Source of the DNA: Lepidurus packardi
Lineage: Eukaryota > Arthropoda > Branchiopoda > Notostraca > Triopsidae
Assembly: GCA_023053545.1 (NCBI GenBank)
Contig: JAKZAN010000089.1
Coordinates: 1 to 64,000, forward strand
Direction of reading: 5' to 3'
Length of the DNA: 64,000 nt
The notes beneath the pieces were generated by a model. The model had not been told where the DNA came from. It searched no databases and saw only the letters and a list, made by a program, of their open reading frames with translations. The first letter of the stretch is position 1. Each line of letters starts with the position of its first letter. Both the position numbers and the translations under genes were made by a program. This document shows, one piece after another, positions 1 to 64,000 of this stretch.

Positions 1-152
1 CCCCAACCCCAACCCCAACCCCAACCCCAACCCCCAACCCCAACCCCAACCCCAACCCCAACCCCAACCCCAACCCCAACCCCAACCCCAACCCCAACCC
101 CAACCCCAACCCCAACCCCAACCCCCAACCCCAACCCCAACCCCCCCAACCC
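1..152. repeat. Left telomere, (CCCCAA)n
   Basis: Tandem CCCCAA units fill the first ~152 bases, so the window begins at a natural chromosome end with the C-rich strand running 5'->3' inward. The complementary strand is the G4T2 telomere of oligohymenophorean ciliates. A few units are longer: a five-C unit at 31-37, another near 122-128, and a seven-C unit at 141-149 next to the junction with unique sequence. The junction is at about 150-153. Confidence 0.97.
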
Positions 153-980
153 GAACAGGATAGATAGTTAAACCACTAAGACACATCCCAAACAATCTCA
201 ACAAGGTCCTATGGTCACTATACGCTATCCGGTGCGCTGACCATCAAATGGCATGCATCACTACCACACATTTACGATAAAATCATGGACTCGATATTAA
301 CATACCACAACTCTTACTTAGGTTCCAAAACGAAAGAAAACGACTAGAGACAAAACATCGATTGGAGGAAGCAAGAACAATGGCCCTGAACTTACGATCG
401 TAAAATCGACCCAGGCTCGGCAGACCAAGAAGACAACAAGCATCGCAAGCAATAAACTGATAGCAACCAGATGAGAAAGCGAATAATAAGAAGTAGCGAC
501 CTCAAATGATAGATAGATATATATTTTTTAGTCTTTATCCTAACTCCTCGAGGAATATATAAAACAGGAGTGTAGAGAGTGCTGAGTGAGTACTCAGGGA
601 CTCCATTCGTGTTACTGGTCCTATAGCTACAGTATTTTATTATCACATTTACGAGAAGAAATCCTCAGAGGCTGTGTTTCATCATTCTTCAGTATCCTTT
701 TGTTTTAGGTAACAACAGTATTCGAGGATCGACACGGTCATAAGCAGGTCGCATGTCATTAACAATAAGGATGTTTCTTTTCCGATAAAAAACGTATGCG
801 AGTACGCTAATTTCTACCTACTATATACTGATACCGCCTTTAACAAATAACAATGATTTTTTGAGAATACACTATAGGATATAGCTAGTAGAGCCATAAA
901 ATATATGTATGTGTAAAAAAGATGGCTCATGCATTATAATATATACTCCCAATATTCAACAACAACAAAATACTTAACTA
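153..980. other. Subtelomeric stretch, mostly without recognisable genes
   Basis: No gene could be supported here. A plus-strand frame is open from about 170 to a TGA near 385 and would read a short protein-like segment with an internal ATG at about 287. It has no recognisable domain and could be a gene remnant or chance. The rest (about 400-980) is AT-rich with short AT/TA runs and holds nothing I can name. Confidence 0.5.
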
Positions 981-1829
981 ATGCACATGAATGACCTTAT
1001 GAATCCTTCTTTTGGCATTCAATCGTTACACGGATAGTCATCCCTTAAGCAAGAATACGCACAAACTATCCGCAATGCTTTAGAGGCAACCAGCAACGCA
1101 CCAGATATTATGCAGAATCTCAAACTACTTAAATGTTATCTATGTGAGAAGACCTTTCGTAAAAAATCAAAACTGTAAAGGCACATAAAGGAGACTCACT
1201 AAAACATAAAAAAATTTATCTGCAGTCAATGTGGCAAGTCATTTAAACGCAAATACCACCTCGACAGGCACAATCTTTCACACACAAATTAGAAAGCTCT
1301 CCAATGTAGTCAATGTGTGATGTCATTCAACATCAAACACCATCTTGATAGACACATCAAGCTCGTCCATAATAAATAGATGTTTAAGTGTTCTTTATGT
1401 TTGATGGAGTACCGGAAAAAGAAAAGCTTGGCTAAACATTTAAAAACACATGAGGTCGAAAAGACTTCTATTTAACGAGCAAAGACGCAAGCTCTAAATG
1501 AAGGCCACTCAAAAACGAAGAGAATACGGAAGTTGAGATCTGAAAAAGCAGAAATCATGTTGTACATTTGCAATATATGCGAGGAGTCTTTTACAAAACG
1601 TTGCTCACTTATGCGCCATATCCGCCGAAATCATCATAAGATGTATCGATAGGGCTCTGCGAAGATCGAAGATACTAATCATACATTCCTAATGCCGTGC
1701 ATAGGATAGTAGGAAAAGAAATAGTCTATAAATCTGATTGATGGAAACAGCCAGGCAGATCAAGGGAAGGTCTACTGCGACGATGAAGACATTCTAGTCG
1801 AAGATGATAATAATTTGTTTGAGGCTTGA
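981..1829 (+). CDS. C2H2 zinc-finger protein (5 fingers)
   Basis: A single open frame of 282 codons runs from ATG 981 to TGA 1827-1829 when TAA/TAG are read as Glu. It holds five classical C-x2-C...H-x3-5-H fingers: about residues 53-75, 82-103, 111-133, 140-161 and 196-218. The order is a short N-terminal tail, four clustered fingers, a basic linker, finger five, and an acidic tail. In the linkers before fingers 2, 3 and 4 a TAA or TAG codon sits at or next to the Glu of the TGEKP consensus, which both supports the frame and argues that UAR is Glu here. The role is presumably nucleic-acid binding; the target is unknown. It is the most telomere-proximal convincing gene. Confidence 0.85.
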
Positions 1830-2574
1830 TGTTAGATATGCTAATGTATTTTCAGCTACCTGATGATCCAACGAATCTAGTGTAACAGTAGCAACGACTA
1901 ATTCCTATTGTTAATCAGTATTTTTAAGATATTCGGGAGAGAAATAAATCGCCAACTTTTAAAGTTATTGTTTGGAGAGAAGATTAGTTAAGATCTATTA
2001 TTCTGACATTAGTTAATGATATTTATAAATTCATTAGCAAATTTCTCAAAATGGATTCATATCCATCTGCAATCTATTTTTTATCATCCGTAAAGATAAG
2101 TAGATCTGGCCTGGGCTTTACAAACGAGAATCAATATAAGCTAAAACCAAATTAGTAGCACAGAATACTCAAAAGAATAAGATTATGCATTGATTATTGA
2201 TACTGTAGGTGAGATAGCTAAAAATCGCTTATAAAGTTATTATAAAATCAATTCAAAACTAATAGGCTTCAAAAATAGATCATCACAATTGGATAGAAAT
2301 TATTAGATACAGTAAGGTGCTAATGATATATATTTCTGATATTTTCATTTGAATGAATTCCTCATGTTAGTTGCCTCAAGGACAGGTATTTAACACGTAT
2401 AATAAACCATAAATTATCTCATCTTAATAATCACAACGCTTATCCCGATTCTGATAGGTAAAAGCCCGCTGAAACATTTGAAGTCGAGACTTAACAACTT
2501 TCCATCCCTTCGTAAACCTAATAAAATAATTTCGTATCATACTAAATCACAAGAACAATCGCTCATATTCTAAA
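1830..2574. other. AT-rich intergenic region
   Basis: About 745 bp between the zinc-finger gene and the SLC44-like gene. The composition is AT-rich, with no open frame of convincing length or similarity on either strand. It presumably holds the 3' region of the zinc-finger gene and the promoter of the transporter. I see no repeat or RNA gene. Confidence 0.5.
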
Positions 2575-4266
2575 ATGGCAGAGAAGATGATACTACACAG
2601 CACCAAACTTACACCCTTTAATTTCAGAGATGGACCTTCTAAGACCAGGACTTTAACTGACTTGTGGTGTGCCCTCATATACATGACACTTCTATTAACT
2701 GTCTTTGTTCTCGGGTTTATCTTCGTCAATTCTGGAGTTGAGAGTTATTAGAAGCCTTTTGACTACGATCATTAACCATGTTCTAGCGACTTTCCGATCC
2801 TATATATGCCTAATCCGACGACTTTTGAAAGTACTTGCATAAAAAACTGTCCTAAAATTGCGGGAGTTCCTCTTCAGTGTCGACCCAATTCCAGGTTTCC
2901 GGGCTGCCCAAACTCCGTTTCTGGATTACGATATGATGGAGTACAATAAATATGTACGCTACAGACCGTTTTGTCAAGTCATAAAATTAACCAAGGACTA
3001 TTCAGATTGTTCTTCAATGCGCTGCTAAAGAGTCGAAAATAAATAACAATCACAACATCTATTGCGATAGCTGTTTCACTGGTATTGTTGCTTGGTACAT
3101 TACTATTTCCTAGGCTTTTACCTTTTATCTTTGTGATGCTCCTAGAAATCTTACTGGTTCTAATTGCAGCTGGATCTTTTTACCGTTACTTCCTTGGGAA
3201 ACTCCCTTTTGTTGATTAAAACTTGAAAGTAGGGTTCGAAGGCAACAACCCATCACTCTATATCGCACTAGGCTTTAGTGTTGCAGCTCTTGTTGGTGTA
3301 TGGCTTCTAACTCGTAAATTTAAGAAAATTCACTATATAGTTGCAATCCTCAAAATAGCATCGGCGTGTTTCAGAGAAAATGTTTCTATTATGATAATAT
3401 CGTTCCTTTTGTCTGCTCTGTCGATCGTCTCAATATATATAAATTTCTTTTTGCTGTACACTGCTCAGTCTCTTGGATAAGTAGATCATAATAAGCACGG
3501 GCCTTTTGATCAGTTCAAGGTATCTCCTTCGAGCCATGTGTTCTCAATCTTCATAATAATTGAATGTATCTGGACTCATGGGGTTCTTATCGCGCTGTCA
3601 AATCTTGTATTTTAATCAATTGCAGTTCACTGGTATTTCAATGAAAGGATTCAAGGAACCAATTATAATAGACTTGAAAACTCATTTTAAACATTCGGTC
3701 TACTTTTCTGGCACTTTGGAACTATTGCAAAAGGAACTATACTGGCATATCTTCCTTAAAGAATCTTAAACTGGTCCATTTATTGTTATGCCGAAACCAT
3801 CTTACAGTCTCTACCATTTCGGGAAGCCAATGAGAGCGTATTTTATTTACGCAAAAGATGCAAGAACAACCTCCCTCAACTATACATGTTAGGAAGATTC
3901 TACGTGAATTCTGCAAAGGGTTTTATTTGGCTGCTTTCAGTATTAGTCGGATACTTTTTGCTTATACGATCTTAAGCAGAATACTTTACGCCTATAATCA
4001 ATCTCATGGCTCCCTTATTGGTAAAAATCCATTCTTTATAATCCATTAATAATTGATACTTTTTAAACGTTTAGGCTATCGCTTTTATTACGGCAGAGAT
4101 CGCAACCTACTTCATGGACTGTACCGGAACCTTGGGGGATACTATTGTTCTTATGTATACGGCTGATCTAGAAATTGAAAGACACGGATTTGGAGGTATG
4201 TAACCATTCTCATGTCCTCATAAAATACGCGGACTTTTGGAAGAACCTACTTAAGGAGTAATGTGA
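2575..4266 (+). CDS. Choline transporter-like protein (SLC44/CTL family)
   Basis: Two exons, 2575-4020 and 4075-4266, with a 54-nt GTA...TAG intron, encode 545 aa. The layout matches CTL proteins: one N-terminal membrane segment (about residues 28-46), a Cys-rich extracellular loop with the CTL-like sequence CIKNCP, then many membrane segments. A stretch reading FWHFGTIAKGT matches the conserved H-x-G-(S/T) region, and the C-terminus has the family's D-T-x-x-L-x-Y-x-x-D-x-E pattern (DTIVLMYTADLEIE). Members transport choline or ethanolamine at the plasma membrane or organelles; the substrate here is inferred only. TGA 4264-4266 ends it. Confidence 0.85.
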
Positions 4267-4415
4267 TGATTTAGTAGCAAGTGGCCACACTTATATAGGA
4301 TTATAGGAGGGATTTTTGAAACAATTATAGAATCCATTTATGAGAGGCAGTTATTCGTTAATTCATTAGATGAATATTATATTAAACATCACAGTACTAA
4401 GAAAAAGCAATAAGC

Positions 4416-5594
4416 ATGAGCATGTTGGTAAAGGAGGCATTTCTCACAAGAATCCAATCCCCCCAAAAACCCTCTGATGAGCTCGCCAACTGTATCATCA
4501 ACCGTCAACGCAAACTCTTCCACGATAACATAATATCGTCGTCTAAACTCTAATGTGTCTCCAAAATATAAAAAAGATTCGTTTGGCTCCTCAACATAAA
4601 CCTTGATAAGCACCAGTCAGCCCTTCGCTAACATCAAAATAATACAGACAACAATGAAAAAATGATTTCATAATGGAAAAGTGAACTACTTGATAGCAGA
4701 CCTATCAATAGACGAGTTCAAAATTTTGTACCAAGATCTTATGCTCGCCAATTTCACAGACTTAGACTAGACTCAGATGGGAAAATATAATTTCATCAGT
4801 AAAGAATAGCTACAGAGTCGATTAAAGAACCGTTATCTCAATAATTTCCCATGAAGACGGAAGGGGTGACAGCTTCTCACGCAGAAGAAATTCTTTAAAT
4901 GCCTAAACTAGAAGATATAATTCTACTAAATCCTTTTCAAAACGGACGACAGTATAGAAAAGCAGACTTGAATGCATCAATCCCTATGAATTAGAATGGA
5001 TAAGCACGACCCAGACTGAGCAAAACCACGAACACAAGCCGTTAAATGAAAGGACAGGAAAAAACATGTGGCAGAAGACTATAAAGTGCAATACTAAACC
5101 TCCCCATGCCACCCAAGATGCCAGCCCCAAAAAGCCATAAGAGCCTAAGTGATAATACAGTGTACACAAACAACATAAAGAAGAAAAAGTAAAGTGCAGT
5201 GAGGATGAAGAAAAGGAACAAATAGAATCACAATACAGGCGAGAGTATCGATAGTGATTTCAACGTAAAACAATAATGGTTGAAGACACAAAAAATAAAG
5301 ATACATCCAGAAGGTATGGCTAAGACGCAGAAGCACCGGCAACAGTTTCGAGAACTAAGTCACAATCAGAATAGTTTGGTCCCAGGCTTCACAGAATGTA
5401 AGTATGTTCGTTATCCTCATCGAAATCATACGCAGACTGATTTCAGAAGCACAAGTTTGCACTATAGAGGGAAGGATCATTAATATAGTAAGGCTCGAAA
5501 AATGCACAAGACGAAAGAGTGCGAAGAGTTTGAGTTGAAGCCTTGGAACAATTCGCCTGTAAACAATGCCCAAGACTTTGATGAGCTCTATTGA
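4416..5594 (+). CDS. Hypothetical basic, low-complexity protein
   Basis: A single open frame from ATG 4416 to TGA 5592-5594 (392 aa), with an in-frame TGA just upstream of the ATG. UAR codons read as Glu are spread throughout. The protein is rich in Lys, Asn, Gln and Ser with no membrane segment and no domain I recognise; the C-terminal half is strongly basic and probably disordered. It follows the SLC44-like gene by about 150 bp on the same strand. A shorter competing frame that ends at about 4856 lies inside it and was judged a shadow. Confidence 0.6.
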
Positions 5595-5815
5595 TGTTGA
5601 CTACGATTTAATGGTAACTAAATAGTATAGGAGATTGGAAGCAATAAATCATTTAATACCATAATTTTAGTTATCCTTTTTATTTAAATCAATAAGAATA
5701 GTTAAGGATGATCTAACTATGTAAACGAATTTTCCAATCGAGGGTTTTAGTTTATAAGTATCTTATTATATACTAAACTTCCTCAATTATCAAAGCCACT
5801 TTTCTCCCACTCAAT

Positions 5816-7300
5816 ATGTCCCACAAGAAACCCCTATCTCCTAGTCATATTGGCAACAAGGGCATCTTCGAAACAATCAAGCATATCCCCGCCCCACTTA
5901 CAGCCAGTCAGAAACGAGCCATCCTGTTCTCCAAAAAGCATACAACCATGACTATTATCGATTCTTCAAAACAACTGACCTAAGAAGACTCCCATAACTT
6001 AGAGGAAAGGGTGCTCGATCTTGAAATATAGATTTAAAATATTCAGAATGATATTTATCTTTTACATCATGCTGCCGAAAAAGCGATCACCGAGAAAGAA
6101 TAGACCATAGAGTTTCTCCATGTTAAGTTCAAAAAAATACTGAACTATGATTTCGATCGTCATATGCAGACACACTTGGTCCATTGTGCGCTTTCAAAAG
6201 TACTTTAAACTCGAAGACAATAACTTGAGGATGTCTTGGAGTAATCTGATCTGACAAAATATTAGCTGGATAAGCTGCGAATTCAGTGCCTGAAAGAGGC
6301 ACAGAAGAGACATACTTCTATAAACTATCTTAGATCGGAGATTGAGACCTAGTACCATAAAATACATGACCTGCGATCCAGGTAGTTTGATCTGAAACAT
6401 AAAATTTATAAACTCACAAAAAGCAATCAGAAAAATTTGACCTAACGAAAATATAGAGTGATAGAGAGGCCACTTTGGGCTAGCCAGTCGAGCCAACTAA
6501 GAACGAATTAGAATGAAAATATTATGGGCTTCTAGAAAAGTAACTAGAAAACAGCTGCGACCTCTCTCAATAAAAGAAATGAAAATAGATATGTGCTAAA
6601 AAAACTCCAAGCATAAATCACTAATTACCAATAATAGCACTAAGCACAAAAGAAATAGTTGGGCCAATATTATCGACAGCTACTCAATATCGTCAAAAAT
6701 GCCTACGAGAAGCGGACCAGACACTTGCACAAGCTAGGAAGGACATGCTATCTTTCTAACTAAAACAGCCACTATACCGATCGTGGTCGGTCTTCTCACC
6801 TCCAGACCACATCATTTAGGGCTCATCTTTCTTCGAAGATTATCTGTAGCGTACTTAATTTTCAATGGTAAAAAGGGTAGCGATTCAGTTCTACTTCACC
6901 CTCAAAGAACACTACACAGAAGATCAGTCAAAAATAAATAATTTAGCAGTAGAATTCACAGATTATGATTTCAAAAGAAATATCTAGTGAATTGAGAAAC
7001 CAGGAAGCTCACCCTCCAATGCTTTCTTCAGGTACTCCAATGCATCAAAATAATCCTATGCATAAAATCTTAATGATTCCTCGGATTCCTCTGGGAGAAA
7101 TGGGTATTCATCATAAACCATAGCCGAGTATTCGGATTGGAGTCGTATAGGATAATAATGTTTCTAAGGAATGCCAAACAGGCCCCAGTTTATTTAGCCA
7201 AGGTGATGAACGAGATAGGACAGATTTAGTGAAGCTATATACTGGTGGGGCGTGTGTGGGTTTTGTGATTTTTGTACTATGGGGGAATGCTTGTTCGTGA
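5816..7300 (+). CDS. Coiled-coil protein, unknown function
   Basis: Open frame from ATG 5816 to TGA 7298-7300, 494 codons, no intron needed. Residues about 60-330 have long heptad-like runs rich in Leu, Glu, Lys and Gln, as in ciliate cytoskeletal coiled-coil proteins. The C-terminal third is Ser/Pro/Met-rich and probably disordered, and the last ~20 residues turn hydrophobic, which may mean the true end or a splice site is slightly different. No family is recognised. Confidence 0.65.
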
Positions 7301-7484
7301 TAAGTTCTATGTATGTGTATTCAAATATGTAGTTATATAAATGTAGATTTGGCTGCTTTAAAGAGAGTTTCTAATAGTCATCAATTTAGAAAACTGTCCA
7401 TTATAGACTAGATAATTTGGAAGCTTTCCAAGCCAAGTCAATTAAATATTACAAAACAAACATACGTCCAGAACAACAGTCTCA

Positions 7485-9080
7485 ATGGATAGGTTGCAAG
7501 ACAATCATGTTGCTTGTTTCTTCAAACAACTACTAAATAATGAACTTGCCCTCAACCGAATATCCCAGCTTTTCACCTTTCCCCACGCACAGATACAATC
7601 CTTCTTCTAAATCATCGCTCAATCAGCTTAGCTAATCTGTCCACAACATCTGAGATAGTACCTCTCTCCCCTACTTCCGAATATCGATCATGGGCAGCTC
7701 TTTTATCATCTTTTCAGAAGAATGGATTCCCAAAGACGAGGAAGACTTTCGCACTCTGACCTCTACAGATTTATTCATCAGCATCCTTTTCTACATCGCC
7801 GAGTCGTCTTCTAACATCAGCCCATGAATCCAACTATTCTCCCGAAGCACTTCCTTAAATTATGCACTAGTGTGACCGAAGCTTTCCAGACCGCCAAGGT
7901 TGCTCTCTTGAAGTTAAAATAGGCTAACCAGAACAGAGGAATTAATGCTGTAAATATTTACAATCGTATCTCAAAATGGAAGTTAGGGTACTTGACCACT
8001 ATCGAGCTAGCAAAATTCATGGAATAAAATAATTTTCCTATAACATAAGAGGATAGTAGAGCTTTAGCCCGAGCACTTCGTTTGGGTCGTGATGGAGATT
8101 TTACGAGGATCAATCTCTAGGTACTTTGCTAGACCTTTTAAGACTTTGGGGATGATTGTGGGGTATACTAAGGTTACAGAGTGTGTGAAGAAGAGACAGA
8201 ACAACATAGATACTTAATGTAAGCCGAAAAAGAGAGCAGAAGGCATTGTTAATAAAAAAACATCATAATGAAGAATAAGAGCTAAATTTTTTAGAAATAG
8301 ATTAAGGAATAAAAACTAGTCCTTAAAAAATAAATAGAACTTCTTCAACAGAAGAAAACTATGAAGCAAAAAGAAATCTTACAATAGGAAATCTCAAGGA
8401 GAAAACAACTGCAATAGGAGAAGTAGATCAGGAGAGATGTGTAGGCGCAGCAGCAATTCATACTCGAGTAGCAAATGGCGTGTTGTTAGGACAGGCAAAG
8501 GCAACTCCAGGCTTCATTAAGACTGTAAGACCAAAAGCACCGAAGATAAATCCTCAAAAGATAAATCGACCTCAACAGTCTTGAACTATAGAACATCAGA
8601 AACCGAATTCAGAATGAAAAGCAAGAAATTTAAAGATTTCAATACAAGACTAAGACTAATCTCAGTAAGTTAGTCAGCCAAAACTATCGTCAAACTGAAC
8701 TGTAGCTAGAGCAGATGAGGTACGCGAACGATTTCTTGAGGATGTGTAGATCTATCGATTAAGCTACAAACCCTTCTTCTCAGATCTCTCCGAAGGCTAT
8801 CAATGGAGAGTTTGAAATCAGACTTCAACTTTAAAGACAGAACTACAACTAAAGACTTTTCCAGGAGCGACTCGATAGAGAACTGTTAATGGCTAAGTAC
8901 TCAAAAGCGACTTGGTAGAACAAGGGTTTAAACGAAATTGACATCATCGCGCAGAATAGAAGTAAGTCGTCTAAACTATTTGACAAAGTATGGCTTCAAG
9001 ACAGCAGAAGCACAGCATACCGAGAGAGCTTTGGAAATATGAATGAAGGTTATAAGGCTTAAGTAGGAGAATACCATTGA
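7485..9080 (+). CDS. EF-hand-like plus coiled-coil protein
   Basis: Open frame from ATG 7485 to TGA 9078-9080, 531 aa. The first ~230 residues are helical; about residues 75-95 hold a degenerate EF-hand-like loop (D-S-Q-R-R-G-R-L) and about 205-225 a second weak one (G-R-D-G-D-F). Both lack several calcium ligands, so binding is doubtful. From about residue 250 on it is a long Gln/Lys/Glu-rich coiled coil with many UAR codons. The gene converges on the IP3 receptor gene, ending ~90 bp from that gene's stop. Function unknown; a cytoskeletal or ciliary scaffold is plausible. Confidence 0.65.
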
Positions 9081-9169
9081 ACGGGAGCACTGCTATTGAT
9101 CAGGTAAGAGTATAACTCAACCAACCAAGATACAAATTCTTTTTTATGTAAAAAAATGCAAAATATCCT

Positions 9170-12100
9170 TCAATCGGCATTGATCTTTTCAGAAACAAGC
9201 TCCAAAAGCTTATTAGCATTTATTTCCTCTTCGTCGAACTATGTGGGGATCCATTAGAATTTATCTGATTTCTTTTGTCGTGCGATCTCGTATTCGATTC
9301 CCGTATATGCAGTTATCGGTTTCTGACTCAGGGTATATAGGTAGTAAAGATAATTGTTCTTGATATGGACCTGCGTTGTGTGTCTCACTAAGACGTTGGA
9401 GTCACTTATGCCATTTAGTCCGTCCTACGCTTTAGATTTTTTCTAAAGCGCCGCCTTGGAAACCCCGCATATGAAACACTTGTTATCTCGATCAGCGTCG
9501 ATTGTCTTTTTATTGTCACGCAGCTCGGCAAAAGTATCGATCATGATACCTGATACAATATTCGAAAACAATAGCTCCATGACCACCGCATAGAAGAGGT
9601 CTGTAAAATATCTGCCGAAACGTATGTCGTAGTCAGTTGTTCCCACTACTCCTGAAGTGTACAAAGACATAATACAGTCGCTGAGTACATCGCATTTCTC
9701 ATCTGTTTCTTCATAGATGAAAGGAAGGTACAGATCGAACTAAATTGACATCAAGTTGAAGACGAAGATAAAAGCCAGAATCAAAAGAGACACAATAAAG
9801 AGCTGTCGCATATTTCTGGTAATAGCTTCGATGACATTTTTTAGAGTTTCATTACGCGACTGAAAGATTAAGGAAAATGCAATAAGGTGGATGTGCTTAC
9901 TATGTAGTCGAAAGCGAGAAGTGAGTAGAACTCATATCCTAAAATATATCCAACCAATGACACACCGATGAAGAACAAACAGTTGATGATATCTGGCTAG
10001 TGACGAAATATACTTTTGGAACAGTCCCAATAGTCTTGCACATCGAAGTTCTCATCTGCATCTATTTTTCTCAACAGTTTCGCTGTTCTAGCCGCCTATT
10101 CTTGGTCAGTTGTCACACTCTGCATATACCTTTCGACTGAAAGTCTATATCTTAGAGTCACCCAAATGAAGCTGTAGTAAAGCGAACTAAACAACTGGAC
10201 CACACTCATTATACGTAGGATTCCATTTACTAACGGCATATTGATCATTTTTACAATTTATTTTTTGTTGTTGTTCATAGCGAAAGAAACTTGGCAGAAA
10301 ATTACGAAAAGGACTTAGATGACTAGGGTCAGAAACATGATGCGGTTATGAAGTTGGTCGAGAGTAGCCGAAGAAGCCCCAATACGATTCTGAACTTTGT
10401 AGTTCCAACTCATCTCACTATTTACTTCTGCAGATCGGGAGATAAAATCCGTAATCTTATCAATATGGGTGTCCCTTTTAATATTCTCATCCATGAGAAG
10501 CTCGGTTTAGTGACTCACTGAGAATATCGGGAGTTTTGGAAAGTAAAGGAACTGAGGCTTCTTCTGATTAACAACTTCGATGTGAAGCAAATAGTTATCG
10601 CAGATGTTCCGAATGGCCAACTCGGTCTCTGTTGCTTTGGGTTATACAATGTCAGTCACTTCAATGGGTGAAATCGACGACTTTCCATTTAACCCTCTGT
10701 ATCGAGCTTCTTGGATCACCTATTCTAGGAGCGTCTCTTTTCTCTAATCAAGAGATTTTTGATGGAGTGATAATTTCTTGATGAGGCTGAAAAGATTAAA
10801 CAGAGAATTTAGTTTCTGCTTCGTCTTCAGGTTCAGATCATTGGTAATATCTTCGCTCATAAGTACAAAGAGAGTGGCATCTGAAATGTCCTTCATCCGT
10901 GGGCACTCTCTATAAACTTCATTCAGACTATCGAGGGTTTTCTTCAGATGTTACATTATTTTGTATAAGTATTTCGCATCAAGAGATGTCAACAAAGAAC
11001 TGTAGATGTCGTCAGTATTTCCCTCAAGCAGACTAAGCCCTACTTCAACAACGAAGTCCAAAAGGTACGATAAAGAATCGGCTCGTGTATGGTCTTTTTC
11101 AGTATTTTACATATATTCCCGTATATCTTTAAAGATGCTGGTACTGCAAAGTTGGACTTGGTTCTGAGTGCATGGGATTTGAGTGACTTCAATGAAGAAC
11201 TAGGCAAGATTCTTAATAAGCTTATCTTGGCCAGGGTGAGTACTCGGATTATCGAGCAATGCTTTAAAAACTTTGACTGTCTCAGCGAGAAAGTTAACTG
11301 TGTTGTATTTGGGTTGCCCTCCTTCGTTTTTCTGCTAGCGCAGGAAGTCTTTCAAGGCAATATTATTATTTTCGCATAACAACTGAAGAAATTTATAGAC
11401 TTTACGCAGACATCGAATTCTAATATCGATCTATCTTTTGTTTTATTTATGACACACCTCTTCTGGTTTACTCTGCTACATCATTCCTTGGCTATAGAAA
11501 CAGTAGGTGTCAATGCTAGTATAGGGGGTTGTGTCCACCGGAGAGTCGGGACATTTAAATTTACCATTATTTATCTAGTTTCTAAGCTATCGAGTGAAGT
11601 TCAAAAGCTGTAAAATGACTTGGTTATCCGAATCCTGCATCAAAATCTTCAAAATGGCATCTTGACATTATGTATTACCATTGTAAAGGAACTTTATGCC
11701 GACCTCAAAAGTCTCCTCTAGCAACTAGTAATCATTAGTTTCGGTTTTGAGTATGGACAAAATCATTTAATGGAACTTAAGATTTTTAAACTCGTTTTGG
11801 ACGTTTTTGAGATGTACCTTCTCCGCCTCAGTTTGGAACATATATTTCCAAGGTTTTCTCGTATTATTAATCTTGTCATTGACCTTCTTCTAGAAGATGA
11901 GGCGCAGAAACCGTATAGACTTGATTTTGGTATCTGTTGACATATAGTCTGGGCTCTTCTTAACTAGTCTTACTATTTGTTCCAGAAATTTATTTTATGA
12001 TATTATTGGAGGATTTTATTGACTTGGAGTTTCGGGCATGGGTTAAGTTTACGTAGACGATTTACTTGTTTACTCGTTGATCTTACAACAAATTTAGACA

Positions 12101-15100
12101 AGTTCCTTGAACTAAGCATCCACCATTCTTTCTATTTACTAAGAATATTTGATTTGTCCACTTGTGATTTCCAACAAATTATTGACCTCCGACTGGATCC
12201 GTGCACTTTCGTCCTAGCCATCATGGCTGCTAAGATCCATCAGTGTCGTTATAGTACCTATTTTCATCGAAAACTATTTTTTATTGGAGTCAGTAAATTT
12301 ATCAGTTCTGCTGGATGCAAAGACTTTGGTTTCCTAATCTTCTCTTCTATCTTAGATAAAATATCTTTTGATGAACTCTGCTGCTTCTGCCTCTAGTGAA
12401 TTGATTGCCTCGGTCTACTAGTCCTAAATCACAAGTAGTTTGGAATCTTGGTGCGAATACTTATCCCGGCTCAGATCTATAGAGTAATCCAGAAAATTGT
12501 TGATATCAATGCTATCAACAAACTAACAGCATGCTCTAAAAATGTCCTGAACAATTTTAATTCTCTACTCAGATTCACCCTTTTTCTTTTTCAATCTCTT
12601 ATAGATGGAACCCAAGTCTTTGAGAGTTTCCAAAACTGCATTTACCAATTTGCAGTCTGTATTATGCTTTATCTTACTCGATATTGTTTACTGAAACTGT
12701 TGGGAGCACAGGATGTTCTGCATTGCTAAGAGATCCTCTTGGAACATTAGTTGAAGGTAGCTGACGATGTACTAATACCTTATAGAATTACTCAAAACTA
12801 TGCTTTCAATCTTATGGAGTGTCATTTTTTCTTACAATACTCCAATGTCTATTTTAAGGCTCTGCCTGAGCTCCAGAAAGTAATTCTGGAGAACAGTTTC
12901 ATCAACTATTGGTTGACTCTCCCCTTGATATAAGCGAGTCATGAATGCACGGACATAGCGGGAAACCGGCCAACATGCCCCACACACAGATAAAAAATGA
13001 GCTAAGCTCTCAAAGGTATACATATTACTGAGCTTACCTCTGTTTATAGCGTGATTGTCTTAGCTGAGTGCTAGAAGAAGGGCGAAGTATTCAGAAAGAT
13101 ATGCTAGTTCTTCCGCTAGGTCGATAGGCTGCTCGATATTATGGAGGTTTTTGACACTTTTAGTATACTTTTTAAAAAGGACGCTGATCTCAAAATATCT
13201 TTATAGAGGCGGAGTGTGGCTTTGAGAAGCAGCCAAAATCTCAGGGTTTTTCATCGGGTCAATCCAATCATCCTCAAATATTTGAATCTATATGAGATTG
13301 GGATCATTCTTTTTTGCTTCTTCGGTCCCCATATCTAGCATATTCTACAACAGCTCTTCCAGCTTCCAGCATTCTTGGAATTTGATTGTTGAAAACATCA
13401 GACTGCCCTGGTATTCACTTGACTGTAAAATTTATAGAATAATCCCCTGATTTGCAGGATTCGCTCTATTATTGTATGTGCAAAGGAGCCTCAGTATATT
13501 CAAAATCCTTGCCTTTGTAACTAGATCGACTGCCTTCTCGCTACAGTGACTAAGTAATTGGGGCACCACTGTTGACACGAAGTTCTTATCAAAGAGAACT
13601 TTCCTATTATTGCGGATCATCTATGCGAAAAAGTCAGTCGAGTTCCCGAAGAAAACAAGATGAGCAATCGCAAAACTAAAATCTGGTATCAGTTTCTTGT
13701 TTCTAGGGTTGTTAAATACTAGGAGGGTCAAGAATCTGTATATAGCCGTGGCTTCACGTTAGTTCTATTGTCCACGAGTCTTCAATGCCTTTGCTCTTTT
13801 TATCACATACTAATGTATTCGCAGATTGCCCAGTAGCTTCTGCATTAAGGTTTGTCTATTATTAAAAGGTATTTCTCGTTAATTCAAAACTTTACTCGAG
13901 ACTCTGGTCTGCTGACTGGGAGTCTTTTTGATCTAGTTTGAGAATTTTTATAGTAAGAGAATATGAGACATTAACGATTTATCGTCACAACCTGCATCGA
14001 ACTTCGCAATCCATTTCTTGGCATCGAAATAGACTTCTCTAAACTAGATGCTGCTTTTGATTATAAACGTCTCGTGAAACCTCTCAAGTAGCTACTTCTT
14101 CTGCTCATACAGTTTGAAAAGCAAGCACATTATTTTGTTGACTATCTTCACTGAGTCTACAAAAACACACTCAATTAAGCGTTTCACAACTGTCTCCCTC
14201 CTATCGAAAAAAGGATCTGCCCCTTTACCACTGTGAATACTGTTGATTTGATTGATCCAGAACTCAATATTTAAGGACTTATTCTGCTTAGTGGAAACCC
14301 GCCCAATATCAACATTGTTCTGATAGAACTGGATAAAGAATTTACTGAGCTCACCCAATTTGTTGTTATTGCAGATATCGATCTGGAGACTGAGAAGATC
14401 TATAGCATATGCTCTGGTATCTATGAGCAATCGCAGCAGACCCTTTTCTCGGCGAATCATATCTCTTACCCTTTCCAAACATTTGGGGTCATATTTCGTA
14501 TTGCTTTTTGTTGGAGAAATAACTTGATGTTTGAGCTTGATCGCAACCTATATAAGATGTTCTATGAATCTTTGATAGATGTTATCTTTTGCGTCTCTGA
14601 GGCTACTAATATTGTACTTCATTATAGATTTCATGAAGTCTAGAGCCGTATCGAGTGTCTTCAGCCTCGTGATTTTGTATTATGGTTCGAGGGACTCTTG
14701 CGCCATAAAGTTGTTTAGAAACTGCATAACAATCATATGCATTTTGTTATATTTAGCGGGTGAAGTCTGAGGACCTTGATCGGCTTATCTCTGCTAATAA
14801 ATTTCCTGGTCCCCTAGAGATGACCTTTTTGTGAATCTTTCGACATTTTCATCCTCCCAAATTGTGATGGTCTCGTTGTGCTCAAAAAGAGGAACTTAGT
14901 TTGCCTGAAAATCTGCGATTGAAATGTATTTGGCTAATTTGAGGAAAGGCTCAAAAATATTAATATTGTTTTTGTTCTTTTTCCTGTCTGAACCGGAAGT
15001 TTGGATCTTCCCAACTTTATCATCCTAGGAATTCATGTCCTCATCTGCGTATTACTCGAAGAAAGCCTGTACAACATCTAGACTCACTATGTGACTGGTT

Positions 15101-17718
15101 TCCTATTCAGCAGTGCCAACGCTCGGCAGGTTAAACTTTAAATCTGCCAACAGATTGAGCAATAGAACAATGTAGGTCCATAAGTCCTCTTTCTTAAACT
15201 TGGAGTAGTCGCTGAGATCGATAAGTTAAATGTTGGGATGAATCTTTATTTTAATTAGTTTGCTATTGGAGTTTCCTGACTTCTCGGGCATGCTGTTTTT
15301 TTCCTTGAGGATTGATTAGGTCGAAAGAGGGTATACGAACTAACCCTATTTTCCTTTCTTGCTCAGAATGAACTATCTGATAATGTACTTCTGATTCTCA
15401 CGCGCTGCGAAGTTTTTTGTCCGACAAAATCCTGAAAGCAACTGCAGACATCGATATTCTGGCGACTCCGAGGGACTCGACACTAGTTATCTGATGCATT
15501 ACCTGATGTCCGAATTCGAGATACAGTTAATTACGATAAATTTCTCACGAAGCAACTTGAGTATAAACCGATGGATATAGTCCATCTTCAACTTATAGAA
15601 TTGGCGCAGAAAAAGCTTCATCCACTTGGAAAGGTATAGTCGGCATGTATTTTCATCTGATAGGTGGTCCATCAGTTCGTAAATAGTCTGGAAAATTTCA
15701 GAGAGCCGATCCTTCTCGTATTTGCGTTTCGGTGCCGCAGTCTCCATAGTTCGCACAGCTCTCTCAGTAAAGTAGATTGCCTCGATCAGGATATTTATAA
15801 CACCAGTGCACTTGACCATCTTCATGAATTAGAAGTCTTTGGATCCAGAGCTAGTAAGGCAGTTCTTCTTCAAGTAAGAAAGGGTGCTGTTCACAATATT
15901 AAGGATGAAGTAGCTCAGATGTTGGCTGAAGAAGACAAACTCGTTTTTAGATATGCTAGACGCTTGAGGTTCGCCTTCCTAACAACTAACAGAAATACTT
16001 TCGGCCCTTCTTATCGCCTTCGAATCAAACGCGACTAACTATTTATGAGTTTGCACCTTCGTTAAGTATGGGAAAGGATGGAGTTTTTATTATTTTTTAT
16101 AGTCCTGCTTTGGGCATGCTACAGATGCATTATTACCGAAGATATTCACATAGTCTTTGAGCACATCGGAGAATCTAGTGAGTGTCTCAATACATGACAG
16201 AATTTTATTGACTTTCACCAGTTTTTCTGACTCGAACTTGAAAATCTGGAACGTGTTCTACATGGGTCCTGAGGTCGCTTTGATTCGGTATGTGCTAGTG
16301 CCCCTTCCTATTTACTCTTCAATCGCATCCACATGGATCTGCTTTAGCTACCTGTCTATGTCTAGAAATTTCTGGAAAATTTTATTGTTCGGGATAAATT
16401 TACTAATTCTTATCGTTTCTTGGTGTGTTTAATCTTCAATCGTCAACAACACTAAATCTCGATGCTTGAATCTCTAGGAGCCCTCAGCAGGATAGTTGAC
16501 AAGTCTGATGCAACCCTAGTAATTTGTACTTGCTACTTTATCATCGAGAGTAATAGCGAAGTTTTCAGTCTGTACGGACCCTTTGGGCAAGATATCAGTT
16601 ATGTAATGCTTGATATAGAACACGTTGGGGGCAAGAGGATTGGTGTTTCCCTTCTCGGATAGCCGACATGGACTGATTTCCCAGAGGCCGTCGTAAGGAA
16701 AATCATCTGGGTTGGTTTTCCTGAGAGATACGTGCCTGTTCCAGAGATCGGCAGTGAGATAACTTTTATTCTTGGTATTTCTTATGAACACAATATCATT
16801 ACTGATGATTTCAGAGTTTACGTTCATGCATTTATGCTTCACACTCTTTTTCTACAGAATGAAGTTCAGTATCAAAGCTCCATTCGACTGGTTTACAACT
16901 TCATATCTTCTCAGAGGCTCATCCTCCTTCCTCATCCCATTTGCATGAGAAGCTATTAGAAGAGGTTTTTTTATAAGTGGTCGTATCCTCCAGAATAGAT
17001 GGGCATCATCAGTCCTCGGAAAGCTCTCAACATCACTAACTCTACCAGACACTGTGGCTTTGTCTAAAAATATTTCGCTATTCTGGTCTCCGATATTCAG
17101 ATAACAGTGTGAAGACACGTGGTACAGCCGGAATTCATCTTTAGACTGTATATCCTAGGCCTATTTATCACTTTTCCTGAATCTTATGATTTTGAACTTG
17201 ATTAGAGACGAGTATTCATTGCTTAGGATTAGTTTGAATGACCCAATGCCAGTTTCGGGGCAACTGAACTCTCCTTGAAGGTAGGCTCCCGAGTTTACAT
17301 GTCTGATCACAACCTCTGCGTCGAAGGTCAGATTATCTCCTCTTAAGTTCTAAATTTTGCTCAGGAACTGGTTCTCCTATGTTTTTTTCCTACTGATGAT
17401 CATTTGGTTCTTCTGATCTTCTCTTTATGGTATAGTATCCCGGGGATTAGGTTTAAGCTATGAATTGACCTCCCGGCCCTTATTAAGAATTTCCTAATCA
17501 TGTATCTCGAAGGAAGAGTAGGGCAGAACTTCGAAAAGACTGTTGCGGAGCTCAAATTGTGTGAAATTTTTTGACTTCAGGAAATAGATGTTATTATCGG
17601 CGAACCCTTTTGATACGAGGAATCCTGATATTTTGCTGGGTCCTTTGGCATTCTTCTCGATGTCTTGGAGAGTGCAATAAATGCGAATTACATCTCCGTA
17701 GGATAGGTGCTAGCTCAT
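9170..17718 (-). CDS. ITPR: Inositol 1,4,5-trisphosphate receptor-type Ca2+ channel
   Basis: Reading the minus strand from ATG 17718 to TGA 9170-9172 gives 2835 aa, the usual IP3R length, with one intron (9860-9900, 41 nt). All conserved blocks checked lie in one frame. Order: N-terminal beta-trefoil with the S-Y-G-D-V-I-R-I start, MIR-type segments (about residues 200-400), long alpha-helical RIH-like regions, then six-helix channel at the C-terminus. The inner helix ends IMIDTFAELR, followed by CFICG and a His-x4-His pair, the C-terminal zinc site of IP3R/RyR channels, and a terminal YTG-x-E / W-I-P block. The pore loop reads SGVVGTTD instead of the usual GGGVGD. It would release Ca2+ from internal stores. 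It is divergent from the PH/papain-fold gene. Confidence 0.93.
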
Positions 17719-18359
17719 TGGAGTATTGACTTACGAAAGACTAATAGTTTAGTTTGGCAGAATTCTATGTAATTAATCTCACTTGTTGTCATAATATCCG
17801 GTTTCTAGTTCTGTTTGAATACTCGGTTGTTTTGGATATGTACATTCAAATTACCTGCGAGTGCTATAAGAATATCCACTAAGGGATTGGGCATCCTTCA
17901 AAGCTGTGCAGGGTCACAGCCCGATAATTTAGCAGGAGCTCCAGCAACTTAAAAAAACATTTTATTTCTTCTCGCTTCGAAAAATGTTAAAGTATTTAAG
18001 ATAATTTTACAGTCCCTTCAAATCATATTGACTGTACCACTAACCAAGTTACCATGTAGAATAAGTCTAGAATCCCATCTAAGTTTCAGGTTGACTCTCA
18101 CTCTTCTCTTTCCAGCCTTAACATGGAATCGCTCAAAAGCCTCATCGAACAGTCTAGTCGAAGATCTTATATCGGCGAAAGGATAGCCTTCTCTCCTCAT
18201 CCCAATAACAATGTCCTCTAAGAATTGAGTAGCTTTGATAAAAATAGCATATGTCTCAAGGATACTAAGAACAACAATCAGCACACATTTTATAGAAAAT
18301 AAGGGTTTCTGTGGGTAACACAGGCAAACTAAGGTGGGTGCAATTTTTCAGGAAACTGC
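17719..18359. promoter_or_regulatory. Divergent intergenic region between IP3R and PH/papain-fold genes
   Basis: About 640 bp between two outward-facing starts, so it should carry both promoters. A minus-strand frame at 18018-18284 is open for 88 codons and protein-like but has no ATG at its 5' end, and its relation to either gene is unclear. A second short minus-strand start at about 17896 with a possible GTA...TAG intron could be a leader or an upstream exon of the IP3R gene. Neither is supported enough to call. Confidence 0.4.
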
Positions 18360-19452
18360 ATGAGGGTTGAAGGTGGACTATTGAGAAAATGTGTATTGGA
18401 ACGTAATGTATTTCGGATTGAATTTGGAGCAGGAGACAATCGATATGTGTGTTTTGACGCAGTATCAGTAACACTTGCGAGAGGGCACGATCAGTTTGAG
18501 TAATCAAAGAAAATTCTTTCAGATAGATTGAAGATTTTGTATTTGTTTGTTCTATAGATTCCTTTACTATTACACTCCCACCATATTACAGATTTTTATT
18601 CTTAGACTGTGAAAAGGCAAACCTCGTGCTCAGGGCATCATCTGTTCAGGAGAGTCAGAACTGGTATTAGATTCTCAAGAACACAATCTAGCACAGCCAG
18701 GGAAGGAGGTATAGGCTCGAACGTCTTATCAAAATGCCCCATTTTCAAAAAGTAAATTCCCTTAACATCTCGATACACTGACAGAAAGAAGCAGTTTTGG
18801 AAAGAGACTTTGTGAGAGAGTGCAATTCAGGGGATTTGTTGCTCTTCAAAGACAACCACTTCTTTGCGAAGATGCAGAGGTTAGTGACCAAGAGCTAGTA
18901 CGACCATGTGGGAATAATACTAAAGAATAGGAAAAATGAGGTGGTCATTTTCGAAAGTAATTCTAATTCAGGAGTGGCTTTTGCTTTTTGGCAACAATTG
19001 ATCAAGTATAAGTGGTATAACGAGATCGAAAAGTAATAAATACCCATACTCAAATCTAATCTTTATGAAACTGCAGGATCGCTTGGCGCAAACTAAACAT
19101 CAATAGAAGCCTTTAAGTCCTCACAAAAATGGAGAGGTTCATTTTCGATAACCTTGAGAAGAAATTCGGACTTACTCTTAGCAAAATCAGGAAAGAAGAG
19201 TCAAATCTTCAGGTCACCGACGAAGAGGAGAAGCAAAGGACCTACTTCTGTTCGTAATTAGTTGCCAAGCTCTACAAGGAAATCGGGCTTCTGGACAAAG
19301 TAAAATCTTCGACACAGTATTGGCCAGTGGATTTTTCGGACTGCCGATAATTGGAATTGCTGTATGGAAGCTTAGAGGAGGAGAGAGTAGTTATTTTCTA
19401 GGAAGAACTCCTGTATGAGTAGTATGAAAGATGTGATCGACAGGCAAACTGA
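18360..19452 (+). CDS. PH domain plus permuted papain-like (YiiX/C92-type) protein
   Basis: Four exons (18360-18538, 18592-18751, 18785-19032, 19077-19452) join in frame to 320 aa; introns are 53, 33 and 44 nt, all GTA...AG. Residues about 1-105 look like a PH domain, ending in the typical C-terminal helix with a Trp (S-Q-N-W-Y). Residues about 120-290 match the circularly permuted NlpC/P60 fold: N-S-G-D-L-L-L-F at the start, D-H-V-G-I-I supplying the catalytic His, and T-Y-F-C-S-E-L supplying the Cys, followed by Y-W-P-V-D-F. Such enzymes act on amide or thioester bonds, often of lipids or peptides. The PH part suggests membrane targeting. Substrate unknown. Confidence 0.75.
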
Positions 19453-19639
19453 GCGCGAATGGACAGGCGACAGAGAAGCATAGAAACGTATATAAAACTA
19501 GTTTTCTTTGTACTAATAGATTTTGTTTTTTAAACTAGCATTGACAGCAGACATACTTTTTAAACGTGAAGTGTGATTGTTCATAGAATGCTTATTATCC
19601 TGAATAGAAAATCATCACCTACTCATTATTTTTTCCAAT

Positions 19640-21332
19640 ATGCAACCGCCTTCCAAATAACCTCTTCAGCTGAGAGGACCCAGACTCCATTCCCCTACTC
19701 CAACATTTACTTTCTCCCCCCAACCAATCATAGATACCCTTACAACCCGCAACATTTGCTGCACTGATGGAGTCTTTCATAGTTCTCCTTCCAATAATAT
19801 CTACTCCTCCACCTCTTATCGACCGAATGTACACCTCTCATCTGAGCAAAATGGACTCACTTCTTCGATACATTCCATCGCTCGCAAACAGTCTCCACAA
19901 AAAACCCAACTCCAAGGAGACCGATCTAGGTCGACCGAGAAATCTGTGATAAATATCGTGAGTCAGCCAAGGGCCTAGAATTATATTGGTACTCCGATTT
20001 TCGGTTCTATATCTATCAGAAAACCAATGGAAGCAAGTCATATTGCATCTAATGCTGATAGTAATTTCCCAAATCGCCAGATCGAGTCTCTAAGTTCTAA
20101 GTTAGCGGAGTTAAATTTAGCCAAATCAACATTGGAGATGTAGAAGAAACAGTATTTAGATGCTTATCACGAACTCAAAACTACCAGCGAAAGATAGAAA
20201 AGACAATTATGTAAAGCTTTTGAGGAGCTCAAAGCTCGAAACGATGCTTATGTACGAGAAATGAACCACCTAAGACATGAAAACGAACTCTTAGGGGCGA
20301 GATTGAAGGAAATGTTGGATAAAATGGAGAGGTCCACCTAGATGGCACGCAGCAACCACCAAAATATATGTGTGTAGGGATCCATTAAGGAACATTATTC
20401 TATCTAAGAGCGCATCATTGAGAAGTAAAATTGGAAAGAAAAACACGATGAGCTCAAAAAGCGGACTACCAAGGCCATCAACTCCAATCTACTCATCAAA
20501 CTTAATATCAACCCGGTCGAGGCAGTACCTTCCCAAAACGGTAATAGCTGTGATCCCGAAGAAACTATTCACATCGCGGGAAAGAAACTAGAACAAATAC
20601 TTAATCAGGCTGATGAGCAGAACAACATTTTAGAGCATGAGCTAGAGCAGAAGGACCTATAGATTCAGGAACTAAATTATATGATCAAAAACTTATCAGA
20701 ACAAATGCAAGTACTTGAAGTCGAGAGAAATATGAACCGAATCAGTGTGATTAGAGAGGATAGTAAGATGAACCAACTATAGTTAGAGGAAGGCATGTAT
20801 CAAACAGTGCCGCTAGAAGAAGAGAGGAACCTATTGATCGAGTGGAAATCAAATATTGACCGCCTTTATGAGGTACTTTGTCTTAGTTTTCATGACCATT
20901 TTGATGTTATCGTAGATTCAACTCGGGAAACTCGAACAAAAGATAAGATAGCTGGAGTCCAATCCTCGTCTAAACGAATTACAGGATCTGAATTATAAAT
21001 TACTAGAACAGCTAAATGTACAATATCCATCAACTATATTCTTATAGTAGTTCGAGGCTCGCTGCCAAAATCAATGTAAACCTTCCATCGCCCGCTTGCA
21101 AAAGGATTACGAGGCTTTAGAAGCTGAATGCCTATCCAAAGTCAATCTATATGAATCCTAATTCCAGTCACTCCAGAGCAAGCCTTGCGAAAAGTGTAAG
21201 AGCATGAGCAGAACAGTGCTTTACTTGAATGAATAACTTAATGAGCTGAAGAACAACAGACAAAGCGAAAGCTACAAGGAAAAGCTAGTGGAGATGATGT
21301 CGAGGAGCGTGAATGTATCTACAATACACTGA
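19640..21332 (+). CDS. Coiled-coil protein, unknown function
   Basis: Two exons, 19640-20872 and 20916-21332, with a 43-nt intron, give 549 aa. The N-terminal ~130 residues are Pro/Ser/Thr-rich and disordered; the rest is coiled coil with long Glu/Lys/Leu/Gln runs. A C-x2-C pair (PCEKCKS) near residue 490 could bind metal but lacks partners I can see. The intron is needed because the heptad pattern changes frame at 20873. No family recognised. Confidence 0.7.
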
Positions 21333-21485
21333 AACTCTGTTTGATATCTGTTAGAATATGTAATCTGTTGGCAGGTATTTGTTCCTGCAATTGATACTGG
21401 GGTATTATCTGGTCTGTTGGGTTTTGCTCATATTGAATTTAATTTTTAAAACCCATCTGGCATCCGCATTCGTTCAGCGCCCACG

Positions 21486-22340
21486 ATGAAGGAAACAGCT
21501 ACTATATAGAATTACAACCCCATAAAGTCTTTATACAAGGTTGGCGAAAGCATCTTTGGCTCTTCTAGAAACATGATTGTAGAGGTTGACACCAGGCTCC
21601 AGTGCACTGAAGAACGCACTATATCCAAATATCCTATCTAGATCAAACGACTCGCCAATGCTCACCATACTGGCATCTATGTCTCCGACAAAGCCTCTTT
21701 AGCTGTTTTGGATTCCTCCAAACCTATCATCCCTTTTAATGAAAATTCAGAACTCATCAATGAGTTTACGTCCACCTGGACCCACCTCTATTTTGGCAAA
21801 TTTCACCATCGTCATAGCAAGTACTCGATTGTCTGCCACAAGCTTGTGGAAGATGAAACAGGACCCTTCAATCTTGCTTGCCAAAGGGTTATCAAGCTTC
21901 TAGATGATAAGCCGACAACCTTTGCCATATCAGGAGACATACACTCATCTAATCGGAGGCTTTATTATCAAATGCCCTCATTCTACAAGTCTTACTTCAT
22001 TGATTTAGCTAAGGAAACGACTTTTGAGAATGGGGTTGGAGTGTTTTCGACGGACCATGCTTTATACTACCTGAGTAATAACAAATAGGTGTCGGCATAC
22101 TCGCTTGAAGATAACAGCTTGCAGTTCGAGCTGCAGTGTTCTCGGATTCCTTCGAAGATTGAAACACATGGAAACAACATTTTTGTAGGGACTGAACAGA
22201 GCGTAGAAGTGTACGATCGAAGACTAATTACAAAACCAGTCTATTTGTATAGAATTTCTGCCTTCCGGGATTTCCTGTTCGAAGAGAATATCGGAACAAT
22301 ATACGTATCGCATTCTTCTCTTAGTGTGCTAAAGCTCTGA
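21486..22340 (+). CDS. Possible beta-propeller protein, unknown
   Basis: Intron-less open frame from ATG 21486 to TGA 22338-22340, 284 aa. The sequence alternates hydrophobic strands with turns and has WD-like ends such as SVEVYDRR and TIYVSHSSLSVLKL, so a beta-propeller is plausible, but I cannot place it in a named family. One TAG at 22086-22088 is an internal Glu that would split it under the standard code. It converges with the SPFH-like gene, whose stop is 71 bp away. Confidence 0.6.
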
Positions 22341-22410
22341 TGATTTATCTCATTTTACTTTACGCAAATATCATTATTTAACTGGCTGTTAAAGTGTCAT
22401 AAACAGTAAA

Positions 22411-23232
22411 TCACAACATGAACTCAATCGGTGCCGACGTCTTTGTCAGTGAGCTCAGCAGAAGATATTCGCATACTGCTAATCTCTAACTTAGTTGAGC
22501 TATAGAAGTTGTTGCGTTCCAGAAAACATTGAACAGCTGGGGATCTTCTGACTCAAGTTTAGTTAGAATCTAATCCCCTCCTGCTTCATAGAACATATTT
22601 TCTTTTTGGGCTCTATATAGTTTAGTTAGAACATCTAGATAAAGCTCGTAGAAGCTCGGGTCTTCGATCAGCTGCGGCTAATTCTTGTTCCCTAATGGTT
22701 CTATTGAACCTACTGACACAAGCCTTGTGTACAGGAATGGGAACTTCATATTCAGACTATTAATTACAGAGGATTGTATATAGTATTCGATCGCTGTTCG
22801 GTTGGTTATTAGTTCGACCAAGCTATAGGACTCTGCAGCTTCTCGAATGCTTTCCTCTATAGCCATATTCACTGGAATATCATATTTGATGCCGTATTGC
22901 ATGGCTAAAGCGACTATTTGACTCTAAATTAGAGTGCCTAAGAAAAGGATTTAAATTCTGATGAGACTCTTATCTCTGGTTATGCAGGTTTGATTGGTGG
23001 AGAATTGTATTAGCCCTTTTGGGAGGAAAAGATAGGTTTGGTCGAGACCGACTAAGTAACGTCCACGTGTTTTAGGGAGTACGTCAGAGATAGTTTTCCA
23101 GATGTTATTATAGGCAAGAGCATATTGATTGATGGGGACTCGCTGGAAGGAGAAAGCAAGAAGCACGACGATGAGTACAAGAAGGGAGAGGACGACCGTG
23201 CATGCAATGAGTATTTTATATCTACTTTTCAT
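22411..23232 (-). CDS. Membrane-anchored band 7/SPFH-like protein
   Basis: Minus-strand frame from ATG 23232 to TGA 22411-22413, 273 aa without introns. A hydrophobic segment at about residues 7-28 anchors the N-terminus, followed by a SPFH-like beginning (Q-R-V-P-I-N-Q-Y-A, then G-R-Y-L-V-G-L and a P-K-G-L-I-Q-F strand), as in prohibitin/stomatin relatives of ciliates and kinetoplastids. The frame is open further upstream to about 23322 without another ATG, so ATG 23232 just before the membrane segment is chosen. Function inferred as membrane scaffold; family assignment is moderate. Confidence 0.6.
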
Positions 23233-23395
23233 GAGGCAATCAGAATTATACTTTGAATTTATGATGGAATAGCATATGATAATTTCAAGGTGCACTTTCT
23301 TTAGTTTCAACGGGTTTCTCAATTAACTTATCCGCTCCCCTCTTAAAGATCATCATAATTCTACTTAGGCTCCTTCACCTATTCTAAATATTCAA

Positions 23396-24049
23396 TCAAG
23401 GGTGCCAGTTCAAGTCCACTCCTGTGCTGCACCAAGTTGAGGTCCCCAGATATTGCTTGATGGTTGGTTTAGCCCATCCTCCGAACTCCAAATAGTCAGC
23501 GAAAGTCTGTTTGCCATCGTAGTGAGCATACCAGAGAGGAAGTGTGTTCAGAGTCTTGCATGAACTGGTGCTGCCCATAATAGTGGTCCACATGTATGAG
23601 CTGGCGTAGATGCCGGGAGATTTACCTGAAGCCTTCACTGCAGCAACGAGTTCTTCAACATACTTGCAGTTAGAGTCATGAGAAAAACTGGACCATGAGC
23701 ATCCTGGGCTGCTATTGGTTTCGATATCGAGCCATATTTAATTGTAGCTCATGCCTTTTAGATGTGCGACGAGCTCATCTACCTGAGTGGCTGCAGATTT
23801 TCCTCTGCATGGGAACATGTAGGGATTGACAATGGAAATTCCGGCTGCGTGGGCATTCTTGATGACATCAATAACATTGGTGTCGACGGCACCATAAGAA
23901 CGGTAACCTCGCATGACGACAAAAGAGACACCATGATTGTCTTTGAGACATTTGAAGTTAGCCTCGCTAGTTAGGGTGGAGAGATCGACACCAACAGCGG
24001 CGAGGGTGAGTGCAAGGAGGAGGTTGAGAAGAAGTATTTTCTTTAGCAT
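23396..24049 (-). CDS. Secreted GH25-type lysozyme-like protein
   Basis: 217 aa from ATG 24049 to TGA 23396-23398, no intron. A signal peptide (M-L-K-K then a Leu/Ala-rich core, residues 1-18) is followed by the GH25 start G-V-D-L-S. The catalytic-strand pattern I-W-L-D-I-E is present near residue 107, with a TAA-encoded Glu just before it. GH25 enzymes cleave peptidoglycan between MurNAc and GlcNAc. In a bacterivorous ciliate this fits a phagosomal digestive enzyme, which is inference. Several Cys suggest disulfides. Confidence 0.8.
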
Positions 24050-24587
24050 GGATATGATTTTGGAGAATTATTTATGATTTTATTGTGATATTGTCATATT
24101 GATGTTGTGACATGTTGACGATGTATATTTGGATGGAATCTCAGGGTAGTTTACGGCATCTTTGGGCTCAGTATGCGAGCCAATCAAATCTCTTGAATGT
24201 TTGGGCCAAAACACATGTTCGTCCCAACGAATCCCCATTATTTCTCAATTAACATGTACATGAGAAATCGCATCTCAGTCATTAAGGCTCTGCCATCATG
24301 CGTGGAGTCCAAGTTTCAACTCATCTTTAAAGCACTTTCTTCCCTTGGGCAGATGTATCCAAGAGATATAATCGTAAATTGATTACTTGAATTGTAATGA
24401 GCGTTACCGAAAAATGAGCGTTTCTATCGTTCTCTAAGTAAATACAGATAATCAAATTAGATGTATCATATGCTATGTTTAGACACCCACAGTTATCAGG
24501 TATCCTTGTTGCTATCTTTAAATCACCCCTCCTCGTCCACTCGTCTATAGTATTAGCTGTTTCCCAGAAAACCACCTCTTTCTCAGA
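24050..24587. other. Divergent intergenic region
   Basis: About 540 bp between the outward-facing GH25-like and SIMPL-domain genes, both encoding secreted proteins, so it carries both promoters. Minus-strand 24327-24575 is open for 82 codons but has no ATG start or recognisable content, and I treat it as chance. Confidence 0.45.
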
Positions 24588-25244
24588 ATGTCAAAAAAGT
24601 TCTTCTTCGTCCTTGCCCTCCTTGTTCTCAATATTTCTGCTCAGCCTACTCAGGCCTCTCGTCCCAGCGATTGTTGTGCTTCTGACAAAACTATCACTGT
24701 CACTGGCACTGGCACTGTTTCTCTCGTTCCTGATATTGCAACCATCTCTATCTACCTTTCTGAGACTAACACCACCAGCGCTCTTGCAATTTCACAGCTC
24801 AATACCAAGGCCAACAATATCAAAGGTATTCTCCAGCAAAATGGTGTCGCAGCCTCCGACATCAAAACTACGTATATTAGCATTTATCCCCAGACAAACT
24901 ATGTCAATGGCACTTCGCAGATCGTGGGAGCCACTGCCTCCCAGAGTATTACAGTTACCGTCCGAAATTTGGGCCCCAACAATTCTAATCTGGGCAAATT
25001 ATTTGATGTTTTGGCAGCCGTACCTGGCATTTCAATCTATAACAGTGGTTTTGACGCCTCAAACAAATCGTCAGCACTTGAAAGCGCTTACACTATAGCA
25101 TACAACGATGCGAAGAAGAAGGCTGAACTGCTTGCGAAACTATCCGGTAGTAAGATTGTCGGCGTAAAGGACATAACCGACAACACATACTTGTACGGTC
25201 CAGATGTGACAGCTAATCTGAGAGTGACATTCTTGGTTCAATGA
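24588..25244 (+). CDS. Secreted SIMPL-domain (DUF541/YggE-like) protein
   Basis: 218 aa from ATG 24588 to TGA 25242-25244 with no internal UAR codon. Residues 1-18 are a signal peptide (K-K-F-F-F-V-L-A-L-L-V-L). The rest matches the SIMPL domain: ITVTGTGTVSLVPD-A near residues 36-50, then S-A-L-A-I-S-Q-L-N-x-K-A, and the C-terminal A-Y-x-x-A-x-x-D-A-K-K-K-A-E-L-L-A helix ending in L-R-V-T-F-L-V. Bacterial relatives (YggE) are linked to oxidative-stress tolerance; the eukaryotic role is not established. The family is common in bacteria, so past transfer is possible but not shown by this sequence. The CDS looks somewhat more GC-rich than its surroundings. Confidence 0.85.
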   Translation: MSKKFFFVLALLVLNISAQPTQASRPSDCCASDKTITVTGTGTVSLVPDIATISIYLSETNTTSALAISQLNTKANNIKGILQQNGVAASDIKTTYISIYPQTNYVNGTSQIVGATASQSITVTVRNLGPNNSNLGKLFDVLAAVPGISIYNSGFDASNKSSALESAYTIAYNDAKKKAELLAKLSGSKIVGVKDITDNTYLYGPDVTANLRVTFLVQ

Positions 25245-25734
25245 TGCTGAAAATTTATTGTATTTATCCCTTATTTGGTCCTGATTGGTTTCGAAAGAGT
25301 TGATTGGAGATTTGGATAATGGCTCTTGAATTGATAAGTGTCCATAGAATAAAACACCCTCTTTTGACGAGGCTAATTAGTGTTTCTCTCTCGATTAGAT
25401 TTCCGCCCCATTTAAAGATTAAAACCTTCCCTTTGCTCACAGTAAATGAATTTACTACTCTTGATGATTTTGAACGGCAAATAATTAGTATTTGATGAGA
25501 CTTGGCACCCTTAACTATCCTATGAGGTTCACCAAGGCTTCTATGAGGCAACAAACCCAACTTAGCCAAACTACCAATAGTCTAATATGTTTCAATTTCA
25601 TATTTTCCAGTTTTTGGTTGGTTTCCCACCTGTATCCGTGCCTTCGAACTCTCCGCAGACACATATATCCGGAACAACATCAAAGTTGATCATAACTTAC
25701 TAATTAAACGTCAAACACAATCAGCTTTTGTTTC
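25245..25734. other. Intergenic region without a supported gene
   Basis: About 490 bp. Minus-strand 25264-25569 is open for about 100 codons but begins with TTG and has no recognisable domain. Short plus-strand frames overlap it. I see no RNA gene or repeat. Confidence 0.4.
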
Positions 25735-27440
25735 ATGAACCACGCCAATAAACTCCTTACCGCCCTTTTTACCAGCGCCGATGCTACCCCCTAAGAGATC
25801 CAAAGCAAAAAGGATTCCCTACAGCGCCTACATGAAACATTTACATTCATCACCCAATAAAATCTTTCTGATTACATAGTCTTCCTCCAATAGTGGACTT
25901 TAAATGAAGTCGACGTCTCTTGTCTCGAAGTCTTCGTGCGTAAAGTCGCTGAACTCCAGCAGTTCCTCTTCGCATCTACAAACCCTAACATTACTTAGAA
26001 ACTATTTCCACTGCATTATTATCTGATGCAGCAGGAAGAGCCCTCGATTCGGCTGACCAGTCAACAACTCACCATCGATCTGTTTAACACTCCATTTGGT
26101 GTCTCATTCCTGAAGAACACTATCAAGAACCTTTTAAAGAGCCCAAACTACTACTGGGGTTATGACTCTGCTCTGACAATCTTCTCGCGCTTCAAGTAGC
26201 GCTTCTACGAAAATAATGACTTTCAATGGGTGATCACTCATGAAAACTTGTACCGTTGCTATAAGGCGAAAAAGATCTTTCTGACGCACATTTCACTGCT
26301 TGCTCAGAGCAATCTAACACAACCCCTGCTTTAATGTTTGCTATCGGCAGTCAAAAATCAGCTAATTAATGACCCCGAATAGATGATTCATGTGAATGCT
26401 CTGAATGCATTGATTTACTTGCTTCAACGCGCCTACTTACTGAATCTATGGGACCAGCAGCAGTGTTTCCAATAAATTAAATTTTTCTATGATGAAAGAC
26501 TTATTCGCACTCGATTCATGCTCCTAAGCATGACCCAAGCAATCGTGGAACTACTGCCTCCTGAAGGTTTATGGCTGCACTTCCAGTTCATGATGGAGGC
26601 CATATGCGTGGAATAGTCATAATTGACTTAAGTATGCATTAACAATCTGAAACACATCTTCAGGCGTATTTCTGTTGGAGAGCGTGAGAAATGCCTCATG
26701 AAGCTGTTGAATTTGCAGAAGTCTGACATTGAAATTGAAGGTAATCCATTTATGATATTGCTTTTGGCTAGGTAGTGTCTGTGGCTAAAAACATCATCGA
26801 TCTGCTGGAGAGCGTGTAAAAGGAAGAGGCACTAGTGCAGTACCTGAATATGTTCATCCAGAAGCAGGATGAGCACGTAAAACTCAGTCTGGTCAAGTCA
26901 TTCTTCAAGCACGAACATGTATTGTCACTCCCGTTATTTATAACATTTAGTCCAAACATCTGTACGTATACTTCAAACCAGTTCTGGACGACCTATACAG
27001 AAATAACAAATGGCGAATCCGGCTTGAGTCTCTGGATATCTTAGCCAACGTGATGGACTGTTTCAAAATAGACGAAGATATCATTAACAAGCTGCACCTT
27101 CTTATCCATGATAAAGCAGCCAGAGTCAGGACCGACACTATTAAAATCATTAAGAAACACATCAACGACACCATGATCCAGTCCCATCTGATTCCTATCA
27201 TCTTGGCTGACTCTAGTCACATCAACTACCTTATTCGGATTCTGGTTCTGTTCTTCATCAGAGTACACAACACTTTTCATTTCTTGTTTAACCCTCTATT
27301 CCCCAAAACCATAGGAAACGCTTCATCTGCTTAACAATTACGAGCTCCGTAAACTATACATGTAAGTAATCAAATCACTGAGCAATGATCCAGTACCAAA
27401 CGTCTCTTAAATTGCACAGAAGATTGCTGAAACCATTTGA
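25735..27440 (+). CDS. HEAT-repeat protein (PP2A scaffold/PPP4R1-like, tentative)
   Basis: Four exons (25735-26740, 26776-26918, 26951-27262, 27315-27440) join to 528 aa; introns are 35, 32 and 52 nt with GTA donors. The protein is alpha-helical with HEAT-type repeats, clearest in the C-terminal part: W-R-I-R-L-E-S-L-D-I-L, then A-A-R-V-R-T-D-T-I-K-I-I, and finally L-S-N-D-P-V-P-N-V-S-E-I-A, which resembles the closing D-x-V-P-N-V repeat of PP2A A-type scaffolds. The repeats fix the frames across the introns. Exact orthology is not clear; a regulatory or scaffold role is inferred. Confidence 0.65.
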
Positions 27441-27522
27441 CTTATCCTACAGACTTAAAAATCACATAGTCATCATTTTTGTGCTTAGAATGACAGCTAC
27501 CCTTCTATTGAACTCTGACTGT

Positions 27523-28617
27523 TCAAGGTTGAGTCTGACCTGTTTGCGCTGCCTCCAATACTATTAAATGCTTATCACCATACTTGTAGAACCATTCTAA
27601 AGGAGAGGGCCCGCCTCCTAGTCTGCTATATATTGTATCGTATAGTTCCCCTTCTTTGATGTCGTCTACAGAGCTGGTTTTGGTGGCCCTTTCTAATTAT
27701 GCTTTGAGTTTAGATTCGAAAGGAAGAATGAAATTATGTTCCGGAAGCGTGGTCATTATGAAAAAGTCTGCTTCTTTTTTTACTTCCACTAAACCATGTT
27801 TGGTAGATAGGTGGTTTTTGTTCATCTTCAGTCTGTCTGGTCCCACCTGAGCGTAAGCATAGACGATATCGAATAGTCTCGACTTGCACTAGATCAACAC
27901 TTATACAATTGGTAATCCTTCGGCAGCCTTACGGGCCAGAGCTATATCAACCTCTCCTGTTTCCCTCTCTTGCCATCGACAATTCTGGTATACGATATAC
28001 TCATTGTTGCCTAGCCTCTGGAAGACCTGCTGTAGACCTTCAGTAAAACATCTTTCCTCAAACAGCTTTCCCCTGTTCACGTTATTATTGCCTGTATCTT
28101 TATCGACCTTCTCCCATTCCTCGATGACAGGCTTAAGGTATGCTTTGGCTTTGAGATACTGGTGGTATTTGGGGTCTAACTCAAGGATGCTCAGCAGTTG
28201 GTGTCTTCGCTAGATTTTGGAAACCAACTTTTGTGCATATTACTTCTGGATCTCCAGCATTCTTTCTTCCACGTTGAATTGTTCCCCATGCTTTGACAAC
28301 AATCCTTTTTATATGCTTCGATACATGATACTTGTGCTGTTCCTGATTAGAGACTCGTTGGCTTGCAGTTTCCCCAACTTTTATTATTCGACCAGATAAT
28401 TTGCATAGGTTTCTGACGGGCAGTAGTTTGTAAACCTTATGTATACATCCCTGGCGGACGCAGAAACATCGAGTTGCAGGGCCTGAAGGTGCAGATTGGC
28501 TTGTTCTCTATCTGCCTCGAAGATTGCACGGGTCCTTTTTTATGATTTCTCCGCGGGGACCCAGCTAAGACTTGAGAAAATGAATGAAGTATTTGAAGAA
28601 CTGCTTCCAATCATCAT
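27523..28617 (-). CDS. PD-(D/E)XK nuclease-fold protein, novel
   Basis: 364 aa from ATG 28617 (second in-frame ATG directly follows) to TGA 27523-27525, no intron. The N-terminal ~150 residues are helical and charged. The C-terminal half holds a restriction-endonuclease-fold core: N-R-G-K-L-F-E-E with helix, G-E-V-D-I-A-L with Asp 224, then V-L-I-E-C-K-S with Glu 243 and Lys 245, the PD-(D/E)XK signature. The codon for Glu 243 is TAG (27889-27891 on the minus strand). Downstream residues include a Q/G-rich helix and a Trp. It converges with the HEAT gene with an 82-bp gap. Possible roles are DNA or RNA cleavage in repair or DNA rearrangement; not established. Confidence 0.7.
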
Positions 28618-29088
28618 AGGGTCTCGCCTGCATAGATACCGATTCGCGGGGAAGACTCTAGGACTTTTCGGACAGCAAACAAGCCTTTATTCTCCATGAT
28701 GTTGTGGAGAGATAAGTTGTCAGATTCTAAATATATATATGTGTGTCTGTGTATACATCTGTGTATATATATGTGTATATATGAGTGTATGTGTGAGTGT
28801 GTGAATGTGTATGTAGTGTTGCCAGCGTGTATGTAGTGTTGCCAGCGTGTGCGCGAACCGACCCTCCGGTCCCTCCTTCAGCCATAGTTCAGCATGTTGG
28901 ACTGTTATAAGATGTATAATCGACTCAGCTGCCTCGTATTGGCGAATAGGATATCTTCATCTTATCGATGTCTATTGTGGGGATGCGTCAAATTGAGTCC
29001 AACATTCGTATTACCCTGAAAAGTGTGTTCTTCGATAAAGCGTATTGCTGTTATAATTAGATATCTCACTTGCCTATTTCCTGAACAA
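28618..29088. other. Divergent intergenic region
   Basis: About 470 bp between the outward-facing nuclease-fold and HBS1 genes, containing the TG/TA-rich simple repeat annotated separately. The region 28860-29088 has ordinary composition and no supported gene. Confidence 0.5.
28727..28856. repeat. TG/TA-rich simple repeat with a 20-bp tandem duplication
   Basis: A run of (TA)n and (TG)n with periods GTGTATATAT and GTGTGAGTGTG is followed by an exact tandem copy of a 20-nt unit beginning GTGTATGTAGTG and ending TTGCCAGC at about 28807-28826 and 28827-28846, then GTGTGCGCG. It lies in the divergent promoter region upstream of HBS1. Confidence 0.85.
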
Positions 29089-31001
29089 ATGTCCAGATAC
29101 ACCACCATCAGGAAGACTGTCGACGAATAGACCCAACATTATGACGACGAAGAACTCGACTCCGAAGAATGTATCATATTCTCCCAATATAACCTCACCA
29201 TGAGTTCCCAGAGTAAATGATCAGCATCATTCTCGAGGAAGTTCCCGATGCTAAAAGGAAAGCTGCCATCTGGGCTCTCCGCAAGACAGATTGCATAGAT
29301 GATGCCATCTAGATGCTATAGAGTCAGCTCAAGTAAAAGAAGAAGCCTAAGTCCCAACTTAACAATAACAATACACATCAAAACACCAAACCGGAACAGC
29401 CTAAAAAGATTTCCGAATCTAAAATCATCGAGGTCGTCGACCTTCCTTCACCATAGTTAATTCAAAGAAATTCACGAAAGCTTTCATCTTAAATAGACCA
29501 TGGTTTAAGAACGAGGAAACAGTCTTATCGGGTGGAAGAAGTGGACACACAGCACTACAATAAGGAATACCCGAAAGTCAACGACGAAATGCACCCCGTC
29601 TCATAAACGGTGTCGATTGTTGTGATTGGGCATGTTGACTCGGGCAAGTCGACCCTGGTGGGGCAGATTATGCACCAGCTCAGCGAAATCACTAAGAAGC
29701 AAATACACAAAAACTTGAAAGAATCTAAGTAGATGAACAAGGAGAGTTTTCAATTCGCATGGGTCACTGACGAGACACAGTAAGAACGGGAAAAAGGGGT
29801 CACCATCGACGTAGGCGTCAAAAATGTCAAGATAGGTGGGAGAACCATCACATTTCTGGACTCGCCAGGACATAAAGAATATATCCCGAACATGATCAGT
29901 GGAGCCGTGCAAGCAGATCATGCAGTCCTCGTTGTGGATGTATCGCGGTTTGAAAGCAGCTTCAGATTCGGAGGACAGACTAAATAGCATGCATACATCG
30001 TGCGGGCTTTGGGAGTCGGGAGTATAATAGTTGCGATTAACAAGATGGATCTGGTGGAGTGGAAAGAATAGGTTTACGACAACATTAGAAACGAACTGCT
30101 CTCTTATTTGCTTGAAATTGGGTTCCCTTAGAACAAAATAGGTTTCGTCCCGATGAGTGCATTTTTGAATGCAAATCTTATCAGCACCAGTAACCATCTC
30201 TCCCACACAATAATTCAATTCTTCTTTTAATTCCTCAGAATAGCTATCCTACTACAAAGGGCCTCCTCTTGTCTCAGTTATCAACGGTTTGCAAGTCCCG
30301 CCAAGACCTAGCGATAAGCCTTTCAGGCTCAACATAGCCAACGCTTATTAATCCGCAAGCGGAAAACTCAAAGGCCACATTATATCCGGCAAAATATAGG
30401 GTAGCAAATTATCCTTTGTTTTATGGTTGCACTAATTTTACCTTATGCATCGTCTATAGGCGGAGTAATACATCGATAAGACAAACTCATCGTGTTGCCC
30501 CTTAACTGTCAATGCCTGGTCAAGGATATTCTTCATCTGGGTGAGAAAGTGAAGTCTGCGACTGTAGGAGATAACATCGATGTCCAGTTGAAGCTAATCG
30601 ACGAGACATTCTTCGAAAATATAAAGCCGGGAAGCGTTCTATCATCACTGCAATATTCGATTCCTGTGGCCAATCACTTTATCGCAGAGATCCTGGCATT
30701 CGAACTGGAGTATCCGCTACTATGTGGCACAAGCATAGTTATATTCATCGGAGGCACAAAGTGCACGGGCCGGATCAACAGGATTCTGAAGATCTTCGAC
30801 AGCAAGAACAAAAGCAGGACTGTGAAGGAGAATGCAAAAGCTATAAATAGCAACAACTGCTGCGAACTCGAAGTTACGACTAACGAAAAAGTATGTGCAG
30901 AGCTTTTCAGCAACTTTAAGACATTCGGAAGGATAATAATGCGGGAGAAGTACTCAACTCTAGCTGTTGGTATCATCAAAAGCATTCTGCCCAACAGATG
31001 A
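29089..31001 (+). CDS. HBS1: Ribosome-rescue GTPase Hbs1
   Basis: Four exons (29089-29170, 29212-30189, 30239-30400, 30460-31001), introns 41, 49 and 59 nt, give 587 aa. An N-terminal HBS1 domain ([12 protein letters not shown], residues ~35-65) is followed by a Lys/Ser/Asn-rich linker and an EF1A-like GTPase: G1 GHVDSGKS, G3 DSPGH, G4 NKMD, then domains 2 and 3. The switch text G-V-T-I-D-V-G-V and G-G-Q-T-K-E-H-A with L-V-E-W distinguish Hbs1 from eRF3. Hbs1 with Pelota/Dom34 splits stalled ribosomes. UAR codons sit at conserved Glu positions (QT-K-UAG-HA, TQ-UAA-ERE). The first intron splits a TAG Glu codon as T|AG. Confidence 0.93.
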
Positions 31002-31139
31002 GGACAGTCGGGAGGCTTTATTGATAAGGAATGCAGTCGAAGTCAATATATGACGAGCTGATATTGCTAACGTAGACGAAAACTTAATTTATAACACTTA
31101 AATAATATATCAGCTACATTTATCCCACCTGTCCTCTAC

Positions 31140-33200
31140 ATGAACACCCTGCAGAGATCAGAAAATCGATCAACTTCCGCTGCCACACCCCAGGATCAAC
31201 TCAGTAACTTATTCAAAACACATCACTCCCCTCGTCGATTCAAGATTTGTTTTCAAACAGCACCAAAAACCGGCCCAAGCATGGTTCTACGGACAAGAGG
31301 CTGTCGAGTAACGAGGACCTGAATACTTCTGTGATAAGGAACCGGCGCAATTTCAACGTAATATAATTATATGCACATGGACATTTGGAGGATGAACGAG
31401 AATCTCGAAATTTGATGGGAAGTCAGAGAGGCTGTTCGATTCTCAATTGAAAAATAGTATAGATCAGGAAAATTGAAGCATTTGAGAACAACAACAATGG
31501 CGTGATCAAGGAAGTGTCCATCTAGTCAAGGACAAAGGTAAATCCTATTCATCAAAATTCTCGATGACTCTTAACAGTATTACTATCTTGGGAAGGGTAA
31601 CAACCATTAACTCGTCAAGAGGATACTGGAACGACGCAAGATCTGGGTTGAAAACAACGAAATACAACCCTTCCACTTCAAATGGACCCAATCTACGCAC
31701 GGCACCAAATTTCACATGCTCAATAAAACGACCATATGCTTCAACCATTTTGAATGCCACCGCTAAATCACTAACAAACAATACCTCGTCAAGAACCTGA
31801 TTGGCTTCTGCTAGTCCAATAAACTTAATGCTTTCGACATCACCCCTACCACTTTTATACTTGATCTTTCTGACTAAAACATTGACCTCAACCTCAACGC
31901 CTTCATCAAATTCTACAATCACAACTTACCCATGAGAAATGGTAAACCCATAGTTCCCCAAAATGAACAGCGTACCTACTTACAGATTCCAAAGACACTT
32001 CACTTTGGATATAACTATTCGCGGCTCGAGAAGAGATGCCAAGGTAACTTCTATTGCCATCCTTCAGTCAACCCAACTTTCTTTTCGCACGGTAGTCATT
32101 ACATGTGGCTGCTAAAACCGACATTTCTGAATAGAGGTAGGGGCATTCACATATTTACAACTTTGAACTAACTCGAAACACTGATTAATGAGTATGCGCA
32201 GGGTCATGAATAGAAAATACCAACTGCACCAAAAAAAATGGAGTAAACTGAAAATCCTACTAATGAAGAGTCAGAAAAGGAAGACGTCCCTGAACTAAAT
32301 ACAAGAACTCCTAATTCTACAGTTATATAATCTTAAGCAATGGTAGAGCCCCCCTTGTAAGCTGTTCAAACAACCACCCCGACTATTCCATCCAATCCCC
32401 AAAATTCCTTACATCATCATTCTACAATCAAGCGGATTGGATCCCCAGTCCCGAAACCGAAGCCGGAAAAGGAAAAGAGCCGAAGTGTAAATACCATTCG
32501 GGCCACATCCTTTGTGATTCAAAAGTACATCGAAAGACCTCTGCTAATCAACAACAGAAAATTTGATATTCGAGTATGGGTCCTTCTCACGCATAACTTA
32601 TAGGTGTACTTCTTCAAGTAAGGATATATTCGGACTAGTTGCGAAGAATACAGCACATAGAACCTAGACAACATATACATTCACCTGACGAATAATGCCA
32701 TCCAGAAATACAGTGACAAGTACGAAAAGTACGAATTCGGGAACCAGCTATCCTTCACTCAGTTTGACGATATTCTCTGTAGAGAACATGGATTTACGAA
32801 GTTCCGTGAAAAAATCATCAAAAAGATGAAGGAGTCAATATGGTTATCAATGTGCTCAGTCAAAAGAAAGATAAATCAAAGAAACAGGAAGTTTTGTTTT
32901 GAGATATTCGGGTATGACTTTCTCATCGATGAGCGCATGAAGACGTGGCTCATCGAAGTCAACACCAACCCCTGTCTGGAGGAAAGTAGTCCTCTACTAG
33001 CACAGCTGATACCTCGTATGGTTGACGATGCATTCAAGTTGAGTCTGGACAAGATATTCCCCGTGGAGGACGGAGGCAGCTTGATGGGGCCGCGGGTAGA
33101 CGGATATGAGGACGAAGAGAACATGTGGTAGCTCTTGGGAGATTTTATGGATGCAAATAAGAATACGCTAAAGAAGAGATTCACTTTCGTAAGAAGATGA
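31140..33200 (+). CDS. Tubulin tyrosine ligase-like (TTLL) polyglutamylase/glycylase
   Basis: Proposed exons 31140-31203, 31245-31357, 31463-31537 and 31578-33200 give 624 aa; the second intron (105 nt) is the least certain. The N-terminus has the TTLL pattern Y-Y-L-G-K-G-N-N-x-x-L-V-K-R-I-L-x-R-R. The core follows with W-L-L-K-P-x-x-x-N-R-G-R-G-I, K-F-D-I-R-V-W-V-L, K-E-G-Y-I-R-T-S (Glu from TAA), H-L-T-N-N-A-I-Q and the ATP-grasp block E-I-F-G-Y-D-F-L-I-D ... W-L-I-E-V-N-T-N-P-C-L. An insertion of about 100 disordered residues separates the first and second core halves. Such enzymes add Glu or Gly chains to tubulin in cilia; the specificity cannot be read from sequence. Confidence 0.9.
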
Positions 33201-33414
33201 ATGTAGTATTCTGTTAGCGGTGATCGAATAGAATGTGAGTGCGAAGAAATTTAAGGTCCATGGAAATATACACATTTTGTATTTGTTAGTGCAAAGATAA
33301 TCATTGACATGACATTCATTTCTGCTATTTTCAGCAGGGCATCATGTAAGACGCCATTGCATAGTATTTGTTGTACACTTCAATTTTAATCAGCCGATAA
33401 CCTAAAGATAGCAC

Positions 33415-34089
33415 ATGCAAGACGAACAATAATAGAACCATCACAACCTATCAGCAACCACATGCCCCTTGAGGCACTCTTGGACACTTTACTATTCTAA
33501 AAGAGGAAAGCACTCTAAATATGTCCAATACAACAAGAATCTAGATCCAGTCAGTATGTAGTCTCACCTTCAAACTCTCATTCTACCTTTTATCAGGTAC
33601 TTTCCACACACTTGAATCCTTCCTGCAGCTTTATCATTTCCTGAAACCTCCTTCTGAAATCCCAGTGGATAGCAAACTAATGATATTTCGAGCCGAATGT
33701 GAGCCACTGTGGGAAAGGTGGTTGGCAAGTGGATGCTTTCTTCTTCATTACAATACTAAAAACATGGAAGCGATGGGCTAGCTAGACGAACACTGGAAAA
33801 AAATACTATTCAATGCTGTTGGAGAGTCGATACATGAGGACCTGATCGGTATAAGCCTGGGAAAACGATAAAAAATAACAATTATGGAGATATGGGTTCG
33901 ATCGCAAGAATCCTGTGAACAGGTGTTAAAGCGTATCATAGAAGTGGATCCTGGGCTAAGCGGCGATATCAAGTATAAGAGCCATACCTAATCGATGAAG
34001 GTAATAGTTATGCCAATGAAGATTCGTATGGATGTTTGTAGTGTAACTCAACAATCAAGGGGGCCAAGATAACTTTCTGCATCCCGTGA
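33415..34089 (+). CDS. EIF4E: eIF4E-family cap-binding protein, divergent
   Basis: Exons 33415-33553, 33597-34000 and 34042-34089 (introns 43 and 41 nt) give 196 aa, the usual core length. Family landmarks are present: P-L-x-x-x-W-T-L-Y-Y, L-Y-H-F-L-K-P-P-S-E-I-P, the cap-binding E-P-L-W-E, H-W-x-x-I-L-F-N-A-V-G-E-S, and a C-terminal K-I-T-I-M-E-I-W. By alignment from memory the human Trp56 equivalent is Tyr and the dorsal Trp73 equivalent, used for eIF4G binding, is Leu. This resembles the class II (4EHP-like) pattern and may mark a repressor or a specialised translation factor. The last exon is short and inferred from a GTA...TAG intron. Confidence 0.85.
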
Positions 34090-34213
34090 TTCAGCGCTGG
34101 ATTTGAGAGTCAGGGAACTATAGTAGTCGGCGAGCAGATTTGCGTTTTCAATGAAAGGATGAGTTATTTTATTTTCTGAATATAGTCAAAACAATTAAAT
34201 TATAATTGCAGCA

Positions 34214-35050
34214 ATGTTTGGCAAACTGACCGCCTAGAAGTCCACAAAGACATCCACTACTACCTTCAAGAAGCCCTTTATACCGACTTCTACATTCGAA
34301 TCAACGACTTCCCAGCGTCCTCTCAAAGACACTCTCAAAACTTAAAAGATCAAGTCTAAAATCAGAGAGGACCTCTCAGGATCGGAATTTCGGTTGCTCA
34401 ACTAAGTCCTTTACAGTTCTGATAGTCGTAAGGCCAAGTAGTATTTCAAAGAAAATCCCCATCACTTCGACAAGTACCACAATGGTTTCAGGAAACAGTG
34501 TCAGAGTTGGGAAATCAATCCCGTAGATCGTATCGTACAAATGCTCTCAACAATAAAAAACTCCAAACAACTAAAGATGGTGGATTTGGGCTGTGGTGAA
34601 GCCAAGATTGAGGAGCAATTAGGTTCCTAGTTTAAAAAAATCCGATCCTACGATCTTGTGAGTACAAACTCAAGAGTGATCGCCTTAGATATCAGCAAGT
34701 TGCCTCTAAAGGCAGGAACCCAAGATATTGCTGTGTTCTGCCTGTCTCTTATGGGTATTAATTATATATAGTTCATCCTGGAAGCCATAAGAGTCCTCAA
34801 AAAAAATGGTGAACTGATCATTGCAGAAGTAGAGAGCCGGTCTCCCGACTGGGAAGCATTTGAACGAATGATTGAGTAGCTTGGATGCAGAATAAAGAGC
34901 CGGGAGGTGGAGAAATACTTCAGGATCATGTGTTTCAACAAACTGGGGGAAGTCGGAGAAATAAACTTAAATGCAACGTATGAAGGAGAACAGAGTCTGC
35001 GGGATCACTCAGGTTAGGTGTTGAAGCCGTGCATATACAAAAGAAGATGA
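34214..35050 (+). CDS. RRP8: RRP8-type rRNA adenine N1-methyltransferase
   Basis: 278 aa, single exon from ATG 34214 to TGA 35048-35050. A basic N-terminal tail precedes the Rrp8 block F-R-x-L-N-E-V-L-Y (Glu from TAA at a conserved position), H-x-G-F-x-x-Q and W-x-I-N-P-V-D-R-I. The SAM motif D-L-G-C-G-E-A-K-I follows, then F-C-L-S-L-M-G and the E-A-x-R-V-L-K-K-N-G block. Rrp8 methylates N1 of a 25S/28S rRNA adenine in the nucleolus. Length is normal for the catalytic part. Confidence 0.93.
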
Positions 35051-35181
35051 AACACGTTCGGCGCTAAAAAATATTAAAAGCTTTGATTTTGCTTCGGATA
35101 TCCACTCACTCATGTTGTCTAACATATGGACAAGTAAATAGGAACTTTTCTCCTAACACATGGTATTATACACGATACTAG

Positions 35182-35550
35182 TCAAAGCTGCTCCAGAATT
35201 CGCTGTTCGAACTAGACGATTTCCTTCCGTAGCTTTTCTCTCTTCCTCCTGAAACTGATTCTCACCACCGACCCTTTCTTTAGTGCTTGAAATGGCAGAT
35301 ATTTACAGGGTAGGTTGACCACGTGGTATATGCTATTCATGAGTTTGGCCACTCCGCAGTCTACATCCAGAACGACAAATCTGTTGAAGTCCTGCTAGTT
35401 TTGGTCGTTGTTATATATTGGATGTTGTAAATTGCGAGAATGAAGAGGTGGGTTGTCTGAAAGACCATTTGTAGATATATGATTGAGGGAGGAGGAGGAA
35501 AGAAATGTGGGGCTGGCGAGTCGCTGTTTTTAATTGGTGAGCTGAGACAT
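35182..35550 (-). CDS. Hypothetical small protein
   Basis: 122 aa from ATG 35550 to TGA 35182-35184, unbroken. The N-terminal ~50 residues are Ser/Asn/Pro-rich; the C-terminal part reads V-V-L-D-V-D-C-G-V-A then a basic helix ending in K-R-E-K-L-R-K-E-I. The frame stays open upstream to about 35712 without an ATG, so a longer protein or upstream exon is possible. It converges on RRP8. No family recognised. Confidence 0.5.
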
Positions 35551-35906
35551 ATTATTGATTATTGCGACTAATAGAGGCGAAGACCCGAATAATCTCACAT
35601 ATTTATTTAAAGGACCATGAAGGAATCCGCTAATCTTAGAAAATAAGACATATAGCAGAGACTCGCGACCGTTCACAAGCTCATCAGACTCAATGTAGTT
35701 TAACCGGCACACCTGTTCCCTTTCTCCAATCTTAACTACACATTTAGATTGACCCTCGGCTTGCCTAGCCAGAACTAGATTCTCATTCCAACCCTATCAA
35801 TAATTAATCCCTCATTACCCAAGACACTGATGTCAAGACCGAACTCCATTAGATCAAAACGCTTCTCATGAAAACCTTGCGAGGTCAATAAAGAATCTAG
35901 AAGTAA

Positions 35907-36440
35907 ATGGCTGAAATCAGGGTTTTGCTAAACCTACATGTTACAAAACCAGGCAACTATTAGAAGCCAAACGTAGGTAGTGATTGGGAGTAGCCAGCAA
36001 AAGAGGTTAGGACATGCCAGAATAATTTTTAGATGGGAATGGAAGAGAGAAACTGTAGCATGGCGGAAGCGTAAATTTCGGCGAACAATATGTTAGAACA
36101 GTTTAGAAGTAGGTTCAATGAATACTGCAACTCTTGAAGAGGCCTTTCCATATATGTTATGGAGAAAGATAATTTAAATTTAAAGTTGGTAAGAGTGTGT
36201 GATTTGGTTAGAAATCGTAACAAAGTAATCACCGATTGGTGTAGCTAAGGACAGAAAGACAGGGTTGGTACGGGGATTTTAAAGCCAATATAGCAAACCG
36301 CTGCGAATGGGTTCTGTGTTGAAAATTCCGACACTCTTTACTAGTCAAGAACTGCAAATAAAAGAAAAACTGCATTTTGTTCTGGTGATACACTCTAACA
36401 TGCCAGCCATCAACATCCATATGTTCCCGCCATCAAATGA
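35907..36440 (+). CDS. Hypothetical protein with one predicted intron
   Basis: Exons 35907-36108 and 36142-36440 with a 33-nt GTA...AG intron that removes an in-frame TGA; 166 aa. The N-terminus (M-A-E-I-R-V-L) and an acidic helical middle look like a real protein; the C-terminus is Lys/Ser/His-rich. A competing plus-strand frame over the same stretch is also open for 170 codons, but its composition (many Trp, Met, Arg) is less natural. No family recognised. Confidence 0.45.
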
Positions 36441-36790
36441 CGCTCCTTGATCATAAGAGCACTATATACAATTTGATATTTAACCCTAAGGAAATTAAGA
36501 ATTCACATTCACCGAAGTAACAGTTAAAAATATGTGACGAGGCATCACCCCTTGAAAGGGGGTTTTGACAGAGACCTGAGACACCTTCCCTATTAGTAAC
36601 AACAAAAAGGACACTGATACTTAGTCACAACCCAAGGAATATAATTGGTCTAACAGAATTCTAATAAAATGTGGGTGTTACTGTCTTGGTTTTGCGGTCT
36701 TTTCTATTGCAGGCTCCAACATTCTACATTTCTCTATATTGTTTCTATTTTTCTAAGTCCTTCAGGTGTTTGGGTTATACAAAATACAAC
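36441..36790. other. Intergenic region with a short GC hairpin
   Basis: About 350 bp. At 36548-36561 CCCCTTGAAAGGGG can fold to a hairpin (stem CCCCT/AGGGG, loop TGAA), followed by TTTTG. The surrounding sequence is AT-rich. The start of an open frame at 36669 is in a different frame from the gene below and is treated as a shadow. Confidence 0.4.
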
Positions 36791-37501
36791 ATGGGAACTT
36801 AGTCCTCGCACTCCAAACGATAGTTTGATGGAAGATTTCTTGATCCCATCTCTCTAAAACTTTAACTCCAAAGCTTCGCACCAACTACACGAACTCAGCA
36901 TGCCAAGAACTCGGCTACCAAAAATTGGCACTCTCTCTAGCAAATCCAACGTCTACCCAAGTATTTACAAACTTAAGCTCCTTCTCCCAAAACTAGTAAA
37001 AATAATGCACACACTAAAATCCCTGCCAAGCTTTGTAACGAGTTCGATGTTGCCCTGCGTATCAATCTAGACATGGGGGATGAAGAAGAATAAAATCCAA
37101 AAAAACAAAGATTAGAAGTAAAACCCTAGGCATGGAAAAAAGCAAAGTAAGAAGGACAGGTGATAAAGATAACCAATAGTCATCCTGTGAACAACATGGA
37201 CCAGAGTGTGGTAGAGCTCAAAGGTCGGCTGGTCTTCTTTAAAGACGAGAAGAAGCAACGATCTTTGACACCATAGAACTATGAAGAATTGAAAAGTATT
37301 TTGGATAAAAATGGAATCAGCATGTCGGAGTACCTGGCGGGTGACCCCCGGAGTATCCTGGCAGAGGTTTCGCAAAGGGAGAATAGATTGCTGCGAGAAA
37401 TGAGGGAGGAGATCGTGGCAGAGTATTTCCATAAGGAACAGCTCACGATCGTGGTGGATCCCCACTACAAAAAGGCAGCACCTTATATTTTCCAATAATG
37501 A
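36791..37501 (+). CDS. Hypothetical protein, helical C-terminus
   Basis: 236 aa from ATG 36791 to TGA 37499-37501 with UAR read as Glu. The N-terminal third is Ser/Thr/Lys-rich; the middle has an acidic run (D-E-E-E-E-N-P) and K-P-E-A-W-K-K-A-K-E-E-G; the C-terminus is a charged helix, R-E-N-R-L-L-R-E-M-R-E-E-I. Another frame starting at 36669 overlaps the first half and is open for ~170 codons, but the charged, regular sequence of this frame is more convincing. Family unknown. Confidence 0.6.
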
Positions 37502-37622
37502 TACAGATAAGGATGAACTTCCTGCTGACATTTTCTGATCCCTAAACATTATTTGCATCCAATCCATAGAAATAGTTATATACACTATCCTCCTACTCCA
37601 AACTTCTCTTGCTAATCATTAA

Positions 37623-39117
37623 ATGAGACTACTATCTTTGCAGTCCCAGATCCAGGCTGTACTTAGACACTTCACCTTCAGAGCCTTTGAGCCACTCTCT
37701 AGTACGCCTCTACCGCCCCTCAAAGCCTGCAAAGACGCTGATTTCATGTCCACGATTCCTAGTGAAATGTACGAGCAACACAGGAAGCTAGATTTCAGAT
37801 ATATTTAACCTGGAGTCACCCCCAAATCCCTTTCTAATTAAATTATCGACCTCTTCGAGCACACGAAAGAAGATCTTAGTGTGTAATCCGATCAATTTGG
37901 AAATCTCTTGATTAATTTAAAGGATCGCCTCCTCGAAAAATATCTGAATACCATTCTCGAAAACGACCGACTCGAATTTCTCCCCATCGATGCCTACCTT
38001 AACAACAACCTTCAAAGCCAGAGCGAGCATATAGGAGTCATTTTCCCCATAGCAGACTTGCTTGAGCCACCCACCATGAATCAATTCAGACAGTGGACGA
38101 CCCTAGAAAGCATGGCTATGGTCAATTCACGGCTCCTTAACAACACTGTCCGTAAAGTGTACGTAGTTAGCAACAATCTGCCTTTTCATGGAATCGTTCT
38201 AAGTTACCTGTCTGAGCTGAAATCAGCAAGAAAGTTAAGAACCCATACAATGAATATGTCTGAAATCGCCTAATTTATCCATAAGAAAGGACTGAAGAGT
38301 GAACAAGATATAGTAAACTTCGGGACGCTTTGCCTCGCAGAAATTGCTGTTGACAGAGATATGAGTGAGTCCATGGATTTGATCTACGGGTGGGCAGTCC
38401 AGAGAATGACTCTTCTGTATGGGGATTTGATACAAAATCCTAGTCCATATAAGAACATATAGCTCCTGAATTCCTTCCAAATGAAGCGAAGAACTACATC
38501 AGAAATAATGGCATAACTGCTTCAATCGGAAAATCTCTCTAACTGTAGCACAGTTATGACTTCTTGTCTTCTGTTTGAAACTACTAACTTTTTAACAGAA
38601 ATAACAAAATAGTTGCGACTCAAAATGAGATTGGTCCCAGTCAACACTGTCCAAGACAATCCCGAAGCCGTCACGCTGATCAACAGGCTAGCCACATTGG
38701 CGACACAGCGCCTTTCTAATAACTTACCAGACTTGGAGGCAGAAGTCATATAGACTGGAATATAGAAACGATTGGCTACGTTATCTTATTAATGGTTTCG
38801 ACCGGAAAGAACACATTAAGATCGAGGAATCAGAAATTATCGATTTGATGTTCATCAAGGGCGAATAACGCAAAGATCTCTACACCAAAGAATAGCGTCT
38901 TTTAAAACAACCCTATAGGGTGCAAAACAGCCTCGACCGTAAAATAGGGAAACTATTTCTACAGGTCGGCAGTGATCTGGAAGAGTATAACCTGAAAGAA
39001 GCCAGGCACACCATCAATAGGATGCAGAACCTTCTGAAAGGAAGCAGCAACTACGCCAATACCAAACTACTGAGGCTGGCGTTGGAGTGTTACTACGAGG
39101 TGTGCGGAGTACTGTGA
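37623..39117 (+). CDS. Unknown protein with an apparent +1 frameshift
   Basis: From ATG 37623 a frame rich in Leu, Asn and charged residues stays open and protein-like to about 38753. Then the protein-like reading moves to the +1 frame (from CTG 38755) and ends at TGA 39115-39117. No intron with GTA donor reconciles the two; the simplest fit is one extra base at 38754 after a TAG codon. Together they give about 497 aa. The last ~120 residues (D-W-L-R-Y-L-I-N-G-F-D onward) are clearly helical. No domain recognised. It could be a programmed frameshift, a rare splice type or a sequence error. Confidence 0.5.
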
Positions 39118-39234
39118 TTATGTTCAATGACAATTAATCGATGACAGTAGATGTTTAAGTTTTCACTGCGCCAAAAAACGAGCATTAAAAGCAAAGCATA
39201 AAATAATCATTTGGAATTTCTATCAGCCTACCAA

Positions 39235-40100
39235 TCATTCTGCCCTCCAGATCCTCAATCCAGACATTCTTAAGGCCTAAATCTCTTGTCTGAGTCCTGT
39301 ATTTTTACACATCATTTTTTACTCAGAAATAGAGGAGGAAGGACCTTGGCGCTCAACCGCTTAGACACGCATAATTATGATCCATCGTGCCTTTTCACAC
39401 CTCGGGGTTTCTAATGCATCTAGGTTTCTGATGTCCCAAGTTTCTTGACCATTATATTTTTTCTGGAAAAGTGACGCTGTAGCCACCCACCAGCTGCATC
39501 CTGGCAACTTCCACTGATATTGTTAACATAGTTGGATGATTTATAAAGAGTCTGTTGATTTTTGGAAGTGGTAATGTGTTTTTAAATGCTGGTGGGAGTT
39601 CTTTGGAATTCCATTTCGCACTTGCTCCTTTACTTTGACTTTTCAGTTCCAGTTGATGTTAGCCTCATCCGTTCTCGCATCGAAAGGTTTCTCTGGCCCA
39701 TGAATATAGAAATAATACTCGATTCCGAACACAATTTCACTGTTCCATCACTCGATTAACAAGTCTTGCTGTTTTCTTTCTTATTCTCAAGATTGGCTAC
39801 TGGTTTGTACACCAACCTAGCATTTCTACCATTAGTGTCTTTGGCCTTAGGAGTTTTTAACAATAGAGGAATCGCCCGACTTAGGTCGATAGCAAAGGCT
39901 GCGATGTTTTCGATCAGCCTAGTCAAAAAAATCAATCGGGAAGCGAGTTTGGAAGATTTTCTGATGGGGGTTTCTGGGAGTGCCTGTGGTAGTTGAGTTT
40001 TGTGTGCTTTCTTCAAGTTTGGAATGTGATTCTTGAGCAGGAAAAGAAAAAGGGGAGCAAAAAGTGAAATCCAATGGCAGCATGGGAGGTGTATTTGAAA
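39235..40100 (-). other. Minus-strand coding locus, gene model unresolved
   Basis: Three minus-strand frames show protein-like segments. One runs from about 40060 to 39811 and joins through a 71-nt GTA...CAG intron (39740-39810) to E-I-V-F-G-I-E-Y-Y-F-Y-I-H-G-P-E-K-P-F-D. This is interrupted by TGA at 39643-39645; the same frame then continues with Trp-rich text to TGA 39235-39237. Another frame over 39650-39420 reads S-K-E-L-P-P-A-F-K-N-T and M-L-T-I-S-V-E-V-A. No ATG start in the first frame is found. Either introns with unusual ends, a frameshift, or two genes are involved. Plus-strand frames here look like shadows. Confidence 0.35.
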
Positions 40101-40301
40101 GCAATATGCTATGGTTAAAAATAGAGCAATTTTATTAAGGTTAGAAGTGACTAAAAGCTATACAATACCATAACAAAATCAACACACTTTCGCTTTAGCT
40201 CTTTCCCTTGTGTCGGCATTTATATTTCCTCACCACTCGACAGCCACTCCACACTTTTATCCAAACACTCACAAAATAAATTAATTACCTTTTGGCTACC
40301 G

Positions 40302-40846
40302 ATGGAACCCCTCAAAAAACACAAATTAAATCATCCATCTACCGCCCCCATTCATCCCCAACCTCACATTGTCTGGGATGAAAACGCTATCGCCTAGCAC
40401 GCAAAGCTCAAGGGCACCTATACTATCATCAATTAACCTAAAACGCCCTATCGTAGAACACTCGAAGTAATTCTCATTTGCATAAACCTATAGGATTAAG
40501 ATGAGCCATCAGACAACACGATCGGCGCTGAGGGCGAACCCGAAATTGAATAATAACTCCGAAGGGCCAAAGAAAATGCATTGAAAAACACAATGGTCAA
40601 GAAAAGAGATTTGAAGGCGATCAACTAGCAGCTGATGAAAGAGTACAATGAGTCAGGGCACATGGATGTAGAGGAAGAGGAGGATGAAGAATCTAGAGCA
40701 AAAAGTACTAGCTAGTCAAGGCATATTTATATGAAAGCTATATGGTTGGATTAATAGGAGACAGATTTAAGGGACTGCGAGACAAACATTACGGTAGTGA
40801 ATACAACCGGGCACACAATTACAAATCACCCTGGGAAGATGACTGA
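40302..40846 (+). CDS. Protein phosphatase inhibitor-2-like (IPP2) protein
   Basis: Proposed exons 40302-40466, 40494-40667 and 40721-40846 (introns 27 and 53 nt) give 154 aa. Landmarks of inhibitor-2 are seen: V-W-D-E near residue 26, K-G-T-Y-T-I-I-N-E-P-K-T-P-Y (compare the family's K-I-D-E-P-x-T-P-Y), an acidic E-D-E-P-S-D-N stretch, and a C-terminal F-K-G-L-R-D-K-H-Y like the F-x-x-x-R-x-x-H-Y motif that binds PP1. The second intron removes an acidic run; if it is not spliced, a frame change is needed. The first 'intron' is a multiple of three with no TGA and may be coding. Confidence 0.6.
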
Positions 40847-41052
40847 TCCATCAAAGGCATGCGTAGAGTATTGTATTCGAGAGAAGAGGATTGTTGTTAA
40901 ATAGCTCAAATGGTTTGTTGTTCCGACCATCATGGCCAAATAGTCTTTGAGGCCACTCGAGTGCTCCTTCTATTATTAATTAAAATATTTTCAAGAGTGT
41001 AAGCACCCAGACACAATTTCAATATCACTCCAGGATATCTAATCACAAGCCC

Positions 41053-43771
41053 ATGCCACTCCTAAATAGTATCCGCATGTGCTTTCTTTTCATCGTTATC
41101 CTCTTGTCTGTACTGTGGCTCATTGCAGAGACTATCTTCCAGCACCCAAAAGACCTACGCAAACTCAGTCCTCAGAATCTGGTGGACTTTGGTTCCCAGG
41201 CTCTTAAATCTAAATCAGCCGGGAACGCTGCATATTTCCTCAATCCCTACAATTCTGACCCCTTCGAAAAGTACAGTACAGTAAAGTCTTCATTATTAGT
41301 ACCTCCGATGCTGCATGTGGGCTACCACCACTGAATTTCAATGTGTTATTTTATATTTTGCCTAATACAGCCATTGGAAATCCTTGACGCGTTAGGGTTG
41401 TGTCCATGCTGAGAGTTATTGACGCTCTGAAGCCAGGGAGATACTTAGTATCAGAAACCCAGACTTTTTTACTCTTGTTCCGCCTCATTGAAATTGTATA
41501 TTTTGATATTCGAATTTCCGACTCCTACACATTATCATTTGACCTTGCAACTATTTCACAAAATAACCAACAACTTCTACATCCCTTCCATTTAGAAAAA
41601 CACTTCGATTAGATCTTATCAAACTCAAGCCCAACAAGAATGTCTACACTTATGAACATGCTCTCCTCATCCTCAATCCCCTCCCCAACAGCGTTACTTA
41701 CAGTCTCATCCTCCGATAGGCAATTGAAAGATACACTACACCCTCTCCAAACATTTACTCCATCGATTCTCTGGATAGAGCCTGGAAGTTTTCGTCCCAT
41801 GACGAAAGTACCTTTTTGGATGCTACAGCTTACCTGCAGGAAGCTATTCGAATGTTGGTTTATACGTTCAAAACAAAAAAACTATCGATTATTGCAAGTG
41901 GTGAAGCTGCACAGATGCTACTCCTGATAATGAACAGGTTGCCGAATGAGATTCTCAGCTCTCTAGATAAGATTGTGCTGATTAATTGCAAGTTTAGCCG
42001 TTTCGCCCTGTCGAAGAGTTATAGTTCCAAGCAGTTTTACAGCCAAATGATAGTTGCTAGACTAGCTGAAAGGAGACTATCTTTGGGAAAGGTCAGAGTA
42101 ATCAACCTACAGACTGAAAGAATCAATAGGTTTGGATACCAAGATGATTACGAAGCAATGTATAAAGGCTAGTTTATTTTTCCTCAATACTTGAGTCTGG
42201 AGTCAAGACACCTTTGGAACGTCTATTGTGAGCTTTCTCCTGAATAGATATTCGTTTTCAAGCCTATCCTAAATATCCTCGCCTAGATGTTCGCACTTGA
42301 TATGGAGGTGCCCATGTCGATGACCCAGCTTTAGTATTTTTTACGATATAAAGAGGATCCAACTCCAGACCCCAATCCGAAGCACAAGCATGAGTTCACT
42401 CTCCACTGTCCCTAGTATATTCTGAATCTGAACAAAAAAGACACAACCACTCAAAATTATCAAACCAACTTGAATACAAGTAAATCAACTGCCGAGGATG
42501 TCTACAGTAATAGTCCAGGTCGCGAGGTCAATTATAATACTCGGTGCAGACACTTCCGGCTAAGAGATGCTACTGCATCCAAGAAAATACTTATTGAAGC
42601 TGGAGCCCCCTAGGATGGAGTGGAGGTGTACACGGAGAAGTATATACAAATCCACCCAGTCTACTCGGACAACCGCGTGTTTTACTACATTCGCAACACA
42701 ATGTCGTTGGCTGGCTTCTATATTCTCAATCCGAACCTAACCAACATCAAGATTTCGATATAAACACCTCCAAATTTGAACCTTATCGAACTCCCAGCCG
42801 ATGACATTATGATCATCACAAAAAGAGTTACAACTAGCAGCAAAATCATCGAGCTGCATGGTAACCATGTCGTCAAATTATGTCCCCAAAAATAGTTACT
42901 CATGCCTGAAAGTCTCAATAAATGCTTCACATACCGTGGCTGGTTGTTGGTGCAGCAGCCAGGCTCAACCACTACATTATTCTTTGACCTCGAAACCCAT
43001 ACTGAATACTTCCAGTACTACTGGCCTTTACACAAAAACCTGATAATCAGTAGTATGATGAGCCTATTCTTCCAGAAAGGAGATATTCCCAAGGTGGTCT
43101 TCTTCTAAATACTGATGAACTTCATAAATCTTAACGAAAGCAATCCTTTCTTTATTGTGCTGGAGAGCTTGTTCACAGTATCCATTGGTATTGTGCTCAT
43201 CAAACTAATTAACTTAGTTTCTTTAATATCGCGATTCACGGGATTTAAGCAGGATAGACTACCAATCATCACATTGGCCCCCATTCTTTTTATGCTTCTC
43301 AAGACACTCACTGACAGCATGTTCAAGTGGTGGATGTCCATCACAGTCACATTACTTGCTGTTTCCCACAAGCCTGCTAGTATTTTCAGCTGGATAGTCT
43401 TATACCTCAATTGGTAAGTGATCGTCTAAGATCGCATTTCCTTAATGACTGTAACTAGGTTGCAGTTATCTCAAATAGTAATTCAGACTCTAGACAGGTT
43501 CGACTACGATCTCGGCATCAATAATTGGTTTAATGCGGCCTTAGTGGCTTTGCTCCACGTTTACTGTCATGAAGAAATGGGCTTTATGCAGTTGGTGATC
43601 TAAGGGTATGTTCTTGTACTGTCTTTATGGGTTGCTTTTAAGGCCTTGAAATACGTGAAAGAGATTCCGTTAGATTTATAATAGGACGAAGAAGCGACGA
43701 AGGCAACACTGTTGAAGAGTCTGAAGGTGACAGGGTCGTTAACATGCAAGGCAAAAACTTGTGTAAGTTGA
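41053..43771 (+). CDS. PGAP1-like membrane protein, catalytic serine apparently lost
   Basis: Exon 1 starts at ATG 41053 with a membrane segment (residues ~9-27). A long exon from about 41596 runs unbroken to TGA 43769-43771. The linking intron is uncertain: 41271-41595 fits phase but would be 325 nt, unusually long. The long exon begins with A-L-L-I-L-N-P-L-P-N-S-V, which fits the PGAP1 strand V-L-F-I-P-G-N-A-G-S; the nucleophile-elbow region reads I-I-A-S-G-E-A-A-Q where PGAP1 has G-H-S-M-G-G. The C-terminal ~250 residues are multi-spanning. PGAP1 removes the inositol acyl chain from GPI anchors in the ER. Similarity is weak, so the assignment is tentative. Confidence 0.45.
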
Positions 43772-43853
43772 TGGTGGACGTTGCCTACGTAAATTAAAAA
43801 AATATTTTAGTAATAAAAAATAGCATATGATACGTACATGGTAGTGACATTTT

Positions 43854-44402
43854 ATGATAAAATATCTGGTTAAATTTGAATTATAACCAAGGAGTATCAA
43901 GTAGACTACGCCAGTTACATATCACACACTATCACTTCAAATAACTCTGGTCGAACCCCCGTATTTCTTGCACCTTCCCTACAATAATCCTGAGAACTAC
44001 TACTGCAACGCTGAGTACACTATTCTGTTTCCTACTAGAAAAAAATCGGTTCCCACTCCATTTCTAGTTATTATTTTATTCTCACTCTTCCTAGGTAAGC
44101 CCTGCTCTGTGATTGGTATCGCAGGAGCTCAGGCGTGCATAATGTTGATTTGGACGTAGGGTTAGTTTTGTGTTTATTACGAGTCCTCGGTTGTCTGGAC
44201 TCAAAAACAGAGAGAAGAAGGAGGATTAGATCTTGGTGATATCTGGGTAGTTGATTTGCTGGATCTTTATTCCAATCTTATTTCTCTGAGAGAAAACTGT
44301 GATTAAGCTGCCTGTCGCATTCTCTAAACATGTAGTGACTGGGACAGGATCAAAGGCGGGAGGAGTAAAGTCTTATGGGAGTATCTATACGACACCCAAT
44401 GA
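43854..44402 (+). CDS. Hypothetical protein with a membrane segment
   Basis: 182 aa from ATG 43854 to TGA 44400-44402, read straight through. Residues about 70-110 are hydrophobic (F-L-V-I-I-L-F-S-L-F-L). The C-terminal third is acidic and Leu-rich (D-L-G-D-I-W-V-V-D-L-L-D-L-Y). A GTAAGC at ~44094 could be a splice donor, so the end may differ. No family recognised; it ends 75 bp from the convergent gene below. Confidence 0.4.
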
Positions 44403-44476
44403 TTTCGGAAAACCTGTGAAGATAGAAAGGGTTGGTTGGATTAAGGAGGAATTCTAGTGTTTTTGTGAGGTTTGGG

Positions 44477-44734
44477 TCAGACTTTGTGAGTAGTGGAAGA
44501 TGGTGTGTGATCATCGACTATCTACAGCTAAAATGTTGCATGGCTATTAAGAATACTTATCAACATGCTAGGCAAGCAGCTTGCCCTTTTTAAAACATGT
44601 AGCACGCCTCTTGGTTGTTTTCTCTCCTCGCTCGGAATTAGGCTTCTCACTTCATCTTGGGTACATGCAGAATAGAAGACAATCCTCTTTGGATACACAA
44701 CCCATTCATTAGGATTCTTCGACTTGATATGCAT
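44477..44734 (-). CDS. Hypothetical small basic protein
   Basis: 85 aa from ATG 44734 to TGA 44477-44479. The sequence is basic at the start (H-I-K-S-K-N-P-N-E-W-V-V-Y-P-K-R) and the frame is open upstream (W-H-R-R-M), so an upstream exon is likely; none joined cleanly. Size and basic start could fit an organellar ribosomal protein, but this is a guess. Confidence 0.35.
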
Positions 44735-44749
44735 ACGCCTATGCCACAA

Positions 44750-45081
44750 TTGCCACTTTAGTCCTTATCATTAATTCACCGCTGATTTCTCACACGCAAT
44801 TACTGAATGTAGTAGTCTCTCTTTATATTTTGACAATCTCAGTTATACGTCGGAAATCGTCTACACAGGCTTCGGGTCACGTCTAGATGTCTAGAACAAG
44901 CCAAGCTTGTCGTATGTATGATTTGAGACAACAACGCTGACCTCGTAGACATGATTTATCAACATCACAGAATATATCAATCGAATGACACTGGTGAAAG
45001 TTTAATCACAACATCAAATATTTCGACTCATCGTCTCAGTAGAATAGGGAACAATATGATATTGTGTACTAAAGGTACTCG
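44750..45081. other. Intergenic region
   Basis: About 330 bp between two outward-facing small genes. Minus-strand 44945-44830 reads a short Ser/Arg/Leu-rich frame from an ATG that could be a first exon (leader peptide) of the gene at 44477-44734, but no GTA...AG intron joins it in frame. Confidence 0.35.
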
Positions 45082-45355
45082 ATGGGTTCTGAGATGATAG
45101 CCGAGGAGATTGTGGATGGTGATTAGTTGGTCAAGAAATGAACTTAGTCTGGTTCTGACAACTATTGCCTAGATGGATGGGAAAAGAGTGAGGCTTCGTA
45201 GTTTTTGTGTTAAGGTAGCAAATCAGCCAGATAAGAGCCAAAGGTTTTTAATGATTTTTGTTTGTGCCTTCGATTCCAATCTTCTTCCGACTCAAAAAGA
45301 TCATGAGCAACAGATTATTTTTGTCGAAATAATTGCTTCTTTTTGCGAGTTATGA
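45082..45355 (+). CDS. Hypothetical small protein
   Basis: Exons 45082-45129 and 45173-45355 give 76 aa; the 43-nt intron would begin GTC rather than the usual GTA, so the safest part is the second exon with its own ATG at 45173. The sequence has an acidic N-terminus (E-E-I-V-D-G-D-E) and a hydrophobic middle (F-L-M-I-F-V-C-A-F). No family recognised. Confidence 0.35.
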
Positions 45356-45465
45356 TTTAAGTAGATGCTTTTTTCTCCTGACTATTTACCAATTCCTCCA
45401 ACTATCCTGACGAATGCCCTTATAATCCCACAATCACTAAATACCCAATCCCCGCATTACGCCAA

Positions 45466-48400
45466 ATGCCCCTTCTCAAAGTCAACGCATACTACGGTAG
45501 CAATCCTATCCGTCAGCACCAGCCCACAGCAGTTTATCGAATACCCTCTGGGAATCTGCTTTCCCTAGGTTCCCGAGGAGAAATGGTCGTATGGGATGAC
45601 ACCGCCCTCGATCCCCTATTCATCATGATTCCTGCCCTGAATAACGAAAGTGGTGGCATCATCGCTGTGGGACTCCTCAACTTTTCCAACCTCATCGACT
45701 AAGTACTCCCTCCTCTCCACAAAGCCTTTCTTTCCAAACTTCAATCATGACCGAGGTCATAATAAACAATAATTGAGGTCTAAAGAAATCGATTCCCAAA
45801 CTAGTCTCGATCCACGAAGATAACCGCTTACGTTTCTGGCGGCTGGATGACGGCATATGCATGAACTGTTCTGGTGTAGGATGTTTCGACACCCGCATCA
45901 TTGGGCTATGTTCCGACCTCAATTAAACCCGGTTTGCCTACGTGTATTCTGAAGACAATTTGATATATGTCTATGATATTTGGAAGATGACTGTCGCTGT
46001 CAAAATAACATCCATAGCACAGGAGCTCGCACCTACAGGCAACAAAATCCGTGGTCTTTGCCGCTCTAATTAAGACTAGAACACCCTACTAGTGTTGACT
46101 GACGATCAAAATGTGCTTTATAAATTGAACATAAAGGAGCTCGTGATGAACAAATGGGCGGACTTCAGAAATCTGATTGCTAACAACCAGAAGCAGATGG
46201 AAGAGTTAAGACAAATTCTGTTGAAGATGAATAGTGGGCAGGTGGAGTTTAAAATCCAAAATCTAGAGAAAGAGCCTCTCAAAGTTGGACTAATCCAGCA
46301 GCTTTTGGGACGAGAAGATCATCAATTCCTCAGAATTAAGAAATATCTAGCTTAACATGTGAGCAAAGGTCAAAGCATGCTCGATCTTGTGCACGAGACA
46401 GGAGCCAGCATTGCTAACAATCAAAGGTTCCTGAATTTGTTTCCTCCTCAACTGATTTAAACCTTCAAAAATTAAATCATCACTCAATCTTGTTTGAAGT
46501 TTATCAACAACATGTCGCCTTACTACTTTGTTGGCTGCAAGAGTGGTAGCATCTACGGATTGCCTCTCCTTGTAGATGCTGCCAAGGACAGAATCCCCAT
46601 ATTCACTCGTATATAGCACAATGACTAAAGAAAAGTCTACTCAGAGATCAAATTCTTGGGGGCCTTCAAGAACCATCTGGTTTTCAGCGATAAAACTGGA
46701 CATACTGAGATTTACAATTTAGAAAATGCTGAACTTACCATACAAGCTTCTCTTCGTTAGAACTCTTCGGTCGTCAGCAACGAAGACTGGAAGCCCATCG
46801 GCTAGCACTGCTATGGCTTAGCCTTGTCAAAGTTTCGAATTTACCAATCCAAACTTACGTCTCCAATTAAGTACATGCTCAGCACCAGCAACGTGCAACC
46901 CAAAGGTAAATACTCATTTGCAACCCATACATCCTACGATTTATTACTTCTTCTATATCAAGCTATAGAACAGCAGTCATTGACCCGCCAAGTTCAAATT
47001 GTTTCTTTTGCCCTGGAGAACAAATGTGTGTCTGTCTTCTATCCCAAAGAGCGAATCATGAAAAACCTCCGAGGCAATACTCCTGATGCCAAAGTTTATG
47101 GGGTTCTTCACTTCGAATCAGGCAACGCAGGCTATGTCGGGGTTATGACCAATTCGGGTATCCACCTCTATCGTAATGGCTACTAGCGCACCATCCGTCT
47201 TGACAATTGGGACTGGAAAGAGTATTGTAACATACATCCCAGTTCTTCTCTTGCAGCTCATGCGACTCTTCCCCTCTATAATAACTCTAAGATCTGCGAC
47301 CCTCACAGCTACCGTGAGTATCGTGAGCACTCCACTTAAAATACATACCTCATTGACTTCTCAAACCGTTACCTAACCAATACAATCGATTACACAGACC
47401 CCAGGTGCTCTCGACATCTCTTCGCCGAAATGTTTGGCACCTTTGACGAACAGAGTTACATCTCACAGAATTTCACAAATGCCTCATCGCAACAGTAGTT
47501 CCTCTAATTCTACTTTGGACCTCGTATGTTCTGCTAAAAACCTGTAGTTTCGAGCAATGCTCCTAGTGGCCTTTCAATCCTCAAGGTCCACTTCAGCAAA
47601 TACAAAAAATAGAACTGGTAAAATACTGGATTCCTCCTGCATGCAGACGTGCGCCAACAGATTGAAAGGATATTTAAGGATGATACACCATCGCCCCTAT
47701 AACTAGTCAATAGTTTCTGCTTTGTGTACCCTTGGCATTTGAATTCAGAGCTTTCACATAGCATGTATGACCTATTTGGTACTAAACGTCCATTACTCAA
47801 TTTTTTACCAACTATGCAGGGCATCGGCACCTCACTAACCATATCTCTAAAACCACACTTTTAAACTTCTAGTTTCTTGAGTTCCTATTGCGGACTCTCT
47901 CTCATGCAATACTTTACGGCAGTTTGTGGGCGGGACAACATTAATGCTACTGACTTGATGTTTAGATTTGTTGAAACCTTGACTACACGGAAAGACCCAA
48001 CCTTCAAAAATCTTGATGTAGGAGTACTTGGACAACTAACAGTAGAAGGAGGGAGTAATAGCAACATAGTAAATGCTGGATGTAATCTCATGATTTCAGC
48101 AATGATGTTAGGTGCAAATGGAGTGGGCAGTCGAGTCTAAGAGTACTTCATTTTGAACCTTAAGTATTTGGAAGAAAGCGGTAAAGGAAAACTGTTGAGT
48201 AAAGTGTAACTCTATTGGATGCTAGTGATTGGACTGGGAGCCATCTACGGGACATTTGGGGAGGGAGGACCAGTAGCCGGGAAGAGGCTCGACCTCCTGA
48301 TTAACAGGGTTGTCTCAGCCGTCGAGTAACGTCATCATTTTTAACACCTTGACTGTAATTGTGAAATCGCTGTAGCCTGCTAAACTTCGAAAAAGTACCC

Positions 48401-49298
48401 GAACTGGTGGCAATTAATATGAAGATAATGAACGAGGGAATTGAAAAATGGAAGACCCATATCGATAGTTCGAGAGCCTTTTCCCTCCTAAATACTCTTT
48501 TCGTTGTGTTCTTCTTTTATGATGGTATCGAGTACGTCGGCAAAGAAGATAAAAAATTCAATTTCTCGTTCGAACATGTCGACTCGAACACTATCCGAAG
48601 AATGAAACACAGCATTGTCAAGTAACTTCCAACACCCTTAAATGTTGTTTCTATTAATGTAACTGCGCTCTTTCAGAAGTATCGTATATTTATCTAACCA
48701 GTACCAAAATGAATTTATGCAATGCCTCAAAAAGGAGGTATCGAATCAGGACTTCCATAACATGTACCCTTGCGCTGTGGTAGAGATCCTTCGTCAATAC
48801 CTAAAATCTCAGAGACCCACTAAACACCTGGTCTTTTACATCTAACTTCTCCTCAAATGCTTGTCTCCTACCACCCCTCATCTTCGTAAGTACGTTCAAA
48901 AGAATGTCACCCAAACACTGTATCACATGTGTACATACAAAAACATTTCCTTCAACCAGCCCTCACAAAAGATAGCCCTATTGACTACTAACCACATATA
49001 TATCTATGATCTGCGGACAGCTACAAAGTGGCGCACCATCGATATTTAAGCAACGTAACCTGGCGTCTAATACATTGTGGAGATGAGTCCAAAGGGCAAC
49101 TACATTGGAGTTTTAGGAGGAAAAGGACTGCGAATTTGGAGACTCAGCAGCAGTTTCTGGAGTGGGGTGCTGGGAGCATTTTCGCAAGGGTGGACATTCG
49201 AAGTAAAGGAAGGTAGAGCGATCCGATGGGAGGAGTCGGAGGTAAGTGTGACAGTGGAGACGCAAAACCCTTCGCATAATAAAGTGTTTGTGTTGTGA
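45466..49298 (+). CDS. WDR7: WDR7/rabconnectin-3-beta-like WD40 protein
   Basis: Exons 45466-45702, 45786-48325, 48376-48621 and 48677-49298 give 1214 aa; introns of 83, 50 and 55 nt have GTA donors. The N-terminal ~400 residues form a WD40 propeller (G-E-M-V-V-W-D, N-R-L-R-F-W-R-L-D-D-G, and Y-Y-F-V-G-C-K-S-G-S-I-Y-G-L). A long helical middle follows, and the C-terminus returns to WD repeats (I-A-L-L-T-T-N-H-I-Y-I-Y-D-L-R-T-A-T-K-W-R-T-I, then M-S-P-K-G-N-Y-I-G-V-L-G-G). This propeller-helix-propeller layout is that of WDR7, partner of DMXL/Rav1 in V-ATPase regulation. A 63-nt segment at 46906-46968 could be a 3n intron. Confidence 0.75.
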
Positions 49299-49565
49299 GT
49301 TGAAAATAGACTGACCAGATTTAGAGTGTATGTGATGAAGAAAATAAAAGAAGGAAAGAGAAACCGATGGATTTGTAAGGGAATTGGAAGATTGTCAGAT
49401 CTTTATTGCTGTCCCATTCGACTTTTGCATGAGTCTTATGAGCTTCCTACATTAACACTACAGTTTTGGAATGACTATCAACGATAACACGAGTTCTCTG
49501 ATCATAACCTTCTTAAAATAAATATCAGTTTTGACAAGATGCTTGTCGTTGGGGAACCACGTCTC

Positions 49566-50663
49566 TCAGCCCCCGATTAGGTCCAACAGAATATTAAATT
49601 TTTTGTTCTTAGCCGGTGTTTTTCTGATGGTGGGCGTCAGCGATCTCCCGCCGCGACCCAATTCCCAGTCTTCTTCCTCTTCCCTTTTCTCATCTATGAC
49701 CATGCAGTTCATTTATTTGGCTTTTGTGTTACGGCACTCATCGTTTTTGTGACTACCTTCGTGAGCTGTTTTGTTTTTGTTTGCCATTGTTTGTAGCTCC
49801 CTGGGATAGTCTTTCCCCAGGTCCGGGTAACTTCCAGCGACACCCGTCCTAACAATGGTACTGTTGTTTCTGGTCCTTCTGCCAACGGTGTTTCTTAAGG
49901 ATTATTTATCAGATCCTGTTTCTGAATCTTTAGAACCCATGCCATTATGCTGCAGTGAGATTAGCATGCTGATTTCGTTATTTTACTTTTCCCGTTTCTT
50001 TTCCTCCAGCTTAGTTTTAACACGCTCGTTCCACCCATACAGACTCTCCACCAGCTACTTCGGGTCTCGCTTACTCAGTGCCTTTGTGGTTATTTGTGGC
50101 TTAAAGGTGCACTCCTTCTCGAGTTGCTGTTGCTTTCGATCAACTACCTCTGTCTTCATACGCTCAATCTTATGCTGCTTCTTCTGCAGCTAACTCTGTG
50201 TCCGTAGATGGATGGGAATATATTTACTGCCCTCTTTTTCTTTCTTTTGTATGATATGTTTTGACTTGTTGTTAAGGTACGCAGTGCTATCACCTGGAGT
50301 CATAGGACATGAATTCGTCAGTGTCGATGTTGTTCTCCTGTTGTTTGTTGCTTTTGTGGGGGTCTTTCTTTTAGAGCCATTCCGTTAACGCAGCTCATGG
50401 TATAGTTGAAAGTCGAGGGGTTCGTGGTGAGACCAGGCATTGATAGCCGACTCGGTCATTTTAGTTTGCAACTTGTCAGGGATATTAGCCATCTGACTGA
50501 AAGATAGATCGAGAAGGCCTCCTTTGCTATTATATGCTTCTGTGGCATGTTAAAGAGGAGGGACATGGGAGAGGTCAGTGAAGCGTGTAAGAGCGTCATA
50601 GAGCTAGTCGATTGGGAGATCCTCAAGTGCGTGTAGGTCGGAGAGGTGGCAGATATTGGCCAT
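49566..50663 (-). CDS. Hypothetical basic protein with C-T-F-K-P motif
   Basis: 365 aa from ATG 50663 to TGA 49566-49568, one exon. After an N-terminal helical region it is Lys/Asn/Thr-rich, with a coiled segment (K-K-Q-H-K-I-E-R-M-K-T-E-V-V-D-R-K-Q-Q-Q-L-E) leading into E-C-T-F-K-P-Q-I, a short motif I associate with ciliate and other protist cytoskeletal proteins. The C-terminus has an acidic patch (E-K-R-E-E-E-E-D-W-E-L). The plus-strand frames over the same region are shadows. Convergent with the WDR7-like gene. Confidence 0.65.
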
Positions 50664-51054
50664 AAGTTTTTTGAATTGGAATGTTTGAAGGTGTTGATAT
50701 TTTAATTTTTAATATTAAAATGACTGTTTGAGTGATATAGGATGGGAAAATAAATATTATTTGGGAGGGTTGATTATGATGGGGTGATTTAATGGGAATA
50801 GAAGAGTTCAGAGATCCGCGTGAGGAACATATTTCCTACACCTGCTATAACTGATAAGGGGTGGAGTAGCTACTGCCAGCAGTCTATCCTACAGCAGATA
50901 CTTTACTATCGACAATACGCTCTCTTTCAAAGAGATTAAAAACCATTACTCTTTTCTACAATCTCTATTACTTGATCCGCATATGCTCTGATTCTTATTC
51001 TCCCGACATACTATTCGCTATATTAATACCAATACCCTCACAACCACCAACCAC
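50664..51054. other. Divergent intergenic region
   Basis: About 390 bp between two outward-facing unknown genes. It includes an AT-rich run at ~50700-50790 (AATTTTTAATATTAAAA) which could be a promoter element. Nothing else is seen. Confidence 0.4.
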
Positions 51055-52227
51055 ATGCAGCCATCGGAAGTCCTTCTCCTGCAGCAGCAACGTGAAAACC
51101 AGCACAGTCGCCTACTCCATCTCATTAGTTCCTTCAAACACACCCCCCAGGAGCTATTATTGATGCGAAGGATCAAATAAAAGGGTGAACTTCAAATCCA
51201 TTTCCGTTACAGCAATTGCATCGCAAACCATGTGTATCGCTTTCCGAAAACACACAAATGGTATTAGGATTCTAAGAAGCCATCCCCCAGAAAATAAGCG
51301 TCAGAACCGGCTACTGTAGCAAAGGGCAAGTCCAAGTCAACAAGAACCATTACGACAAAAACATTTGCCAATAATAGTAGCCCTACAGCGACACCCAAAC
51401 AATCAATATCTATCAAGAAATAAGGACAAAATGTGAATACATTCGCAAGCCTCGAGAAACTCTTGTATAAACACCCAAAGAAATGCTTCACTCGGTAGCA
51501 GCCTCGAAGTGAAAGACCAAACCCTCTTGAGACCAGAAAAAATGATAGGCGACTCTAACTGCTTCCTCCATCCTCAGAACGACCTTGTTCCTAAAACTCG
51601 GTCCCTTTACACTTGCCCTTTGAAACTACTGGCACAAGACTCAAAACCTAGAGAAAAACAAAGGTAGACTTTTGTTTGAAATCACATCTATAAGCGGAGA
51701 AGAGAAGCTGCACAAAAGCATCTTCGCGTCTCTCACCAAATCGTACAGGCTAAGCAATTGACGCTGTCAGCCATACTCTTGCTGTAGCTACGGAAGATAA
51801 ACCTTCTGTCAAGTATCGACTCGAAAAAGTTAAAAATGAGTCCCACCAAAAATATCTTTTGGCTAAGAGCCACCAGAGAATCAGAACTATCTCCCACTCT
51901 AGAGCGTCTCCTAACCAAAGTCCCCACCGATAAAAACTAAAAACCGACAATCCCAATCCATCTCTTGCTGCAGCTGCGGTCCTCAAATTATCCCATAAAT
52001 TGCGTACTGAACAGGCCGAGACAACAGCTCAGAAAGACCGGATCCGAAAGTACCTAGATATATAGATCTTGAAAATGCAGAACAACTGTAGCAAAACCAG
52101 TAAGTACGTGATGACGCAGAGCAAAGCAGGCCTTGATGCTTCCACCTGGTGCTTGAAGGAGAAGTAGGGAGGAGTTTTGAGTGGGGCGAGCAATAGATGT
52201 TCCCTGCGTAGAATACTGAACTTCTGA
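51055..52227 (+). CDS. Hypothetical basic, Ser/Thr-rich protein
   Basis: 390 aa from ATG 51055 to TGA 52225-52227, one exon. The first ~50 residues are a Gln/Leu/His-rich helix; the remainder is basic and Ser/Pro/Thr-rich, with a short helical block near the C-terminus (L-R-T-E-Q-A-E-T-T-A-Q-K-D-R-I-R-K-Y). Minus-strand frames here are shadows. No family recognised. Confidence 0.6.
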
Positions 52228-52521
52228 GAATGTGGGAGATGCCAGTCGATATTTCTATATCTTGAATGTCGCTGACCAGCGTTCATCCCCAATTACTGCC
52301 AACATTGAACCCATCAATATTTTATAATACTTAATTGGAATCATAACTCATCTCCAAGCACAGATAATAACTCACCTCTATAATCATGGCTCGACCCTTC
52401 TTCACCCTTTCCCCCTCTCCCTACTACACTAGACAGCTCTCCAAGGGAGGCAGAAACGAAATCCTATTCACCGCAGTTCGTAAAATGCAAACATATTTTA
52501 CAATACCAAACAAATCTAAGT

Positions 52522-52990
52522 ATGCGCATTCAGCCTGTTCACCGTCAGCAAATGGAGTTCTGCCAGCTTCCAGAAGCCCAAGACCGGCACCTGGAGCACC
52601 GTAGCCACCTACGACCACTGAGACAGAGACATCTGACTAGGAATTGATAGCAGCATAGTAGTATTTAGAAGCGAGCATCCGAAAATACCAATATATGAGC
52701 AGTTTCCGATGAACGAATTAAGAGATAGGGGAAGTGGCAATATTGTGGATGCTGAGTTTCTTCCTTGTTCTTCTGGGTGGAAAGAGGTAGTTGTTAATCA
52801 TATTGATAGACTCGATTCGTTCAAGGATAACTAAGGAAAGGGAGTCTAAATCACTGATCCAAACAAACATATTCACCAGGCCGCAAGTCTAGCAGCACAG
52901 GTTCCTTAGCCTATTACATTACTGCAATGGAAGAACCCAGTCTCTTTGCTCCTCACATCCTTCCCGCCTCCTCCACAATCCTATTCTTGA
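52522..52990 (+). CDS. Hypothetical protein, 5' end uncertain
   Basis: Exons 52522-52600 and 52641-52990 (40-nt GTA...TAG intron) give 142 aa. The text after the intron (S-S-I-V-V-F-R-S-E-H-P-K-I-P-I-Y-E-Q-F-P) is convincingly protein-like. The frame is open upstream of the ATG to about 52306, and another ATG frame starts at 52386, so the N-terminus is uncertain. The stop lies 38 bp inside the convergent OFD1-like gene, so either the genes overlap at their 3' ends or the true stop follows another intron. Confidence 0.4.
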
Positions 52991-54105
52991 CCATCCTAAT
53001 AGCATCTTCATACTCCCTTTTCCTCGCCCTGCACTGTAACTCTAGTTTCTCCAGTTCCTTGTCCCGTTCTCTTACAGACCTTGTTTTCTCCTCGAAGTAC
53101 TTCTAAAGCTATGCATTTTTGAATTCGTAGTGTTTTATCAAGTCCTGTTCTTTCTGTCGGATGCGCACAGCTTGTTCTTCACATTCCCGGCGTTTCTTCT
53201 CCAGCGACTCCAATACTTACTTCTCTCTTCGCCGTAACTCTGCCTGTTTCTTTTCGATTTCTGCGTTTTTTTACCTGTTTCCCAGCAGTAAAATCTTATA
53301 GTGTCTGTCTGACTCTTCCCGCTTCACCCGAGCTTCTATTTAGCCGATTAATATTCGTTTCTCCTATTCAAATTCTGTCCTCATCCGCTGTTCTACCTGA
53401 TTGCGTGCCTTGTCTATTTGCTAGTTCAAACTATTACCAAGCCCTCCGCTCGTGCTTTTACTGGTCAGAGTCCAGTAGTCCATCTGGGATAGATACTGCT
53501 TATCGATCAGCTCGAGTTTTTTGGAGATAGGTTCTTCAAAGTCAGTCTGAGTATGAGTTTCGAAGCACTCTGTTTGAGTCTTCGCATAGTATGCGTAGAT
53601 CAATAGATCCAGAAAACTCATGGTGTCATTGCTGGTATATCCTGGCTTGAAGGCTCTGAGTTCTGGAAATTTGTGATGTTCAATGTCGAGGACCCCGCAC
53701 ATTTCATTTTGTGTGAGACAGTCTTCTTTGTCTGTATTTTGGTATTAATAAAAGCAGGGAGTGGAGGAGAGTGTGTGTTATTTAGGTAGGGTCATTACCA
53801 AGCGTAGCCTAAGGTAGGAAAATACTAGCTGTATATTAGTACCCGTTGACTTGCAGGTAATCTGCAATGATCGTATCCTGAAATTTGCGACGTAGGATGA
53901 AAGGTAGTTTGCGTTATTATTGCTAAGCTTCGAGACGAGCACGGGCTGAGGTTTAGGGCGTGACTGCGTGGAGTTTGTCGAGTAGATTTTTGCGGAGAGT
54001 GAGCTTAAGGTTGTGGAGTAGTCCTGCGTCCTTAAAGTTATTGAAGAGTGTCTCTTTGAACTTAGCTTGTTGGCTGAGTGCGGAGGGAGGACCAGATAAG
54101 GACAT
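52953..54105 (-). CDS. OFD1: OFD1-like LisH plus coiled-coil centriolar/basal-body protein
   Basis: Exons 53799-54105 and 52953-53731 with a 67-nt intron give 361 aa. The N-terminus fits OFD1: a helical F-K-E-T-L-F-N-N-F-K-D-A-G-L-L, then L-R-K-N-L-L-D-K-L, and the LisH block A-D-Y-L-Q-V-N-G-Y-E-Y-T-A-S-I-F-L-P-E, which is close to OFD1's A-D-H-L-x-x-x-G-Y-E-Y-S-L-S-V-F-x-P-E. The C-terminal ~170 residues are a Glu/Lys/Arg coiled coil. OFD1 family proteins sit at distal centrioles/basal bodies and satellites. This one is short compared with animal OFD1, and FOP/FOPNL-type relatives are an alternative. Confidence 0.75.
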
Positions 54106-54391
54106 GATGTGGATTTTGGTGGAATGTAATGGCTGTTTTTATTAGTGGGTTGATTTAAATTTCGGATTAGCTTGTGATGTTCTTGCTTTTTGTTACACTT
54201 TTTCCTGGATGGCTTGCTGAAATTGTCATATGAATAGAGACGCCTGGTAATTGAGGTCCAGCCTCGGAACCTCGACCATTATCATCAATACCTTGGCCAT
54301 CCAATCATATATTTATTATTTTTTGCTTTCCATCCCAACACTAATAGTCTAGTTCTCCAAAAATACCACACCCCAAAACCTTCTCACCCCT

Positions 54392-55483
54392 ATGCCTCGG
54401 TTCCTCCCCACACTCTAAAAACTCATCCAACATCAAGACTCCCATCAATCCCAAGAAACACCTCAAATACTCATCATTCAGGATATTCCTTTTCAGAAAC
54501 TACAGCCTCCAATCAAGCTCCTCCTCGAATCGTCATTGCCTCAATTGCTCACACTTCGAATAACCCATTGTGATCTCAGAACACTCGAAAATTTTCCTGT
54601 TTTACGGAATCTGATGGTGCTGTGTGTTGCCCACAATCGTCTGCAAGGCACTTTTGAGCATCTCATGAAACTGAAACTATTGCAGTATCTGGATGCCAGT
54701 TCAAATATGATTACAGAAGTGTCGAGACTGGCCCCCCTGCGCCGTTTGAAAGGACTAGTCTGCTGTTTGGATAACAATCCTGTCGAAAAATCCCCTTCTT
54801 TCAGACCATTTATGGAAAACATCTGTCTCTAGTTGGAGAAACAACCGCGCTCCTGCCCTAAACTATCACCTAGGCAGAAGAAGCCCTAACCACAAATAAC
54901 GTCAAAGGTTGAAGAGTTATCAACGTAACGAAGAGCGCCACCCTCTGCTTAAAGGGCAAACTAGTAATCTCTCGAACTCATTGGCAATAAAAAGTCAAAG
55001 GACTCCAGCACAGCCATCCCTGCATCCAATCTCCTGCCATTCTCCAGCAAGGACAATGGTTGCATTTTGGGTAGCGAAATCGATGATAGAAACCATCGGA
55101 TCAAAGGCAGATATTTCGAAGGGGCGGCCGATATTAACTAGAGGCTGCTTTTATAGGAGAGTTTAGATAGCAATCTTGATGATTCAGAGAACGAAAGAGA
55201 TCATCATGATCAAGGGAATGACAGAAGATCCTCATCGCGTAGATCCAAAGAATAGAAGCACAGAGAAAGGGACGAGGAAGGAGAGGAACGGGACTTTGAA
55301 AAGAGGAGTGGATCTTGGGAATAAGAGTAGGAGATTGTGTCAGAATAGATCTAGTAGTGGGATAGAGAGGATGCGAGTGAGGAGGGAGAAGACAGAGGAT
55401 GTTAGAGAATGAACGGGGGCAGAGACGAGGAGTCCTAGAGATCAGAATCAGAGAGATAATCGATGTTTTGAAGAGTATTGAGA
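54392..55483 (+). CDS. Leucine-rich-repeat protein with charged C-terminal tail
   Basis: 363 aa from ATG 54392 to TGA 55481-55483 (frame rechecked base by base), no intron. Residues about 45-140 hold four SDS22-like LRRs (L-L-T-L-R-I-T-H-C-D-L-R-T-L, then L-M-V-L-C-V-A-H-N-R-L, L-Q-Y-L-D-A-S-S-N-M-I) and a cap ending F-R-P-F-M-E-N-I-C. The remainder is disordered and becomes an Arg/Asp/Glu-rich alternating tail. The LRR type is common in ciliary and nuclear adaptor proteins. Function unknown. Confidence 0.7.
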
Positions 55484-55647
55484 TAGTGCATCGAAGATGA
55501 ATGGATGTTTATGGTGTCATTTACACTTCTGAACATGGCTGAGTCTGAGTGTGCCTGGACCCGAACATTCGTGTGCAGACTTTAGTAGAGTACATATCGG
55601 GACCTTCGCGTTGACTGGCATGCCTTTTGAGCAACGCATAAATATAA

Positions 55648-56462
55648 ATGCGCATACCTAAATACAGAACAAACATCAGTCTTGACCTAAGTTTATTCCC
55701 TCAAGACTCAATCTATCTTTTCGTTCTTGTCTTTCAGAGTAACTTTTTCTTCGTCGCCAACTGGTGGCTCGTCAGAGAAATCTACTACTCTGAATCGCTT
55801 GACGACGACGAAGTCATCGAACGTTTATCAACGTCCCTCTCTCGCTACGCTAGTTTCTTCCCATGGGCACTTCCCTCGCTTGGGAGTTTCCTCAACGCGT
55901 ACTCCCTGTAGGCCTTGGAGCTTACTAGTTTGGCAACCTATACATCGGTGGTTATGCGAACATGCCTTGAAAACTATTCAGGAGCTATCTTATTGGAAAA
56001 GCTAAGTTTGACTATGTTTTGGCTGAGAAGACGGATGTGGTTATGCAGCAGAAAGATGTAGGCAGTCTGGTAGAGGACCCCGAGATAGATGAGTAGTTTG
56101 GCAGAGTGGAGGTAGTCAAGGTTGATGGGGAGTCCGAGCAAGTAAAGAGTGTGGGCTAGCAGAAGGATGAGGATGAGAAGTAGAAGGGGTATGCGAAATG
56201 CGAGCTGGTGGATAAGGTTCATATATAGTTTAAATAGAGAAGATGTTTTGTATTGTTTAAAGATCTGTATGGGTTTGTGGAAAGAAAGTAGGTTGTGTTA
56301 TCAACATTTCGTGGATGTTATGGTTACAATACCATCCAGGAGAATGCGATAGGTATACAGTAATAGCCGAATCCATGTTATCTTTCCTATCATTATTCGC
56401 ACATATACAATCATCATAGTACGACACGCTCTCTTGCCGCCCCCACTCAGTCGTAGTTGTGA
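55648..56462 (+). CDS. Hypothetical protein with hydrophobic N-terminus and acidic C-terminus
   Basis: Exons 55648-55907 and 55982-56462 (74-nt GTA...CAG intron, phase 2) give up to 246 aa. N-terminal part: Phe/Leu/Trp-rich segment (N-F-F-F-V-A-N-W-W-L-V-R) and an acidic helix; C-terminal part: highly acidic/basic alternation (E-Q-K-D-E-D-E-K-E-K). From about 56230 on the sequence looks less like protein and its TGA lies 16 bp inside the convergent ceramide synthase gene, so the real end is probably earlier, after an unrecognised intron. Confidence 0.5.
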
Positions 56463-57729
56463 GTATACTTCGTACTCGAAGTGCTCAGTGCGCTGTTGAT
56501 GATGAAGTATGTCCAGAATACTTGCAGGAAAGACAGGCATACCAGCATGCCTATCATAAAATAGTTCGGCAGCGCCAGAAGCTCACTATATCTCAACCAT
56601 CATTATAAACATTAAAGGCGGATTTTACGTTTCAAAAGGTGTGTAGCGAGTATGTGTCAATCCCAAAGCCTCGAAGGCTGGGAAGACACAGCAAGTCTGG
56701 AAGAGCACTAGCCTACAACCCACCCATGACAGAACAGTCCCCACGTATGAGAGCTGCACTTTGAATTTGGTACGATTCTTGTAATCAGCGTAAAGCCTAG
56801 TTTCGGCGAGGAAGGCGTCGCTGAAGTCATGCAGGAACAGAATGATGATACCCATATGCCATTGGTCAGTCAAGAACGAGAAGGCGATCAGGTAGGTGGA
56901 TAACCCATGGTGCAGAGCGTATTCATAAAGATTCCCATCGCGACGTATGAACAGGTGCACGAATAGTCGGCAGAAGTGTTTACCAAAAGACACAACATAG
57001 AAAAGACGCATTCCGAAGGAGGGATCACGCAACGGGAGCAGCATCGCATTGAGGCATTTACCACTTCCGCCCAGGTAGGTAGGCCAAGAAGGAGTGTCCT
57101 TAAGCAGCATGACCGCATAGAATGAACTAAAAGCGTAGTAGCAGATGCTCCAGACGAACTTGGTGAGTGTGTATGCACGACGTGCGCGCTGTTCAGGTTT
57201 GATGTACTTGTCAGGGCGCAGGAAGTTATTAAGCATATAGTCGTCTAGCAAGTAGTGGAATCCTTTTTCTAGATACTACATTTTACATTGACAGGCGGGA
57301 AAACAATCATGATTGGAGAAAGTGTTTACGAAGTAGAGGAACGAGAATACGAAGCCAAAGAGAAGGTCGGGGGGATTGGCTGCTCTGAGGCCCTTGAACT
57401 CTTCCAGCGTATTGTATAGGTATATGTTGTGGGCAAGAAAAGCCGTCAGGACAGTGATCAGAATGAGGATAACCTGCCAGATCGTTTACATTTTCTATAT
57501 TCAATCAAAAGAGGTGAGTCATGGTGGTTATGCTGGTGAGGAGGCGATTATTTTTGAATAAAAGGGGGGAGGCCAAGAAGTTAGATTAGAAACGAGGAAA
57601 TATTGGTGATTGCGGGAAGAGGGGTACCTTTTTGCTTTCAAGAGCATTGTAGGTCTGGCTGAGTTCAACGTCATTGCGGCAGAGGGGTTGTTTGTTATGT
57701 GGTTTGGTGTCTGGTTGCTCTGCGACCAT
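56447..57729 (-). CDS. Ceramide synthase (TLC/Lag1 domain)
   Basis: Exons 57628-57729, 57330-57494, 56629-57275 and 56447-56585 (introns 133, 54 and 43 nt) give 350 aa, a normal family length. It has multiple membrane segments and the Lag1p motif: Y-E-Y-A-L-H-H-G-L-S-T-Y-L-I, then H-M-G-I-I-I-L-F-L-H-D-F-S-D-A-F-L, with the conserved His pair and His-Asp. The C-terminal exon (F-L-Q-V-F-W-T-Y-F) matches the family's last membrane segment and a short cytosolic tail. Ceramide synthases N-acylate sphinganine in the ER. The first short exon (M-V-A-E-Q-P) is a prediction. Confidence 0.88.
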
Positions 57730-57875
57730 GGGTTTGTATAAGAGGGTGGAATATGAGCCGAATATAAAGTGGGATATTATTTATGGGAACAAGCGATGTT
57801 ACATGTTGTTAAAAAGAGGATTTAAAATTTGGTAGCTTTCAAAACAGAAGCTAATTTCTTCAAACCAATATTAGA

Positions 57876-58384
57876 ATGGGTTCACCATTCTCTGGTGGAT
57901 TCGCCCTGGTTTGTGCTAGGCGGATGTCTTCACATCAGTAGAACCCGCACTGCTCTCTATTTAATTGCTAGTCAACTAGTCTAAGCTTAATTGACCCCCT
58001 GCATTTTATTGAGCTGACCCGCCCTCAGAATCCTATCACACAAATATGATTTTGGGGCCGAGAACAGAATAAGCAATTCACCTCACATCTAATTCAGACT
58101 GATGATTGTAAGAGTTTCTCTGAAATTCTAGGAACTCGAAGTAACATGTGGATCTCCAAAGAGAGATCTACCCCAAGGATAATGATATGACCCATCCCAA
58201 ATACGATATTTGCAGAGACAATGGGGATTATCCATTCGTAGTACACTCTTCTGGAAAAGTAGAGCTGCAACACTATCAGATAGGTTTGGTTTTGTCGGGA
58301 TCAGGCCGCCATCAAACACCACTCCCTAGAAATCGACAGGAGAGATGTTTTTGTGCCAAGGATGACAGGTGCATGGAAGAATGA
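57876..58384 (+). other. Possible small gene(s), model unresolved
   Basis: ATG 57876 with a 91-nt GTA...CAG intron (57938-58028) gives a 72-aa reading frame to TGA 58183-58185. A second protein-like frame (P-K-D-N-D-M-T-H-P-K-Y then D-N-G-D-Y-P-F-V-V-H) runs to TGA 58382-58384 and could be joined through a 25-nt GTA...AG intron at ~58141. Either one gene with small introns or chance frames. Nothing is recognised. Confidence 0.3.
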
Positions 58385-58563
58385 GTTGGCCCGAATCCGA
58401 GTTACAAATAACTAGCAAAGGTATCCTTCCTTGCTGGATGCAGAAACACATTTCCAACAGAAGGCCTATAACAAAAACTTTCAAGCATACTCCAAGGCAA
58501 TTTAAATCTGACACATTTTTGCCGTACATCAATAATCAGAATCATTTCATTATAAAGTACTTC

Positions 58564-59482
58564 ATGTCGGACAAGAGCGACAGCGAGTCAAGTCGTGGCA
58601 ACAATGACAAAAACTCCGATATCCAGAACGAAGATGACCGAGACCGTCGTCGCAACCGCTCCGAGAGCGAGGACGACCGGCGCAAGGAGTGCCACAAACT
58701 TTTCGTCACTGGGCTAGATGGAAATGTAAACACATACATATCGTTTTTGACAAGCTGTTCCACACTATTTCTGTCTTCGGCTTACCACTATCATGACCTT
58801 CACCATTTAATATTGTGTCTTAGACGAGAGAATCTGAACTAGAAAGAGAACTCGAAAAGCACTTTGCCAAATATGGCAAGCTTGATCGCATCACTGTCAA
58901 GCGAAGCAGGAACAACGAGTACTCATTCGCTTTCATCGAGTACGAGCGGGGAATCGATGGATCGTAGGCTGTCCGGAAGTAAAACTATTTATTCATGCCC
59001 AATACCAACAATATCTACAGACTCGACCAAATGGAGATTGGTGATCGCAAAATGAAGGTGGAGCTTCAAGATGACTCACGTCGTCGCAAGGACAAAAAGT
59101 AAACATCTCCATATTAATTTTTCAACTTTTAAACGAGAAAATAGTGAGGGGTGCTATATCTGCCACAAGTTCGGACACTTCGCAAGATAGTGTAGAGAAA
59201 AGCGGGACGACCGAGACCGCAGCAGCCACAGGAGACGATCTCGTTCTCGCGATTACCGTCGCAGAAGATCTTCCACACCCAGGTCCCGTTCACGCAGAAA
59301 AGATAAGGACCGCAGGAAGAAGGGCAGTAAGATCATCATCCTTATTGGGCACCTCTATATCAAATCTAACTATGGGGTTTTTAGAGAAGAGAGACAGAAG
59401 ATCAAGGTCAAGATCCAGCAAGAGATCAGACTCACGACGCAGACAGAGACGATCCAGGTCAAGATCTGATTCCTATAATTGA
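58564..59482 (+). CDS. SR splicing factor: RRM, CCHC zinc knuckle, RS domain
   Basis: Five exons (58564-58725, 58824-58978, 59021-59098, 59145-59326, 59385-59482), introns 98, 42, 46 and 58 nt, give 224 aa. An acidic/Arg N-terminal tail precedes an RRM: RNP2 K-L-F-V-T-G-L, RNP1-like Y-S-F-A-F-I-E-Y, then A-V-R-K-L-D-Q-M-E-I-G-D-R-K-M-K-V-E. A zinc knuckle C-Y-I-C-x4-H-x4-C follows, where the Glu before the last Cys is a TAG codon, and the C-terminus is an RS domain. This order is that of RSZ/SRSF7 (9G8) proteins, which act in splice-site selection and mRNA export. With four introns it is the most intron-rich gene in the window. Confidence 0.9.
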
Positions 59483-60126
59483 AGAGGAATGGAAGTGTAC
59501 AACAGACATCGCCTAAGACTAGGTCTGGATCAAAATTGATGGTTTGTTAAAATTATGTGGAGAAGGGATTTGATTCTCTGAAACAATTGGGAAAAGAAGA
59601 AGAAAGAAGAAGAAAATTCGAAAGGAGAAGAAGTTAAAAAGAGAGTGAATGAGGGTGTAGGAGTTAAGTGTTGAATGTTAAAGAAGGAGCGAAAGCGAAC
59701 CAAGGGAAGTGGATAGGATGTCGGGCAGTAGTTTTTAGATCCGTAGAGGGCTGCAATGTGTGTGTGCTCGGTCTGTGAACGAGAAATTCGTTTGGACTCC
59801 AACAAGCAGGCCTCGAGTCATCAAGCATCATGCAACCAGCATCCCTAGTAAGACTCCCAATAACCACAATAACCAAAATCTTTATTTATTGGGCTCTCTC
59901 TCTACTATTACTCTGTTTTTAGTACTACTTTATGTGTGGGTTTTTCGGCTCTCATCTACCTGCTGGCCCACCTTTTTATAAAAATCTGGAACACCCCAAG
60001 TTGTAGACAGAGGTTCTCAAACTACTCATATTCTTCTCCGCGCAAGTCGTTCTGTGTTTTTTTACGCATACTAAAGACAATAACCCCTATTCTCCCATAC
60101 ATCCAAAGGGGCTCATATCCCAATCA
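59483..60126. other. Convergent intergenic region, possible small ORF
   Basis: About 640 bp between the 3' ends of the SR and PABPN1-like genes. A plus-strand frame from ATG 59756 reads M-C-V-C-S-V-C-E-R-E-I-R-L and later a hydrophobic segment, but finds no TGA before it runs antisense into the PABPN1-like gene, so it is not called. The 59480-59660 stretch is G/A-rich (many GAAGAA). Confidence 0.4.
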
Positions 60127-60771
60127 TCAGGGTTTTCGGTAGGGTTTTTTTGGGTTCAGCATACCCAGTAAGCCCTGCAGTAGTCTCTGGTTTGGATCTT
60201 CAAAAAATTTCTTCTTCTTAGGTTTAGTCAATCCTTTGATATTGGTGCGTTTCGGACTCACTTTGATGACGCGTTTGCGTAGTTCGGTACCTGTAAGCAT
60301 GACAGCATTTTCTGCGCTTGCAACGTCCTCGAATTCAACATATGCGAGTCTATGATTAAGATGTAAAGCAGATGGGTATTTAGGTATTGAGGGGCGAGCA
60401 TAGGATTTGAAAAGATATTGTTGCATTTGCAGGAAGAGCCAATCAGTGATGAATGAAAGAAATATGTGTGTGGGTTACCCTCTGGGGTTATTGGTGAACT
60501 TATCCCTTAGGATGGTCACGCGCACGATTTTGCCACAGTCCTTGAAAATTGACTCCAGTTATTATTTACTAGTGCTGTAGTCTACGTTCTCCACGAACAC
60601 AGACTTCTTGTCTTATTCACGCGTTTCCACAGCTTCAGCAATCTGCTAACTCCCTTTGCGAGAGCCCGGATGGGAGCTGTTCACGGGGGCAGGATTAGTA
60701 CTCGGGTTGTTCTACTGAGAGGGTTTTGTCTCCTTGAGCTCAGCCAAGGAGGTAGGAGCTGGTTATGCCAT
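60127..60771 (-). CDS. PABPN1: PABPN1-like nuclear poly(A)-binding RRM protein
   Basis: Exons 60479-60771 and 60127-60349 with a 129-nt intron give 171 aa. A Pro/Ser/Asn-rich N-terminal tail leads to one RRM: V-F-V-E-N-V-D-Y (RNP2), K-E-E-L-E-S-I-F-K-D-C-G-K-I, T-I-L-R-D-K-F-T-N-N-P-R-G-L-A-Y-V-E-F (RNP1), and I-K-V-S-P-K-R-T-N, a close match to the PABPN1 R-Q-I-K-V-x-P-K-R-T-N. Two adjacent TAA codons give the E-E of the conserved E-E-L-E. The tail after the RRM is basic. PABPN1 binds poly(A) tails and controls their length in the nucleus. Confidence 0.88.
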
Positions 60772-61123
60772 AGGATCTTATTAAGGAGAAAAATTAATGG
60801 ATTACAAATCACAGGAGTAGATATGTAGGAAAAGGTCTAGTTGTATTGTATGAAGAAATAGAGTAGATATAACAGGGTTTGGCCGCTAAGTCAGGGCCAG
60901 GACCATCTTATGGACATGAGAACATCATGGAAGACTGAGGCCGACGCTGATTATGTCCAGTTGCTCTTGGGAAAATATTATTTGTTGGCTTTCAAAGCAA
61001 CTGACCTTCGTGGGTCACTTCATACTCCTTAGAAATCAAAAACCTTGTCCAAAATCTATATTATTAAGTACTATAATCACATGCTGCATCCTTCCCCTCC
61101 TTTTGTTCGTCCAATTTTCTAAT
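60772..61123. other. Intergenic region
   Basis: About 350 bp between the start of the PABPN1-like gene and the end of the coiled-coil gene, both on the minus strand. It should hold the PABPN1-like promoter and the upstream gene's 3' region. No gene or RNA seen. Confidence 0.4.
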
Positions 61124-62723
61124 TCACGCCTATTTGGCTTTATCCAATAGTTTCTACAGTTGGTTGATCTGTTTCTTTAACTCCAGCACTGCTCCTGCGT
61201 CCAGACTCTCCTGCGATCTCTCGTCTGCCTCGTTTCTCTTATCCCTCTCTCCGCATTCTTTTCTTTTATTTTCCATCTTTTGTCCACTCTCTCTCCTACC
61301 TCCTTTTTCCATTTTCTGACCTCCGACTAGATAGGGAGCGTATCGATTTTAATGGCTCTTCTTTATCTCTTAAATTCCTCTTGCTGATGATTGAAGGTCC
61401 TTTGCTGGCGTCGAGTCCTCTTTTCCGCTGTATGGCTTGTGTTCCCTACTCTTGCTAACATCCCTTGAGTTTCTAAATGATTTTTTATTAGGATTCTCCT
61501 GATTAGCTATGACTCGATTCAGTTCTGCTTGGAGTCTTCGAACCTGTCGCTCCATCTTTCTGACCTCTTGAGCATGTGCGGTCTCCTTTTCAGCCATGGT
61601 GTCTTCTGCTTCCTGGAGCTTTTGTTTGTAGACTGATTGTATCTTCTGGTACTGTTCCTCAATGATGCTTGACTTTGGAACCACTAAGCCAATTGCACTG
61701 CTGACCGCCGATGCAGACTCCTCCTGGTTACTGCTACTGCCCACGATGACATGATTAGATTACTTCCTGAGCCTACTGAGTTCCTCCCTCAGTTTTTTTA
61801 GCTCTGCATTCTTCTGATTCTTAAATGTCTGCATTTATCTCTGAAACTACTCTTCTCTTTTGGACAGCTTCTGATTTAATGCGTCAATCTTCTGTCGATC
61901 CTGGACCTCTTTGCGTGCAGCCCTTTCCCTTAAACTTGACAACTCGTTCATGAGCTCAGATTTGTTAATTTTATCATCTCCTGTTTTAGCCACGAGTTTT
62001 TTGTTTGCTGCCGTCAGAGATTCCTCCAGCTGAGAGATCCTGTGGTTCTTTTCGGACATTTATTCCCGCATCTCCCTCAACAGCTCCTGGTAATACCCAT
62101 CCTTTGTCTATCGCATATGTTTCTGGGACCTTGATGCCTGATTATTTATAGGATGGATTCTTTCTAACGAGTCATCATCTGCATCGCTATCTTCTCCGTG
62201 GCTCTGTTGCTCATCCTAATCCTTCGTGGGGTGAGGGTACTGTTTGACTGTCTTGGAGTATGAGTGATCGGTCAGAGTCATTACATTAAACTAAGCAACA
62301 CAATCAAATACGCTCAAACCCAGTCTCATTAAGGAAAGATGGTACATGATTTCTTATAGTTTTTTTGCGATGCTTTTCGAGTTTAAGAGTGATCTGCTCA
62401 GGACCGTAGACTCGCTGGAGTTTTTCAAGTTCTTTTGTCAATTCTTTTTCGCGTTATACCGTACTCTTGGCTGCCAATTTGTACTCCACAGATATTGCTT
62501 TGAGCGATGAGATCTATAGTTTTAACTTAGATGTGAGTTCGTGACTCTAGATGAGCTCTTGCGCCATTTATTCATTCTTACTATTAAGGGAAAACATGAA
62601 TAGAATGTCAGAGATGTGAGGTAGTTACGCCGTCAGCTTGGACAGCTCGTGAGTGAGCTCTATGTTTATTTGTTGGAGTCTTTCGATATCTTTTGGGAGG
62701 TTCTTGGCTAGCTGACCTTTCAT
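61124..62723 (-). CDS. Long coiled-coil protein, unknown
   Basis: Exons 62629-62723, 62346-62580 and 61124-62290 with introns of 48 and 55 nt give 498 aa. Heptad-rich helices fill residues 1-120 and about 180-340 and 440-498; two disordered Ser/Asp-rich linkers separate them. The 55-nt intron removes a TGA and joins the two long coiled coils that otherwise look like separate genes; the 48-nt one is a multiple of three and could also be translated. A centrosomal, ciliary or motor-associated scaffold is plausible; no family recognised. Confidence 0.65.
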
Positions 62724-62913
62724 TGGTATGTCTGGCTGTCTGTTATGGTGTATGTAATTGATATTATATCAGTATTATAGTAAAGTAACTTCATTTATAG
62801 AAGATTGCAATACAATACCTGGCACTCATTCGTTGTTAGATCGAGACAATTCTTTCTTTCCTTTTTGACTCCTTTCCTCACACCTTACTTAATCCTCCAA
62901 ACGACATCACATC

Positions 62914-64000
62914 ATGTAACCCGAAGAAAACTTCATAGACTCCCTATCAAGTCTAGACTAACTTAAATAACAACATCTCCACCTCCGCTACGACGAATTG
63001 CCTAACAGCATTGCACCCAAAACTCATGCCGCACTCGTCGAGGCAAATCCTATTCTCCCTCAAGGCAACTACATCGACGCTAAGCGTGACGAACTGTTCC
63101 TCCGATATCACAATCACATGGCGTCCTTCAATACCTCCAACAGGCCTAAATTACCCAAACTCAAAATCGTTTCCCAGTCTTATTCTCAAACTGAAGCTAC
63201 TGATTCCTTCTTATACAACGACAAAGCTCGAAAAGGTAAATCCAACAGCGGCGAGAACACGTAAAGCATCTTTCATCCTGACATCGATAGAATTCAATAT
63301 CTGATTAATAACCCAGGGGCATAACTCAGCGGTTGGCAGCAGTCCACCTACGCTAATTGGACTGATTCCTACAAAGTCGGCAGAAACCCTAATCAGGTTA
63401 GTCTCAATAAAAAAAAGGTCCTGCTGCTGACTGAGAAATAAGCTACCATCACCAAATTTTATAAAAGCCCAGTGGCAGCTTCAGAAAGATCGACGGCGCT
63501 CCCGACCCACGAATTCAGCAGATTCTTGGGCGATGACTAGAGCATACTCGTATATCAGCGTCTGGATAATAGTCTCCTCAATTCTTGCGACCGGTCCGGC
63601 AAAATATTCTACAGCAGCATTTTCTTCGAAGTCAAAGATGTTGTCTCGACAACCGACAAGGGCTTACAGAATCGTCAGCCTTATAATATCTACGAAGAGT
63701 TGCAGAAGAGATATCCATTTAGCAAAGTATCTTCGACCTTCAAGCACCCCAGCAACTCCCTGCAGTTCAATTCGGAGTTCTAGGGCGGAAATCTCTTCTC
63801 TGCCCATCGGGTAAATTATCCAAATCTAACCATGTTTATCCTAAGTTGTATAATGATTGGAAGGATAATAGAAGTCAGATAGAGAGTACAACTTGTTCCT
63901 GCAGAACGACACAAATACGAAAGGATCCACACAATGGTTCTACTTCAGCGTGAGCAACCAACAAAAGACTAAGGTCCAGTTTAACATACTAAACTTCGTA
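62914..64000 (+). CDS. Cytosolic carboxypeptidase (CCP/AGBL family), N-terminal part
   Basis: Exon 1 62914-63810 and exon 2 from 63872 (61-nt GTA...TAG intron) give 342 aa before the window ends; the gene continues beyond. The N-terminal ~230 residues are divergent and partly disordered. The CCP N-domain follows: L-Q-F-N-S-E-F-E-G-G-N-L then E-Y-N-L-F-L-Q-N-D-T-N-T-K-G-S-T-Q-W-F-Y-F-S-V-S-N, the standard entry to the M14D carboxypeptidase domain, whose zinc ligands are not yet reached. CCPs shorten polyglutamate side chains or C-termini of tubulin, opposing TTLL enzymes such as the one at 31140-33200. Confidence 0.85.

Follow-up and report, generated by a model that had tools for sequence, protein, structure and literature searches.

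Probable reading of UAA and UAG as glutamate on a telomere-capped chromosome end, most likely from a peritrich ciliate

Results

Features of the window

We analysed the first 64,000 nucleotides of contig C78, hereafter the window, from a 108.6-Mb assembly made up of 344 contigs. The window begins with a telomere of C4A2 repeats (positions 1-149, + strand), and direct reading and counting give 24 CCCCAA units in its first 160 bases, with a few longer C runs. At this end of the contig, the one that was read, the sequence carries the C4A2/G4T2 telomere of a ciliate macronuclear chromosome.

Behind the telomere lies a C2H2 zinc-finger gene with in-frame TAA and TAG codons (753-1829, +), recognised through Pfam PF00096 and through its linkers, which were read by eye. 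It is followed by a RyR/IP3R-like reading frame (9784-17778, −; Pfam RIH_assoc and RYDR_ITPR), a single frame of 2665 codons that contains 44 TAA and 52 TAG (96 UAR codons, as we call the two together). Alignments identify an HBS1-like translational GTPase (29169-30998, +; rabbit HBS1L as the relative), directly followed by TGA, a tubulin-tyrosine-ligase-like (TTLL) gene (31716-33197, +; aligned to a solved relative), the methyltransferase RRP8 (34214-35050, +; aligned to the human protein), and a PABPN1-like RRM gene (60130-60924, −; also Pfam RRM_1) with TAA-TAA at an EE/QD position. A CCHC zinc knuckle, FAR-TAG-C, was seen by eye at 59179-59193 (+). The frame at 27526-28719 (−) holds the motif I-TAG-CK, which the preliminary description of this DNA had taken for a PD-(D/E)XK site; its match to HSDR_N scores 18.4 bits with TAG as Glu, under the cut-off of 25.1, and is unlisted with Gln. 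PDB searches returned no match for this frame, for the window frame 45777-48419, or for a 1254-codon frame at locus L049. Within the window, no tRNA was found by ARAGORN, and Rfam gave no match.

TAA and TAG are sense codons

With TGA as the only stop and the first 150 bases excluded, the window contains 36 frames of at least 300 codons, the longest of them 2665 codons. A set of 30 first-order random sequences averages 3.0 such frames, and none of its frames exceeds 566 codons. When all three stops are applied, the longest window frame is 240 codons. The in-frame TAA and TAG codons are real and far beyond chance, and both are sense codons. In twelve chosen frames from the window and from other loci, we counted 174 TAA and 152 TAG, or 326 UAR in 11,418 codons (~3%). 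One of these frames, HSP90-like by eye (L028:3-1055), has a single UAR in 351 codons and 10.3% GAR; the other eleven have 1.2-3.6% UAR, all above the HSP90-like frame. UAR may be avoided in this gene, which is presumably highly expressed.

Glutamate is the best reading of both codons

UAR codons were rendered as X to keep the alignments free of bias toward any amino acid, and the facing residue was taken from the best solved relative. SF3B1 provided the decisive test because it is strongly conserved: the frame at locus L027 on contig C140 is identical to the human protein at 580 of 827 positions (70%), with no gap. UAR faces Glu in seven of its nine columns, including all five TAA and two of the four TAG, the other two TAG facing Asp and Val; no UAR column (0/9) faces Gln. 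For comparison, GAA/GAG face Glu in 39 of 53 columns, CAA/CAG face Gln in 21 and Glu in 2 of 37, and AAA/AAG face Glu in 1 of 59. The UAR columns of SF3B1 match the GAR columns and differ from those of CAR and AAR.

Using the best hit for each gene, we pooled 37 columns from seven genes (SF3B1, HBS1, TTLL, RRP8, two kinases and PABPN1), the columns outside SF3B1 being read by eye. Glu columns number 4/6 in HBS1, 1/3 in TTLL, 1/5 in RRP8, 0/3 and 0/7 in the kinases, and 0/4 in PABPN1. The 15 TAA columns face Glu eight times, Asp twice, and Gly, Pro, Ala, Ile and Gln once each, with Lys at 0/15. The 22 TAG columns face Glu five times, Asp and Lys three times each, Val, Asn, Leu and Pro twice each, and Ala, Arg and Gln once each. 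Scored with BLOSUM62 odds (log10), TAA gives 5.17 for Glu, 2.91 for Asp, 2.16 for Gln and −0.02 for Lys, and TAG gives 2.87 for Glu, 1.44 for Gln, 1.22 for Lys and 0.98 for Asp, so that Glu leads for TAG by 1.4 units over Gln and 1.65 over Lys. For both codons jointly, the 37 columns give Glu 8.05, Asp 3.89, Gln 3.60, Lys 1.20 and Tyr −10.44. When SF3B1 is removed, Glu is still at the top, with a lead of 0.3 over Asp for TAA and of 0.2 over Lys for TAG. Glu is thus the best reading for each codon, clearly for TAA and moderately for TAG, and narrowly once SF3B1 is taken away. Over these seven genes, the tabulation against homologues that the preliminary description had proposed as a check comes out with Glu first for TAA and for TAG alike.

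Several positions lie outside this count: an RRP8 TAG opposite a gap, a PABPN1 TAA opposite Tyr at a frame break, N-terminal HBS1 columns aligned in yeast only, all second-best hits, and an SF3B1 TAG at the third codon from the end, beyond the alignment, which presumably would face Tyr. One kinase column that was retained (L026, facing Lys) lies in a stretch that is not significant alone (1.4 bits).

Individual sites named in the preliminary description as Glu positions differ in how well they hold. The HBS1 sites GQTK-TAG-HA and TQ-TAA-ERE correspond to Glu in the rabbit and yeast proteins alike, and TAA faces Glu in the solved relatives of TTLL (K-TAA-GYIRTS) and RRP8 (LN-TAA-VLY); two TAG of TTLL face Asn and Ala. 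Compared by hand with the C2H2 linker consensus, TGEKP, the three zinc-finger linkers differ: in TN-TAG-K, UAR clearly occupies the place of Glu, another linker carries TAA where the consensus has Thr, and the third is one residue short, so that its TAG falls at the Glu or the Lys position depending on the alignment. The TAA-TAA of PABPN1 is Glu-Glu in the relative 2m70 and Gln-Asp in the best hit, 2jwn. The statement that no site prefers Gln was too strong, since PABPN1 in 2jwn, one kinase column and one yeast HBS1 column face Gln; the totals favour Glu.

Within 29145-30998, domain II of HBS1 is broken by frame changes, which are probably short introns, and an apparent domain II resumes in another frame. 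One base out of frame, this part contains an extra TAG in GKI-TAG-G, which is not among the 37 columns and falls at what we take to be a conserved Glu of the family. Bacterial relatives of HBS1 have Ala (66/80) and Arg (79/80) at the two best HBS1 columns, which counts against Glu. We rejected this comparison as a test of the code because these relatives, presumably CysN paralogues, are not orthologues of HBS1.

Profile scores

In a first Pfam set (ten proteins, one top family each, bits summed by hand), reading TAA/TAG as Glu/Glu gives the highest score, 1303.9 bits, followed by Lys/Glu (1294.3), Glu/Lys (1293.0), Gln/Glu (1287.9), Gln/Gln (1285.6), X (1237.8) and Tyr/Tyr (1220.6). The column count over 37 positions and this score set both support the reading of TAA and TAG as Glu given in the preliminary description. 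A second set is almost flat: across the nine families, of ten, that are common to all three codes tried, Glu/Glu scores 682.1 bits, TAA as Glu with TAG as Gln 680.8, and Lys/Lys 679.1, and over all ten families TAG as Gln lies 1.1 bits under Glu. RYDR_ITPR shows the opposite trend, with 38.6 bits for Glu, 43.9 for Tyr and 44.6 for X, and the zinc-finger family PF00096 gives 61.1 bits with Gln versus 60.9 with Glu.

TGA ends genes

RRP8 ends in YKRR-TGA at the same point as the human chain. In SF3B1, three codons beyond the aligned part are followed by TGA, and the human chain likewise has three residues more; in HBS1, TGA lies four codons beyond the end of the alignment, and rabbit HBS1L ends two residues beyond it. 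Since all three genes end at TGA at, or a few residues from, the C-termini of their relatives, UGA acts as a stop, as had been proposed from the sequence.

Source assembly, tRNA, eRF1 and 18S

Several organisms contributed to the assembly. Contigs C1-C6 are six large chromosomes of 10.7-14.0 Mb each. Among 20 stretches of 5.7-10 kb sampled around tRNA genes of smaller contigs, ten resemble the window in having long frames only when TAA and TAG are read through; the standard code gives open frames in nine others, and the remaining stretch has 70% G+C. We take the ten read-through stretches to belong to the window's organism or to another that shares its code.

A conserved 3′ motif of 18S rRNA gave 21 matches in the assembly, each with one mismatch and none exact; the seven listed carry the CTACTACC form. 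Ciliates carry the CTCCTACC form of this motif. Four of the sequences were read (L050-L053): the copies on C1, C16 and C30 are almost identical to each other, with a short stretch absent from the C1 copy, and that on C329 is ~86% identical to the C16 and C30 copies. All four look, in our estimation, animal-like. Two motif searches of the assembly found no ciliate-type 18S.

The preliminary description had named tRNA-Glu with UUA or CUA anticodons as a further check and their absence as a refutation; no tRNA with either anticodon was found by pattern or among the ARAGORN genes in partial searches of this mixed assembly. Four patterns combining anticodon and T-arm gave, across the assembly and relative to a reversed control, 13/11, 8/8, 90/96 and 28/38 matches, without clear excess. 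Eighteen of these loci were run in ARAGORN (all eight of the 8-match pattern and 10 of the 13), which called Lys-UUU or Arg-UCU in ten and no tRNA in eight; the letters of the 90-match pattern were read, unfolded, and the 28-match pattern was taken as counts alone. A broader pattern gave 383 matches and was flooded by a repeat on C4. In that contig, positions 405125-452637 form a long run of short TTTAAACCGGTCTAAACCAG-like repeats with many matches to this tRNA pattern. Another pattern gave 22 matches versus 1 in the control, of which the 12 listed are all on C1 and C2, and one match lies on C206. ARAGORN found one tRNA in each of the ten ciliate-type stretches (Lys in four, Ala in two, and Asn, Met, Ile and Thr), and Arg-UCU on two further loci, L026 and L028. 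This sample holds no tRNA-Glu of any anticodon and is therefore far from complete; the Rfam search of the assembly scored 63 of 5192 tRNA candidates, and intron-bearing or unusual tRNAs would escape the searches used. Given the mixed assembly, the partial coverage of the searches and the likewise missing ciliate-type 18S, the lack of UUA and CUA tRNAs in the results does not amount to a refutation. An eRF1 N-domain match free of in-frame stops, which may belong to the ciliate or to another organism of the mixture, lies on contig C219 (13581-13973).

Discussion

The best explanation for the frames, glutamate columns, TGA gene ends and telomere observed here is that the window comes from a ciliate macronuclear chromosome, of which it forms a telomere-capped end. 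The ciliate is most likely a peritrich, and in its nuclear code UAA and UAG would both specify glutamate, with UGA as the sole stop. We consider this reading very probable. Decoding would fall to variants of tRNA-Glu that bear UUA and/or CUA as anticodons, and eRF1 would have ceased to recognise UAR.

Among known systems, the closest is the peritrich code, NCBI table 30, in which UGA is the sole stop. In our data UAA faces Glu in 8 of 15 columns, with the best score; UAG faces Glu in 5 of 22 and Asp in three more, with a moderate margin and weak backing from the second Pfam set; and UGA ends RRP8, HBS1 and SF3B1, which is compatible with rare extra use of UAR as a stop. For the peritrichs Campanella umbellaria and Carchesium polypinum, both named as analysed species in one report (PMC4967479), UAA and UAG are described as Glu, as here (PMC10553269). 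As this code has been published for peritrichs, it was already known, and the finding is real but ordinary.

The assignment to peritrichs is the most likely one on the combination of code and C4A2 telomere. The same code might instead have arisen a second time, independently, in a ciliate outside Peritrichia. The two 18S motif searches, which returned no ciliate-type sequence, leave room for such a lineage, but the portion of the literature consulted gives UAR = Glu in ciliates a single origin, in Peritrichia (PMC10553269), and we regard a second origin as unlikely.

It is also conceivable that UAA or UAG doubles as a stop in some genes. A precedent comes from the trypanosomatid Blastocrithidia nonstop, in which UAR is Glu, as here, and UAA is also a stop; its UGA, however, encodes Trp, whereas UGA stops here (PMC12153298). 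The endings of RRP8, HBS1 and SF3B1 at TGA, close to the ends of their relatives, speak against dual use, which we judge very unlikely.

More doubtful still is a glutamine reading of UAR, as in Tetrahymena and Paramecium, whose code (table 6) is common among ciliates. That code shares with the present one sense UAR and a UGA stop and differs in the amino acid. The C4A2 telomere also fits ciliates of this type, individual columns face Gln, and the small deficit of TAG as Gln in the ten families of the second Pfam set would be in line with it. Yet the SF3B1 columns separate UAR (0/9 Gln) from CAR (21/37), Gln/Gln falls 18.3 bits under Glu/Glu in the first Pfam set, and the pooled column score of Gln is 4.45 log10 units lower than that of Glu.

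Finally, the code described for Oligohymenophorea sp. PL0344, with UAG as Glu and UGA as stop, as here, and UAA as Lys rather than Glu, would be the natural alternative if the present ciliate is an oligohymenophorean, of the same class (PMC10553269), and lies 9.6 bits under Glu/Glu in the first Pfam set, but we give it almost no credence, with TAA facing Glu in 5/5 SF3B1 columns and 8/15 overall, Lys in 0/15, and scores of 5.17 for Glu against −0.02 for Lys. The present data fit the peritrich code and not that of PL0344.

The significance of reading UAA and UAG as glutamate in this organism is practical rather than conceptual. With ~3% UAR codons, annotation under the standard code would split nearly every long gene of the organism. 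The mixed assembly further illustrates that ciliate chromosomes can be carried along in an assembly where another organism dominates. Should the source of the window turn out to be a non-peritrich, it would offer a second ciliate origin of UAR = Glu to study.
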